A stretch of 64,000 bases of DNA from Cephalotus follicularis (Eukaryota > Streptophyta > Magnoliopsida > Oxalidales > Cephalotaceae), in contig BDDD01000894.1 in NCBI GenBank assembly GCA_001972305.1, forward strand, positions 62,001 through 126,000. Direction: 5' to 3'. Each line of letters begins with the position of its first letter. The first letter of the stretch is position 1. Positions 1 to 64,000 of the stretch are shown here, piece by piece. A program made the translations under genes and the position numbers. A model generated the notes under the pieces. It was not told where the DNA came from and did no database searches. It saw nothing but the letters and a program-made list of their open reading frames with translations.

Positions 1-81
1 ATCCATAAGTACAATTTCGTACAATATCATATAAATACAAGCACATACATGCAAGAATGTACACATAAGATATATGGGGCT

Positions 82-235
82 TACATTCTTCCCAATAGGC
101 ATCAACCATCCTCCACCAATGCTCCGCTTCACCTTGTGGCATATAAGTGGCAAAAGCAACCTTCTTTGAGACTGAACATTCCAAGACCCTGAAGATTTTC
201 TCTAACTGCATCAATAATCTCTCAGCGACTGTTCG
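82..235 (-). pseudogene. Ty3/gypsy gag fragment
   Basis: The reverse strand reads about 50 codons of a retrotransposon Gag capsid domain without a stop, including AERLLMQLEKIF and the hallmark EHWWRMV followed by an acidic DAYWEE stretch. This is the N-terminal capsid region that, in Ty3/gypsy elements, forms the particle shell. Only about a fifth of a normal gag is present. It stops abruptly near base 235, where non-coding LTR-like DNA begins, so it is a truncated relic. It is related to, but clearly different from, the gag genes near 26 kb and 55 kb in this window. Confidence 0.75.
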
Positions 236-1782
236 TGTCGTTGACCCGATTCAATATTACCCTAATCTAACAATTAGCAAAATGGAAAGTAGGGATCGTT
301 CCCACAAAGAGCTGTGACGATATACTATAAAAATGAACTTAGAATACTTAAACAAGAATAATAAATACTAAATTAATTTAACTAAGCAAACAATGTAAAT
401 GGAGAAACTTGAAGAGAGAATTGATTTGAATTAAACTACTTTAATGAGAAATTGAATTAATTATCTAATGCAATATGACAAAATAAAAATGAAATTAATA
501 TGAGAAAACAATTCTGTGGATGTGTGAATCCCCGCATGTATATATACTCAATTTCATGGCATAAATTCTGGTTTAAGGTAATATCACAGATATCATAGAA
601 AATAATGATTTAGCCTAGGTACACACCCTATCCTGTCAAAGCTTGATATTCTTGAAAGGATAATTTGTTAAAGGATGTCTTTGGTGCAATCACATAGAAA
701 AATTAAGAATCATCGCATGATGTGAATGAAATAGAGCTACAAGCACTAAAACATCATAACAGATTTTATATCATTAAAATTCCTTCTCATCAATGTTGCA
801 CATACATTAACAAGAAAAGATTGTCTTACAAACATGCTATTAAACTAGAAAACTAGATATTAATATATATATAACATGGGTTCATCTACATCCAGGGATA
901 AAAGTACTTAGCCGATCATGATGATGGAGACTGCAATAATCTTCAATTCGTTTTCCATCCAAGCAGTAGCCTTTTCTTCTTTTTTGTTTCACGTTAACCA
1001 GCCTCTCCTTGACCTGGCTTCTCTTTCTTTTTATACTCAGCTTATTGCCTGCAAAAAGGGAAAAAATCTAACCTATTACAATATGAATCAAACTATAAAA
1101 ACTTTCCAATTCTGGCACTTGATATGCCGTAAGCGTCGACGCTTAAGTCTTGGGCGTCGACGCTTAAGTGTTTTGCGTGAATGGTTTGATATGTTGAATG
1201 CGCTAGGCGTCGACGTTATTCTTGTGATATAGGGTATTTTTGAGTGTTAAGCGTCGACGTGTAAAATCAAGGCGTCGACGCATAACTGTGAATGTAGGAT
1301 GGCGTTGACGTCTTCCTCTTTGCCCGTCAACGTTTAAGCTACTTCTGAATTGTGCAATTATGGCGTTGACGTCTTGATCATGGAGTTAATGCCTAAAGAT
1401 TGAATTCCCAGCACGTTGACGCCTAAGCAATTGGTGTTGACGAAAATCATAAATCTATAGATTTGTTCATCATCAAGTGGAAAGCGTCGACGCTATCTTA
1501 GAAACCGTCAGTGCTTTAGAGTTAGGTGTTGATGCTTAAGTCTTGGCATCAAAGTCTTGCCCTGTTTTCTGCAAAATTTTGTTATTCTTCACACTTTTGA
1601 TCTTCTTTTCTTCTACTGCGCCAATTTTGTCTTGTGTTTCTGCATTTTGATCTTTTTGGTTCTTATATGAAAGTCATTCAAACACAACTAAAGTAATATG
1701 TTCCAAGCATAAAAATACAATAATTAACTCATTAAAAGCATACATTTTTATGCTTATCAAATACCCCCATGCTTGAACTTTA
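236..1782 (-). repeat. Athila-like LTR region, non-coding
   Basis: No coding sequence is visible. The right end (about 1690-1782) contains a poly-T-like ATGCTTATCA boundary followed by CCCCCATGCTTGAACTT, which on the reverse strand is a purine tract next to TGATAAGC, as expected for a polypurine tract and LTR start. The same sequence around the ATGCTTA boundary recurs near 7800-7895, upstream of the Athila-type gag. The left end holds a GATCGTTCCCACA-type block typical of Athila/Tat LTR-leader DNA. I infer a minus-strand 3' LTR of about 1.5 kb. The exact left end is uncertain. It contains the palindrome array at 1133-1555. Confidence 0.5.
1133..1555. repeat. GTCGAC palindrome array, GCGTCGACGC word
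   Basis: Fifteen perfect or decayed copies of a 10-bp palindrome start at about 1133, 1154, 1207, 1251, 1272, 1302, 1324, 1363, 1383, 1403, 1424, 1484, 1505, 1526 and 1546. They fall into pairs 20-22 bp apart. Perfect copies read GCGTCGACGC; most variants are CG to TG or CA changes (GCGTTGACG, CGTCAACG, GTGTTGATGC). The cluster is non-coding and lies inside an Athila-like LTR region. Its function is unknown; see the findings for the family-wide pattern. Confidence 0.8.
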
Positions 1783-1967
1783 TGTCACAGCCCGTTTTCA
1801 AGTAGAAACACATAAGGTGGTAAAGGCAATTAACATTAAGATTCAGCTCATGTAAATACCATAAAAAAATTTAAACTTTTAAACAAGATATCAGTTACGG
1901 AAGCATTAAAACTCATAAGCTGAAATCACGTAACGTGCATCCCATACTGTACGATACTAAATACAAG
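1783..1967 (-). repeat. Gypsy LTR fragment (gypsy C type)
   Basis: Starts TGTCACAGCCCG and matches the first ~190 bp of the LTR at 31584 almost word for word (GGTGGTAAAGGCAATT, GTTACGGAAGCATTA, GTGCATCCCATACTG). Only the terminal part remains. It is cut on the right at the Sirevirus LTR that starts TGAAAGACTACAAGAGG. In the sense orientation of this family it is the last part of the LTR on the minus strand. Confidence 0.8.
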
Positions 1968-2506
1968 TGAAAGACTACAAGAGGGGGGTGAATTGTAGAC
2001 TTTAAATAAATTATGAACTTTTTCGAAAAATTAGCCAAAATAAAAATTAAACTAACAATTCAAAAACAACAATTATATTCAAACAATTATACTAACAAAA
2101 TAAAGAGATAGAGTAGAAGAATGCAAACACAGTTTTATAGTGGTTCGGCTTAATCTCTTGCCTACGTCCACTTTTCTCAAGGATCTCCTTGAGTTTTCAC
2201 TAGTATCCGACCTCGAATACAATAGTTGTGATTGACCTCAATCACACACACAAGGGTTCACTTCGCTCAAATATTTGAACAAATACAAGAATGAATAGCT
2301 TTTTATATCACCTCTCAAAGGCTTGATATAGACTAAATTTGCTCACAATAATAGTTTGAAATAAGACAAGAACAACTCAGAGTAATGCTATGATTGCTGT
2401 ATGACTTGATTGATGTTTCTTGGTTGTTCTTGAGCCCTATTTATATTGTTTTTGATGAAAGAGCCGTTGTGTAATGTCTTGTAGCCGTTGGAATAATTTT
2501 GGAAAC
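1968..2506 (-). repeat. Sirevirus LTR fragment
   Basis: Begins TGAAAGACTACAAGAGGGGG followed by GTGAATTGTAGAC, the reverse complement of the TTCACCCCC...TTGTAG...TCA end typical of Sirevirus copia LTRs and similar to the LTR at 41969 in this window. It also carries the GTGGTTCGGC...CCTACGTCCAC block found in many plant LTRs. It is cut at 2507 by a chromovirus LTR, so it is partial. Confidence 0.65.
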
Positions 2507-2544
2507 TGTAACACCCCGTGTTATATTTTGGAGTATGCATTTTA

Positions 2545-2566
2545 AGTGTGTGTGTGTGTGTGTGTG
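2545..2566. repeat. (TG)n microsatellite
   Basis: About ten uninterrupted TG dinucleotides lie just inside the start of the chromovirus LTR. It also reads as (CA)n on the other strand, giving a spurious His-Thr run in translation. Confidence 0.9.
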
Positions 2567-4084
2567 GCATGTATAATAAATTATGGTCATTGGATAATTT
2601 AATTAAGGCATGCATTAGCTTTTATTGGATTGAAGATATTAATTATTATAATGAACGAAGTTATTGAGGTTTCTAAATGGGTCAAGTTATTTGTGTTCTT
2701 ATTATTGGGCTAAAGTCATAATGTTGTTTAAGTGCTAATTATATGGTTTAAGAGCCCAAATTCCTTTGTTTATAAACATGGCTAATTAGTGTATGTACTA
2801 AGGCCCAAATAAGGCTTAAATTAATGTTAAAATTCGGCCCACACATGTCAAGCTTCTCTTTTTTCATATGGTAGCCGAATTTAGCATATTTTTAAGCCCA
2901 AAATGTTTTTCTCTTGGCCATTTAACATGTAAGAAAGGCCCAAATCTCCTTTTTTTTTAATATGGCCGAATTTGTCAATTGTTAAGTATCAAAATCACTT
3001 TTTTCTTCTTGAAACGCTAGCCCAATGTCCACTTTCTTCTTATAGTTTCTAGACTACTCTTCATCCTTCTTGTTATGAGTCTTACAAAGGAAGACACGAC
3101 ATCTTCATTCACTTTGGCCGAAGCACACTCCACCCACAAGCTCTCAAATTCTTCTTCATTTCTTTAAGGAACAAACTAGAAATTTATCTCTCCTTCATCC
3201 TTCAAATTAATCCAGGTAAGCTCTACTAATATTTTTTTATTGTATTGCTTGAGATGTTCATACTCCCAGTATATCATTTTGGGTTATAGTCAGATTTTTA
3301 GGTAAATGATATATCATAATAATTATGATCATAGTTCATAGTAATTGGAGTAAGATAGCATGAGTTAATTCTTTCCTTACCCCCATATTATTTCCTGGAA
3401 AAATTCGGGTTCCATGTAGGGGTAGTAAAATTGATATTTTTATGGTTTAAAAGGAGGATTAATGGACATTAGTAAGCATGTGTTAAGAAAGTGGAAGTAT
3501 ATAAATTCAGAGGTTCTCATTTTATGCTTTAAAAAATTTCTGGTTTATAGTTGATAAGGAGGAATTTATATTCTTTATGGATTTAAGGATGGTTTGGCTT
3601 GTTAGTAGGTTGGAAATTATATATCTATAGTGAGGGATTCAAGAAATAGAATTAAATTAACTATTCCTTGTACTTGAAATTTGGTTTCTATGGTTAAGTG
3701 TTAAAAGAATTGATTATTTCTTTATTTCAATAAAAGTTGTTTTAAGATGAATAAGGAAGTAGTATCATGTTAAGAAATAATTAGTAAAGGTGGATTCATT
3801 GAAATGGAGAAAGGATGTTAGATGATACTAATGGTGTGGTGGTATATATATGTATATATTGAAGGTATATGCAAATGGTATTGCAATGCTAATTAATTTC
3901 AAGTGTAACTAGGAGATTGTGGAAGTTTTGGGGAGATGAATTAAGTTATTTATGTGTTATATGTGAATAATATGGGAGTTTGATAAGGGAAGGAGTGAGT
4001 ATGGGCTACTAGTAGGAAGAAATCTACAATCTTTATGAGTTATAAGTTGCTAAGAAAGTATATGAAAATGGTGTTTTAGTCACT

Positions 4085-4680
4085 TTTCGGACCTAGAGTT
4101 GTCCGATAGACTTGAAATTTTAATGATAGACCTTAGAATATGTTTAAATATTACCTGTAAAGTTTCGTGCCAAACAGACTTTGTTTGGACCAGAAAGTGC
4201 GAAATTACGCAAAAATCGTTTTGAAACGGTGATTTTACAAAGGAGCATATAGCTCTGCTTATCCGTTTGAATTGATTTTTGAACAGCAGACTCTTAGATA
4301 TGTTTAAACACATTCTTCAAAGTTTGGTGTCAAACGGATATGATTTTGACCAAAAAGTCTCGTTTTTGCAGTTTTTACGGAAAAATAGTTCAAACCTTAG
4401 TTTTTCAAAGTAGCTCATAGCTCCGGTTATCGGTTTGACTTCATTTTTCAGTGGTAGGCTCTTGGGTAGGAATAAACACATTTTCCAAAGTTTCAACTCC
4501 ATTTGATCTTTAAAAATGGTAAATGACCATTAACTTTGCTTTTGCGGAAAACACGTTTAGCAACGACTTTACAAAGAAGACTAGAGCTTAGCTTGTCGGT
4601 TTTACTTGATTTTCGAATGACCGAATACTGGGATCTTTTAATTATGATCTGGAAAATTTCACTTTGATACGACATGTTAA
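4085..4680. repeat. Degenerate ~165 bp tandem repeats in LTR
   Basis: A recurring block with the core AGCTC(C/T)G(C/G)TTAT(C)CG(G)TTTGA(A/C)TT is seen at about 4095, 4251, 4419 and 4585, i.e. every 156-168 bp. Each copy is followed by a diverged TTTTTGA(A)CAG, a CAAAGTTT...TCAAACGGAT-like segment, and a TTTACAAAG or TTTTCAAAG end. About four units, each strongly diverged. Non-coding and within the LTR. Confidence 0.7.
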
Positions 4681-5215
4681 TGCATAAAGTAGCTCATATG
4701 TGCATTTCATGCATTCTATATGTTTAAGCGTAGGAAATGTAATTAATGAGATATCTGTATAATGCTATTGTAGACAAGAATCCTGTATCCGATCCGGAGA
4801 AATCGGGGGCCTAGTCCACATTAGTCGACTTCAAAAAAAAAAAATCTGTGAGTGGGACATTCCCTTCCTTTATTTTATTGTCTTTGAGATTCTTGTATAT
4901 CACATGTGCCCTTTTGTGTTCATGATTTGTGATAGTTCGATCGGGATTTGAATCCCACATGTCATTTTGTTGATTTTGTTCCATGATTGTGATATCGAAC
5001 GAGCATGTGAGTGTTCTGGCTCTGGGTGACAATGTCACCTTCCCTTATGTTTGTCATTATGATATGTGATACTGTGTTTTATATTCTGATGCTGGTACCT
5101 TTATGATGTTTGTTCACGTAAAAAGAATGTTTTAAAATTTATAGCCGCAAGTGCACGGATCATGCAGTAACGGGTCGAACGCAGGGAAACGTAAACTAGT
5201 TATAATTTATCCAAC

Positions 5216-6802
5216 CTAATTAATTAATGCATTACTTGTGGCCAAGAATGGTCTACCAAGGATAACTGGGATTTGATCTTTTATATTCACAACAGGCTGG
5301 GTATCTAATACGACAATGTCGACAGGAAAGAAAAACTCACCAACCTTTATCAAAACATCCTCAATTTTCCCTCTTGGTACTTTCACCGACCTATCAGCTA
5401 ATTGCAATTTCGTGGTGGTCGGGAGCAACTCTCCTAAACCTAGTTGCTCAAAAACTGACGAAGGCAACAAATTCACACTTGCTCCTAAATCGAGCAAGGC
5501 ATGATCGATTTTGGTGTTACCAATCACACAAGAGATTGTCGGGCAGCCAGGATCTTTGTACTTTCGTATCGTGGGTTGCGAAAACATTGCACTAATGTTG
5601 GCTGCCAAGAAAGCCTTTTTCGGAGTCTGAAGGATCCTCTTCTTCGTGCATAAGTCTTTAAGGACTTTTGCGTAAGAGGGCACCTGTTCAATAGCTTCAA
5701 GCAATGGGATATTGATTTGAACTTGTTTAAATGTGTTGATGATCTTTTCCATTGCTGAGGCTTTCTTATTTTTCTCTAATCTCTTTGGAAAAGGAGCTGG
5801 GGGATCAAATGAACGTTTGGGTATTTTCATTAATTGTTCATTTTCCTCTCTTTCTTTCTCTTCGCTAACATCTTCCTGCGCATTTAAATTTGTTGGTTGC
5901 ACAAATGAGTCAACCAACTGTTCTTTTGATTTTTCATGCGCAGATGACTCAACCAACTCCTCGCTCGAATTTACTGTTTTATCTGCTGGTTGGTACTCAC
6001 TGCCACTTCGCAAGGCAAATGCTTGATCGGATGGGCCGGAAGAAGATGAGCATTGCGGATTAGATTGTGGTTGGATACGATCAGGCTGAATCATATTCGT
6101 CCTAGGATTCGGTTCAGGTTGGGAGGGCAACTTCCCTTTTTCTCTTATATGCACCGTAGATGTTAGCTGAGAGATTTGCTTTTCTAGCTTATGCTGACTA
6201 GTCATCACAGTGCTCATAAGAAGTTCCATACTCTTTTCTAAAGACGAAAACCTAGACGTATCTTCCCTTTGGTTCAACAATCTAGGTGATTGTTGATTTT
6301 GGAATTGATTTTGTGGGAAGGGTGGTTGGACATTGTTTGAATTCGGGGAAAACCTTTGATATGTCTGCTGTGGAGCAGACAGGATAGAAAAGTTCGAAGG
6401 TTGTCCCAAAAAGTGTGAAGGTGGGGCACCAACGCTAGAAGGCTGCCCCGAAAAGGTAGACAGTCCTCGCATGTTTTGCCCTTGACTCCATGAGAAGTTT
6501 GGATGATTTCGCCAACCCGGATTGTAAGTGTTACTATACGGGTTGTATTGGTTCATTGCGGACACATTCTCATGAGTATATTGATTTTCAATGTAGCTTT
6601 GGCATTCTTCGATTACATGACTTGGTGACTGGCACCAAGAACACATAGGGGCACTTTGATTGATTTGATTTACTTGTGAGGAACCCCTAAGCAATGACTC
6701 TATTCTCTTGAGGTGGCTATCTAACTGTGCCTGGAGCGCAACTGCTCCTTCTATAACGTACCCTTTACTAGGCAATGCTCTCTCGGAAATTTGAGCTGAC
6801 TC
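5216..6802 (-). pseudogene. Athila-type gag C-terminus and protease
   Basis: About 528 codons follow an in-frame TGA, so this is the second part of one gag-pro frame that starts at 7504. Near its beginning is a zinc knuckle, CSWCQSPSHVIEEC (C-X2-C-X4-H-X4-C), which binds genomic RNA. Then comes a long low-complexity Asn/Gln/Pro/Ser-rich linker. Last is a retropepsin-like domain of the Athila type: DHALLDLGASVNLLP, LGLGELLP, and VILGRPFLATSNALI at the end. The catalytic triad is D-L-G rather than D-S/T-G, which is common in this lineage. Reverse transcriptase, RNase H and integrase are missing: the frame ends in TAG at 5216 and LTR-like DNA follows directly. Role: particle assembly and polyprotein cleavage. 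As it stands the element is defective. Confidence 0.85.
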
Positions 6803-7504
6803 TCACTCTCTAGTTCGCTCTCCCAAATCTAAAAGGAAATTCCATGCATCGTTTTCATCAGTGTAGGAGGTGAACCCATCGGGACACAAAGATTCGACCA
6901 ATTGCTTGGTCTGGTAGTCTATCCCTTCGTAGATGATTTGGCATAAATGCCACATGTTTAAACCATGATGAGGACACTCTAAGAGAAGATCTTTAAAACG
7001 TTCCATACACCTAGAAAACGATTCATTGGGTTTTTGACGAAACTGGAGAATGTCGTTCCTAAGTTTTTTGGTTTTATGAAGCGGAAAGAATTTCTTTAGG
7101 AACGAGCCAGTGAACTGATCCCAAGTGGAGATGGAATTAGTTGGGAGACTGTAGAGCCACTTCTTAGCTCCGTCTTTAAGAGCAAAGTTTATGAATCGCA
7201 ACTTGATATCATCGTCAGATAGTTGCTGAAGTTTCATGAGGGCGCATACCTCCTCGAACTCGCGAAGAAAGAGATATGCATCCTCATTGGGTACACCATG
7301 AAAGTGCGGGAGCATGCTAATGAACTGTGATTTTAACTCAAAATTGTTCCCGTTAGGTGCAAGCAACAGGATACTGGATGGTTGCGCTGTCCTAGCGGGG
7401 TAGAATTTGTCGCGAAGAGTTTGAAGTGGTCGTGCATCCGCCATTGGTCTTGGTTGATTAATTCTTTCTAAACGATGGTTTGGACCACGAACCCAATCGG
7501 TCAT
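6803..7504 (-). pseudogene. Athila-type gag N-terminal (capsid) part
   Basis: About 233 codons starting at the ATG at 7504. It contains the retrotransposon Gag domain typical of non-chromo (Athila/Tat) gypsy elements: MLPHFHGVPNEDAYLFLREF, then WLYSLPTNSISTWDQ, FLKKFFP and CPHHG, ending in DENDAWNFLLDLGERTRE. A single TGA at 6803-6805 interrupts the frame. The downstream codons continue the same protein in the same frame (ESAQISERALPSKG), so this is one gene broken by one nonsense change, plausibly CGA to TGA. It would form the capsid shell. Confidence 0.88.
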
Positions 7505-7895
7505 AAACTAAACTAAATGAAATCCTAAACTAATGGTAAAAATAAACTTAGCAAAACTAGGGTTTGTTTAAAGCTTATGCAAAGATTATGAGAATTTGTT
7601 GGTAAAGCTTATGCAATTCCCTAATTAAACTAAGCTAACGAAAACACAAAGGTCAATGCAAGAAACCTAATTTATCTAAGTTAGAAAATTGTTAAGGATT
7701 ATGCGAATGAGGTTAAATGTTTGTTTAAAAATTATGCTGACCCTATTTAAACTAAATTAGAGTTGTTAGAAAAAACACAAAAACAGAAAAATCAAAATAA
7801 AAATAAAAATCATTAAAACACAACCAAAGTAGTCTATTCCAAGCATAAAAATATCACAAATAATGCATTAAAAACAACACATTTTTATGCTAAAC
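7505..7895 (-). other. Athila-type untranslated leader
   Basis: No gene. This AT-rich stretch lies just upstream of the gag start at 7504 on the minus strand. Its right end (7800-7895) repeats the CCAAGCATAAAAATA...TTTTTATGCT sequence at 1700-1760, so it is probably the start of the same LTR or leader. It stops sharply at 7896, where plus-strand gypsy pol sequence begins. Confidence 0.55.
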
Positions 7896-9669
7896 ATATG
7901 GCGTCATTATCTGTATGGTGAGGTCTGCCAGATCTTTACTGACCACCAGAGTTTGAGGTATTTGTCTTCTCAACCACATTTGAACATGAGGCAGAGGAGA
8001 TGGATCGAGCTCATCAAGGATTATGATTGTACCATCGAGTATCATCCTGGTAAGCCCAACGTGGTTGCTGATGCGTTGAGCAGGAATTCTTCCGCTTCCT
8101 TGGCTCATGTATGTTTGGTTTACTTGACGATGTTGGAACAGTTGAGATCTTTGAAGGCAAAGCTGTCTGCCGGGGACAGTGGAGCAGTGTTGGCTTCTCT
8201 ACGAGTGAGGTCTGTTTGGGAAGAGTAGATCCGGGGATTGCAAGAGAAGGACTGGAGGTTGGCCATGTTGTTGAAACAAGTCAGAGAGGGTTCTCGGACT
8301 GACTTCCACATCAGGGGTGAAGGTGCTCTGATGTTTGGGCAGAGGATATGTGTACCACATGTCGAGACGATCAAGCGAGAGATCTTGGATGAAGCTCATC
8401 GTTCTCCTTGGTCAATACATCCTGGAAGTACCAAGACGTATCGTGACCTAAGGCAGTTTTTTTGGAGGCGGGGCATGAAGCGTGAGATTGCCAGGTTCGT
8501 AGCAAGGTGCTTGACGTGCCAGCAGGTGAAGGCTGACCGACAAAAGCCTTCAGAACTTCTTCAACCGCTTCCTATTCCAGTGTGGAAAAGGGACAACATA
8601 TCGATGGACTTTCTCCCTGGTTTTCCTCGAACGAGGAGTAAGCATGATGCAATCTGGGTGATTGTCGATCGTTTGGCCAAGTCTCTTCACTTCATACCTA
8701 TAAGGAAGGACTTCAGTTTGGACAAGTTACCTCGGTTGTATGTGGACGGTGTGATCAGGTTACATGGGATCCCCAGCAGTATAGTTTCGGATAGAGACCC
8801 GAGGTTCACATCAAGATTCTGGCGGAGCTTACAGAGGACGTTGGGGACGGAGTTGCGACTCAGTACGGTGTACCATCCTCAGACCTATGGGCAGTCAGAG
8901 TGTGCTATCCAGATTCTTGAGGACATGTTGAGAGCCTGTGTCATGGATTTCTGAGGAAGTTGGGATGACCATTTGACTTGGATCGAGTTCGCCTACAACA
9001 ACAGCTATCAGGTGAGCATTGATATGGCCCCTTCTGAGGTGTTGTACGACAGACATTGTCGAACCCCCTTGTGTTGGAATGAGGTGGGAGAACACCAGTT
9101 GTCAGGACCCGAGTTAGTCAGGGACGCAGCAGAGAAGGTGAAGGTGATCCGAGATCATTTGCATGCGGCCCAGAGTAGGCACATGTGCTACGCAGACAAA
9201 TGTCGTAAGGACTTGGAATTCTCTGTAGGTGAAAAGGTTTTTCTCAGGGAATCACCTTACACGGGGATTATTCATTTTGGCAAGCGTGGGAAGCTTAGCC
9301 CAATGTACATAGGTCCCTTTGAGATTTTGCAAAGGATCAGACCAGTGGCTTATTGTCTGGCGTTGCTCGAGGGGATGGCCAGGGTGCACGACGTGTTTCA
9401 CGTATTGGTGCTAAGGAAGTACGTTGCTGATCCTTCAAATGTATTGACCGAACAAGTGGTGTTGGCCGGGGAGGATTTACCTGTGTTGGCTTATGAGGAA
9501 ACCCCAGAGCGATCTTAAACCGTCGAGAACAAGTGTTGAGGAACAAGACCATTCCCTTGGTAAAGATCTTGGGGAGAAACCTTGTAGCGAAACAGGCTAC
9601 CTGGGAATGTGAGGACCAGATGAGGGAGCATTATCCTGATTTGTTCCCTGGACCAAAACTAGAATTTTG
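7896..9669 (+). pseudogene. Chromovirus pol 3' half: RNase H end and integrase
   Basis: Pol sequence starts mid-domain at WRHYLYGE, so RT and most of RNase H are lost. In order it shows the end of RNase H ([27 protein letters not shown]); the integrase HHCC zinc domain (HRSPWSIHPGSTKTY, CLTC); and the integrase core with MDFLPG, SDRDPRF and QSE carrying the D, D and E residues. The C-terminal domain follows (GKRGKLSPMYIGPFEI, VHDVFHV). One frame holds throughout to about 9515 but carries a TAG at 8226 and a TGA at 8952. A frameshift near 9515 puts the last ~50 codons, a chromodomain-like ATWECEDQMREHYPDLF tail, in another frame, ending in TGA at 9667. The LTR follows after 28 bases. It would insert the element's cDNA, but is clearly dead. 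Confidence 0.88.
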
Positions 9670-9680
9670 AGGACAAAATT

Positions 9681-9697
9681 GCTTAAGGGGGTGAGGA
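9681..9697 (+). other. Polypurine tract
   Basis: GCTTAAGGGGGTGAGGA lies between the end of pol and the LTR. It is the expected RNase H-resistant primer for plus-strand DNA synthesis and fits the AAGGGGGG-AGGA form usual in Tekay-type elements. Confidence 0.8.
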
Positions 9698-10523
9698 TAT
9701 AACGACCCGCATTAATTTTTGGGTAAATTGATGCTTGGGGCTTGGGGAAATTTTTTTTTCTCATTGGTTGTGGTTGGCTTGGGTTATTTTCTTGGATAAT
9801 GTTAGTTTGCCTTGGGCTTCGTGGAGGCCCAATGGTTGTTATGGATTAAGAGATAAGAGATATTTGTTTTGAGTTGGGATATGTGCAAAGCTTGCTTAAG
9901 AAGCTTGGCAGTTGGCTTTCGGCAGACGTCTTATCCATCATCCCATGCCTGAAGAAGCATTTGAGAGAGTGAACTTTCATCTTTCTTCTTCGTCTTTCTT
10001 CTGAAGCTTCGATCACTGTCTGAGGTTGGGACTTTCTTTACTCGTCTACACGTCTAGTAGGTAAGAGTTATCCTCGGTACGTTATGGTATGTCGCTTTGT
10101 TGGTGTTGAGACGATCTATGAGGCCGAGGAAGAGCTTTGCCTTGGTTTTCATGGATGTATGTGGTTCATGCATAACTTCAGAGATGTTGTTCATGGTGGC
10201 TAAGCGTTGTTGTGTGTTGGTCTTGTAGAGGAAGATCTAGGCACAGAGCCATCGCAACAAGGAAGCTAGCTGAGTAAGCTACTGATACTAGTGAGTGAGA
10301 TGTTCTTCACTCTATCAATTGATAACTGAGAGTTTACTCTTTATATGCCCTTCCATGATATTATCGTCGACTAGGATTTCTTCTCCTGTTTTCTTGTTGA
10401 CATTGCATGTGAATACTGTTGTTTTCGAGCTGAGGGATCAATGCCTGGGTTGAACTTGTTGTTTCCCCTTTATGTTTAAGTATTCATGCTTTATTTGATA
10501 TCATGTGTTGTTGTCCTTGGGTA

Positions 10524-10559
10524 CTGGTTACTGGTTACTGGTTACTGGTTACTTGGTTA
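10524..10559. repeat. CTGGTTA heptamer tandem repeat
   Basis: Four perfect CTGGTTA units followed by CTTGGTTA, inside the chromovirus LTR. Likely replication slippage. Confidence 0.9.
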
Positions 10560-10900
10560 TGTATGAGACTTGTTATGACTGATGGCAGAGTGGGCGTTCG
10601 ATCCCAATTCCATTTAGCAGTGCCATTGTCTATGATAAACTGTTTGGTGTGACTGTGCCTGGGTTCCATACCCGGATCTGCTCATTTCATTGGTCTATGA
10701 TGGAATGATGTGTGAGGGCAGCTGTGGATCCGCTATATTCTTGGTCAGGCCATAATGGAGTCCTCGGGCATGAGATTGCCAGCACGAGATGGTCTAAGTG
10801 GTGATACACTTACCTCAGAGCCGATGTTCTCCTCTGTCATCTCGTCAAGGGTGGATCTGAGCGGTTATTCACGGGCCTCTTGGACGATATTAACGCTATG

Positions 10901-11090
10901 TGATTGCCGACGAGTTAGCTCCTCGATTGATGTTCATATGGTGTAGTGCTGAGCTCGTGATTGCTGACGGGGGTGGGCTTGCGTAGCCCCTCGATTGATG
11001 TTCATGTAGTGAGGTGCGCCAACGTGTGATTGCCGGGGAAGGAGTGCTTGCGTAGCCCTTCTACCGATGTTCATGCGGTACTCTGGAAGT
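10901..11090. repeat. Imperfect ~57-69 bp tandem repeats in LTR
   Basis: Units starting TGATTGC(C/T)G at 10901, 10958 and 11027 share GCTTGCGTAGCCC and (A/T)GATGTTCAT(A/G). A more degenerate fourth copy (GAGATTGCCAGC...GATGTTCTCC) is visible near 10770. Non-coding. Confidence 0.75.
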
Positions 11091-11097
11091 GGGTATC

Positions 11098-12672
11098 TGA
11101 TGGAATCGTATAAACCGAATCCGGTGCCAAAATCGGACTTAGGCATATAGGCTGTAGAACAAAACAAAATCATACAAAATGGCAGCGGAAGAAGACCCAA
11201 TAAAATCTAAAAACAGTCCATAAGGCATGTCCACAGACCATATGGATCACCGCATCATCAACAGAATTGAATTGGTGTCAGCATAGCATACAATGGTGAC
11301 ACGCTTGCATGGCAAGAAGAGAAGGACCAAGAGATATACCCGCGGGTGAAGGCTCCTTCTTTCTCTGCCGCTACATGCTTGGGAAGACACTAAACACGTT
11401 GCTTCGAAAATCCCTGATACAAAAGCTACTCCAACCAGCAAAAACCAAGAACAAAGTGTATAAACTCTCTTTCTCTCACCAAGCTTAGAAAAGGTAAATT
11501 GATATTGACCAAAGATGTCAAAATCAATCCACCCTAGATAAGCACTTGCTTGATGTTTAACAATGAAGGGAACACACACAATATGCAGAGAGAAATTCGA
11601 CTTTCTCTTGCCCAGCAAAAACTATACAACTCCCCATACATTTTCTGCAGAAAATGCTTATCACTAGCCTCCTCCTTCTCTCTCCCACTCTCCTATTCAC
11701 TTAAGATCATGGTCCTCACTCCTAGGGAGTCTGTGGCTATGATCCCCACGTTCCCATAAATTACAAGAATGGGAGATGGCTGCTGGAGATGAGAGAGAAA
11801 ATGTGCCCACGAAGTGAGCTCGTGCACAGGTTGCACGTTCTGCTCAAAGACGTCGACGCCTTCCAAAGGACATCGACGCTCATGCAATGTGGCACTAAAA
11901 AATATCAACGCTTTCTAAAAGACATCGACGCCTATAAAAACGTTAAGCATCGACGTCTTTCTAAAAGGCGTCGACGCTTTGTTTGGCCAGTGAAGCAATA
12001 AGAGTCTAACTCTTTTAGTGATCTTATGTACCCTTCGAATATTGGTTAAGTAAGATCAAACATATGTGTTTCCACAAAATGCAAAATCCACATAACCGAT
12101 ATTTGACACCAAGACTTGATATGTCCAACATATTAAAGAACTTATCATTATAAGGCAGGGACCCTTTAAAATCTTGGTTAAAACAAGAGGTGTTCATAAA
12201 TTATCGAAATACCCCTAGGGTTCGGTTAAGCCATCCTAAATGGTCATTGACCAATTTAAATGCTATCGGAATAATATCTAATATTATCCAAATGGAAAAT
12301 TAATCTAATTAATTTTCCCACACCTCATAAACCCTAGATTTTCTAAGTCGTTGGTTCACGTGTACTATAATCCCTTGTCATGCTTGGCCCCGATTGAGAT
12401 CTAGGGTAAGGATATGTATCAACCCTAGATAATAACTCAATGGAATAAGGTAACCTATCTCACAGCCTCCATGCTAGGCATCCAACCTTATGTTAGGGCA
12501 TCACAAGTGTAAGCAGGTAAATAACAAACTACTTCAATTAAGTGATAAGACACAAGTGATATTGCCATATCAAAGTAGCACACATCATATATAAGGAATA
12601 AGATTGTTTCATCCAAGATAAGATATAATATGATAACCCATCTAAAGGCTTGTCGGGTCATTAGATCTAAGA
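11098..12672 (-). repeat. copia-1 LTR 1 (3' LTR), internally deleted
   Basis: On the plus strand it begins TGATGGAATCGTATAAACCG and ends TTAGATCTAAGA (the terminal CA pair is mutated). It is about 1575 bp, against about 2135 bp for LTR 2 and 2202 bp for the solo copy. At about 12441, after ACCCTAGATAATAACTCA, it jumps to AATAAGGTAACC, so roughly 560-570 bp present in LTR 2 (about 29205-29767) are missing. It carries the palindrome array at 11850-11977. Confidence 0.85.
11850..11977. repeat. GTCGAC palindrome array in copia-1 LTR 1
   Basis: Six copies in three pairs start at 11850/11870, 11902/11922 and 11947/11968 (20, 20 and 21 bp apart). The best copies are ACGTCGACGC and GCGTCGACGC. The last pair's spacer has the mirrored form CTTT-CTA-AAAG. 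Equivalent copies are found in LTR 2 at 19300-19427. Confidence 0.85.
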
Positions 12673-13380
12673 ATCTCCCACTTGACACTCAAGCCATGAA
12701 CTCCTATAGCCTGACCCATCATCCCACGATGATGCTCCAGAGCCTTGGTGCCCATTGCCTTGGTCAGTGGATCTGTTGTGTTCTCCTCTGAGGAGACCCT
12801 CTCAAGCTGTATATCTCCCCTACCAATAATCTCACGGATCAAACGATAGCGCTGCTCGATGTGTTTGGATCGCTTCCTTGGCTTGTGCTACAGCCCAATT
12901 ATTATCACAGTATATAACAACTGGACAAATAATGGATGGAACAACTCCTAGTTCAGTAATGAACTTGCGCATCCATACACCCTCCTTGGCGGCATCTGAG
13001 GCTGCTATGTACTCGACTTCTGTGGTAGAATCTGCAATAGTCCCTTGCTTTGAATTGCGCCAGCTCACAGCTCTAGCATTAAGTACAAAAACGTACCCAG
13101 AGACAGATTTGTGATCATCCGGATCACTATCAAAACTTGAGTCTGTGAAGCCCTCCAATTTCAGCTCACTATCTTTTGCATTGATCAAGAACATATCCTT
13201 AGTCCTCCTCAGGTACTTTAGGATTCCCTTGACCACTTCCCAGTGCTTCTCACCAGGATCAGACTGAAAACAACTTGCCATACCCAGGGCAAGTGCGACA
13301 TCAGGCCTAGTACATAACATGGCATACATGATCGACCCTACTGCTGAAGCATAAGGTATCTGACTCATACGTGTTCTCAC
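12673..13380 (-). pseudogene. copia-1 RNase H end of pol (copy 1)
   Basis: Contains the copia connection/RNase H region: ASAVGSIMYAMLCTRPDVA, then KGILKYLRRTKDMFL, STTEVEYIAASDAAKEGVWM and the final CDNNWAVAQAKE. A small deletion near 12880 shifts the frame, so the last part (LIREIIGRGDIQLERV, ENTTDPLTKAM) is read in another frame down to about 12642, close to the LTR. A purine-rich AAGTGGGAGAT just outside the LTR (12673-12683 reversed) serves as polypurine tract. RNase H would degrade the RNA strand during reverse transcription. The same frameshift is present in copy 2 near 30200, which shows the duplication came after the damage. Confidence 0.85.
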
Positions 13381-14628
13381 TTCAGATGTCTAAGGAGACA
13401 TCTTTCAAGAAAGATGAATTCCTTCGCCTATTGACAATAGGCCTCTTTTGGAATTCTCCATGCTAAACCTCTTCAGCACCTTGCTGATGTACTAGATTTG
13501 GGAAAGCCCAAGCAACCTATTGGATCTATCCCTGAAGATCCTAATACCCAGTATATAGGTGGCTTCTCCAAAATCTTTCATGGAAAAATTCTTAGTTAGC
13601 CATATCTTTGCAGACTGCAACATCCCTACATCATTCCCAATGAGTATAATGTCAGCTACATATATCACTAAGAAAGTGATAGTAGGTCCCTCTTACTTTC
13701 GATAAACACAGGGCTCATCTACATTTTTAACGAAGTCAAAAGCTTTGACTGCTTCATCAAAACGTAGATTCCAGCTACGAGATGCTTGCTTTAGTCCATA
13801 GATAGACCGTTCAAGCTTGCACACCATGTGCGGGTGCTCGGTAGATGTAAACCCCTCGGGTTGGGACATATAAATATCCTTTTCAAGACGCCCATTTAAG
13901 AATGCCATCTTGACATCCATTTGCCATATCTCATAATCATAATGAGCAGCAATAGCAAGCAAAATCCTAATGTATTTAAGCATGGCGATAGGTGAGAAAG
14001 TTTCAGTATAGTCAACTCCATGTCGTTGCCTATACCCTTTCGCAACTAATCGAGCTTTATAAGTCTTGATTTTTCCATCTGCATTCATCTTCTTCTTGAA
14101 GATCCATTTGCAGCCAATAGGCACTATGCCTTCGGGTGCTTCAACCAAATTCCATACTTGGTTGGAGTACATGGAATCCATTTCGGATTTCATGGCTCCT
14201 AGCCATGCTTCAGATTCAGTGCCTTGCACTGTCTCCAAGTAGCTGGCAGGCTCATCATCTTCAATGGCGTTTATCTCATCAGTACCATCAATGACGAAAC
14301 CATACCTCTCAGGTGCTAATGGGATTCTTCCTGTTCTCCTCAAAGGAGCTTTGCCTAACTGAGAACCATTCTCAGCCTGAGATCCAATCTCAGCTGTGTC
14401 TGTTGAAGGTCTAACCTCCAACTCCTCCATCTTCTGTGTGGTTTCTACCTGTGGCAACTCCTTGAGTTCCACCTTACACTCACTGTTTCCTTCAAGAAGG
14501 TATTCCTTCTCTAGGAACAAAGCATTTCACAAAATAAATATCTTTTGTTCGCTAGGGTGGTAGAAGTAGTATCCTTTTGTTTCTTTAGGATATCCCACAA
14601 ACCTACAACGGTCTGACCATGCTTCCAT
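13381..14628 (-). pseudogene. copia-1 reverse transcriptase (copy 1), YVAD
   Basis: The main stretch (13693-14520) runs from a Ser/Glu-rich linker into the copia RT: EAWLGAMKSEMDSMYSNQVW, GCKWIFKKK, ARLVAKGYRQRHGVDYTETF, the first catalytic region QMDVKMAFLNG, and YGLKQASRSWN. A stop (TAA) at 13693 is followed in frame by the active-site strand, which reads YVAD at 13651-13662 where copia elements have YVDD. One catalytic aspartate is lost. Another stop (TAG) near 13494 precedes YISKVLKRFSM. RT would copy the RNA to DNA; this one cannot. Confidence 0.88.
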
Positions 14629-16326
14629 CTAATTTGTGTCAAGCCTCTTGACATAAGCCGGACAGCCCCAAACCTTTAAATGGTTCAGGCTGGGTTTCCT
14701 CCTTGACCATACCTGGTATGGAGTAGAAGGCACAGATTTTGAAGGAATCTGATTCAAGATATAAGCAACTGTATCTAGGGCATAACCCCAGAGATAGGTA
14801 GGAAGATCAGTAAAAGACATCATCGATCGAACCATGTCTAACAAAGTCCGATTACTCCTTTTGGACACGCCATTATGCTATGGTGTTCCAGGAGGAGTCC
14901 ACTGAGATAGAATTCCGTTATCTCTAAGATAACCTAGGAATTCAGCTGAGATGTATTCTCCACCTCGGTCCGACCAAAGTATTTTAATCGATTTACCTGT
15001 TTGTTTTTCTACTTCATGCCAGAACTCCTTAAATTTCTCAAAGGATTCTGACTTGTGTTTCATCAGATACATATAACCATATCGAGATAAATCGTCAGTA
15101 AAGGTTATGAAGTAGATATAACCACCTTGCGCACGGACTGACATAGGACCACATACGTCAGTATGGACTAAACCCAGTAAGTCCATAGCCCTGTCTCCTT
15201 GACCAGAGAAGGGTGATTTGGTCATCTTTCCCAATAAACAAGATTCACAAGTTGGATAGGACTCTAAGTCCTGGATATCAAGGAGATCATCCTTAACCAA
15301 CTGTGATAGCCTAGCATCACTAAGATGACCAATTCTACAATGCCAAGTATAGGTTTTATTTAGCTCAGTTTCTCTTTGTCTTTTCTTATTATTACTTTGC
15401 TCAATGGACATGATATTTGATTGTGAAGTATTCAAGACATATAATCCATTGTTGATAACACTATTACCAACACAAACATTGTTCATATATATAAAACATC
15501 CAATGTCTTGGAATTCAAGCTCCAAGCCCAAAACACATAAGTGAGAAACACTTATAATATTCCTTACAATATTCATAACAAAGTAGCATGGATCCAAAGT
15601 TAATACATAACCATTAAAAAAATTAACATCACAAATTCCAACAGCTTGAGGAATGATTCTAGATCCATCACCAAGCCTCCAGTCCAGGTCTCCTGCTCCA
15701 AGCTTTCTAACTTTTCTTAGTCCCTGCAATGAATTGCAAAGGTTAGTTCCACATCCAGTATCTAATACACATGAAGAACTACTATTCAAAGCTAGATTAA
15801 GTTCAATCATGAACGTACCTGATGTACTCACACCATGCGGGTTATCAGCAGAGACAGCAGCAACAACAACACAACAATCCTTTTTCCAGTGCCCGGTCTT
15901 ACCGCACTGGAAACAAGCACCTTCAGCAGCTAACTTCTTCATCCAATCTTTGGAAACACTCCTACTGGCTCCAACCTTCCCCTTCTTCTTCTTTTGCTTC
16001 TTCTTACCCTTGCCTTTTGTGTTGACAGGCATGAGCACGCCCTTCCCTTTGCAGGAAGATGAGGCACTTCCATTTCCTTGGGCAGACCTAGAAGATGGAA
16101 GAGGTAGGGAGTGGGTGTTTGACTTCCCAGAGTCAAAATCGGCCTCAGCCGTCCTCAACATAGCTATCAGCTCAGACAGAGTCACCTCTATCTTGTTCAT
16201 GTGAAAGTTCACCAAAAACTGTGAGAACGACTTAGGAAGGGATGTCAAAATAATATCCACATATAGATCATGGTCCATGACAAACCCCAATTGAGCCAGC
16301 TGCTCAATCATGTCTATCATCTTCAA
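14629..16326 (-). pseudogene. copia-1 gag C-terminus, protease and integrase
   Basis: In order: the end of the Gag domain (SLPKSFSQFLVNFHMNK), a Ser/Lys-rich linker, a zinc knuckle CFQCGKTGHWKKDC, a copia protease with CVLDTGCGTNLCNS (catalytic D-T-G kept), the GAG-pre-integrase zinc domain (TWHCRIGHL, CESCLLGKM), then the integrase core with HTDVCGP and SDRGGEY. A TAG at 14878 follows WTPPGTP. The same frame continues [16 protein letters not shown], where the usual catalytic glutamate of NGVSER is a lysine. The C-terminal [13 protein letters not shown] and [10 protein letters not shown] region follows. So integrase has both a stop and loss of its DDE glutamate. Confidence 0.9.
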
Positions 16327-16726
16327 TCCATGCTCATGAACTGAAGATCCCTCTTACATCTGAGCCTTAAAGAGTTTACGTGATAGATTGAACCTTTGAG
16401 TCCTAGACTCAGCTCCATACATCTCCTGGAGATGGAGTAGTATAGCACATAAGGTCTCAATCTTCTCATTCTGACGTAGAAGCTCAGGTGTCATCCCAAG
16501 AAGGGCAAGACATCTAGCCTGCTCGTCATCTTCTAGCCACTTGGCTAGTCGCTCACTCTCTTCGGGCGTCGGATCTTCACCTAGTGAAGGAGGCCCCCCG
16601 AGTCATCACATAGGCCATTTTATTGGCCGTAAGGACGATCTTGAGGTTACGATGCCAATCATTGAAGTTGGGCCCATCAAGTTTGTTTGTCTCAAGTATA
16701 CGGGACATTGCATTTGATAAAGCCAT
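16327..16726 (-). pseudogene. copia-1 gag N-terminus
   Basis: Start codon at 16724-16726 (MALSNAMSRILETNKLDGPN, then FNDWHRNLKIVL), the typical start of copia UBN2-type Gag. A run of six G (C on the plus strand, near 16595) puts the next part out of frame. The continuation PPSLGEDPTPEESERLAKWL and LHLQEMYGAESRTQRFNL is read in the other frame, and a TAA near 16350 precedes EGSSVHEHGLKMID, which joins the next segment. One frameshift and one stop therefore separate this from the rest of gag. Confidence 0.85.
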
Positions 16727-16914
16727 TCTAGCAACTTAGATAAGGAAATATAAGCATGAGTTAGAATTTATTTCAATTTTAACATATGACAACCATAACA
16801 CTTGGTCTTTAGTGCTTATGGTTCCTCCCACTGTTGTAATCGTATCCCATACCCCCATATGGAACTCGAGAAGTCTAACTTCCTAGTGGGGATTGAAATC
16901 CATCGCAACCATAT

Positions 16915-17220
16915 TATAGCGTCAGCTACGGCATGACAAACTATAATACATCCAATGGGTATGCTTTCTTGCCAATTTGTATCCAATGAAAGATCCAATC
17001 ATAGTATTTGGCCTTAGATTCTATATGGCCTCAGCTAGGGCATGACAAACCATCAGAATCTTGATAAGTCCAGTACCCACAATTTTCATTGGAATGCACT
17101 AGTTTTAACACCCACACATAGGCATGTCCAAGTGCTAAAACATAGCCACCCTTTGCGGTGCCCAACACCGACGTTGACATAGTATCCCCAAGTCATCAGC
17201 CTCAGCTAGGGCAGACAAAC
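16915..17220 (-). repeat. Triple leader motif GTCATGCCCTAGCTGAGG
   Basis: On the plus strand CCTCAGCTAGGGCATGAC or a close variant occurs at about 16921-16938 (GTCAGCTACGGCATGAC), 17028-17047 and 17200-17217 (GGGCAGAC variant), each followed by AAAC. These resemble in placement the four GTTTTGGCCCCCGTCAAGG copies in the copia-3 leader. Confidence 0.65.
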
Positions 17221-18010
17221 CAACAACCCAGGAACACTACTCAACAAAAATTATGGAAGGCCACGGGGAACCAATCCATGGGTTCCTACGTTAAGACTTA
17301 TTATTAAAGTGAGGGAATTTGCGGTATCATGTTTTAAATACCATGCCATTAATTAATTCATTGGTTGTATTAGCCAATTCCAATTAATTACGGCTTAGCA
17401 TGCAAGATGTGTATCTTATGCACCTTGGACATATTTCTAAAATATGTCAATGGATTGGCAAGGACATTAGTAGTAGTGACTTGAGCCCAAAATCACAACT
17501 AGGTCTTCCTAGGTGTAAAGATTTAAATCTATTTATTACAACAATAACCATGCATACATGGCCTTCAAAAGTCTTGTACTCCATTTCTCTTTGCCTCCAT
17601 CTCTCATTGTAAGGTCTTCATTTACATAAAAGTACTTTACATTTTGAAAAGAAAATTATATTTAAAAAATTACAAGGAGAAATAACAAAAGTAAGGAAAA
17701 ATAAATGGTGCACGCAAGCACCAAATTACAGACCTTTAAAATAATAAATAAATAATATCCATCCATACATAGAAACCCATAAACTAGGTCAATGTCCTTT
17801 TTCGGGCCAACCATTGTGCATAAGACTTATATAATATCCAATATTATAAAACACAAATAAAACAAATGCCATAAATAATAACCAATTATACAATTTAATT
17901 TAAGGATTGTTAACTAATCAAACTCCCTCTAAATCAAGCAATGATTTTTTATTTTTTAAGTGCCAAAATGTATAAAATCCAATTTTATTTAAAAACAGTT
18001 TTTTTAAAAA

Positions 18011-18249
18011 ACGTCGATGCTTCCCTGAAGGCGTCAACGCATTTCACGAAAACTGTTGCAAAAGGCATCGACGTTTATCAACAACATCGACTCGTTTCCT
18101 GGGAATAGATGAACAAAGCATCGACGTTTATCAAGAACATCGACGCGTTTCCTGGAAATGATGAACAAGGCATCGACGTCTATCAAGAACGTCGATGCAT
18201 TTCCTGGAAAGATGAACAAGACATCGACGTCAATCAAGAACGTCGACGT
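18011..18249. repeat. GTCGAC palindrome array as 51-53 bp tandem units
   Basis: A pair at 18011/18031, then four tandem units starting 18065, 18118, 18170 and 18221. Each unit contains GCATCGACGT, TTATCAAGA(A), a second (A)CATCGACGC-like copy 19 bp later, and TTTCCTGGAAA...GATGAACAA(G). The TTTCCTGGAAA link between pairs is itself a near-perfect palindrome. This cluster sits in the leader, not the LTR. Confidence 0.85.
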
Positions 18250-18534
18250 CTATAACCCCTTGGGCAGTTTCTGCATTTCGAAAAATGCAGAAAATAATGG
18301 TTTAGACTTTGGTATTTCATTTTGGCAATCCAAACAGCACTATGCATGTTCTAAACATAATTCTAAACACATTAAATCAAAATCACCAGGTCTTAAACAC
18401 AATGAAATCCAATTTCATGCAATTTTCACTAAGGCACTTTGAAAATCTAGTTTGATCATAAAACACATCCATTAATTAAACCATTAATCAGTAGATCATC
18501 TAAGGCATAAATTCAATCAAGGATGATGTGGGAC

Positions 18535-18546
18535 TCTCTGATACTA
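18535..18546 (-). other. copia-1 primer-binding site
   Basis: Reverse strand TAGTATCAGAGA immediately after the LTR end CCATCA. It matches the TGGTATCAGAG complement of plant initiator tRNA-Met except at one base, so it is slightly decayed. Confidence 0.8.
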
Positions 18547-18547
18547 C

Positions 18548-19476
18548 TGATGGAATCGTATAAACCGAATCCGGTACCAAAATCGGACTTACGTATATAT
18601 GGTGTAGAACAAAACAAAATCATACAAAATGGCAGTGGAAGAACACCCAATAAAATCTAAAAACAGTCCATAAGGCATGTCCACAGACCACATGGATCAC
18701 CACATCATCAACAAAATTGAATTGGTATCACCGTAGTATACAATGGTGACACACTTGCATGGAAAGAAGAGAAGGACCAAGACATATACCAGCGGGTGAA
18801 GGCTCCTTCTTTCTCTGCCGCTACACGCTTGGGAAGACACCAAACACGTTGCTTCCAAAAACCTTGATACAGAAGCTACTCCAACCAGCAAGAACCAAGA
18901 ACAAAGTGTATAAACTCTCTTTCTCTCACAGAGCTTAGAAAAGGTAAATTGATATTGACCAAAGATGTCAAAATCAATCCACCCTAGATAAGCACTTGCT
19001 TGATGTTTAACAATGAAGGGAACACACATAATCTGCAGAGAGAAATTCAAATTTCTCTTGCCCAGCAAAAACTCTACAACTCCCCTTACATTTTCTACAG
19101 AAAATGCTTATTACTAGCCTCCTCCTTCTCTCTTCCACTATCCCATCCACTTAGGATCATGGTCCTCACTCCTAGAGAGTCTGTGGCCATGATCCCCACG
19201 TTCCCACAACATGCAAGAATGGGAGATGGCTGGTAGAGGTGAGAGAGAAAACATGCCCACGAAGTGAGCTCGTGCACAGGTTGCACGTTCTGCTCAAAGA
19301 CGTCGATGCCTTCCAAAGGACATCGACGCTCATGCAATGTGGTACTAAAAAATATCGACGCTTTCTAAAAGACATCGACGCCCATAAAAACGTTAAGCAT
19401 CGACGCCTTTCTAAAAGACGTCGACGCTTTGTCTGGCCTGTGAAGCAATAAGAGTCTAATTCTTTTAGTGATCTCA
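18548..19476 (-). repeat. copia-1 LTR 2, left half (split by gypsy A)
   Basis: Begins TGATGGAATCGTATAAACCG next to the primer-binding site and matches LTR 1 from 11098 closely. It includes the palindrome array. It is interrupted at 19477 by gypsy A, directly after TCTCA. The LTR resumes at 28789 with TGCACCCTTCGAA. LTR 1 shows the uninterrupted equivalent (GATCTTATGTACCCTTCGAA near 12022). Confidence 0.9.
19300..19427. repeat. GTCGAC palindrome array in copia-1 LTR 2
   Basis: Six copies (ACGTCGATGC, ACATCGACGC, ATATCGACGC, ACATCGACGC, GCATCGACGC, ACGTCGACGC) are paired as in LTR 1, with about 20-21 bp between starts. Single-base differences from LTR 1 are mostly CG/TG or CG/CA exchanges. Confidence 0.85.
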
Positions 19477-19970
19477 TGTCACACCCCGCTTGCATTAACA
19501 ACATACAACATGGCAATTTAACAGATATCCAGCTCATACAGAGAACGATAAAATTTAAAACTTTGAAAAAGACATCAAACTTGTGGAAGCATTTATATAA
19601 GCTGAAAGCAAACGGAACCATGCGTCCCATACCACATGATTCCCACAACATCCATAGCATAACATAGATAAAAAGCCTGCGAACAGAGCATGATCCAAAA
19701 GTCGATCAACAACAGAAAAACATTAGTACATTAATCCAAAGTACATCATGTTTTTAAGTACACCGCTTTACAAAACATTAAAGCAAAATAAACTCTGTCA
19801 TATCACATCCCGACATAGCCTTGCTCAGCGATATCCCAAACGTTGCTTCAATCTGTAACAGTAGGGGGTTAGCCTTTGTCCTCACTCGGCCAAAGTCAAA
19901 AAAGCAACATAAGATCAACAAAACCCAAGCATGAATGCAACATGATGCAGTACATACTATATCTCGATGC

Positions 19971-19972
<2 letters not shown>

Positions 19973-20002
<30 letters not shown>
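19973..20002. repeat. (TA)n microsatellite in gypsy A left LTR
   Basis: About 14 AT dinucleotides. The matching site in the right LTR (26995-27008) has only about six or seven, so slippage occurred after insertion. Confidence 0.9.
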
Positions 20003-20006
<4 letters not shown>

Positions 20007-20668
20007 ATGTATATGTATATATGCCAACCACGATGTCACGATGTCACAATTCACGATCGCAAACAAGTCCAAAGGACTACACAATACTCGGTTCACGGTA
20101 GGTACGAAGAGCGTCGCCAACTCCTGGCCCCGACGTCGTACTCCTGACATCGGCCCCGACTCCGGACGGCACGAAGCATGTCACGGTACAATGAGTCGCC
20201 CAGCCAACTCCTGGCTCCTGAGTCAACCCGACCACTAGTCATCTCTGGCATCTCCGCCACGCAACTAGTACGGTCACAATCAAAATCACAATCAGCAAAC
20301 CACAGTCAACTCAGTCACAATCACAGTCATCTCGATGCTCAAAACAGTTTTCCAAGTAATTTATAAAACAAAATACTTGAAAACAAACTCATTTTCATGA
20401 TGTCACGGTTCTCGGTTCTCAATATCACAAAACTCGGTTCACGGTGTTTTTGGAAGTCATTTTCACGGTTCGAAAATATATATTTTCTCAAAACATATAT
20501 TTTCGTGTAAAGTAATGACTTTCATTAACTACAATGCACTTCCAGAAAGATGATATAACAGTTCGAACTCAATAATCACAATGCTCAAAACAGTTCATAA
20601 AGCTTTACAAAGCAGTTCATCACAATATACGATGCATACACATGTTCACAGGGCAAAACAGGCCCTAA

Positions 20669-20959
20669 CAGTCGGTTGCCTCCCACTGGCAGTCGGCTGT
20701 TCCCCTCACAATAGTCGGCTGCCCAACCCAGGCAGTCGGCTACACATACTGGACAGTCGATTGTCTCACTAGACAGTCGGCTGCTAACACTCAACAGTCG
20801 GCTGTCCACACCCAACAGTCGGCTGCTGACCTACAGCAGTCGACTCACAACCTCTGTAGACACTTCTCGAAGACACACACATGGGCAGTGGACTGCCCTC
20901 TCAAGAATAGTCGGTTGGACCCATTGAGCAGTCGACTGCCCAACGTGGGCAGTCGGCTG
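20669..20959. repeat. CAGTCGRCTG palindrome array 1, gypsy A left LTR
   Basis: Thirteen copies start at 20669, 20690, 20712, 20733, 20754, 20774, 20795, 20816, 20837, then 20886, 20908, 20929, 20950. Neighbour distances are 20-22 bp, mostly 21, within two runs. The commonest form is CAGTCGGCTG on the plus strand; perfect palindromes CAGTCGACTG also occur. Spacers of about 11 bp vary. Spacers are not a multiple of a codon phase that would give a protein, and no long frame exists. Confidence 0.92.
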
Positions 20960-21478
20960 GATTCTGCAGCAGATGTAAAAACCAGCGGCTAAAAGCAGCC
21001 ACAACACACACCCAACTTAACCCAAAACATCACATTTATGCAACAACATATTCCAGGCTCACAATATAAGATAAAAATGCGTTTCATTTCGAAGAAAACA
21101 TTAACAGTTGAAATTACGTGCGAAAACGACTTTCACCCTACCTTAGAACTCCAAGTTAGGAGCTGCAATCCGCCTCTTTAAGTCCAAATCCGAGGCTCTT
21201 GCACTCCCTAACACGTTCAACAACCTCCAATAGGTCCGATCTTCCACTGTCAAGCCTCCAAGCTTTCGGTTTCAACACAAACTCCGTATGTCCTCAACAC
21301 ACACGCACTTTCACTCTCAAACTCACTTGAAATCAGAGAGAAGGATTGAGATTGAGGAGAGGAAAGCTGTGTTTTTATAAGAGCAACCCGGCCCCTCCTC
21401 TGCCATCTGCCCAAATAAACCAAAACACTCCCCTTTTGTCACTTCAAGCTGACAGTGCGTGGGCTGTCTGGCTCATGG

Positions 21479-21610
21479 CAGTCGACTGCCTCGACTTGGC
21501 AGTCGGTCGTTTCTGCCGACACCCACACCAGCCGGCTGCTTCCTCACAGCAGCTGGCTGTTGTCCCTCAACAAGGGGTCCAGTCGGCTGCCTCCCTGTGG
21601 CAGTCGGCTG
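21479..21610. repeat. CAGTCGRCTG palindrome array 2, gypsy A left LTR
   Basis: Copies start at 21479/21500, 21529/21550 and 21580/21601, each pair exactly 21 bp apart. Forms include CAGTCGACTG, CAGTCGGTCG, CAGCCGGCTG, CAGCTGGCTG and CAGTCGGCTG. This second cluster lies about 150-275 bp from the right LTR boundary, as in gypsy B and gypsy C. Confidence 0.9.
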
Positions 21611-21800
21611 CCCCCTGTACCAAAACACACCAACACACACTTTCTTGCAACCTTTCAACACACAAAAGAGGGAAAAAACATGGTTCTCATTAATTCACGC
21701 GTAAATTACATCGGGAATATAATATTACACTTTAACGAAAATCCCGGGCGTTACATCCACCCCTCATTCGAGGAATTTCGTCATCAAAATTAGAACAGTA

Positions 21801-22561
21801 CTACAATAAGTGAGGGTAACGCTCCCTCATCTCTTCTCCGCGTTTCCAAGTTGCTTCATCAGTACGGTGAAACTGCCACTGAACCTTCACCATTGAAATG
21901 ATTCGGTGCCTCAACTCCTGTGTCTTCCGATCCAGAATCTGCACCGGAAATTCCTCGCAAGAAAGGTCATCTCTCACAGGGACAGAATCACAATCCAAGA
22001 CATGTGACGGGTCCCGAATATACCTCCTCAACATAGACACATGAAAGACGTCATGCACATTTGACAGTGCAGGAGGTAAAGCAAGCTGGTAAGCCACCTC
22101 CCCAACTCTCTCAAAAATCTCAAAAGGACCAATGTAGCGCGGAGCTAACTTGCCCTTCTTCCCAAACCTCTGGACGCCTTTCCATGGTGAAACCTTCAGA
22201 AACACATGATCACCGACATCGAAGGTTAAAGGTCTTCTCTGTACACTGTCAACATAGCTCTTTTTCTGGCTCTAAGCAGTAAGCAGCTTCTCCCTTACGA
22301 ACTTGACTTTCTCAGAAGTCTCCTCTACCAAATCTGATCCAAGAAAGGGTCGCTCACCGACCTCATCCCAACACACAGGGGACCTACACTTCCTTCCGTA
22401 CAAAGCCTCATACGGAGCCATACCGATGCTGGAATGATAGCTGCTTTATAAGAAAACTCTATCAGAGGAATGTGGTCCTCCCAAGTACCAGCAAAGTCAA
22501 TAACACAAGCTCGAAGCGTATCCTCCAGGGTCTGGATAGTATGCTCTAACTGGCCATCCGT
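21801..22561 (-). pseudogene. gypsy A integrase C-terminal part
   Basis: Continues the integrase after a TAG at 22559. The glutamate of the DDE triad is kept (TDGQLE). A one-base loss near 22440, relative to gypsy B, shifts the frame after LIEFSY. In the other frame a short stretch stops near 22274. The open frame 21801-22205 then gives the C-terminal domain (GVQRFGKKGKLAPRYIGPFE, VHDVFHVSMLRRY) and the chromodomain-like end. Role: strand transfer and target choice of the integrase. Inactive as read. Confidence 0.85.
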
Positions 22562-23914
22562 CTATGGGTGGAAAGTTGTGCTCAGGTTCAGCTTCGTCCC
22601 CAACGCTGTCTGAAACCTCTTCCAAAAGTTGGAAGTGAAGATCGAGTCTCTGTCACAGACTATACTCACAGGAACACTATGTAACCTCATAATCTCCTTG
22701 ATGTATAACCGAGCTAACTTTCCCGCAGAATCTGTGACATGCGTAGGCAAAAAGTGTGCCAATTTGGTTAGCCAATCCACAATGACCCATACCGCATTGT
22801 GATGGTTCCGAGTCAGAGGAAAACCCGAAACAAAATCCATCGTCACATGCTCCCATTTCCACTCTGGAATCGGTAACGGCTGTAACAAACCCGCTGGCCT
22901 CTGATGTTCGGCTTTGACTGTTTGACAAGTATAACACTTCGCCACATACTCGGCGATCTCTCGTTTCATGCTGGGCCACCAGTAAGTCTTCTTCATATCT
23001 TGATACATTTTAGTGCTACCGTGATGAATACTGTACGAAGATTTATGAGCCCCGCGAAGTAACTCATTCTTCAACCCTGGTTCATTTGGGAGACACACAC
23101 GTCCCCGATATCTCAGAATACCATCAGCATGTACTCGAAAATCGGATTCCGAGTCCAGGTTCTCCCTAATCCGTTGCAACTTGGGATCGTGTGGTTGTAC
23201 ATCCCTGATGTGATCCAGTAACGCAGGCTGCACTCGCATATCGGCCACAAAGATCCCCGGTGACTGATTAAACGGAGACCACTCTTGAAAGTCCTCTAAC
23301 ATCTTCCACTGAGATATCATCGTGTTAGCAACCATGTCCTTTCGGCTCAAAGCAGCAGCGACCACGTTCGCTTTCCTGGGATGGTACCGAACACTGCAGT
23401 CATAAACATTAAAGAACTCAACCCATCGCCGTTGTCTCATGTTTAGGGTATCCTGACAGAAAAGATACTTCAAACTCTTGTGGTCGGTGAAAATCTCAAA
23501 TTGTGCCCCATATAGATAATATGTCCATTTCTGAAGAGCAAAAATAATCGCGGCGAATTCAAGATCATGCGTCGGGTAGTTCTCCTCATACGGCTTTACC
23601 TTCCGCGAAGCATAAGCGATCAACCTACCCCGTTGCATCAACACGCAACCCAATCCTTTACCCGAAGCATCACTATACACTGCAAAGCCCTCGTTACCCT
23701 CAGGTAACGCCAACACAGGAGCGGAAACCAACCGATCCTTTAGATCACAAAAACTGGCTTCACATTCGTCATCCCAGATAAACAAAGTCTTCTTCTGAGT
23801 CAACCTTGTCAAAGGTACAGGTATCCTCGAGAAGTTCTGAATGAACCTTCGATAATAACCTGCCAACCCAAGAAAACTGCGCACCTCAGTCACATTCTTC
23901 GGTTGCAGCCAATC
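22562..23914 (-). pseudogene. gypsy A RNase H and integrase core
   Basis: In one frame with the RT segment, separated by a TGA at 23915-23917 region. It starts at [20 protein letters not shown], then RNase H ([37 protein letters not shown]), then the integrase zinc domain ([19 protein letters not shown]) and the core ([24 protein letters not shown]). ADALSR of the family reads AAALSR. TAG at 22559-22561 ends it. Most catalytic residues are visible; damage is by stops rather than rearrangement. Confidence 0.88.
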
Positions 23915-24508
23915 TCACACCACCTCGGTCTTCGACGGATCCACCACCAAACCCTCTCCGGATATAATGTGACCCAGAAAAATCACATGATCAAGCCAAA
24001 ACTCACACTTGCCAAACTTGGCATACAACCGATGCTCTCTGAGAATCTGCAAAACTACTCTAAGATGATAGGCGTGCTCCTCCTCGCTCTTTGAATACAC
24101 CAGTATGTCATCAATGAACACTACTACAAACTGATCCAGATACGGTCGGAACACATCATTCATTAGTGACATAAACGCTGCCGGTGCCTTGGTGATGCCA
24201 AACGGCATTACCAAGAACTCGTAATGACCGTACCTAGTCCGGAAGGCAGTCTTCTCAATATCTCCTTCCTTCACTCTCAGCTGGTGATAACCTGACTTTA
24301 GATCGAGTTTGGAGAACACCCTTGACCCTTGTAACTGGTCAAACAAATCCTCGATATGCGGAAGAGGATACTTATTCTTGATAGTAACCTTATTCAACAT
24401 CCTGTAGTCGATGCAAAGCCTCATCGACCCATCCTTCTTCTTTACAAATAATACAGGCGCGCCCCACGGAGAAACACTGGGCCTCACAAAACCCTTGTCA
24501 ATCAGGTC
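23915..24508 (-). pseudogene. gypsy A reverse transcriptase
   Basis: Begins after a TAA at 24506-24508 and includes [62 protein letters not shown] and the active site FIDDILVYS, so YxDD-type aspartates (F-I-D-D) are intact. It ends at a TGA after VDPSKTEVV near 23915. Role: DNA synthesis from the element RNA. Confidence 0.88.
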
Positions 24509-25564
24509 TTACAGCTGTAACTTCAACTCTCTCAACTCCGCAGGAGCCATCCGGTAAGGCGCCTTAGAAACAGGGGCCGTACCCGGTACCAGGTCAATTA
24601 CAAACTCCATGCTCCTTTTCGGTGGTAGGGACACCAGATCGGGAGGGAACACATCCGAAAACTCGCATACAACCGAAACCTCCTCCAGACTCTTTCCCTT
24701 CTCCTTTCTCTTGTCAACCACATGCGCAAGGAACCCTTCACACCCTTTTTCTAGATACCTTGATGCACGAATAAAAGATATAATCGGTATCAAGAATCCT
24801 CTGTCTCCCTGAAACTGGTAGGTAGTCCCATCAGGCAAGCAAAGATCCACAACCTTGTTGTAACAGTCCATACGCGCACGGTAGGCTGACAACCAGTCCA
24901 TTCCCAAGATGACATCAAAATCATGAAGGGGTAGTACGATCAAGTCCGCATACAACGAAACACCCGCAATAGAAAGCTCGCAACCTCGGTACACCGAGTC
25001 TGCACACATAGAACTCCCAGTAGGTGTACTCACATCAAGGACATAAGGCATGCAATCAGGAGACACATCTAAACATGATGCAAAATGAGAAGCAATAAAG
25101 GAATGTTATGCTCCAGAATCTATCAGTACTCTAGCAGAGAACCCATAAACATATACAGTACCTCCGATATCAGAAGTAGACTCTGTAACTTCTGTCTGAG
25201 TGAGAATGAAAACTCTACCTTTCGCTATGTCCTTGCCAGTATCTCTACACTGCGAGGGTCCCATTGCAGAACCGCTACCACTCTCCGTCCCAGTAGGCGT
25301 TGTCGCTGTCCCTCTCGGGCAATCCCTCACAGAGTGACCCGCTGTGCCACACCCCAAACACAACCCTTTCTTCAACCAACAATCTTTCTGCTGGTGACCT
25401 GTATCACCACAGTTGTAACAAACCCCAGTCCTCGCATCACTCCCCTGACTAGGAGCACCCTGCGAAGCTGTCTGCTGAGATCTATTCCTCGGGGACTTCG
25501 TCCGGGAACCACTGCCCTGCCATTTCGACGACGCCGGTCTAGACTGATTAGATGTCTGCCTGCC
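24509..25564 (-). pseudogene. gypsy A zinc knuckles and protease
   Basis: Reads in the gag frame. Two zinc knuckles in tandem, [14 protein letters not shown] (about 25381-25422) and CLGCGTAGHSVRDC, followed by a Gly/Ser/Thr-rich linker. The retropepsin domain has VLIDSGA with the catalytic D-S-G. A TAA at about 25103-25105 interrupts it directly after. The continuation [36 protein letters not shown] is open to the stop at 24506. Two CCHC knuckles in a chromovirus are normal for this group. Confidence 0.85.
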
Positions 25565-26389
25565 CTATTGTGCCCGGGCTCTCTCAGCTCGATCCTCATT
25601 CAACACACTCTCCATTAACCTCGCTTTATGGACGACCTCCGCAAAAGTACCCAGCTCCATAACTCTGATCCCAGATCGAAGACCCGGTCGTAAACCCCTC
25701 AAAAACCTCCGAACCTTCTTTTCCTCATTGGCCACCAAATAAGTTGAATGTCTGGCAAGCTCCACAAACCTGGCCTGGTACTCGGTCACAGTCATCTCTC
25801 ATTGACGCAGATCCAAGAGCTCCGTCTCCCTCCGCTCACGCTCTATGCGTGGCACATATGCTGCCAGAAACTCCTCCTGGAATCCCTCCCAAGTGCTAGC
25901 GACTCCAGTACACTCCTATTTAGTTTTAACCATCTCCCACCAGTGGGTGGACTCTCCCCATAATTCGTACACAGCAAACGTCAGTTTCTGCCTGTCGGTA
26001 CATTCCATCACCTCAAAGATTTTCTCTAGATCCTGTAACCACCTCTCAGCAATAGTGGCATCAAGCTCCCTTCTGAAACTAGGTGGATTCTACCTCATGA
26101 ATCTCTCAAGGTTCCTGCCAAACCGGCTACCATCATCGTGCACACCCTGAGCTGGAGCAATCGGCTGAGGCTGAGCTTGAACATACAATCTTCGCATCTC
26201 TTCCATATTTGTTGCATTAGCGGCCATATGTTGCTGATTAGCAGCTATCTGCTGCTGGATGCGGTCCATCGGATCCCTCACATTAGGTGCTGCCTCTGGT
26301 GGGACATCGTGATCTCCCCCAACATTCACATCCTCGGGAACATCGTCATTCACAACCCTACGCCTTCTGCGTCTTCTCCGACCATCCAT
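25565..26389 (-). pseudogene. gypsy A gag capsid region
   Basis: Starts at ATG 26387-26389 with a basic MDGRRRRRRRRVV segment. The first 99 codons end in a TAG at 26090 after NLERFMR. The same frame continues NPPSFRRELDATIAERWLQD and WWEM with further stops (after VKTK and DLRQ), then VTEYQARFVELARHSTYL and LRGLRPGLRSGIRV to a stop at 25565. This is the retrotransposon Gag domain that builds the capsid. At least four stops, no clear frameshift. Confidence 0.85.
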
Positions 26390-26480
26390 AGGTTCCTATA
26401 AGAAAGATGTCATTAGTCCTCTCGAGGAAACATGTTAATCTCCAAGGATAGTATCCAAGCTAAGCATATAAATGGATATA

Positions 26481-26493
26481 TGCTCTGATACCA
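26481..26493 (-). other. gypsy A primer-binding site
   Basis: Reverse strand TGGTATCAGAGCA, a perfect match to the 3' complement of plant initiator tRNA-Met, four bases from the 5' LTR. Confidence 0.92.
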
Positions 26494-27675
26494 CTGCTGT
26501 CACACCCCACTTGCATTAAAAACATACAACATGGCAATTTAACAGATATCCAGCTCATACAGAGAACGATAAAATCTAAAACTTTTAAACAGACGTCAAA
26601 CTTGCAGAAGCATTTATATAAGCTGAAAGCAAACGAAACCATGCGTCCCATACCACATGATTCCCACAACATCCATAGCATAACATAGATAAAAAGCCCG
26701 CAAACGGAGCATGATCCAAAAGTCGATCAACAACAGAAAAACATTAGTACATTAGTCCAAAGTACATCATGTTTTTAAGTACACCGCTTTACAAAACATT
26801 AAGGAAAATAAACTCTGTCACATCACATCCCGACATAGCCTTGCTCAGTGATATCCAAAATGCTGCTTCAATCTGTAACAGTAGGGGGTTAGCCTTTGTC
26901 CTCACTCGGCCAAAGTCATAAAAGCAACATAAGATCAACAAAACCCAAGCATGAATGCAACATGATGCAGTACATACTATATCTCGATGCGTACATATAT
27001 ATATATATGTATATGTATATATGCCAACCACGATGTCACAATGTCACAATTCACGGTCTCAAACAAGTCCAAAGGACTACACAATACTCGGTTCACGGTT
27101 CACGGTAGGTACGAAGAGCGTCGCCAACTCCTGACCCCGATGTCGTACTCCTGACATCGGCCCTGACTCCGGATGGCACGAAGCAGGTCACGGTACAATG
27201 AGTCACCCAGCCAACTCCTGGCCCCTGAGTCAACCCGAGCACTAGGCATCACTGGCATCTCCGCCACGCAACTAGTACGGTCACAGTCAAAATCACAATC
27301 AGCAAACCATAGTCAACTCAATCACAATCACAGTCATCTCAATGCTCAAAACAGTTTTCCAAGTACTTTATAAAACAAAATACTTGAAAACAAACTCATT
27401 TTCACGATGTCACGGTTCTCAGTTCTCAATATCACAAAACTCGGTTCACGGTGTTTTTGGAAGTCATTTTCACGGTTCAAAAATATATATTTTCTCAAAA
27501 CATACATTTTCGTGTAAAGTAATGATTTTCATTAACTACAATGCACTTCCATAAAGATGATATAACAGTTCGAACTCAATAATCACAATGCTCAAAACAG
27601 TTCATAAAGCTTTACAAAGCAGTTCATCACAATATACGATGCATACACATGTTCAGAGGGCAAAACAGGCCCTAA

Positions 27676-27987
27676 CAGTCGGCTGCCTCCCACTAGCAGT
27701 CGGCTGTTCCCCTCACAACAGTCGGCTGCCCAACCCAGGCAGTCGGGTACACATACTGGACAGTCAGCTGTCTCACTAGACAGTCGGCTGCTCACACTTG
27801 ACAGTCGGCTGTCCCTCAGGACAGTCGGTTGTCCACACCCAATAGTTGGCTGCTGACCTACAACAGTCGACTACACAACCTCTGTAGACACTTCTCGATG
27901 ACACACACATGGGCAGTCGACTGGCCTCTCAAGAATAGTCGACTGGACCCATTGAGCAGTCGACTGCCCAACGCGGGAAGTCGGCTG
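27676..27987. repeat. CAGTCGRCTG palindrome array 1, gypsy A right LTR
   Basis: Copies start at 27676, 27697, 27719, 27740, 27761, 27781, 27802, 27822, 27843, 27864, then 27914, 27936, 27957, 27978. The first run has ten copies where the left LTR has nine: the unit containing GTCCCTCAGGACAGTCGG is extra. Several copies are perfect palindromes here where the left LTR has CAGTCGGCTG or a decayed form. Confidence 0.9.
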
Positions 27988-28506
27988 GATTCTGCAGCAG
28001 ATGTAAAAACCAGCGGCTAAAACCAGCCACAACACACACCCAACTTAACCCAAAATATCACATTTATGCAACAACATATTCCAGGCTCACAATATAACAT
28101 ACACATGCATTTCATTTCAAAAAAAACATTAACAGTTGAAATTACGTGCGAAAATGACTTTCGCCCTACCTTAGAACTCCAAGTTAGGAGCTGCAATCCA
28201 CCTCTTTAAGTCCAAATCCGAGGCTCTTGCACTCCCTAACACGTTCAACAACCTCCAATAGGTCCGATCTTCCACTGTCAAGCCTCCAAGCTTTCGGTTT
28301 CAACACAAACTCCGTATGTCCTCAACACACACGCACTTTCACTCTCAAACTCACTTGAAATCAAAGAGAAGGATAGAGATTGAGGAGAGGAAAGCTGTGT
28401 TTTTATAAGAGAAACCCGACCCCTCCTCTGCCATCTGCCCAAATAAACCAAAACACTCCCCTTTTGTCACTTCAAGCTGAAAGAACGTGGGCTGTCTGGC
28501 ACATGG

Positions 28507-28638
28507 CAGTCGACTGCCTAGACTTGGCAATCGGAAGTTTCTGCCGACACCCACACCAGACGGCTGCTTCCTCACAGCAGCTGGCAGTTGTCCCTCAACA
28601 AGGGGTCCAGTCGGCTGCCTCCCTGTGGCAGTCGGCTG
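28507..28638. repeat. CAGTCGRCTG palindrome array 2, gypsy A right LTR
   Basis: Counterpart of 21479-21610: pairs with 21-bp spacing starting 28507/28528, about 28557/28578 and 28608/28629. More decayed than the left copy (CAATCGGAAG, CAGACGGCTG). Confidence 0.85.
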
Positions 28639-28783
28639 CCCCCTGTACCAAAACACACCAACACACACTTTCTTGCAACCTTTCAACACACAAAAGAGGG
28701 AAAAAACATGGTTCTCATTAATTCACGCGTAAATTACATCGGGAATATAATATTACACTTTAACGAAAATCCCAGGCGTTACA

Positions 28784-29994
28784 TCTCATGCACCCTTCGA
28801 ATAGTTGTTAAGTAAAATCAAACATAAGTGTTTCCACAAAATGCAAAATTCACAAAACCAATATTTGACACCAAGACTTAATATGTCCAACATATTAAAG
28901 AACTAATCATTATAAGGCAGGGACCCTTTAAAATCATGGTTAAAACAAGAGGTGTTCATAAATTACTAAAATACCCCTAGGGTCTGGTTTAGCCATTCTA
29001 AATGGTACTTGACCAATTTAAATGCTATCAGAATAATATCTAATATTATCCAGATGGAAAATTAATCTAATTAATTTTCCCACACCTCATAAACCCTAGA
29101 TTTTCTAAGTCATCAATTCACGTGTACTATAATCCCTTGTCATGCTTGGCCCCTATTGAGGTCTAGGGTAAGGATATGTGTCAACCCTAGATAATATCTC
29201 AGTGGCTAAAATATCTGGTAAACTCTCTGGAAATATAATTTCCAGTCTACCTCAACCTTGGCCAAGGATTTCATAAGTCCAAAGCATAATCAGACCATAA
29301 TAGAGCCGATCACCTTCGCTCAGGTGTGACAATCCCATATTGCGCACTCACTTATATTCGTATAGGTTCGATCATACCCAAAGGCCACCCGATCTCCAGC
29401 CCTGCGTAAGGACTCGGTAAGGTGGAGATCAAAGCATAACCATCTCCATACAATATAGAGTAGTCGCTCAGGTCTAAGGATGGGACGAGTTTGAGAACTC
29501 GTTAAGTGATGATCACTTATACACAACCGTAACAAGTAGGAGTCACTACTGACACGAGAATAGCGACTATCCAAATAATGTCTCCGGGTCCAGTTCAGTG
29601 TGTACGGTCCCAGTGCGCACCACGTATTTGCCCCAGTGTCCAACATAAATGGTCGTGAGAGAATCCATCATCCAATTCCAAGAGCAGGCAACATACGCGC
29701 AAGTCTATCTGGTTCACTAATGCCTATAGAGTGAACCTATGACTTGGAAATAATTTGACATAAGAAATAAGGTAACCTATCTCACAGCCTCCATGCTAGG
29801 CATCCAACCTTATGTTAGGGCATCACAAGTGTAAGCAGGTAAATATGAAACTACTTCAATTAAGTGATAAGACACAAGTGATATTACCATAACAAAGTAG
29901 CACACATCATATATAAGGAATAAGATTGTTTCATCCAAGATAAGATATAATATGATAACCCATCTAAAGGCTTGTTGGGTCATTAGATCTAACA
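28784..29994 (-). repeat. copia-1 LTR 2, right half
   Basis: The first five bases are the duplicated target TCTCA; the LTR then resumes at TGCACCC and runs to GTCATTAGATCTAACA. Together with 18548-19476 this gives about 2135 bp. It contains the stretch (about 29205-29767) that LTR 1 has lost. Confidence 0.9.
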
Positions 29995-31077
29995 ATCTCC
30001 CACTTGACACTCAAGCCATGAACTCCTATAGCCTAGACCCATCATCCCACGATGATGCTCCAGAGCCTTGGTGCCCATTGCCTTGGTCAGTGGATCTGTT
30101 GTGTTCTCCTCTGAGGAGACCCTCTCAAGCTGTATATCTCCCCTACCAATAATCTCACGGATCAAACGATAGCGCTGCTCGATGTGTTTGGATCGCTTCC
30201 TTGGCTTGTGCTACAGCCCAATTATTATCACAGTATATAACAACTGGACAAATAATGGATGGAACAACTCCTAGTTCAGTAATGAACTTGCGCATCCATA
30301 CACCCTCCTTGGCGGCATCTGAGGCTGCTATGTACTCGGCTTCTGTGGTAGAATATGCAATAGTCCCTTGCTTTGAATTCCGCCAGCTAACAGCTCCAGC
30401 ATTAAGTACAAAAACGTACCCAGAGACAGATTTGTGATCATCCGGATCACTATCAAAACTTGAGTCTGTGAAGCCCTCCAATTTCAGCTCACTATCTTTT
30501 GCATAGATCAAGAACATATCCTTAGTCCTCCTCAGGTACTTCAGGATTCCCTTGACCACTTCCCAGTGCTTCTCACCAGGATCAGACTGAAAACAACTTA
30601 CCATACCCAGGGCAAGTGCGACATCAGGCCTAGTACATAACATGGCATCCATGATCGACCCTACTGCTGAAGCATAAGGTATCAGACTCATACGTGTTCA
30701 CACTTCAGATGTATAAGGAGACATCTTTCAAGAAAGATGAATTCCTTCGCCTATTGACAATAGGCCTCTTTTGGAATTCTCCATGCTAAACCTCTTCAGC
30801 ACCTTGCTGATGTACTAGATTTGGGAAAGCCCAAGCAACCTATTGGATCTATCCGTGAAGATCCTAATACCCAGTATATAGGTGGCTTCTCCAAAATCTT
30901 TCATGGAAAAATTCTTAGTTAGCCATATCTTTGCAGACTGCAACATCCCTACATCATTCCCAATGAGTATAATGCCATCTACATATATCACTAAGAAAGT
31001 GATAGTAGGTCCCTCTTACTTTCGATAAACACAGGGCTCATCTACATTTTTAACAAAGTCAAAAGCTTTGACTGCTT
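29995..31077 (-). pseudogene. copia-1 internal 2: RNase H and RT fragment, YVDG
   Basis: Duplicate of 12673-13750. The open part 30155-30691 repeats ASAVGSIMDAMLCTRPDVAL and the same shifted end (AQAKEAIQTHRAALSFDP). Upstream, the same TAG near 30814 and TAA near 31013 are present as in copy 1. The RT active site at 30974-30985 reads YVDG, so it lost the second catalytic aspartate, whereas copy 1 lost the first (YVAD). The fragment ends at 31077 inside RT (FDFVKNVDEPCVYRK), where an LTR piece is joined directly. Confidence 0.9.
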
Positions 31078-31476
31078 CAGTGTACACGCTCCCAGCGCGT
31101 ACCCCATATTTGCCCCAGTGTCCAACACAGATGGTAGTGACAGAATCCATCCTCCAATTCCATGAGCAGGCAACATACGCATAAGTCTCTCTGGTTCACT
31201 AATGCCTACAGAGTGAACCTATGACTTGGAATTAATTTGACATAAGGAATAAGGTAACCTATCTCACAGCCCCCATGCTAGGCATCCAACCTTATGTCAG
31301 AGCATCACAAGTGTAAGCAGGTGAATAACAAACTACTTTAATTAAGTGATAAAACACAGGTGATATTTCCATAACAAAGTAGCACACATCATATATAAGG
31401 AATAAGATTGTTTCATACAAGATAAGATATAATATGACAACCCATCTAATAGCTTGTCGGGTCACTAGATCTAACA
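31078..31476 (-). repeat. copia-1 LTR fragment (third LTR)
   Basis: The last ~400 plus-strand bases of the family LTR (TGTACACGCTCCCAGCGCG to CACTAGATCTAACA). Joined to internal 2 without a primer-binding site or gag, so an internal deletion removed everything between RT and the middle of this LTR. Confidence 0.85.
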
Positions 31477-31583
31477 TTATCTATATGCGTATATGAGGGA
31501 TGTGTACAATCCTATAGCCCATGACCGTGTTGATCGAAAATATCCTAGGCAAGCATATATGGAATATGCTCTGATACCACTCT
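31477..31583 (-). other. gypsy C leader and primer-binding site
   Basis: Contains TATCCTAGGCAAGCATATATGG and the reverse-strand TGGTATCAGAGCA (31567-31579), followed by the LTR at 31584. The same arrangement is seen in gypsy A and B, so this is the start of an otherwise lost gypsy internal region. The first ~55 bases are not assigned. Confidence 0.7.
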
Positions 31584-32939
31584 TGTCACACCCCGTTTTT
31601 GACAAACGCACTTAAAAGTGGTAAAGGCAATTCATATTAAGGATCAGCTTACGCAAATACCATAAAATTTAAACTTTTCAAATAACACATCAGTTGCGGA
31701 AGCATCAATAACTCATAAGCTGAAAACACGTAATGTGCATCCCATACTGCACGTTACTCAATACAACTCTTTCATTGTTAGAAGCCCATAAATGGAGCGT
31801 GAAATCATAAAACAATAATAAGTCCCATCGTTAAACAAAACCATAAGTACGGTACATCCGTAGTCCTTAAAACAAAACCAGTTTATTACAATCTAGAAGA
31901 ATATAAAACCGACAACAAAACATAAGGGCTTGATCTTCATCCAAGCTAGTCCAACCAGTCCACTGCATCAATCTGTAAAGTAGGGGTTAGCCTTTGTCCT
32001 CACTCAGCTAAGTCATAAGAGCAGTTTGGGGTCAACATTAATGCATGTTATGTATTGTATACATAGATGATGCGGTGCAGTAAAATACCGATTTATATAT
32101 ATATATGAAATATATATATATATATATGTTTAACAGTACAGTTAAATATTAGTACGGACATATATATGAAAATATATGTATACAAAGACAGTACAGTAGT
32201 AACCTGGCCAGGGCTACATCATAGGCATAGTAGTGTCCGAATAGGACCATTAAACAGTACAGTAAGTCCACAAAGGGACCACAAATAGGCAGTCAGTATG
32301 TACAATGTCGCCAACTCCTGGTCCCACGTTGCACTCCCACTTCGGTCCCTTCTGCAGGAAACCAAGCAAGACAACAGTACAGTACAGTGAGTTACACAGC
32401 CAACTCCTGGCCCCTAGGTCAACCCTGCCACTAGTCATCGTTGGCAGTCCCCGCCACACAACTAGTACAGCTCAAGCAAAACCACAGTAAATTCACAGAG
32501 CAACACAGTGAATCAATATAGTAAACAGTGCAGTAAACAGTACAACAGTGATCGTTTAGATGATCAATAGGCAGTTCATTTCAAAATATTTTCAAAGGTC
32601 ATAAACATTTGAAATATGCATTTTCAGTAGTAGAAAATACTTTTAAACAGTTTCAGTAGACGAAAATTGCTTTCCCAGTTGTTCGAAAATATGTTTTTGT
32701 TAATTATGTATTTTCGTATTCAAAACAGTTATTTTTCAGTTTCATATACATTTCTAAATTATCGTAGTAATTTTGAAATCGTAAGCAGTTTATAATCAGT
32801 CAATAAACAGGCAGTGAATAGTACATATGCAATGCATACAAATGCTCAAGTGTATCCTAAGCAAAATCGGGGTTGTCGGGTGTCAAAAACGTAAAAACTA
32901 TCCAAACAAGACTCTAAAGCGCCGGGGTTTATTCCTTAG

Positions 32940-33038
32940 GCGTCAACGCTTATGTCCTTTAAGCATCGACGTTCAGTCCCATAGCGTCAGTGATTTCAGT
33001 GCCTGGGCGTCGATGTCTCCTCCCCTAGGCGTCGACAT
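32940..33038. repeat. GTCGAC array 1 in gypsy C LTR (GCGTCGACGC word)
   Basis: Starts at 32940, 32963, 32984, 33007 and 33029 (distances 23, 21, 23, 22). Forms are GCGTCAACGC, GCATCGACGT, GCGTCAGTGA, GCGTCGATGT and GCGTCGACAT. A single further GCGTCAACGG lies at about 33081. Confidence 0.85.
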
Positions 33039-33861
33039 TTATAACGCATTTAGTATATAAAACACAGTTCACAGTACAAAGCGTCAACGGTTTTCGAGCA
33101 GTCGTCGTCTTCTTCCTCATGACATGACCAAACAGTGACATTTCCACAACAATAGCTTGCAATCCAACATGCATAAAGCCCAAAAAACTGACATGCAACA
33201 TCATATTACACATCTAGTACAACATAGCATCATTTTAGTGACCAAAAATAGTTAAACAAGCCATGCAATCCATGCATAAACATCACTGAACAAACACAAT
33301 TGAACACAAATATACAAGTATGGCTTCCCCTACCTCTGGACTCAAGTTAGAAGCCGAAAGTCCACCTTTTTTAGTATCCAATCAGTCACTTTGAGTCCCT
33401 AGGTATGGCTTGGAAGCTCCCTGGTTCGTCCCAATAGTTGTTGTGCAAGCTCCAAGCTTCCTTTGCTCAACAATGGTGGTCTCTCTCTCTCTCTTTCACT
33501 TTCTGTTTTCTTACTCTGGTGTATTAGCCAAACCAAGGACAAAGAGAGGAGTATTTATGCTTTGGGCAATTCTCTCTCTCCTTCTCCATTCCCGTTGCAT
33601 GGATTTCCCAGGTCCCATTTCCCTATTTCCCCTATTTCCCAGTTTTTATTCTTTTTATCTAACTTTCTGTCATTGCAGGTCATGGAACCATATTCCCTAG
33701 CATGCAACTTCTAAGGCCACTTGTCTGGAGCATGCCTGGTACCTTACAAGCATGGCTAACACGTTTCATGTGCATGTGAAGGCACCAGGAAGGTGATATA
33801 CACATGTCCCTTGCTCCACGTCCTATGTCAGCGCATAAACACGCCTGATATTTGATGCTAA

Positions 33862-33959
33862 GCGTCGACGTTCACATGCAGGTGTCGACGCTTATGTGTT
33901 TGAATTAAGCATGCATTTTAATTTCTTAGGCGTCAATGCTTCACTCAAGGCGTCAACGC
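33862..33959. repeat. GTCGAC array 2 in gypsy C LTR
   Basis: Pairs at 33862/33882 (GCGTCGACGT, GTGTCGACGC) and 33930/33950 (GCGTCAATGC, GCGTCAACGC), each 20 bp apart. Located about 200-290 bp from the LTR boundary, the place where gypsy A and B have their second CAGTCGRCTG cluster. Confidence 0.85.
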
Positions 33960-34151
33960 TTTAGTCCTCAAAACTGTGCCATTTTGACTTGATTTGCAAT
34001 ATTAACAATTCTTTTACATCCCTCCTCTAACACCAACATTATTAGAGTTTGGAAAATATCATTAAAGCCTGGAAAACCACCACTTTATTAATTCCACAAA
34101 AAGTACAATTACATCATGAAATTACATCATAAGAAAATCCCAGGCGTTACA

Positions 34152-34420
34152 TCCACCCCCCCTTCAAAGAATTTCGTCCTCGAAATTAAAAACAATACTA
34201 GAACAAGTGCGGGTAACGCTCTCGGATATGTACCTCATGTTCCCACGTGGCTTCATCTAGTTGGTGGAACTGCCATTGAACCATGACCATGGATATGGTT
34301 CGGTTCCTCAAAATATGTGTCTTCCAATATAGAATCTGTATTGGCAACTCCTCACAAGATAAGTCATCTCGTACATGAACAGTATCATAATCCAGGACAT
34401 GTGACGGGTCTGGGATATAT
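34152..34420 (-). pseudogene. gypsy C pol 3' end, right part of integrase C-terminus
   Basis: Starts with the polypurine tract complement (TCCACCCCCCCTTC) next to the LTR. The reverse strand then codes the chromodomain-like end (WEHEVHIRERYPHLF, MVQWQFHQLDEATW) and part of the integrase C-terminal domain. It is cut at 34420 by the solo copia LTR and resumes at 36628. Confidence 0.85.
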
Positions 34421-36622
34421 TGTTAGATGTAGTGACCCGACAAGCCATTAGATGGGTTGTCATATTATATCATATATTGTATGAAACAATCTTATTCCTT
34501 CTATATATGATGTGTGCTAATTTTGTTATGGCTATATCACTTGTGTTTTATCACTTAATTGAAGTAGTTTATTATATACATGCTTACACTTGTGATGCCC
34601 TGACATAAGGTTGGATGCCTAGCATGGAGGCTGTGAGATTGGTTACCTTATTCCCTATGTCAAATTGGTTCCAAGTCATAGGTTCACTTTATGGGCATTA
34701 GTGAACCAGATAGACTTGTGCATATATTGCCTGCTCATGGAATTGGAGGATGGATTCTCTCACTACCATCTGTGTTGGACACTAGGGAAAATATGGGGCG
34801 TGCGCTGGGAGCGTGTACACTGAACAGGACCCACATAGGAGACACTGTTTAGATAGTCGCTATTCTCGTGTCAGTAGTGGTTCCTACTTGTTACGGTTGT
34901 GTATAAGTGATGATCACTTAGCGAGTTCTCAAACTCGTCTGAACCTTAGACCTGAGCGACTGCTCTATATTGTTTGGAGACGGTTATGCTTTGATCTTCA
35001 CCTTACCTAGTCCTTGCTGGCAATCGGGTGGTCTTTGGGTATGATCGAATCTATACGAATATAAGTGAGTGCGCAATATGGGATTGTCACACTTGAGTGA
35101 AGGTGATCGGCTCAATTATGATCTGATTATACTTTGGACTTATGAAATCCTTGGCCAAGGTGTAGGTAGACTGGAAATTAGAATTCCGGAGAGTTTGCCA
35201 AAGGTCCTAGTAATGATCAGATATTTTAGCCATTGAGGTATTATCTAGGGTTGACACATATCTTTACCATAGACCTCAATCGGGGCCAAGCATGGCAAGG
35301 GATTATAGTACACATGAACCGACGACTTAGAAAATCTAGAGTTAATGAGGTGTATGATAGATTATGGGAAAATTAATTAGATTAATTTTTCCATATGAAT
35401 AATATTAGATATTATTTCGAAAGCAAGTAAATTGATCTAGGATCATTTAGAATGGCTAAGCTGAACCCTAGGGGTATTTCGGTCATTTATGAACACCTCC
35501 GATTTTAACCAGGATTTTATAGGGTCCCTGCCCGATAATGATTGGTACATAAATATGTTGGACATATTAAGCCTTGGTGAAAATTTATAAAATCAAATAT
35601 CGGTTAGGTGGATCTTGCATTTTGTGGAAACACATTTACTTGATCTTACTTAATCAATATTAGAAGGGATAAAATGAGTTAGACTCTATTTGCCTAACCA
35701 GCCTGTGTAAGCGTCGACGCCTTCTAAGAAAGCATCGACGCGTAACATTAGACAAAGCATCGATGCCTTCTTGGAAAGCGTCGATGCCTAACATTTGAAA
35801 TGTATAGTGTTATTACATATAAGCGTCGACGCATATTGGAAGGCGTCGATGCTTAGTGCACGACGTGGGTTCCCTGGGTGGACAAAAATCATGCACAGGT
35901 TTTCTCTCTCCCACTACCTCCCACTACCGATGGTTTACTCCCTTCTCTGCATGATGGGGGACATTATTAGATCATGGTTCCATGATTCCTAAAATATAGG
36001 AACATGATCAAGAAGTGGAGGTGAGGTTGAGCTTTAGAGTGAGGGATAAATGGGGCTGGTATAAGGCATTCCAGGAGAGCATTTTTATAGGGGCTTCTGT
36101 TGGGAAAAATAGAAAGGGGGTTCTCTGGTTCTCTTGGCATTCCTCCTATGATTATACACCAAACATTGTAGCTTATCTGGGGTGGATTGACAATTACAAC
36201 CCTTGTCAACACCAATGCACCCTTTGTGAGTTTTGAGAAGAAGAGAGAGTGAAGAACACAGGCTGGTTTTATTGTGTTCTTGCTGGTCGGGAGCAGTTGC
36301 TGAACCAGGGATTTTTGAACCATTTGAGGGAGTCTTCACAAGCTTGTTGCGGAAAAGACAAAGGAGCCATCACCGTAGGTATATCTCCTTGTCTCCCTCT
36401 CTTTTTCCCACGTTTGTGTGTCACCATTACTTGCTATGGTGACACCAATTCAACTCTTGTGTTGATATGGTGATCCATGAGGCCTGTGGTCAAGCCATAA
36501 TGGACTGTTTTTGCTTTTGTTGGGCATTCTTCCGCTGCCATTTATGCTCTAAAAGTTTTGTTCTACAACCTATGCACCTTAGTCCATTTATGGCATTGGA
36601 ATTGGTTAAACCGATTCCATCA
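34421..36622 (+). mobile_element. Solo copia-1-family LTR inserted in gypsy C pol
   Basis: A complete 2202-bp LTR from TGTTAGATGTAGTGACCCGA to AAACCGATTCCATCA. It is flanked by TATAT at 34416-34420 and 36623-36627, a perfect 5-bp target duplication, and the gypsy pol reading continues across it. A solo LTR of this kind forms by recombination between the two LTRs of a full element. It carries a six-copy palindrome array at 35711-35852. Useful as the intact reference for the copia-1 LTR. Confidence 0.93.
35711..35852. repeat. GTCGAC array in solo copia LTR
   Basis: Pairs at 35711/35732, 35757/35778 and 35823/35843 (21, 21 and 20 bp). Forms are GCGTCGACGC, GCATCGACGC, GCATCGATGC, GCGTCGATGC, GCGTCGACGC and GCGTCGATGC. 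Spacers run CTTCTAAGAAA and CTTCTTGGAAA, which are partly self-complementary. Confidence 0.9.
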
Positions 36623-36627
36623 TATAT

Positions 36628-36766
36628 CTCCTCAGCATAGACACATGAAAGTCATCGTGCACATTTGATAGTGCAGGAGGTAAGGCAAGCTAGTAGGCTA
36701 CCTCCCCAACTCTTTCCAAAACCTCAAAAGGACCAATATAGCGTGGAGCTAATTTTCTCTTTTTTC
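36628..36766 (-). pseudogene. gypsy C pol 3' end, left part
   Basis: Continuation of 34152-34420 after the solo LTR. The reverse strand encodes the integrase C-terminal stretch (KLAPRYIGPFE-like, then VHDDFHVSMLRRY). It stops abruptly at about 36766 in CTCTTTTTT, where unrelated GC-rich DNA follows. Confidence 0.8.
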
Positions 36767-37691
36767 CAACCGAAAACAGAATTTAACAGAGTAGGGTTCA
36801 GAGTTTACCGAAAGCAGACGGAACAGATAATCATGCCGCGGAATCAGAGCGGATCACACCTATGTGGAGAACGGAGTCGGAAACTATCCAAAACATGTTG
36901 CCGGAGACTGCCGTGCGTGGGCTCACGCGCCGCCGCTGGCTGGCGCGTGTCTGTCACGTGCGGTCGACCAGTAGCAGTGAGGGTCCGATCTGGAGCGTTT
37001 GAGGCTGGGGATCACATATCCGGGGCGCGTTTGCCACAACGCCGCAGCATTTGGCCAGAACGAAGACATTTGACCGCGATTGACTTTGCACCAATCTGCT
37101 TTTCCGGTGTCACCAAAGGTCGGGGATGGTCGGGTTCGCTTCATCTCGATGCCAGGATGCTGAATATGTGATTGTCTTGTCGTGATGATCACCAGAGACG
37201 GAGCTATGGTGCTCGACAGTGGCGGGGAGAGAAGACGCCGTGCACACCGATTGGGTCGTTGGCCGGTGCAGGGGTTGGGTCAGGTGGACTCAGGAGGTCA
37301 TGGGGGTTCGACCGGTGCCTTCGCTACGCCATATCGGTACCGACACCGATGGCAGGGGTAGAGAGGGGAGAGAGAACAGGATAGAGAGGGTGGCGGGGAG
37401 AAAGAGAGGGAGTGGGAGAGAAAACAATTTTTAATATAAAATTAGGGTTTTTAAATGTTTAAATGCTGAAATTGGGTTTGAACAAATAAATAAAATGCCA
37501 AAAAAATGTTTTATTTATTCATGGACTTAATATCAAAACCCACTAGGCTAAGGCCAAAACCCGCTTAGCCTAGCCAAAAGCAAAACAAACTGAAAAATGG
37601 GCAGTCCACAAACCGAAAAATAAATTGACAGCCCATATGAAACAGATCGAAAAGCCCAAAAATTCTACACAAAAAAATGGGATATTACACT
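36767..37691 (-). repeat. GC-rich LTR-like segment, antisense
   Basis: No convincing gene. In the sense (reverse) direction it starts TGTAATATCCCA, then GGGCTTTTCG and other GGGCT motifs, then a long CT-rich leader-like stretch (CTCTCTCCCCTCTCTACCCC), then GC-rich sequence at 36830-37350. This is how several chromovirus LTRs are built. ORFs of 60-170 codons occur here simply because GC content is high; they show no known domain. The left edge adjoins the gypsy C pol scrap. Confidence 0.45.
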
Positions 37692-38164
37692 CCAAGTGAG
37701 AGCTACTGCACTGTATTGTTTTCTCAAATGAGATTCTACTAAAACTTCTTTTACTGATTCTCTTTCAAAAGAGATTATTGTTATATTACATTATATATGG
37801 AATACTATTGTATTGTATACTGTATTGACTGTGTTTGATAGTTTCTGATGGTCTTGTGATCGGAGTGTATCACAGACTACGGAGGCGAGCCTAGGGGCCA
37901 GGAGTTGGCTAGAGCTTATACACCAAACTTGTCTGCAACACAGACAGTGACTGTTAGTTGCCTGCCAAGTGTCGGCAATACTATTTACCTTTTCTATCAT
38001 CATCAGAGTGCATGGTGGTAGTTATGTGGTGCATCGTTGGGGCTAAGAGGTAGCGACAGATGACACCCACTATTGGTCTTCGGAGAACTTGATTGTTTGT
38101 ACCCTTGTGCGGTATGATTGATACATAACTGATTGTAGCCATTTGGCATGGTTGCTTATATCTA

Positions 38165-38221
<57 letters not shown>

Positions 38222-38620
38222 TGTTTTCAAATGTAAACTATCATGCATGACTGCATACATATATTCATCTTCATGCATATTTCCTACTTAGCCGAGTGAG
38301 GACAAAGGCTAATACCTACAATTGCAGATTACCGAAGGAAAGTGGAGACTTGTTGTTGAAGCGGTATTCTCAAAGGTTAAATTTAAGGTTGTAATTGTAA
38401 TAAAAGTCATACCCTGTTATGTTATATTTACATTCTCAATATGTATTACATAACTTTTGTCTTGTAATGAAGCTTAAGCATGTAGTATGGGCTAAATTTG
38501 TATGCTACTTGAACAATCCAGTATAATGTTTATGCTTCCGTAAAGTTTTTAAACATTCAATTATTGGTAAATACTAGATTAAATGCTTAACCATATGTTA
38601 AATAAAGATGGGGTGTGATA
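37692..38620 (+). repeat. Gypsy LTR 3' portion, sense orientation
   Basis: Contains, in sense, GGGGCCAGGAGTTGGC, CCGAGTGAGGACAAAGGCTA and the LTR end GGGGTGTGATA, the reverse complements of landmarks in gypsy A-C LTRs. It ends at 38620, directly against Sirevirus pol. The palindrome clusters of the other LTRs are not present in this part. A CT/TA microsatellite lies at 38162-38220. Confidence 0.7.
38162..38220. repeat. (CT)n(TA)n compound microsatellite
   Basis: About 25 CT units with one interruption, followed by five TA units, at the position where gypsy A-C LTRs have their TA-rich run. Confidence 0.9.
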
Positions 38621-39200
38621 GTCTTATTGTGAAGAGCTTCTTGGTAACTTTGAGAGGATTCTCCATGTATAGGCGCCTCCTTTTTACTATCTTCTAGATT
38701 TAGCTTCTCAACTCCATTTTCAATAAAATCTGTAGAGTCAACATCAATAACTTCTTTTGCAAGTTTTGGGTTAGATTCATAAAAAATTGCATGCATAGAT
38801 TCTTCAACAAGTAATGTTCTTTTATTAAAACATCTAAAAGCTCTACTGGTACTTGAATATCTGAGAAATATACCTTCTTCTAATTTGGAGTTGAACTTAC
38901 TAAGATGGTCTTTTCGGTTGTTGTGGATGAAGGACTTGCATCCGAAGGCATGAAAGTAACTAATGTTAGGCTTTCTCCCCCACCATAATTCATATGGAGT
39001 CTTTTTTAGAATAGGCCTTATCAATATTCGATTCAAGACATAACATGAAGTATTTATGGCTTCTGCCCAAAAATATTTTAGCAAATTATTTTCGTTTAAA
39101 AGAGCTCTACACATTTATTGTAAAGTTCAGTTCTTCCTTTCAACAACCCCATTTTGTTGGGGTGTTCTAGGTGTAGAGAACTCATGAATAAGCCATTTTC
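38621..39200 (-). pseudogene. Sirevirus integrase C-terminal part
   Basis: Reverse strand: the frame changes near 39190 (one base lost after FCNENG), and TPRTPQQNGVVERKN follows in the new frame with the catalytic glutamate kept but with stops after KN and TLQ. Then MCRALLNENNLLKYFWAEA, NTSCYVLNRILIRPILKKTP, YFHAFGCKSFIHNN and FNKRTLLVEESMH, a typical Sirevirus integrase-to-RT linker. RT and RNase H are missing; the coding sequence ends at 38621 against an LTR fragment. Confidence 0.85.
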
Positions 39201-40020
39201 ATTGCAAAAGTTTTCAAAAAGATGATTTTCAAATTCTTTTCCATGATCACTTCTAATTGTTAAAATAGAAGTGTCCTTTTCTTTTTGAACAATTTTACAA
39301 AAGTTTGAAAACTCTTTAAAAGCCATATTTTTGTGGGCAAGGAAAATAGTTAATGTATATCTAGAGTAATAATCAACAATAACCATAGCATATGATTTAC
39401 CACATAGACTTCTTACATCAATCGGTCCGAATAAATCAATATGCAATAGTTGTAATGGCCTAGTTGTAGAGACTATATCTTTGCTCTTAAAATATGCTCT
39501 AGTTTGCTTCCCATACTGACATGCGTCACATATTTTATCTTTTTCAAAACTAGTTTTGGGAAGGCCTTTAACTAGTTCATGTTTTAAAAGTTTTGAAATA
39601 GTTGACATACCAACATGTCGTAGTCTCCTATGCCATAACCAACTATCATCGTTTTTCGATACAAGACATTTTACATTTTGTAAATCATATATATGTACAA
39701 TATATACATTTCCATGTCTATATCCAATAAACTTAGTTTGGTTATTTTTGATGTCTACTTTACAAGAATCTTTTTCAAAAATGACTCTACAATCCTTGTC
39801 ATATAATTGACTTATGCTCAAGAGATTGTGTTTGAGTCCATCAACATATAAAGCATTATGAATGGAGGTTTGATCATTACTTATGGAGCCGAAAACCATG
39901 ATCTTTCCTTTCGCATTGTCTCCAAATGTTACATATCCTCCTTGCTTTGATTCAAAGTTGATAAGTAACCTCTTGTCACCGGTCATATGCTTAGAGCACC
40001 CACTATCCAAATACCATTAC
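39096..40020 (-). pseudogene. Sirevirus protease and integrase core
   Basis: Starts at the protease motif YLDSGCSKHMTGDKRL (D-S-G intact), then GGYVTFGDNAKGKI, LKHNLLSISQLYDKDC; the GAG-pre-integrase domain (WLWHRRLRHVGMSTISKL, CDACQYGKQTRAYF); and the integrase core with LHIDLFGPI and IRSDHGKEFEN carrying two of the three acidic residues. SKNVVSTTRPL-type wording and HGKEFEN are typical of SIRE-lineage copia elements. A stop lies just upstream of the protease. Confidence 0.9.
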
Positions 40021-40685
40021 GTCTTCTTGGATAATGCCTTCAAGCATATCTACAAAAAATAAATTCAAAATTTTGTTTGAGGTACCCAACAAATTTTGGG
40101 TCCTTTTGGATTACAATGGTTCCTTTAGGAACCCAAATTTTGTAATTCTAACAAAATTTGAATTATGCAATATATTTCTCTTGTAAAAACATGAAGAGGA
40201 AACGTGACCTTATTTACTACAATTATTACAAGTGACATTTACATTTATTTTATACATGACATTTCTCTTATACATGAGATTTTTCTTATAGAAGCAAGAA
40301 GATGACACATGTCCATATTTGCCACAATAGTTACAAGAAATATTTACAATTTTCTTATTCATGGCATTTCTCTTATGAAAACAAGATGAAGATACAGGTC
40401 CATTTCTACCACAATGGTTACAAGAAATATTTACATTTTTCTTTTTAATAGAGACTTTTTCAATCTTATCCTTTTCAATCTTTTATTTTCTTTCAAAGAA
40501 GTTTTGGTAAAGCTTGACATCATTCATTTCTTCATATCCTAAATCTACTTTATCAAAAACACATCTATTGCATTCCTAAAAGGTTTTCTAGTTTTTCACT
40601 ACTATTAAAAAGCTTTGAGAAAGTTTTCTCTAGCGCATCTATCTAAATTTTAAGATTTTCATTTTCCTTTTCTAAGAAATGTATT
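40021..40685 (-). pseudogene. Sirevirus gag C-terminal region with three zinc-knuckle copies
   Basis: The reverse strand shows three tandem CCHC-like motifs about 100 bp apart: CNHCGRNGPVSSSC (near 40385-40425, with histidine replaced by proline), CNYCGKYGHVSSSC (near 40292-40336) and CNNCSK-stop-GHVSSSC (near 40190-40235). Each is preceded by a VNISC/VNVTC and separated by basic FYKKN/MYKRN segments. Towards the protease a VPKGTIVIQKDPK-like segment follows, as expected in Sireviruses. The segment has several stops and shifts. Zinc knuckles bind the genomic RNA. Confidence 0.7.
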
Positions 40686-41908
40686 TCATTTTCTAAAAAT
40701 ATATATTTCAACATCGTTTGAATTATCTTTAGTAGTCAAGTTAATTAAGTTTAATTCATCATTCTCATTTGTTAAACTTTTGACCTTTCTCTTTAAGGAA
40801 GCTATGATAGAACTATATTTTTCAACAATAATAACGAGTTCATCGTAGCCTACCTCATCATTGTCCTCTTCTTCTTCTTCCTCAATGGCCATCAAAGCCA
40901 ATTGAGCCACTTCTTCACGTGAGTCTTCATCCGAACTTGACTCGTCACTATCGTCCCAAGTAGCGAGCATAGCTTTCTTCTTCTTCAAATGCTCCTTGTT
41001 TTTGAGTCTTGGGCAATCGCTTTTGTATTGCATTCAAAACATAAGATCTCTTCGAGTTTGCTTGATTCTCATTTTTGATGAAATTTCTTGTTTGGTTGAC
41101 CACCAAACTTCTTTTTGCTTGCTAGGAATTTTTTGAACTTCCGTGTGATAAGAGCAAGCTCTTCATCACTATCTCATTCGGAATCTTCAATTTCAGATGA
41201 TTTCAAAGCAACAATCTTTTTCTTTATTTTTTCTTTTTCTTCATCATCATCCTTCTTTTGCGTTGATAGCTCATGGGTCATTAGAGACCCTAGAATATCC
41301 TCCAAGGGAAGGGTGTTGAGACCGTTTGCTTCTTCGATTGCGGTAACCTTGGCCATCCATGTTCTTGGCAAACACCTAAGAATATTTCTTACAATTTCAC
41401 TATTAGAATACACTTTATCTAGATCTTGCAATGCATTTATAATATTAGTGAATCGTGTGAACATGGATTTGATGTCTTCATTTTCATTCATTGTAAACAT
41501 CTCATAATCATGAACAAGCATACTTATTTTAGCCTATTTGACTTGATTGGTACCTTCATAGGTGATCTCAAGCCTATCCCACATTTCTTTAGCCGAAAAG
41601 CAAGATGAAACTCTATTAAAATCACTAGAATTTATAGCACATATTCTGATATGTTTAGCTTTGCCGTTCATTTGAACTCTCCTCCTATCTTCATCATTAT
41701 AGCTACTTCTAGGTTTAGGAATTGGTTCACCATTTTTGTTTTGAATAGTGGTGAAGTTTAGACCATCAACAATGAGGTCCCATAAGTTATAGTCTAAGGA
41801 TTGGACGAAAATGGTCATTTTAGCCTTCCAATGGCTATAGTTATTGCCATCAAAGTATGGTGGCTTGAAGATATTTTGGCTTTCTCTAGGGTTCATGTTC
41901 ATTGTCAT
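40686..41908 (-). pseudogene. Sirevirus gag
   Basis: Gag starts at 41908 (MTMNMNPRESQNIFKPPYFD), followed by NNYSHWKAKMTIFVQSLDYN, AKEMWDRLEITYEGTNQVK. A TAG at 41534 is followed in frame by LVHDYEMFTMNENEDIKSMF and LRCLPRTWMAKVTAIEEA to a TGA at 41174. A frame change near 41030 destroys the first zinc knuckle (CFECN...SDCPRL, with the middle lost). The rest is an acidic, Glu-rich coiled-coil-like stretch (40686-41033). Role: capsid and RNA binding. Confidence 0.88.
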
Positions 41909-41956
41909 AGTAGATCTTTAAGGCTCTAGCAATTTAGAATTATAAGCCTACCGTTC

Positions 41957-41966
41957 TTTGATACCA
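41957..41966 (-). other. Sirevirus primer-binding site
   Basis: Reverse strand TGGTATCAAA(G), two bases after the LTR end ...ATTTTCA. It fits initiator tRNA-Met with one change. Confidence 0.85.
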
Positions 41967-41968
41967 AT

Positions 41969-42505
41969 TGAAAATACTACAAGGGATGGTGAATTGTAGT
42001 ATTAAAGAACTTATTGAACTTTTTCCGGAATATCAAATTAAACTATAAAATACTACAAGGGATGGTGAATTTGAAATTGTCTGCTTAAAGCATTGAAGCT
42101 TTGAAATTGTTGTCGACGATTTGGCACAACGCGCTGACGGTTGCTCCAGAGCATTGCCACTTTGTGTCAATCAAAAGACCTTAAATGTTTCTATGCTAGA
42201 CCACTGATATACTGTCCTTAAGCGCTGACGCCTTGGACTTAAGCACTGACGCTTCACTCTGAACGTCGACTCTTTAAGCAATTTCTCTTTAGCTTAAAGC
42301 TCTTCAACTGTTGACGCTTTGTACACAACCTTCGTAGGTTTCCTTAAGCGCTGACGGTTGCATCATGATCGTCGACGCTTTACCCTGTTTATGCAATTCC
42401 TAGTTTTGTTTTGCAATGTTTTAACTCTTCTTGCACAAAAAAAAACGGCGTTAGATGCAAATATGTTATCATAAAAATTCGGATTGAGACATAAATGTTA
42501 ACTGT
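41969..42505 (-). repeat. Sirevirus 5' LTR (partial)
   Basis: Plus strand begins TGAAAATACTACAAGGGATG, and a 25-bp piece of this start is repeated about 75 bp further (about 42046). Most of the remainder is a palindrome array. The LTR is cut near 42505 by copia integrase sequence, so it is about 0.5 kb of a normally longer LTR. Confidence 0.75.
42110..42378. repeat. GTCGAC/GCTGAC array in Sirevirus LTR
   Basis: Copies start at 42110/42131, 42222/42243/42263, 42308, 42348/42369 with distances 21, 21, 20, 21. Some read (C/T)GTCGACG(C/A), others GCGCTGACG(C/G), a variant with the two central-left bases exchanged that occurs only in this element. Spacers often carry TTAAG. Confidence 0.8.
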
Positions 42506-42913
42506 TTATGTTGGGTTTCCTCCCTTTAAATACCTCGTAAGGTATGAAGGGGACGGATTTCGATGGAATCTGGTTTAGGATGTACGTTGTCGCTTGCAAC
42601 GCATAACCCATAATGATATTTGAAGATCAGTAGAAGACATCATGGACCGGACCATATTTATCAAGGTCCGATTCCTCCATTCAGACACACCATTATGCTA
42701 TGGTGTTCTTGGAGGTGTCCACTAAGAGAGAATTCCGTTATCTCTCAGATAACTTTGGAATTCAGCAGACAAGTGTTCGCCCCCACGGTCCGACCGAAGT
42801 GTTTTAATGGGATTCCTCGTTTGCTTCTCTACTTCTAATATGAATTCCTTAAACCTCTCAAAGGAGTCATATGTGTGTTTCATTAGAAACACGTGCCCAA
42901 ACCGCGATAGATC
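42506..42913 (-). pseudogene. Copia integrase fragment
   Basis: Reverse strand encodes RFGHVFLMKH, FERFKEFI, VEKQTRNPIKTL, DRGGE, AEFQSYLRDNGILS and NGVSEWRNRTLINMVRSMM, with stops before WTPP and after TP. This is the integrase core of a copia close to copia-1 and copia-3. It is cut at 42914 by the start of the copia-3 LTR (flanking 5 bases AGATC), so it is the site into which copia-3 inserted. Confidence 0.85.
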
Positions 42914-43719
42914 TGTTAGAGATAAAGTGAGTCGAGCTTGTATTTACTTTATCTTGTATAAACGATTTATAAATTCAATAAAGATGTTTATGTTTTATCA
43001 ATGGCTATGAGTTCGTTTCATTAATACATGCTTTATCAATTGTAAATGAATGTCCTGGAATAAGGTTAGAGAACTGAGATCATGATGTGCGAGTTGGAAT
43101 CTCGGTGTACTTTATTTCGAATCTTCCTGGTCATAGTGTAACGACCCGTTTCGAAACACCCTTACCTATCCCGAACGAGCCGTTCATTTGGGATAACTTT
43201 GGCCATAACCCATGGCACGAATTTGTTTTATATATATATTTGATTTTTCCCCTGTCCAAGCAATACATTCACACCATACAAAGATAAATGAAAGGTAGAA
43301 TGAGACACATCCATTTTATAGTGGTTCATCATAGAAAATGCCTACGTCCACTTCCTCAATCATCCATGAGGTTCCACTAGTATGAAATTCTTTACATACA
43401 GGGTATTTACATAGCTCATAAAAATACAGAAATTCCATTTCCCAAAAGCCCACTACAACTTAATGCATGGCTGCTTTCACTGCCAATGCCATATAAATAT
43501 CAGCATATGCAGACTTCCTATAACAGCCCCAACGATCACAAGATTGGAGAAGGAGAAACTATCTACTGCATATCTCAAAATCACTGAGAAGATATATATG
43601 TATATGACGAGAGAACTACCAGAACAAAGAATGGAAGAATAGCCTCACAGGCCATCGATAGCAGAGCAGCCGCACCAGACATCATTTAGCCAGAGAAGTT
43701 GTACCAAATAAAAGCCGCT

Positions 43720-43915
43720 GCAAAATTCTAGACCACAACGCTGCATAATACCAGACCATAAGCGCGAGACCAAAATGCCGGACCACAAGCGCTGCATGAT
43801 GCCAGACCACAAGCACCAGACCAACCATGCATAGTCAGATGACAAAATGCCAGACCACAAGCGCCGCATAATCAGACCAACCACGCATAGTCAGACCTCA
43901 ATGCCAGTAAGACCA
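43720..43915. repeat. CCAGACCACAAGCGC-type degenerate repeats
   Basis: The words CCAGACCA(C/T)AAGCGC, (A)TAATCAGACC and CATAGTCAGA recur every 25-60 bp. Not a clean period. Inside the 3-kb LTR-like insertion. Confidence 0.6.
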
Positions 43916-44444
43916 CAACGGCATACCACAACGTCAAACCACACTTCATAGAGTCAGAGGAAGAGAGAGTCAGAGCAGCTGCACCAACACCAAAGAAAGC
44001 CACTCACGGACTTCACATATTAGACCAGCCATACATGTGCTTCGCTTGATCGGAGGACTCCAAGCTCTCAACATTTCATCAGAACATGAGGCTATCCTCA
44101 GACTAGAGGAATGCATTAGATGGTCTGCTCGGTTGCTCGACAGAAACACATCGCACTGATTGCTCGGCCAATCATAAGAACACTGGTGATTGGACTACTC
44201 AGCATAACCCTACTTGGCGAGTCAGCTCAGACTAATCACATCAATACTAGGAGGCATGCACCTCTGATCTGGCCAGGAGCTCGGCATTTCAAGGTATGCA
44301 CCTTTGCAAAACATAGATTGGCAAGCTTGGCATGTAAGCTCTCAAGCGTCATCCAAAACAGCAGGATGTAGAACGCCATAACTATTCCACTATTTTCCCG
44401 GAGAGGAGCCATGCCCATAAGACCACTGCGGAATACCAGACCAT

Positions 44445-44636
44445 CCACGGAATATCACACCAACCTGCGGAATACCCAACCAACTGCGGAATACCAGACC
44501 AGCGGTGGATTACCAAACCAGAGGTGGAACACCAGACCTTCCACAGAATATCAGACCAACCTGCGAAATACCCAACCAACTGCGGAATACCAGACCAACG
44601 ATGGATTACAAAACAAGAGGTGGAACAGAAAACCAC
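44445..44636. repeat. Two-copy 96-bp tandem repeat
   Basis: CCAC(G/A)GAATATCA(C/G)ACCAACCTGCG... begins at 44445 and again at 44541, with the same internal order (TACCCAACCAACTGCGGAAT, then GGTGGATTA or GATGGATTA, AGAGGTGGAAC). Also an internal 20-30 bp sub-repeat GCGGAATACC(A/C). Confidence 0.8.
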
Positions 44637-45027
44637 TATCCCACGGACACCAAGGCATATCAAAAACTTCCATGCACTACCAGCACATTGTCTGCATCAA
44701 CGGATCTCTAACCACTCCAAGTTGTTCTAGACAGGAAGACAAGGAAGCTCGTCTACCACTGTCCCATGAAAACAAGAGGAGGAGAAACCATAGCAGCCAT
44801 ATTGCCAGACTAGAGAGTCTGAGAAGGTCACTCGTCATAATGTTTGAGAAGATTCACGCTTGAGAAGGCATCTTCAACAAAACAACCGAGAAGCTACTTC
44901 ACTCAGAAAATGCCTGAGGAGGCTTAACTCAACAAGACATCCGAGAAGCTTCACTAAGCAACACCCGAGAAGCTCTACTCAACACCCGAGAAGCTACTTC
45001 ACTTAGAAAATGTCTGACGAGACACAA

Positions 45028-45224
45028 TGCTCAGCAACGCCAGAGGAAACACTACGCTCACCTACGCCAGAGGAAACGCTACACTCAGCGACGCTAGAGG
45101 GAAGACTATAGTCAGCGACGCTAGAGGAAACACTACACTCAACGACGCCAGAGGAAACACTACACTCAGTAACGCCAGAGGAAACACTTCAATCAGCAAT
45201 GCCAGAGGAAACACTATACTCAGG
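45028..45224. repeat. 27-bp minisatellite, seven copies in exact register
   Basis: (C/T)AGAGG(A/G)AA(A)C(A)CTA... units are anchored at 45041, 45068, 45095, 45122, 45149, 45176 and 45203, an exact 27-bp period. The consensus unit runs CTCAGCGACGCCAGAGGAAA then CACTACA. Because 27 is a multiple of three, a 104-codon frame with a nine-residue repeat (LSNARGNTT) stays open; I regard this as incidental. Confidence 0.92.
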
Positions 45225-47643
45225 AATACTCAAGAAGGTGCTCGGCATGCACTGCTCGGCAAGGAATGCGCATCACACTGGCTCCTCGGCCAGGACGCAC
45301 ATCATACTAACTCCATGGCAAGAACACACATCTTACCATAGTCATAACATCCGTGTTTGTCACATGAAATTTGGGGAACCCCATCAACCCAGAATCTCAA
45401 ACGTTATAACACAGGCTCACAAACAACTCAACACAAAATGGTTAAGTCAGTAAAAACAATAAAAGTAAATAATAGTAATACATCACATACCTGGGTCTCT
45501 CAAGACTAGTTCCTGCAATGCTTACCAGTTCCTTGGAACTCCGAATCCCTCACTGGATTCCTCATATTCCATAAACTCAACTAGCCCACTTGGAGCTGCG
45601 GATCTGCCACTGGATCCGCATTTCACCATCCCAGAAACAAAACATAGCAGGAATACCATCTCACTACTCATTGCACTGAGGAACACCGATTCCACCATAC
45701 CACACCCAAAGTAGGGACATCGAAAGACCAGTGAGAATCACCCTCAACCACGGTTGATTACAGTAGAAATGGAAAAGAAGAGAAATAGAGTCTTGTAAGG
45801 AGATGCTTGAGCCACGCCAGAAGTAAGAATCCAAAGAAAGATGAGGCTTGAATCTTACTGAAGCACTTACGACTCACCAGAACAGGAGTTCAGCCGACAC
45901 CCTCTCTTCCTTCCCTTCTCCTTCTTCCTATTTTCTTCTTCCACTTTCCCACACATATCCCCACACGGGGCTCATGTTTTTCCTTCCAACAGCTTGTAAG
46001 AGCATCATGATATCTCTCCACTGACACACGCTTGCTCACCTTGGGAGGCGTTAGCTTCCTTTGGAAGCCTCTCTAATTTTGGCTTGCATAAGAGATAACT
46101 CCCAATTGGGCCCAAGGAAAATATGACATAACACAATCCAAGCCCTTAACAAGCACATAACACTGTGGATTTCCTCCAAACCGTATTACGAGTATCACAC
46201 ATTGGATTGACACTCAGGGCATGATCAATCCGGATAGACCTACACGTACGGTCGGATCAGTAAGCTGAGGGTGACTAATCTCACACTCACTCGCATGGAC
46301 GATGCTATGACAACTACGTGGGTGCTCGTTTAATGAGTTCACTGAAGGTGTTGTTGATAGACTATCTGTATGGAGTTTTACTTACATGTCAGACATAATT
46401 CTAGTTTTACAGCAGTGCATGTCGTCGTTGGACATGAGACGTCACTGGATGTCTTGTGCATAGGATGCTGTGTTTTGATGATGCTTAAATACATATTCTA
46501 TGAAGTTTATACAGGCATTAGTTGGACATAGTACTCTTATGTATGGAAGCATGTGAACTGGCAACAATGAATCCATTGCTTCTTGTAAAAGAAGATTATG
46601 CTCATGATAATTTTCAAGAGTGTGATATCATTGGTTGAATATTAGAGGGGCACCTTTAATATTATTTAGGCTAATGAAATATAGTCACGAGGCTAAACAT
46701 TAAATTATTGGGGTCTGACATAATCCGTATCCTAGATTTAATTAGAGCATTATCAATGGAGGGACTATAATTGCATGTACCGGTGAATAGTGGTTCATAA
46801 ATTATTCATATTACCTGGGGGTCGTTATGCATTGCTAGATGTCGATGTCGACCGGTAGGATGCCCGAGATTAAATTGATTAATTAATCTTCGAAGAAAAG
46901 AATTGAAAGACTTTTAATTCGAAATATTCGAGATAATAATTTTTATGTGATAATAAATATTTAATAGAATATTTGTGAGCGTCACAATATTAATCCTACG
47001 GTCATCGTAATAGTGAACCCATAGGGTCACACACAATACGGGCTAATATTTCCAACACGTGATCAGAGAAAAATAACTGGGATGTTATATATTTAATGAG
47101 ATTAAATATATAAATATAATTAATGAGATTAATTATATTAAAGAAAGAAAGAAATTTAAAAGAAAAGAATTTCTTTTAAGATATAGGGCTAGCTTAATAG
47201 GAGATTGTGTTTAAACAGGATTAGTCTAGCAACTAATATATAAACACATCTCCCTATTCACAATTAAGACTTTTTGGCATTACTGCAAAACCCTAGCCGC
47301 CTCTCTCTTTCTCTCTCTCATACAATCAAGTGTTGATTGCTTGCGAAGCAATAGTGTTGGAGATTCAAGCTTGGTGTGGATACCTTGTAGGCTTTCTATA
47401 CTTGGAAGCTAGAACCGTTTCAAACGTTCCACAAGTAGCTGTGCTTTTTGAAGCAAAAATACACATAAGAATAAGGAAGGAGCCGCTCCATTCATGTGAG
47501 TAATTCCGCCTGCTCCTCCCTGTTGATTTATAACTAACTATATATGTACATATGGGTTGATATTCATGAGATGATAACACGATATATATTAGGGTTACAT
47601 GCATCTAGACATTTTATTGCTTAATCGCCATAAGGTCCCAACA

Positions 47644-47883
47644 AAATGGTGTCAGAGATAGATTTGATGCATATATATAGTTAGAAACATGTTTGTTGAT
47701 GATATGCTTGAATTGTTTGGGTTTAATCTATGAGACGGAAGCATGGCATGCAAATTTGCGATTCCCTATAGTCGCGAAAGCGTCGATGCTTTCAAGAAAA
47801 GCATCGACGGCTATGCACGATACCACTGCAGGAAATCGCACCAAGATGGATAAGCATCGATGCTTTCGCGGAAAGCGTCGACG
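47644..47883 (+). other. copia-3 primer-binding site and start of leader
   Basis: TGGTGTCAGAG at 47647-47657 follows the LTR by three bases; it resembles the initiator tRNA-Met complement with one G for A. The next 225 bases are non-coding and contain the palindrome pairs 47780/47801 and 47854/47875. Interrupted by gypsy B at 47884. Confidence 0.8.
47780..47883. repeat. GTCGAC array in copia-3 leader, left part
   Basis: Pairs GCGTCGATGC/GCATCGACGG and GCATCGATGC/GCGTCGACG(T), each 21 bp apart. Spacers TTTCAAGAAAA and TTTCGCGGAAA are self-complementary, so each pair can form a long stem with a 2-3 base loop. The last copy is cut at 47884 by gypsy B. Confidence 0.9.
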
Positions 47884-49164
47884 TGTCACACCCCGTTTAA
47901 AGAGAAGGTAACATTAAAGCAGTAAAGGCAATTAACACATAAATACAGCTCATGTAAAACCAATAAAAATTTAAACTTTTAACAAGCTGTCAGTTGCGGA
48001 AGCATAAATTCATATGCTGTAACCCGTAACGTGCATCCCATACTACACGCTACTCAACAAGTCCATCATTGTTAATCGCCCACAAAATGGAGCGTGATCA
48101 TAATACAAGATTTAAATCCATCATAAGTTACATCCATCAGAATGATACATCAGAAACCCTTTGACAACTCAGTTTATTACACAATAGGAGAATAGTAAAA
48201 CTAGAACAACATAACACTTGCTCTTCGTCCGTGCCAATCCAACAGTCCACTGCATCAATCTGTAAAGTAGGGGGTTAGCCTTTGTCCTCACTAGGCTAAG
48301 TCATAAAAGTAGTTTGGGATTAAAATTAAATGCATGTCATGATGTGAATGCATGAATGATGCAGTGCAGTAGAAATTCCAGTTTATATATATATGAAAAT
48401 ATATATATTTAACAGTACGGTAAAATATCAGTGGGTACATATATAAGAAAATATATGTATGCAGAAACAGTACAGTAGTAACCTGGCCAGGGCTACATCA
48501 ACAAGCATAGTAATGTCCGAGAAGGACTAACATGCAGTATAGGATGTCCACATAGTACCACATACACAGGCAGTATGTGAAACGCCGCCAACTCCTGACC
48601 CCACGATACACTCCCACTCCGGTTCCTGCTCCAGGAAACCGAGCGAGGCAACAGTACAGTGAGTTACCCAGCCATACTCATGGCCCCTAGGTCAACCCTA
48701 CCACTAACCGGAGCTGGCAGCCTCCGCCATACAGCTAGTGGCTCAAGCACAAACACATAACAATTCACAGAGCAAACAGTGAATTCAAGCAGTAACAGTA
48801 CAGTAAACAGGACAGTAGTGATCGTTTAGATCCACAACAGGCAGATTACTTCCAAAATGTTTCAAAAGTGACAACATTTGAAATATTGCAGTTTCAGTAG
48901 AAAATACTTTTAAACAGTTTCAGTAGCAAAAATCGCTTTCCAAAGATGTTTGAAAATACGATATCAATATTCGTTTGTACTCAAAATAGCAGTCTCAATT
49001 CACATATGCATTTCTAAATTAACAACACGTTAGAAATCATAATTCGAGTACAAACAGTACAAACAGGCAGTAAACAGTACATATACAATGCATACAAATG
49101 CTGAAATGCATTCTAGCTGGAATCGGGATCGTTTCGCATCATTTTAGGCAAACAGCAGTCCAAC

Positions 49165-49421
49165 CAATCGACTGGAATCCTTACCAGTCGACTATTCTGG
49201 GTCGAGCAGTATCAGTAGTCGACTGGTTCCTTCTACCAGTCGACTGTCCATTAGGCAGTCGGCTGTTGTTCTTCAACAGTCGACTATTACAGTGCACCCA
49301 TACGAGAACATTCCCAGATTACCATTTTCTGGCAGTGTGAAGTATGAACAGTCGACTGCTTTCCATTGGCAGTCGACTGGTCTCATTGAGTAGTCGACTG
49401 TCTTCCTTCGACAGTCGGCTA
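49165..49421. repeat. CAGTCGACTG array 1, gypsy B left LTR
   Basis: Starts at 49165/49185, 49216/49237/49256/49277 and 49349/49370/49391/49412. Distances are 19-21, mostly 21. Spacers mirror at their edges: GG(T)...(A)CC, TTG...CAA, TC...GA. It begins about 75 bp after CAATGCATACAAATGCT, the same place where gypsy C has GCGTCGACGC copies. Confidence 0.92.
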
Positions 49422-50248
49422 CTCTGCGAACCAGTGGCATGCAAATCGATCTAACTACTCCAACGGATCATGGTAAGCAGATAACTTAAGCTCAGGGAGA
49501 GGAAATACAACTACAGGTTGTCATATCATCCATATAACAGTTTATCCAACATTCATTTCATCATGCAAGCCAAAGCCATATAAGGTTCAACATGCATGCA
49601 CAATAATCACATTGATTCTCAGTAGCAAGCATAACAGCTCCCAAAACAGTAGCAAATACGTCCTAAATCAGTAGCTACAAGTCGTATAACCAGTCATTTC
49701 AAATCATAGAGCATGTAGTAATTTTAAGCTCAAAATACCATTACAACTTCCCCTACCTTTAATTCCAAGTTAGGAATCTGTAAGTCCACCTCTTTGCGTT
49801 CCAATCAGTGACGTACCGAGCTCTCTAGAAGCTCCAACTCCAAGCCCAGCAGCTCCAAGGATGACCCAACAGCTCCAACTCCAGCTCCAAGTTTCAACAG
49901 TGGTAAAAACACTCTTCTTCCATCTTTTCTTTGTGTCTTTCTCTACTGTTTTCTCTGGTTCTCTAACCTTTCAGTACCAGTACGAGGGAGGTGAGTGAAG
50001 ACGTTTTTTATGCAGAGTCTTTCTTCCTTTTCTTCCTTCACTCCTCACATGGCACTAAATTCCACACTCTCCCATTCACATGCATGCACACACTCACAGG
50101 TCTGATTTCCCTGCCCCATGAAGTTTTGCATGATGCACAGGTGTCCTCTCCTTCCATCCATTCGGCTGCATGAAGCACGGATGGCCTCCACTTCCAATGT
50201 GAGTTGTAACATGTGATTTCTGTCACATGCAACAAATAGAGCATGATC

Positions 50249-50399
50249 CAGTCGGCTGCCTTTCCCTGGCAGTCGGCTGTTCGCCTGGCAGTCTTTTGCC
50301 AAGTGTCATGACAGTTGGCCAGTCGACTGGTTCATCCTACCAGTCGACTGCCCCCATATGCAGCCATCCAGTCGGCTGGTCTTCCATGCCAGTCGACTG
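50249..50399. repeat. CAGTCGRCTG array 2, gypsy B left LTR
   Basis: Starts at 50249/50270/50289, 50320/50341 and 50369/50390 (21, 19, 21, 21). Forms are CAGTCGGCTG and CAGTCGACTG, plus a decayed CAGTCTTTTG. Confidence 0.9.
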
Positions 50400-50621
50400 C
50401 CCCCAGTGTATTTGCAAGTAATCACACTTCTAAGTACATAATTGATTCAAAATTAACATCATCATGGTTTGGGAAAACATCATCAAATTCGGAAAAATCC
50501 ATCACTTTATTGATTTCACAAATAAGGTACGTTTACATTGTGAAATTACAATACATGATAATTACGGGCCTTACATCCACCCCTCCTTCAAAAGAATTTC
50601 GTCCCCGAAATTCAAAACAAT

Positions 50622-52124
50622 CTAGAACAGGTGCGGGTAGCGTTCTCGAATATCCTCCTCACGCTCCCAAGTTGCTTCATCAGGTCGGTGGAACTGCCAC
50701 TGAACCTTCACCATGGAGATGGTTCGGTTGCTTAAAATCTGCGTCTTCCGATCAAGAATCCGCACAGGAAATTCCTCACAGGATAGATCATCTTGCATCG
50801 AAACAGTATCATGATCCAGGACATGTGACGGGTCCGGGACATATCTCTTCAGCATAGATACATGGAAGATGTCATGCACGTTTGACAGTACAAGAGGCAA
50901 GGCAAGCTGGTAGGCTACCTCCCCAACTCTCTCCAGAATGTCGAAAGGACCAATGTAGCGAGGAGCTAATTTGCCCTTCCTTCCAAACCTTTGCACGCCC
51001 TTCCATGGTGAAACCTTCAAGATCACATGATCACCCATACTAAAGGTCAAAGGCCTTCTCTTGACACTGTCCACACAGCTCTTCTCCCAGCTCTGAGTAG
51101 CAAGCAGCTTCTTTTTTATCGGCCTGATCTTTTCTGAAGTTTCCTCCACTAATTCAGTCCCGAGTAAAGGTCGCTCCCCGACCTTATCCCAATACACAGG
51201 AGGTCTGCACTTCCTCCCATACAGTGCCTCAAACGGTGCCATGCCGATACTGGAATGATAGCTGTTATTATAAGAGAACTCTATCAGAGGAATGTGATCC
51301 TCCCAAGTACCAACAAAATCAATAATACAGGCCCGTAGCATATCCTCCAGGCTCTGGATGGTAAGCTCAGATTGCCCATCGGTCTGAGGGTGGAAGGCAG
51401 TACTCAGGTTCAACTTCGTCCCGAAAGCTGTCTGAAATCTCTTCCAGAAGTTGGAAGTGAAGATAGCATCTCTATCACATACGATGCTGACTGGAACACT
51501 GTGGAGTCTCACTATCTCCTTCACATACAAACGAGCTAGCTTGCTCACAGAATCGGTAACATGTGTAGGCAGAAAGTGCGCTGATTTGGTTAGTCTGTCC
51601 ACGACAACCCACACGGCATTGTGACGGATCCGAGTCAAAGGAAAACCCGAAACAAAATCCATCGTAACATGTTCCCACTTCCACTCTGGAATTGGCAAAG
51701 GTTGTAGCAAACCTGCCGGTCTCTGGTGCTCGTCCTTAACTATCTAGCAAGTCAAGCACCTTGCCATATACTCAGCGATCTCCCGCTTCATGCCGGGCCA
51801 CCAGTAACACTTCTTCATGTCTTGATACATTTTAGTGCTACCAGGATGAATACTGTACAGAGATTTATGAGCCCCACGAAGTAACTCATCCTTCAGTCTT
51901 GGTTCATTTGGAAGACACACACGTCCTCGATATCTCATAATACCATCAGCATGCACTCAAAAATCGGATTCTGAGTCCAAGTTCTCTCGAATCCGTTGCA
52001 ACTCCGGATCATGGGGTTGTGCATCCCTGATTTGATCCAGTAACACAGGCTGTACTCGCAAGTCAGCTAAAAAGATCCCCGGTGACTGATTAAACAGAGA
52101 GCATTCTTGGAAGTCTTCTAACAT
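50622..52124 (-). pseudogene. gypsy B integrase
   Basis: In the gag-pol frame. After a stop at 52125 it reads through LEDFQE to a TGA at 51957, the zinc-binding domain ([41 protein letters not shown]) to a TAG at 51744, then the core with [27 protein letters not shown] and QTDGQSE, all three acidic residues present, and the C-terminal region (GRKGKLAPRYIGPFDILE, VHDIFHVSMLKRY), ending in a chromodomain-like EATWEREEDIRERYPHLF. The D-D-E triad is intact, so this is among the best-preserved integrases here; only two stops interrupt it. Confidence 0.92.
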
Positions 52125-54338
52125 CTACCATTGCGACACCATCGTACTGGCAAGCATAGCCTTGCGGCTCAAGGTATCAGCGACTACATTCGCTTTCCCC
52201 GGGTGATACTGGACACTACAATCATAATCATTAAAGAATTCTACCCACCTGCACTGTCTCATGTTCAGTGTGTCCTCACAAAATAGGTACCTCAAGCTCT
52301 TGTGATCGGTGAAGATCTCAAACTGTGCCCCATAAAGATAGTGCCTCCACTTCTGAAGGGCGAAGCCAATAGCTGCAAGTTCAAGGTCATGAGTCGGGTA
52401 GTTTTCTTCATACGGCTTTAGCTTCCTCGAGGCATACGCAATCACCCTGCCTCGCTGCATCAATACACAGCCCAAACCCTTACCTGATGCATCACTATAC
52501 ACTGCAAAGCCTTCATTACCATCAGGTAATGCCAAAACAGGAGCGAAAACCAACCGATCCTTCAGTTCATGAAAACTAGCCTCACAGTCTTCGTCCCTGA
52601 CAAAAGGGGTCTTCTTCTGGGTCAGTCTAGTCAAGGACTTGGCTATCCTTGAAAAATTCTGGATAAACCTCCTGTAATATCCCGCCAAACCAAGGAAACT
52701 GCGCACCTCCGTCACATTCTTCGGTTGCGGCCAGTCTCGTAGTACTTTAGTCTTTGACGGATCCACTGCCAAGACTTCTCCGGATACTATGTGACCGAGA
52801 AAGATCACATGGTCAAGCAAGATTTCACACTTGCCGAACTTGGCGTACAATCGGTGTTCTCTGAGAACTTGCAATACTAGCCTCAGATGATGAGCGTGCT
52901 CCTCCTTGCTCCTCGAATATACCAGTATGTCATCAATAAATACCACAACAAACTGGTCCAAGTATGGTCGAAATACGTCATTCATCAATGACATCAAAGC
53001 TGCCGGTGCATTGGTAACACCAAACGGTATCACCAGGAACTCGTAATGACCATACCGTGTCCGGAAGGCAGTCTTCTCAATGTCTCCTTCCCTTACTCGC
53101 AGTTGGTGATAACCTGAGCTCAAGTCGAGCTTGGAAAACACCCTTGATCCTTGCAACTGATCAAACAACTCCTCAATGTGGGGTAAAGGATATTTATTCT
53201 TGATAGTTGCCTTGTTCAACATTCGGTAGTCGATATAGAGCCTGATTGACCCATCCTTCTTCTTGCCAAACAGTACAGGTGCTCCCCACGGGGAAACACT
53301 AGGTTGAATAAAACCCTTATCGATCAAGTCTTGCAACTGCAATTTCAGTTCCCTTAATTCTGCAGGAGCCATTCTATACGGTGCTTTAGAAATAGGAGCT
53401 GTACCAAGTATAAGATCGATAACAAACTCCATATTTCTCCTCGGTGGCAAAGACCCCAAGTCATCAGGGAACACATCCGGAAATTCACACACAACTGGAA
53501 TTTCCTCCAAGCTCAAGCCTTTCTCTTTCCTTCGATCTATCACATAGGCCAGATATCCCTCGCATCCCTTCTCTAGGTATCTCGATGCTCGGATAAAGGA
53601 TATGATCGGTGTCGAGAACCCCTTGTCTCCCTTGAACTGAAAAGTCGTTCCATCGGGCAGACAAAAATCCACAGTCTTATTGTAGCAATCCATGCGAGCA
53701 CGGTGTGCTGATAGCCAATCCATCCCCAATATAACGTCAAAGTCACGGATAGGCAGCACAATCAAATCTGCATACAAAGGAATGCCTACCATAGATATCT
53801 CACAACTCCTATATACCGAGTCAGTATACATGGAAGTCCCAGTCGGTGTACTCACATCAAGTATGTATGACATGCAGTCAGGGGTGACATCTAAACAAGA
53901 TGCAAAACGTGCAGATATAAAAGAATGTGATGCTCCAGAATCCATCAGTACCCTAGCAGAATAACCATATATGTACAGAGTACCTCCAACAACAGAAGTC
54001 AACTCTGGAACCTCTGTCTGAGCAAGTACAAAAATTCTACCTTTTGCGATGCCCTTGCCGGTATCTCTCCTCTGTGACGGTCCCGCCGCCGCACCGCTGC
54101 TACTCCCCGGCCCAGTAGGCCCTGTAGCAGGACTCTTTGGACAGTCCTTCACTGAATGACCAGGTGCCCTGCACCTCAAGCACCAACCATTGAATCTCCA
54201 GCAATCTTTTTGTTGGTGGCCGGTATGACCACAATAATAGCATCCTCCAGATCTAGCATTACTTCCCTGGCTAGGAGTACCATGTGAAGCTGTCTGTTGA
54301 GAGTTGTTCTTTGATGACTTCGTCGGAGAACCACCATC
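52125..54338 (-). pseudogene. gypsy B protease, reverse transcriptase and RNase H (long open segment)
   Basis: About 738 codons free of stops. Two zinc knuckles come first ([14 protein letters not shown] and [14 protein letters not shown]), then protease [41 protein letters not shown] with [44 protein letters not shown] and the active site FIDDILVYS; and RNase H with [37 protein letters not shown] and [10 protein letters not shown]. It ends after MVSQW with TAG at 52125. Active-site residues of protease, RT and RNase H appear intact. Confidence 0.93.
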
Positions 54339-55190
54339 TTACCACTATGACGATGCCGGTCGGGACTGTGTAGAACTCTGTTTACTCTCCTTTGTACGAG
54401 CTCTCTCAGTCCGGTCCTTGCTGGATATCGTCTCCAACAGTCTTGCTTTCTGAGCAACCTCCACAAAAGTCCTCATCTCCACAGCTCTAATCCTTGACCG
54501 AATATCCGGTCGCAAGCCTCTCAGGAATCTCCGAATCTTCTTTTCTTCGTCAGCTACCAGATAAGGTGAATGTCTGGCTAGCTCCATAAACCTGGCCTGG
54601 TACTCGGCCACAGTCGTCTCCCCTTGACGCAGCTCCAAGAGCTCCGTCTCCCGTCGTTCTTGCTCAATAAGTGGAACATAAGTCTCCAGGAATTCTGTCT
54701 GGAATCTGTCCTAAGTGTCGTCCAGTCTCTGTGATTCCCATTTTGCTTTAACCATTTCCCACCAATGAGTGGTCTCACCCCATAGGCGGTACACAGCAAA
54801 CTTCAGTTTCTGGGCGTCGGTACAGTCCATCACCTCAAAGATCTTCTCCATGTCTTGCAACCATCTCTCAGCAATCGTAGCATCAAGTTCTCCTTTGAAG
54901 CTGGGAGGATTCAGCCTCATGAACTTCTCAATATCTCTCTCAAACTGGGTACCATCCTCCCTCGGGCAGTGGTCGGGAGCACTATGTTGAGGTCAAGCTT
55001 GCGCGTAATACTGGCGCATCTCCTCCGCATTAGCCCTATTAAAGGCCATCTGTTGCTGAAAGTAGTCCGTAATCCGAGCCATCGGATCTCTGTCATCTTG
55101 GGGAATATTCATCCCTTGCAGAACGTTTGCTTCCTCCGGGGCATTAGCTTCAGCAGCTCTAGCCCTAGCTAGAGTTCTCCTTCGGTCCAT
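54339..55190 (-). pseudogene. gypsy B gag capsid region
   Basis: Starts at ATG 55188-55190 (MDRRRTLARARAAEA). An upstream extension to 55241 exists but lacks homology. Stops: TGA at 54993, TAG at 54711, TAG at 54345 and TAA at 54339, all in one frame. Between them are RLNPPSFKGELDATIAERWL, LWGETTHWWEMVKAKWESQ, TTVAEYQARFMELARHSPYL and RFLRGLRPDIRSRIRA, the standard retrotransposon Gag capsid sequence. Confidence 0.9.
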
Positions 55191-55284
55191 TTTCCTATAA
55201 GAAGGTTGACGGTCAGTCACGACTTTAGGAAAACAATTCATTAATTACCATGGAAAGTATCCTAGCTAAGCATATAGGGAATAT

Positions 55285-55297
55285 GATCTGATACCAC
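55285..55297 (-). other. gypsy B primer-binding site
   Basis: Reverse strand TGGTATCAGATCA, four bases from the 5' LTR. One G to T change relative to the perfect TGGTATCAGAGCA of gypsy A and C. Confidence 0.88.
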
Positions 55298-56582
55298 TCT
55301 TGTCACACCCCGTTTAAAGAGAAGGTAACATTAAAGCAGTAAAGGCAATTAACACATAAATACAGCTCATGTAAAACCCATAAGAATTTAAACTTTTAAC
55401 AAGCTATCAGTTGCGGAAGCATAAATTCATAAGCTGTAACCCGTAACGTGCATCCCATACTACACGCTACTCAATAAGTCCATCATTGTTAATCGCCCAT
55501 AAAACGGAGAGTGATCATAATACAAGATTTAAATCCATCATAAGTTACATCCATAAGAATGATACATCAGAAACCCTTTGACAACTCAGTTTATTACACA
55601 ACAGGAGAATAGTAAAACTAGAACAACATAACACTTGCTCTTCGTCCATGCCAATCCAACAGTCCACTGCATCAATCTGTAAAGTAAGGGGTTAGCCTTT
55701 GTCCACTCTCGGCTAAGTCATAAAAGTAGTTTGGGATTAAAATTAAATGCATGTCATGATGTGAATGCATGAATGATGCAGTACAGTAGAAATTCCAGTT
55801 TATATAAATACGAAAATATATATATTTAACAGTACGGTAAAATATCAGTCGGTACATATATAAGAAAATATTTGTATGCAGAAACATTATAGTAGTAACC
55901 CGGCCAGGGCTACATCAACAAGCACAGTAATGTCCGAGAAGGACCAACAGGCAGTACAGGATGTCCATATAGGACCACAACAACAGGCAGTATGTGTAAC
56001 GCCGCCAACTCCTGGCCCCATACCAGACTCCCACTCCGGTCCCTGCTCCAGGCAACCGAGCGAGGCAACTGTATAGTGTGTTACCCAGCCATACTCCTGG
56101 CCCCTAGGTCAACCCTACCACTAACCGGCGTTGGCAGCCTCCGCCATGCAGCTAGAGGCTCAAGCACAAACACATAACAATTCACAGAGCAAACAGTGAA
56201 TTCAAGCAGTAACAGCACAGTAAACAGGACAGTAGTGATCGTTTAGATCCACAACAGGCAGGTTATTTCCAAAACGTTTCAAAAGTGACAACATATGAAA
56301 TACTGCATTTTCAGTAAAAAAATACTTTTAAACAGTTTCAGTAGCGGAAATCGCTTTCCAAAGATGTTTGATAATACTATATCAATATTCGTTTGTACTC
56401 AAAATAGCAGTCTCAATTCACATATGCATTTCTAAAGTAACAACACATTAGAAATAGTAATTCGAGTACAAACAGTACAAACAGCCAGTAAATAGTACAT
56501 ATGCAATGCATACAAATGCTCAAATGCATGCTAGCAGGAATCGGGATCATTTCCCATCGTTTTAGGCAAACAGCCGTCCAAC

Positions 56583-56839
56583 CAGTCAGCTGGAATCCTT
56601 ACCAGTCAACTGTTCTGGGTCGAGCAGTATCAGTAGTCGACTGGTTCCTTCTACCAGTCGACTGTCCATTAGGCAGTCGGCTGTTGTTCTTCAACAGTCG
56701 ACTGTTACAGTGCACCCATACGAGAACATTCCCAGATTACCATTTTCTGGAAGTATGAAGTATGAACAGTCGACTACTTTCCATTGGCAGTCAACTGGTC
56801 TCATTGAGTAGTCGACTATCTTCCTTCAACAGTCGGCTG
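56583..56839. repeat. CAGTCGACTG array 1, gypsy B right LTR
   Basis: Same layout and number of copies as 49165-49421. Some copies differ by CG/CA changes (CAGTCAGCTG, CAGTCAACTG), others are better preserved here (CAGTCGACTGTTAC where the left copy has CTATTAC). Confidence 0.9.
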
Positions 56840-57666
56840 CTCTGCGAACCAGTGCCATGCAAATCGATCTAACTACTCCAACGGATCATGGTAAGCAGAT
56901 AACTTAAGCTCAGGGATAGGAAATACAACTACAGGTTGTCATATCATCCATATAATAGTTTATCCAACATTCATTTCATCATGCAAGCCAAAGCCATATA
57001 AGGTTCAACATGCATGCACAATAATCACATTGATTCTCAGTAGCAAGCATAACAGCTCCCAAAATAGTAGCAAATACGTCCTAAATCAGTAGCTACAAGT
57101 CGTATAACCAGGCATTTCAAATCATAGAGCATGTAGTAATTTTAAGCTCAAAATACCATTACAACTTCCCCTACCTTTGATTCCAAGTTAGGAATCCGTA
57201 AGTCCACCTCTTTGCGTTCCAATCAGTGACGTTCTGAGCTCTCCAGAAGCTCCAACTCCAAGCCCAGCAGCTCCAAGGATGGCCCAATAGCTTCATCTCG
57301 AGCTCCAAGTTTAAACAATGGTAAAAACACTCTTCTTCCCTCTTTTCTTTGTGTCTTTCTCTATTGTTTTCTCTGGTTCTCTAACCTTTCAGTACCAGTA
57401 TGAGGGAGGTGAGTGAAGATGTTTTTTATGCAGAGTCTTTCTTCCTTTTCTTCCTTCACTCCTCACATGGCACTAAATGCCACACTCTCCCATTCTCATG
57501 CATGCACACACTCACAGGTCTGATTTCTCTGCCCCGTGAAGTTTTGCATGATGCACATGTGTCCTCTCCTTCCATCCATTCGGCTGCATGCAGCACAGAT
57601 GGCCTCCACTTCCAATGTCAGTTGTAACATGTGATTTCTATCACATGCAACAAACAGAGCATGATC

Positions 57667-57817
57667 CAGTCGACTGCCCTTCCCTGGCAGTCGGCTGTTC
57701 GCCTGGCAGTCTGTTGCCAAGTGTCACGACAGTTGGCCAGTCGACTGGTTCATCCAACCAGTCGACTGCCCCCATATGCAGCCATCCAGTCAGCTGGTCT
57801 TCCGTGCTAGTCGACTG
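57667..57817. repeat. CAGTCGRCTG array 2, gypsy B right LTR
   Basis: Counterpart of 50249-50399 with the same spacing. First copy is CAGTCGACTG here and CAGTCGGCTG in the left LTR. Confidence 0.9.
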
Positions 57818-58032
57818 TCCCCAGTGTATTTTCCAAGTAATCACACTTCTAAGTACATAATTGATTCAAAAGTAACATCATCATGGTTTGGGAAAATATC
57901 ATCAAATTCGGAAAAATCCATCAATTTATTGATTTCACAAATAATGTACGTTTACATTGTGAAATTACAATACATGAAAATTACAAGCGTTACATGCTTA
58001 TGCGCTAAAGCGTTTATACGCTAGGCGCTAAA

Positions 58033-58107
58033 GCATCGACTCTTTTGAGAAAAGCGTCGAAAACTACGCAGTAAAGGATCAACGCTTTTGAGAAAACGCG
58101 TCGATGC
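58033..58107. repeat. GTCGAC array in copia-3 leader, right part
   Basis: GCATCGACTC/GCGTCGAAAA at 58033/58054 and GGATCAACGC/GCGTCGATGC at 58076/58098, 21 and 22 bp apart. Both spacers contain TTTTGAGAAAA, a perfect 4-bp stem with a GAG loop. This continues the cluster cut at 47883. Confidence 0.85.
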
Positions 58108-58570
58108 TTACGCATTTAACACAGTGCCAGAAGTTGACGAAAGCGTTGATGCTTAAGGAAGCATTGACGCTTGACGCATGAACATAGACACTTTGTCTAA
58201 AAGCATTGACGCTCTAGCGTTAAATTACGGGAAAAATGCGTTTTCATAGAAATCCCATCAATTGTCTATATTTATAGAAATAAATCTATCAAGATTGTTA
58301 GTTAATTCAATGAGATTGAATATGCATGATGGTATGGCTATGGACTTGACCTAGTTTATCATATTTTATTCAAGTGTTGAATGTATGGTTTTTATTTTTC
58401 ATATTTTTTGGGTTGTAATATTTTGAGACTTGTATGTCTCTCTTCTCTTTCTTAATTTGTATCTATAATTCTTCTTCACCTCCTTGTAACTCCCCTTGAT
58501 TTATTTCAAGGTTTCTATAGTTTATAGTTGGTTTATGTAAATGAAGAGCAAGTGTCGTAGCCGAAGCAAG

Positions 58571-58660
58571 TTGGAGGAGAACGAAGATATTACATGGCCC
58601 ATGCATGTATGGGAGTTGGAGGAGAACGAAGATATTACATGGCCCATGCATGTATGGGAG
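58571..58660. repeat. Exact 45-bp tandem duplication
   Basis: TTGGAGGAGAACGAAGATAT...TGTATGGGAG occurs twice back to back without a mismatch. The unit includes CCCATGCATG, a near-palindrome. Confidence 0.95.
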
Positions 58661-59028
58661 TGAATGTATGATTGTAATAACATACCTAAGAATGAGACCA
58701 GCAGCTTGTTTGAGAGTCAAACAAGTTGCAATAGTAAAGTCCATAACCTGCCATTAGTTAATAGTATGTATGTGATGCATGTCTAAATTCGGTTCTTGAG
58801 GTTCAAATGGCCTCCCCCTTAGAGGTTCCAACGGCCTCTCCATATTATGCCATCTACCTGTAATTCGATTAATAAAGGGTTGACTAATAATAATAATAAT
58901 AATGAGACTTATATTATTATTCCTCGATTATACCATGATATCAAGTTAAAGCGACACAGGCACAAGATAGTGTTCGGTCATTTCCTTCTGTCATTACAAC
59001 TGATATAGATGCTTTTGGAAATTGTGAG

Positions 59029-59332
59029 TGTTTTGGCCCCCGTTATGGCTTTCCTTTTCTAGGAACATCTATATGAGTTGAACATGATATGTACATACAT
59101 ATGAATTTTGAAAGTGAATGTTTTGGCCCCCGTCAAGATTCACATTAATTGATTCATTGTGTGTTGGATGGTAGGTTAAACTTGACCAGAATGCATATGG
59201 CGTTTTGGCCCCCGTCAAGGTCATGTGTAGACTAGAGGCAAAAGCGATGATCGGGAATCATGCTATTGTATGGTTGACAAGAGTTTGCCTAACTACAATA
59301 TTCAGTATAGCGTTTTGGCCCCCGTCAAGGTT
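59029..59332 (+). repeat. Four-copy leader motif GTTTTGGCCCCCGTCAAGG
   Basis: TTTTGGCCCCCGT starts at 59031, 59121, 59203 and 59313. The last three continue CAAGG or CAAGA. Intervals are 90, 82 and 110 bp. Lies 230-530 bp upstream of gag. Confidence 0.9.
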
Positions 59333-59562
59333 ATATTGAATATGTTGTAGGACACTGATCCCCACTCGGAAATAAGATCCATGACAATTGGATTGTTGTT
59401 TCTCATCTCCCATAATATTTGAGGGTTATGGGATTCGCGTAAAATAGTGGGAGCCTGAGATGAAAAACACCTAAAAGATTAAAGACCAAATCTTTATGGT
59501 TATAAACATTTAAATTGAATTTATCTGAATATTGTCTTCATTTTATATCTGTAGAAATTGCA

Positions 59563-60449
59563 ATGACCAACCCCCTCATTGTAATTGTTGAGAAGAATCA
59601 GTTGACAGGTCCAAATTATGTGGACTGGCTACGGAATGTCAAATTAGTTTTGAATTCTGAGGACATGGATTATGTCTTAGAAGCCCCTATGCCAGCACTG
59701 CTTGCTGAAGATGCCTCAATCGACGATCATGCCATTTGTAAGAAATGGGTAGCTAATGAAAAGAAAGTCAGAAGCTACATAATGGCATCAATTAGCAATG
59801 CCCTACAAGTCCAGCATGAATCGATGCGAGACTCTAGGAAAATTCTCCTACATCTCCGCGAGTTATACGGAGTGAGTAGTAGGAATGCTCGGTTCCAGCT
59901 CATTGCTGAGCTGTATGGTACTAAAATGGCTGAAGGATCTTCTGTTAATGATCATGTGCTTAAGATGATCAATGCGATTGAACGTCTTACTGTTCTTGGC
60001 GTCATTCAGTATGCTGAATTAAGCACAAATCTGATCCTTTCTCACTTTCACCTTCTTTCTCTAGTTTCATCACCAATTTTAACATGAATAGGATATCAGC
60101 TACTCTGTTTGATCTTCTAAACATCCTAAAGAAAGCCGAAGTGAACATGAATAAGGGCAAGGGGCCAGTCATGATGGTAGGATCGTCCCATAGACCCAAG
60201 AGGGAGGGCAAGTCCAACCTTGAGAAGGGAAATACTAAAAGTGGGATAATACCACCATGGGTGGTATCTTTCAAACCAGCGAGAGCCAGACCACATAATA
60301 AGACAAACCAGCAAGTTGTTCCTGCGCTGGACATTATCGCAAGAGTTGCACCTACTAAGGAGTCTGTCTCAGAAGCTCCTGCTAAGGGACCGTGCTTCCA
60401 CTGTGGGAAGCCAGAACATTGGAAGAGGATCTGTGTGACATTCGGTTGA
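59563..60449 (+). pseudogene. copia-3 gag
   Basis: ATG at 59563 (MTNPLIVIVEKNQLTGPNYV, then DWLRNVKLVL) chosen by alignment with the copia-1 gag start; the frame is open slightly further upstream without homology. The Gag domain continues LLHLRELYGVSSRNARFQLI and GTKMAEGSSVNDHVLKMINA. A frameshift near 60040 moves the rest into another frame (NMNRISATLFDLLNILKKAE), which ends with a zinc knuckle CFHCGKPEHWKRIC and a TGA at 60447. Confidence 0.9.
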
Positions 60450-60753
60450 TCATTTGGCAAAGGTATGCCCTATTTTTCTTATATAGAGGTGAATATGAAT
60501 ATTTTTTATTCATCTTCATGGATTTTAGACAGCAGATGTGGGACTCACATATGTTCTAATTTACAGGCCCTCGCCGGTAGAAGAAACCTTGAGAAGGGTG
60601 AGGGAGATCTACAGCTTGTGGATGGATCCATCGTTGAAGCCATAACTATAGGACCAGTTTATATTTAGTTGCCTTCGGTCCAGAGTTTAGAACTCAAACA
60701 TTGTGTTTATTCACCTCACATTTTGTGAAATATTATTTCTATTCCAGCATTAG
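60450..60753 (+). pseudogene. copia-3 protease
   Basis: Same frame as the end of gag, after a TGA. Contains SSWILDSRCGTHICSNLQAL: the copia protease site D-S-G-C reads D-S-R-C, so the conserved glycine is replaced by arginine, which should abolish activity. A TAG at 60666 follows VYI and another stop follows PHIL near 60725. Confidence 0.82.
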
Positions 60754-61437
60754 ATGCTGAAGGTTTTCATATTTTTTTTGAAAGACAAGTGTTGTTCTAT
60801 TTTATTTAATAATATGATTTATGCAAAATGTTTCCTTCATGATGGCTTATATATATTCAGTAAACATGAGACTGTTTTCAATATGCAAAAATACAATAAA
60901 AGAAAGAGAGATGAAATTAATCAATCCTACCTATGGCATTGCAGACTTGGTCATATAAGTGAGAAAAGAGGCAGCAGGTTGATCTCGGATGGATATTTTG
61001 ATTTTTCAACGTATCAACCGCTTCCAACTTGTGAACCCTGTCTTAAAGGTAAAATGACCAAATCTCCCTTCCCAGGGAAAGGGGAAAGGACCGCAGAACA
61101 GCAAGGTCTAGTACATACTGATGTGTGTGGACCAATGACAGTTGATGCCCGAGGTGGATATTCCTACTTCATAACCGTTACGGATGTTCATTCTCGTTTT
61201 GGTTATTTGTACCTTATGCGACACAAATCTGAAGCCTTTGAAAAGTTCAAAGAATTCATACATGAAGTAGAGAAACAGACTGGTAAAAGTCTGAAAACTC
61301 TTCGATCAGATCGAGGTGGGGAGTATTTATCCACCGAGTTTTTAACTTATCTGAGAGATAATGGGATTATCTCTCAGTGGACCCCTCCGGGAACACCACA
61401 GCATAACGGTGTGTCTGAAAGAGGAATTTTACTTTGA
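60754..61437 (+). pseudogene. copia-3 integrase
   Basis: The frame changes in a run of eight T near 60770. It then gives the GAG-pre-integrase domain (YLWHCRLGHISEKRGSRLIS, CEPCLKGKMTKSPF) and the integrase core: HTDVCGPMTVDARGGYSYFI, LRSDRGGEYLSTEFL, WTPPGTPQHNGVSER with all three acidic residues. A small deletion after SER shifts the frame and ends the open stretch at 61437. Confidence 0.9.
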
Positions 61438-61879
61438 TAGACATGGTGTGTAGCATGATGATTGGTGTTGGACTTCCACTGTATTTCTCGAGTTATGCTT
61501 TAGAGACTACCGTTGTATTATTGAATAGGACTCCAACGAAATCTGCTCCCACGACCCCATATGAGATATGGAAAGGGAAGAAACCCAATCTTAGTTACCT
61601 AAGAATATGGGGCTGCCCTGCATATATTAAGCAGGCAGCAACAGATAAATTGGAATCTAGGTCCATCAAATGTAAACTTTTGCGATATCCTAAAGAAACA
61701 AGAGGATATTACTTCTATTATCCACCAAACAACAAAGTGTTTGTAGCCAGGCATGCTACTTTTCTTTAGAAGGACTTCCTGTTAGAAGACAGTAGTGGGA
61801 GTATGATAGAATTAGATAAAGATCTAAAGAACCACAAGTTGAGGGCCTATCCAATCCTGTTCAAATTGATGATCCTGAA
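61434..61879 (+). pseudogene. copia-3 integrase C-terminus and linker
   Basis: IDMVCSMMIGVGLPLYFSSY, LLNRTPTKSAPTTPYEIWKG and LRIWGCPAYIKQ form the integrase C-terminal region. TAG at 61767 follows ARHATFL. The same frame continues to about 61880, where another frame change leads into RT. Confidence 0.85.
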
Positions 61880-63577
61880 ATGTCAGCTACCAGAGATACA
61901 CAACCTCTGCGTAGAACTACCCGATTACCTAGGGAACCTAAGAGATACTATGGTAGCTTTCTCATTGAAGGTACCCAAGAGGTAAATTTCATGAATAATG
62001 ATCCGATAAGCTACAAAGAAGCCATATGCGATATGGACTCAGAGAAATGGCTTAAAGCCATGAATTCTGAAATGGAATCCATGTACTCCAATCAAGTTTG
62101 GAGTCTAGTAGATGCACCTGAAGAGGTTAAACCCTTAGGTTGCAAATGGATTTTCAAAAGGAACCTTGGAGACGATGGAAAGTTGAAGACCCTCTAAGCT
62201 AGGCTCGTAGCCAAAGGTTACAATCAACGGGAAGGGAATGATTATAAGGAAACTTTCTCTCCCGTAGCCATGCGTAAATCCATTCAGATTTTACTTGCTG
62301 TAGCTGCACATTTTGACTATGAGATATGGAAAATAGATGTGAAAACTTCTTTTCTCAATGTAAAGATTGATGAAGACATATATATGTCTCAACCTGAGGG
62401 TTTCATATCCACTGGTGAGGACCACAAAGTGTCCAAACTTCAGAAGTCCATTTATGGACTGAAGCAAGCTTCTAAAAGTTGGAACATCCGATTCGATGAG
62501 ACAATAAAAGAGTTTGATTTCATTAAGAATCGAGATGAACCATGTGTGTATAAAAAGGTTAGTGGGAGCTTAGTGACTTTTCTGGTCTTGTACGTTGATG
62601 ACCTACTCCTTATAGGAAATGATGTGATCATGTTATCGAACGTAAAGGCTTGGTTATCTACAATTTTCTCCATGAAAGACTTTGGAAAAGCTTCCTATAT
62701 TATGGGAATAAAGGTCTATAGAGATAGGTCAAGAAGGATGATAGGGTTGTCCCAGTCTTTGTACATTGACAGAGTGCTTAAGCGGTTTAGCATGGAAAAT
62801 TCCAAGAGAGGTTACCTACCTCTATGTCATGAGATTTTACTTTCTAAGTAGATGTCTCCCAAGACAGCTGAAGAAAAATAGAGGATGATGCACATTCCAT
62901 ATGCTTCGGCAATTGGAAGCGTCATGTATGCTATGCTTTGCACTAGACCAGATATCACCTATGCTATAAGTGTTACAAGCAGAAATCAGTCAGATCCAGG
63001 TGAGAGCCACTGGAAGGCTGTCAAAGATATCCTCAAGTACCTTAACAGGACTAAGGATTTATTCTTGATGTATGGAGGAAAAGGTTTGAAAATTGAGGGT
63101 TTTACTGACTCTAATTTTTAGACATATGTGGATGATTCAAAATCAAAATCGGGGTTTGTGTACACCTTGAATGGTGGATCAATGAGCTTGAAGAGTTCCA
63201 AGCAACCTACCACTACGAATTCAGTGACTGAAGCTGAATACATTGCGGCATCGGAAGTTGCCAAGGAAGGTGTATGGATGAAGAAGTTCATCGAAGGTTT
63301 GGGTGTTGTTCCTGACAATGAAGATCCAGTATCTTTGTACTGCGATAACAATGGAGCGATAGCATAATCGAAGGAGCCAAGATCGCACTCAAAGTCTAAG
63401 CACATTCTCATGCGCTTTCACCTTATACGTGAGATCGTTGATCGAGGAGATATAAAACTTGACCGAGTTCCAAGTAAAGACAATATTGCTGACCCGCTAA
63501 CTAAGGCACTACCAAAGGCGGTCTTTGACAGACACCTTGATGCTATGGGTGTTAGACACTATGGAAACTGGCTTTAG
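61880..63577 (+). pseudogene. copia-3 reverse transcriptase and RNase H
   Basis: One frame of 566 codons with five or so stops (near 62196, 62849, 62879, 63119 and 63366). Visible in order: KWLKAMNSEMESMYSNQVWS, GCKWIFKRN, ARLVAKGYNQREGNDYKETF, KIDVKTSFLNV, YGLKQASKSWN, the intact active site YVDD at 62591-62602, then PYASAIGSVMYAMLCTRPDI, DILKYLNRTKDLFL, SVTEAEYIAASEVAKEGVWM, YCDNNGAIA and NIADPLTKALP. Ends YGNWL-TAG at 63577. Unlike copia-1 it keeps both catalytic aspartates, but it is still interrupted. Confidence 0.92.
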
Positions 63578-63579
63578 CA

Positions 63580-63592
63580 CCTAGTGGGTGAT
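63580..63592 (+). other. copia-3 polypurine tract
   Basis: CTAGTGGGTGAT lies between the pol stop and the LTR start. It corresponds to the AAGTGGGAGAT tract of copia-1. Confidence 0.8.
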
Positions 63593-64000
63593 TGTTAGAA
63601 ATAAAGTGATGCAAGCCAGTGTCAAGCTTGTATTTACTTTATCTTGTATAAACGATTTATAAATTCAATAAAGATGTTTATCTTTTATCAATGGCTATGA
63701 GTTCGTTTCATTAATACATGCTTTATTAATTAAAAATGAATGTCCTGGAATAAGGTTAGAGAACCAAGTTCATGATGAGATTATAATGTGAGATATGGAA
63801 TCTCGGTGTACTTTATTTTGAATCTTCCTGGTCATAGGATTGACACTCAGGGCATGATCAATCCGGATTGACCAGCACGTACTGTCGAATCGGTAAGCAG
63901 AGGGTGACTGATCATACACTCACTTGCATGGACGATGCTCTGACAACTACGTGGGTGCTCGTTTAATGAGTTCATTGAAGGTGACTATTGATAGAATATA
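63593..64000 (+). repeat. copia-3 3' LTR, partial
   Basis: Starts TGTTAGAAATAAAGTGA and matches 42914-43136 and 46205-46370. It shows the uninterrupted site of the nested 3-kb insertion (CTGGTCATAGGATTGACAC at about 63828-63846). It continues beyond the window. Confidence 0.93.

Follow-up and report, generated by a model that had tools for sequence, protein, structure and literature searches.

Spaced arrays of two GTCGAC-centered palindromic words in Ty1/copia and Ty3/gypsy retrotransposons of one plant genome

Several retrotransposons in the window, i.e., the whole 64,000-nucleotide stretch of Cephalotus follicularis DNA analyzed here, carry clusters of a 10-bp palindrome centered on GTCGAC, which raises the question of what such arrays are and what might read them. 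A search of the window recovered the words where the initial annotation had placed them (7 GCGTCGACGC, 16 CAGTCGACTG, and 21 CAGTCGGCTG). The cores consist of GTCGAC with outer GC/GC or CA/TG, and the two words are designated word A (GCGTCGACGC) and word B (CAGTCGACTG).

The first word-A array (1133..1493, no strand assigned) comprises nine sites with gaps of 21, 53, 44, 21, 30, 61, 50, and 71, and beside it the stretch 1562-1760 shows a 72% match to LTR-adjacent DNA of a non-chromovirus gypsy element at locus L022. The element copia-1 lies on the minus strand, with pol pieces at 13693..16353 (RVT_2, rve, and gag_pre-integrs; Pfam), and bears five word-A sites at 11850..11977 in its 3' LTR repeat (about 11097-12443, ends inferred) and five at 19300..19427 in the 5' LTR, which is split by gypsy B. 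An additional array of eight word-A sites, partly a 52-bp tandem repeat, is present in the copia-1 leader (18011..18249, minus strand), and an inverted copia-1-related LTR stretch contains six word-A sites on the plus strand (35711..35852). Gypsy B (minus strand; target duplication TCTCA) consists of a 3' LTR (19477..21757), pol in several frames (22562..25564; protease, RVT_1, RNase H, and integrase by Pfam), and a 5' LTR (26498..28785; primer-binding site at 26493), the two LTRs being 94% identical. Its word-B arrays comprise four sites in array 1 (3' LTR, 21479..21610; 5' LTR, 28507..28638) and 12 in array 2 (20669..20959 and 27676..27987), all on the minus strand. Gypsy A is represented by an LTR (31580..34152, minus strand, ends from alignment) homologous to those of gypsy B and C, with word A on the minus strand in array 1 (four sites, 33862..33959) and array 2 (five sites, 32940..33090). 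Gypsy C, also on the minus strand, has 94.8% identical LTRs (3', 47884..50576; 5', 55301..57995, primer-binding site at 55296) and a pol in two frames (50622..54338; Pfam) with the chromodomain of a Ty3/gypsy chromovirus, which scores slightly under the Pfam cut-off. Its minus-strand word-B arrays contain seven sites in array 1 (50159..50399 and 57577..57817) and 10 in array 2 (49165..49421 and 56583..56839). Four word-A sites (47780..47884, no strand assigned) abut the left end of gypsy C, the last one at the junction, and a degenerate word-A array of five sites (58033..58212, no strand assigned) lies to its right, upstream of a plus-strand copia element.

With up to two mismatches allowed, the window contained 18 clusters of at least three sites, with 102 neighbor gaps. 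The 57 gaps of 19-23 bp counted earlier by hand were found again, 37 rather than about 33 of them being exactly 21 bp; the claim that all gaps fall between 19 and 23 bp could not be upheld, as 45 of the 102 lay outside this range (18, 25-34, 41-53 bp, and longer). Further gap sizes near 28 and 50 bp were observed. The non-coding location was borne out, since ORFs bearing Pfam retroelement domains held 0 of 79 window sites at 0-1 mismatch and 5 of 133 at up to two mismatches.

In the 1.58-Gb genome, word A occurred 73,186 times against 121 for the reversed control, A-A pairs 4,236 times against 7, and B-B pairs 48,687 times against 166, an enrichment of words and pairs of about 290 to 605 times, in which both the counts and the ratios are inflated by element copy number. 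Among the matches listed, the spacing was 19-23 bp in 43 of 50 word-A pairs and 19-22 bp in 57 of 69 exact word-B pairs, with a second distance class of 27-28 bp in the latter (12/69). GTCGAC alone among the 64 palindromic hexamers showed a clear 19-23 bp peak in 334 kb (59 pairs, whereas the ranges of 12-18 and 24-28 bp together held 2). The comparison with shuffled sequence proposed at the outset gave 120 observed pairs at 19-22 bp against 2 in one Markov shuffle of 200 kb from other loci. The arrays are real and occur genome-wide with a spacing peak at about 21 bp.

It had also been suggested that the palindromes would all face the same side of the helix. Pair distances gave a best period of 10.3 bp, and upon removal of near-multiples of 21, the local-jitter control yielded p = 0.07 and the plain Rayleigh test 0.002. 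Same-face phasing was weak beyond two turns, and helical phasing as the organizing rule was rejected owing to the 27-28 bp class among exact B pairs and the jitter result. A gap of 27-28 bp corresponds to a non-integer number of helical turns.

The two words are rarely mixed. Genome-wide, exact A was found next to exact B in only four places, and 59 of 63 clusters were purely A or purely B. Word A is carried by copia-1, gypsy A, L009, and the non-chromovirus gypsy in L022, and word B by gypsy B, gypsy C, and the Sirevirus-like copia elements L011, L023, and L027, i.e., both words are present in Ty1/copia and in Ty3/gypsy. The earlier figure of at least seven unrelated families has to be lowered, as the LTRs of gypsy A, B, and C are homologous; at least four deep lineages stand. 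Gypsy B and gypsy C share 77% identity over 4.9 kb, and the reverse transcriptases of copia-1 and L011 share 40%. L011 and L027 are likely Sireviruses, judging from the poly-C stretch preceding their primer-binding sites. The number of sites per LTR was 16 in gypsy B, 17 in gypsy C, and 9 in gypsy A, and long clusters in L011, L023, and L027 held 14-18. Single-linkage grouping, which placed 46 of the 63 clusters in 10 groups, was rejected as a family count as it merged nested elements. L019, considered as a word-B copia, was left out of the copia count because its two arrays join the gypsy LTR group and an array in L024, respectively.

The relation between word and lineage is best seen in L009, a close relative of gypsy C that bears the other word (A) and whose U3 is hardly alignable to that of gypsy C. 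Per 100 columns, the two LTRs showed 69-92% identity downstream of column 1600 against 26-60% over columns 100-1600. This drop suggests that U3 was replaced or rebuilt and not edited site by site; a concerted point-mutational switch of the word in gypsy was rejected, since the LTRs are diverged upstream and similar downstream.

Word A is symmetric to about 16 bp. On the sense strand, word B has T in 80 and C in 56 sites at position 4, and A in 132 and G in 3 at position 7, an asymmetry suggesting that the putative protein may recognize the site in one orientation. Of 62 pairs of the asymmetric B variant within 130 bp, 61 were oriented alike; the pairs are not independent of each other. The LTR arrays of gypsy A, B, and C and of copia-1 are in or near the 5' half. 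In gypsy A and C, TATA-like sites occur downstream of the arrays; they are not unique, which leaves their assignment ambiguous. From LTR position and a weak TATA guess, we infer that the arrays lie in U3.

Site conservation was evaluated on two time scales. Between elements, sites differed less than spacers in all 14 ordered comparisons (nine element pairs), e.g., 14 site differences where spacer context rates predict 42.1; these comparisons share elements, their sites were chosen by resemblance to the word, and aligning LTRs that have diverged tends to bring similar cores into register. Between the two LTRs of the same insertion, 66 site differences were observed against 62.9 expected from cytosine context in four insertions. 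L029 was rejected as a fifth pair, since both of its copies contain integrase DNA and hence do not represent the LTR pair of a single insertion. Once an element has inserted, its sites decay as other methylated cytosines do. CG and CHG cytosines are frequent at the array sites (in a set including L029).

It is rather probable that these arrays form part of a U3 regulatory module and bind two trans-acting, probably host-encoded proteins, with a likely activating role. Of the readings offered by the initial annotation, a binding array for a dimeric protein is the one favored by the two-turn spacing, by sites that are kept as spacers change, and by the separation of the words. The arrays would be situated in the fast-evolving U3 module (in copia-1 also in the leader), each 10-bp palindrome (about 16 bp with flanks for word A) binding a symmetric, probably dimeric protein, and the spacing of about 21 bp, or two helical turns, would put neighboring dimers on one face and allow joint binding. 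Words A and B may be read by separate proteins, or by two classes within a single family, that recognize the common GTCGAC core with different outer bases. Host proteins appear most likely because both superfamilies use both words. Occupancy would most likely activate the element in those cells in which transposition takes place, acting as an enhancer and/or a shield against methylation. DREB/CBF proteins were considered as candidate binders, as their consensus RYCGAC fits GTCGAC and GCCGAC; GTCGAC was absent from the papers listed by a literature search on these candidates.

The arrays could instead be targets of a retrotransposon-encoded, VANC-like trans-acting protein that would demethylate and coevolve with its motif, an analogy that we regard as unlikely to hold. 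The available text of Hosaka et al. (2017, PMC5735166) describes VANC targets of VANDAL transposons as short, tandem, same-orientation, noncoding, family-specific motifs, with related VANDAL families using different ones. The present arrays are similar in being noncoding and in one orientation (61 same, 1 opposite for the B variant), in their richness in CG and CHG cytosines, and in the different words of related elements. However, VANDALs are DNA transposons with a TE-encoded protein, and their motif YAGTATTAY is rare outside its own family (PMC5735166, available text). In the interior of gypsy C (50577-55300), the sense frames of at least 150 aa are the two pol frames only. Moreover, the words are common to copia and gypsy, which are not known to share any gene outside gag-pol.

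It is improbable that the arrays serve a host silencing factor as landing sites or form a small-RNA hotspot, being retained only because old and new copies alike are targeted by the host. LTR palindromes of maize Sireviruses are small-RNA mapping hotspots according to the available part of PMC5311732, and the divergence of LTR pairs shows methylation-type decay at the sites. However, harmful sites should vanish from successful lineages, yet these are kept between elements, and their decay equals that of other same-context cytosines (66 vs 62.9), so that they do not appear to be special silencing targets.

It is very improbable that the arrays are functionless minisatellites that expanded through slippage of 21-bp units. 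In several arrays, Tandem Repeats Finder detected such units (66-94% matches), and slippage probably creates new sites. Spacer and site do not drift alike, however: the 10-mer stays while spacers diverge (spacers changed more in 14/14 comparisons), 21 distinct spacers were present among 49 word-A pairs, and the same core recurs across several deep lineages with the words unmixed. An RNA feature for dimerization, packaging, or hairpins of neighboring self-complementary words, also raised at first annotation, has a slimmer chance still: any two copies could pair, and copia-1 has its leader array, but the LTR arrays of gypsy A, B, C, and copia-1 are in or near the 5' half, and the common sense-strand word-B variant CAGCCGACTG weakens pairing with CAGTCGACTG through a C.A mismatch, with no G.U wobble. 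A 21-nt phased siRNA register, suggested by the common spacing of 21, is hardly credible given gaps that scatter over 19-23 bp or lie near 28 and 50 bp, and phasing needs no palindrome.

Leader or LTR arrays attracting a host or stress factor have precedents in the Su(Hw) site array of Drosophila gypsy and the BII boxes of Tnt1, which are confined to single families and have other motifs. The initial annotation gave the palindrome-rich Sirevirus LTRs of maize as background, and the repeated motifs (RM boxes) of Bousios et al. (2010, PMC2829016) are closer to the present arrays than it stated. In the accessible parts of that report, RMs number at least eight copies, are CpG-rich and clustered in the upper LTR half with divergent flanks, have a CGG-CCG core in all but Tnd-1, and are stated to be confined to Sireviruses and missing from classic elements. 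Similarly, at least eight palindrome copies are present here in the LTRs of gypsy A, B, and C and in the long clusters of L011, L023, and L027, and the Vitis Sirevirus RM CGGTCGACCG shares the GTCGAC center (PMC2829016, accessible parts). In contrast, the core here is GTCGAC and not CGG-CCG, and the carriers include gypsy A, B, and C, L022, and another copia; the same parts of PMC2829016 contain no spacing rule or Ty3/gypsy sharing, which differs from the 21-bp spacing and two exclusive words found here. A 2016 maize study (PMC4728375, as cited in the available part of PMC5311732) reported fast-evolving palindromes in the LTR regulatory region, but in maize Sireviruses. These words or a motif shared by copia and gypsy were not found in a literature search covering titles and abstract openings, with few subscription papers. 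Features that appear to be new are the occurrence in both superfamilies, the spacing, and the mutual exclusion of the two words.

On a wider scale, it is quite possible, and we propose it tentatively, that the two orthogonal palindromes constitute a genome-wide regulatory code across Ty1/copia and Ty3/gypsy, with 21-bp-spaced arrays of one word per element, a change of word through exchange or fast rebuilding of U3, and two regulons under two paralogous host DNA-binding proteins (or one selfish trans-acting set of them). If true, unrelated retrotransposon lineages of one genome would converge on or exchange two control words, and much of the plant retrotransposon community would be two regulons and not many separate families. 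The contrast between post-insertion decay and between-element conservation may serve as a general test for functional LTR sites. The words could be used as bait for the proteins controlling the timing of retrotransposon activity, an issue that dates from the 2010 report of Sirevirus LTR palindromes.

The window contains all the words listed in the initial annotation, i.e., 7 GCGTCGACGC, 16 CAGTCGACTG, and 21 CAGTCGGCTG, and 51 GTCGAC in total; the GCGTCGACGC type is referred to as word A and the CAGTCGACTG type as word B. With a cluster taken as three or more sites, up to two mismatches allowed, the window showed 18 clusters with 102 neighbour gaps. The claimed spacing of 19–23 bp was observed in 57 of these (37 at exactly 21 bp), and the remainder fell outside it. 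All 79 window sites with at most one mismatch lay outside ORFs with a retroelement domain. A comparison sample was drawn at fixed positions, not strictly at random, from contigs C5 to C955 as 27 stretches of 10 kb each; 17 stretches showed a cluster, and 15 an array in which two or more gaps were of 19–23 bp. The 297 gaps of its 45 clusters comprised 177 at 19–23 bp (96 at 21), none at 24–26, 17 at 27–34, and 1 at 35–38.

The arrays were compared with one Markov shuffle of the first 20 comparison stretches (200 kb). Exact words numbered 51 vs 0 after shuffling, one-mismatch words 92 vs 2, two-mismatch words 144 vs 56, and pairs 19–22 bp apart 120 vs 2. Two-mismatch sites alone are thus weak evidence, and the array result is carried by the spacing and the better-matching words. 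In a scan of the 64 palindromic hexamers with no word set in advance, GTCGAC alone showed a clear 19–23 bp peak, with 59 pairs at that distance vs 2 at 12–18 plus 24–28 bp (ATATAT, 55 vs 173). When 8-mers of any kind repeated at 19–23 bp were sought de novo, chiefly the same words were returned, along with a small number of other repeats, e.g., in loci L018 and L021 and at 42.5–45.7 kb of the window. L021 (72–9982) is a ∼10 kb stretch rich in the 8-mer GAAACGAT, often at 19–23 bp intervals, and likely a satellite. Window positions 43716–45336 are packed with tandem repeats whose units include 19, 24, 27, 29, and 96 bp; an open frame there, at 44372–44863, gave no Pfam match.

Across the genome searched (1.577 Gb, 9,746 contigs), probably that of a plant judging by its retroelements and size, word A occurred 73,186 times vs 121 for the reversed word, and like words with starts 10–40 bp apart formed 4,236 A–A pairs (7 for the control) and 48,687 B–B pairs (166), counts that are inflated by element copy number, an effect that the control leaves uncorrected. 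The proposed 21-bp spacing held for most pairs listed, 43 of 50 A pairs lying at 19–23 bp; of 69 B pairs, 57 lay at 19–22 bp and the other 12 at 27–28 bp. The two words were largely exclusive: 32 of 63 clusters were A-type only, 27 B-type only, and 4 mixed, and, set against the like pairs, exact A lay within 0–30 bases of exact B at 4 places genome-wide.

The strongest period of pairwise site distances was 10.3 bp, and 122 of 222 gaps in 38 arrays, hand-picked to represent different sites, were of 19–23 bp. A Rayleigh test at 10.4 bp on gaps of 24–130 bp gave p = 3e-5, and p = 0.002 with near multiples of 21 removed; against a local jitter control, the latter gaps gave p = 0.07. With this value and the 27–28 bp class, which is ∼2.7 helical turns, the spacing by two turns is well supported, but helical order over longer distances is not. 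Doublets of sites 21 bp apart, with about 28 or 50 bp between doublets, were a frequent arrangement.

In copia-1 (RVT_2 pol), word A is present in both the LTR and the leader; it is also carried by the gypsy A LTR, by L009, and by the non-chromovirus gypsy of L022. The L022 element shares 94% identity in gag with the window gypsy gag at 6803–7507, and in the RT region it shares 31% with gypsy B and 35% with gypsy C. Gypsy B, gypsy C (which has a chromodomain), and L015 carry word B, as do the L011, L023, and L027 copia elements. Hence, both words occur in both superfamilies and in at least four deep lineages. The families are not all unrelated, as had been supposed: the LTRs of gypsy A, B, and C are homologous (B vs C, 77% over 4.9 kb). 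In the L011 and L027 copia elements, a poly-C stretch precedes the primer-binding site, resembling the Sirevirus integrase signal in PMC2829016. That paper reports repeated palindromes in Sireviruses, with 8 to 32 copies in each element (CGGTCGACCG in Vitis), and calls them Sirevirus-specific. Within the literature searched, judged by titles and abstract openings, no account of the present words or of motifs shared with gypsy came up. Arrays of a word A relative whose centre is asymmetric (GCGTCAACGC or GCGTTGACGC), possibly a third word, were seen at L031 (2735–8203), where the array DNA matched none of the pol pieces of the window. In window positions 18547–29205, gypsy B (19477–28785) is inserted in the copia-1 5′ LTR with a 5-bp target duplication, TCTCA, and the LTR seems to resume at 28786–29205. 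In positions 47860–58010, gypsy C lies within or beside a word A array of another element; no matching 5-bp target duplication was visible by eye, which suggests recombination or deletion at one edge.

The two LTRs of each of four insertions (gypsy B, gypsy C, L009, and L015) differed at 66 of 709 site positions (9.3%), 100 of 1,979 spacer positions (5.1%), and 275 of 6,911 remaining positions (4.0%); L029 was dropped as not a clean LTR pair, and its inclusion gave the same picture. The higher site divergence is due to cytosine context: difference rates in the rest of the LTRs were 17% at CG, 12% at CHG, 6% at CHH, and 0.8% at A/T, and array sites are rich in CG and CHG. As 66 site differences were seen vs 62.9 expected from these rates, inserted sites decay like other CG/CHG cytosines. 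Between elements the order was reversed, sites differing less than spacers in all 14 ordered comparisons (9 pairs), which share elements, favour well-kept reference sites by defining sites in one element, and include some hand-set LTR ends. Relative to spacer context rates, L024 vs gypsy C showed 14 site differences for 42.1 expected (reciprocal, 16 for 31.1) and L027 vs L011 showed 6 for 19.8 (reciprocal, 4 for 7.8); among the weakest were 8 for 11.0, 8 for 10.9, and 42 for 55.9. Taken together, decay within insertions and conservation between elements point to selection that would act between insertions, over rounds of transposition.

L009 and gypsy C are 89% identical across a 737-aa protease, RT, and RNase H frame and 65–80% in integrase pieces. 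In their LTRs, compared as far as the L009 locus extends, 100-column blocks downstream of column 1600 of the alignment are 69–92% identical, and those over the array-holding columns 100–1600 just 26–60%. Over the latter columns, L009 is 70–90% identical to gypsy A in 10 of 15 blocks and 40–63% in 5. L009 and gypsy A hold A words and gypsy C holds B words, the two arrays being at similar LTR places. The alignments are those of a U3, the LTR regulatory part, apparently swapped or rebuilt along with its word; either mode fits the data.

In element sense, which is less certain for L008, L019, L025, and L028, the palindrome of word A extends over about 16 bp, WAAGCGTCGACGCYTW, in a set of 88 sites. 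Word B reads CAG(T/C)CGACTG, with T in 80 and C in 56 of 136 sites; the mirror position 7 is G in 3. In 14 of 18 elements, the right half was closer to its word than was the left half, and pairs of the asymmetric word B variant up to 130 bp apart ran in the same direction in 61 cases and in opposite directions in 1. As this variant occurs in both gypsy and Sirevirus-like copia elements, a protein may read the site with direction. The arrangement best fits a symmetric protein that would sit on 10–16 bp palindromes two turns apart, at sites probably kept by selection in the LTR regulatory part. The best rival reading is anti-silencing in trans of the type of VANC, the anti-silencing protein of VANDAL transposons. 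The sharing of the words across superfamilies favours host factors as the putative readers, and their mutual exclusivity favours two binding specificities. The effect would be activating, since the sites are maintained in the element lineage.
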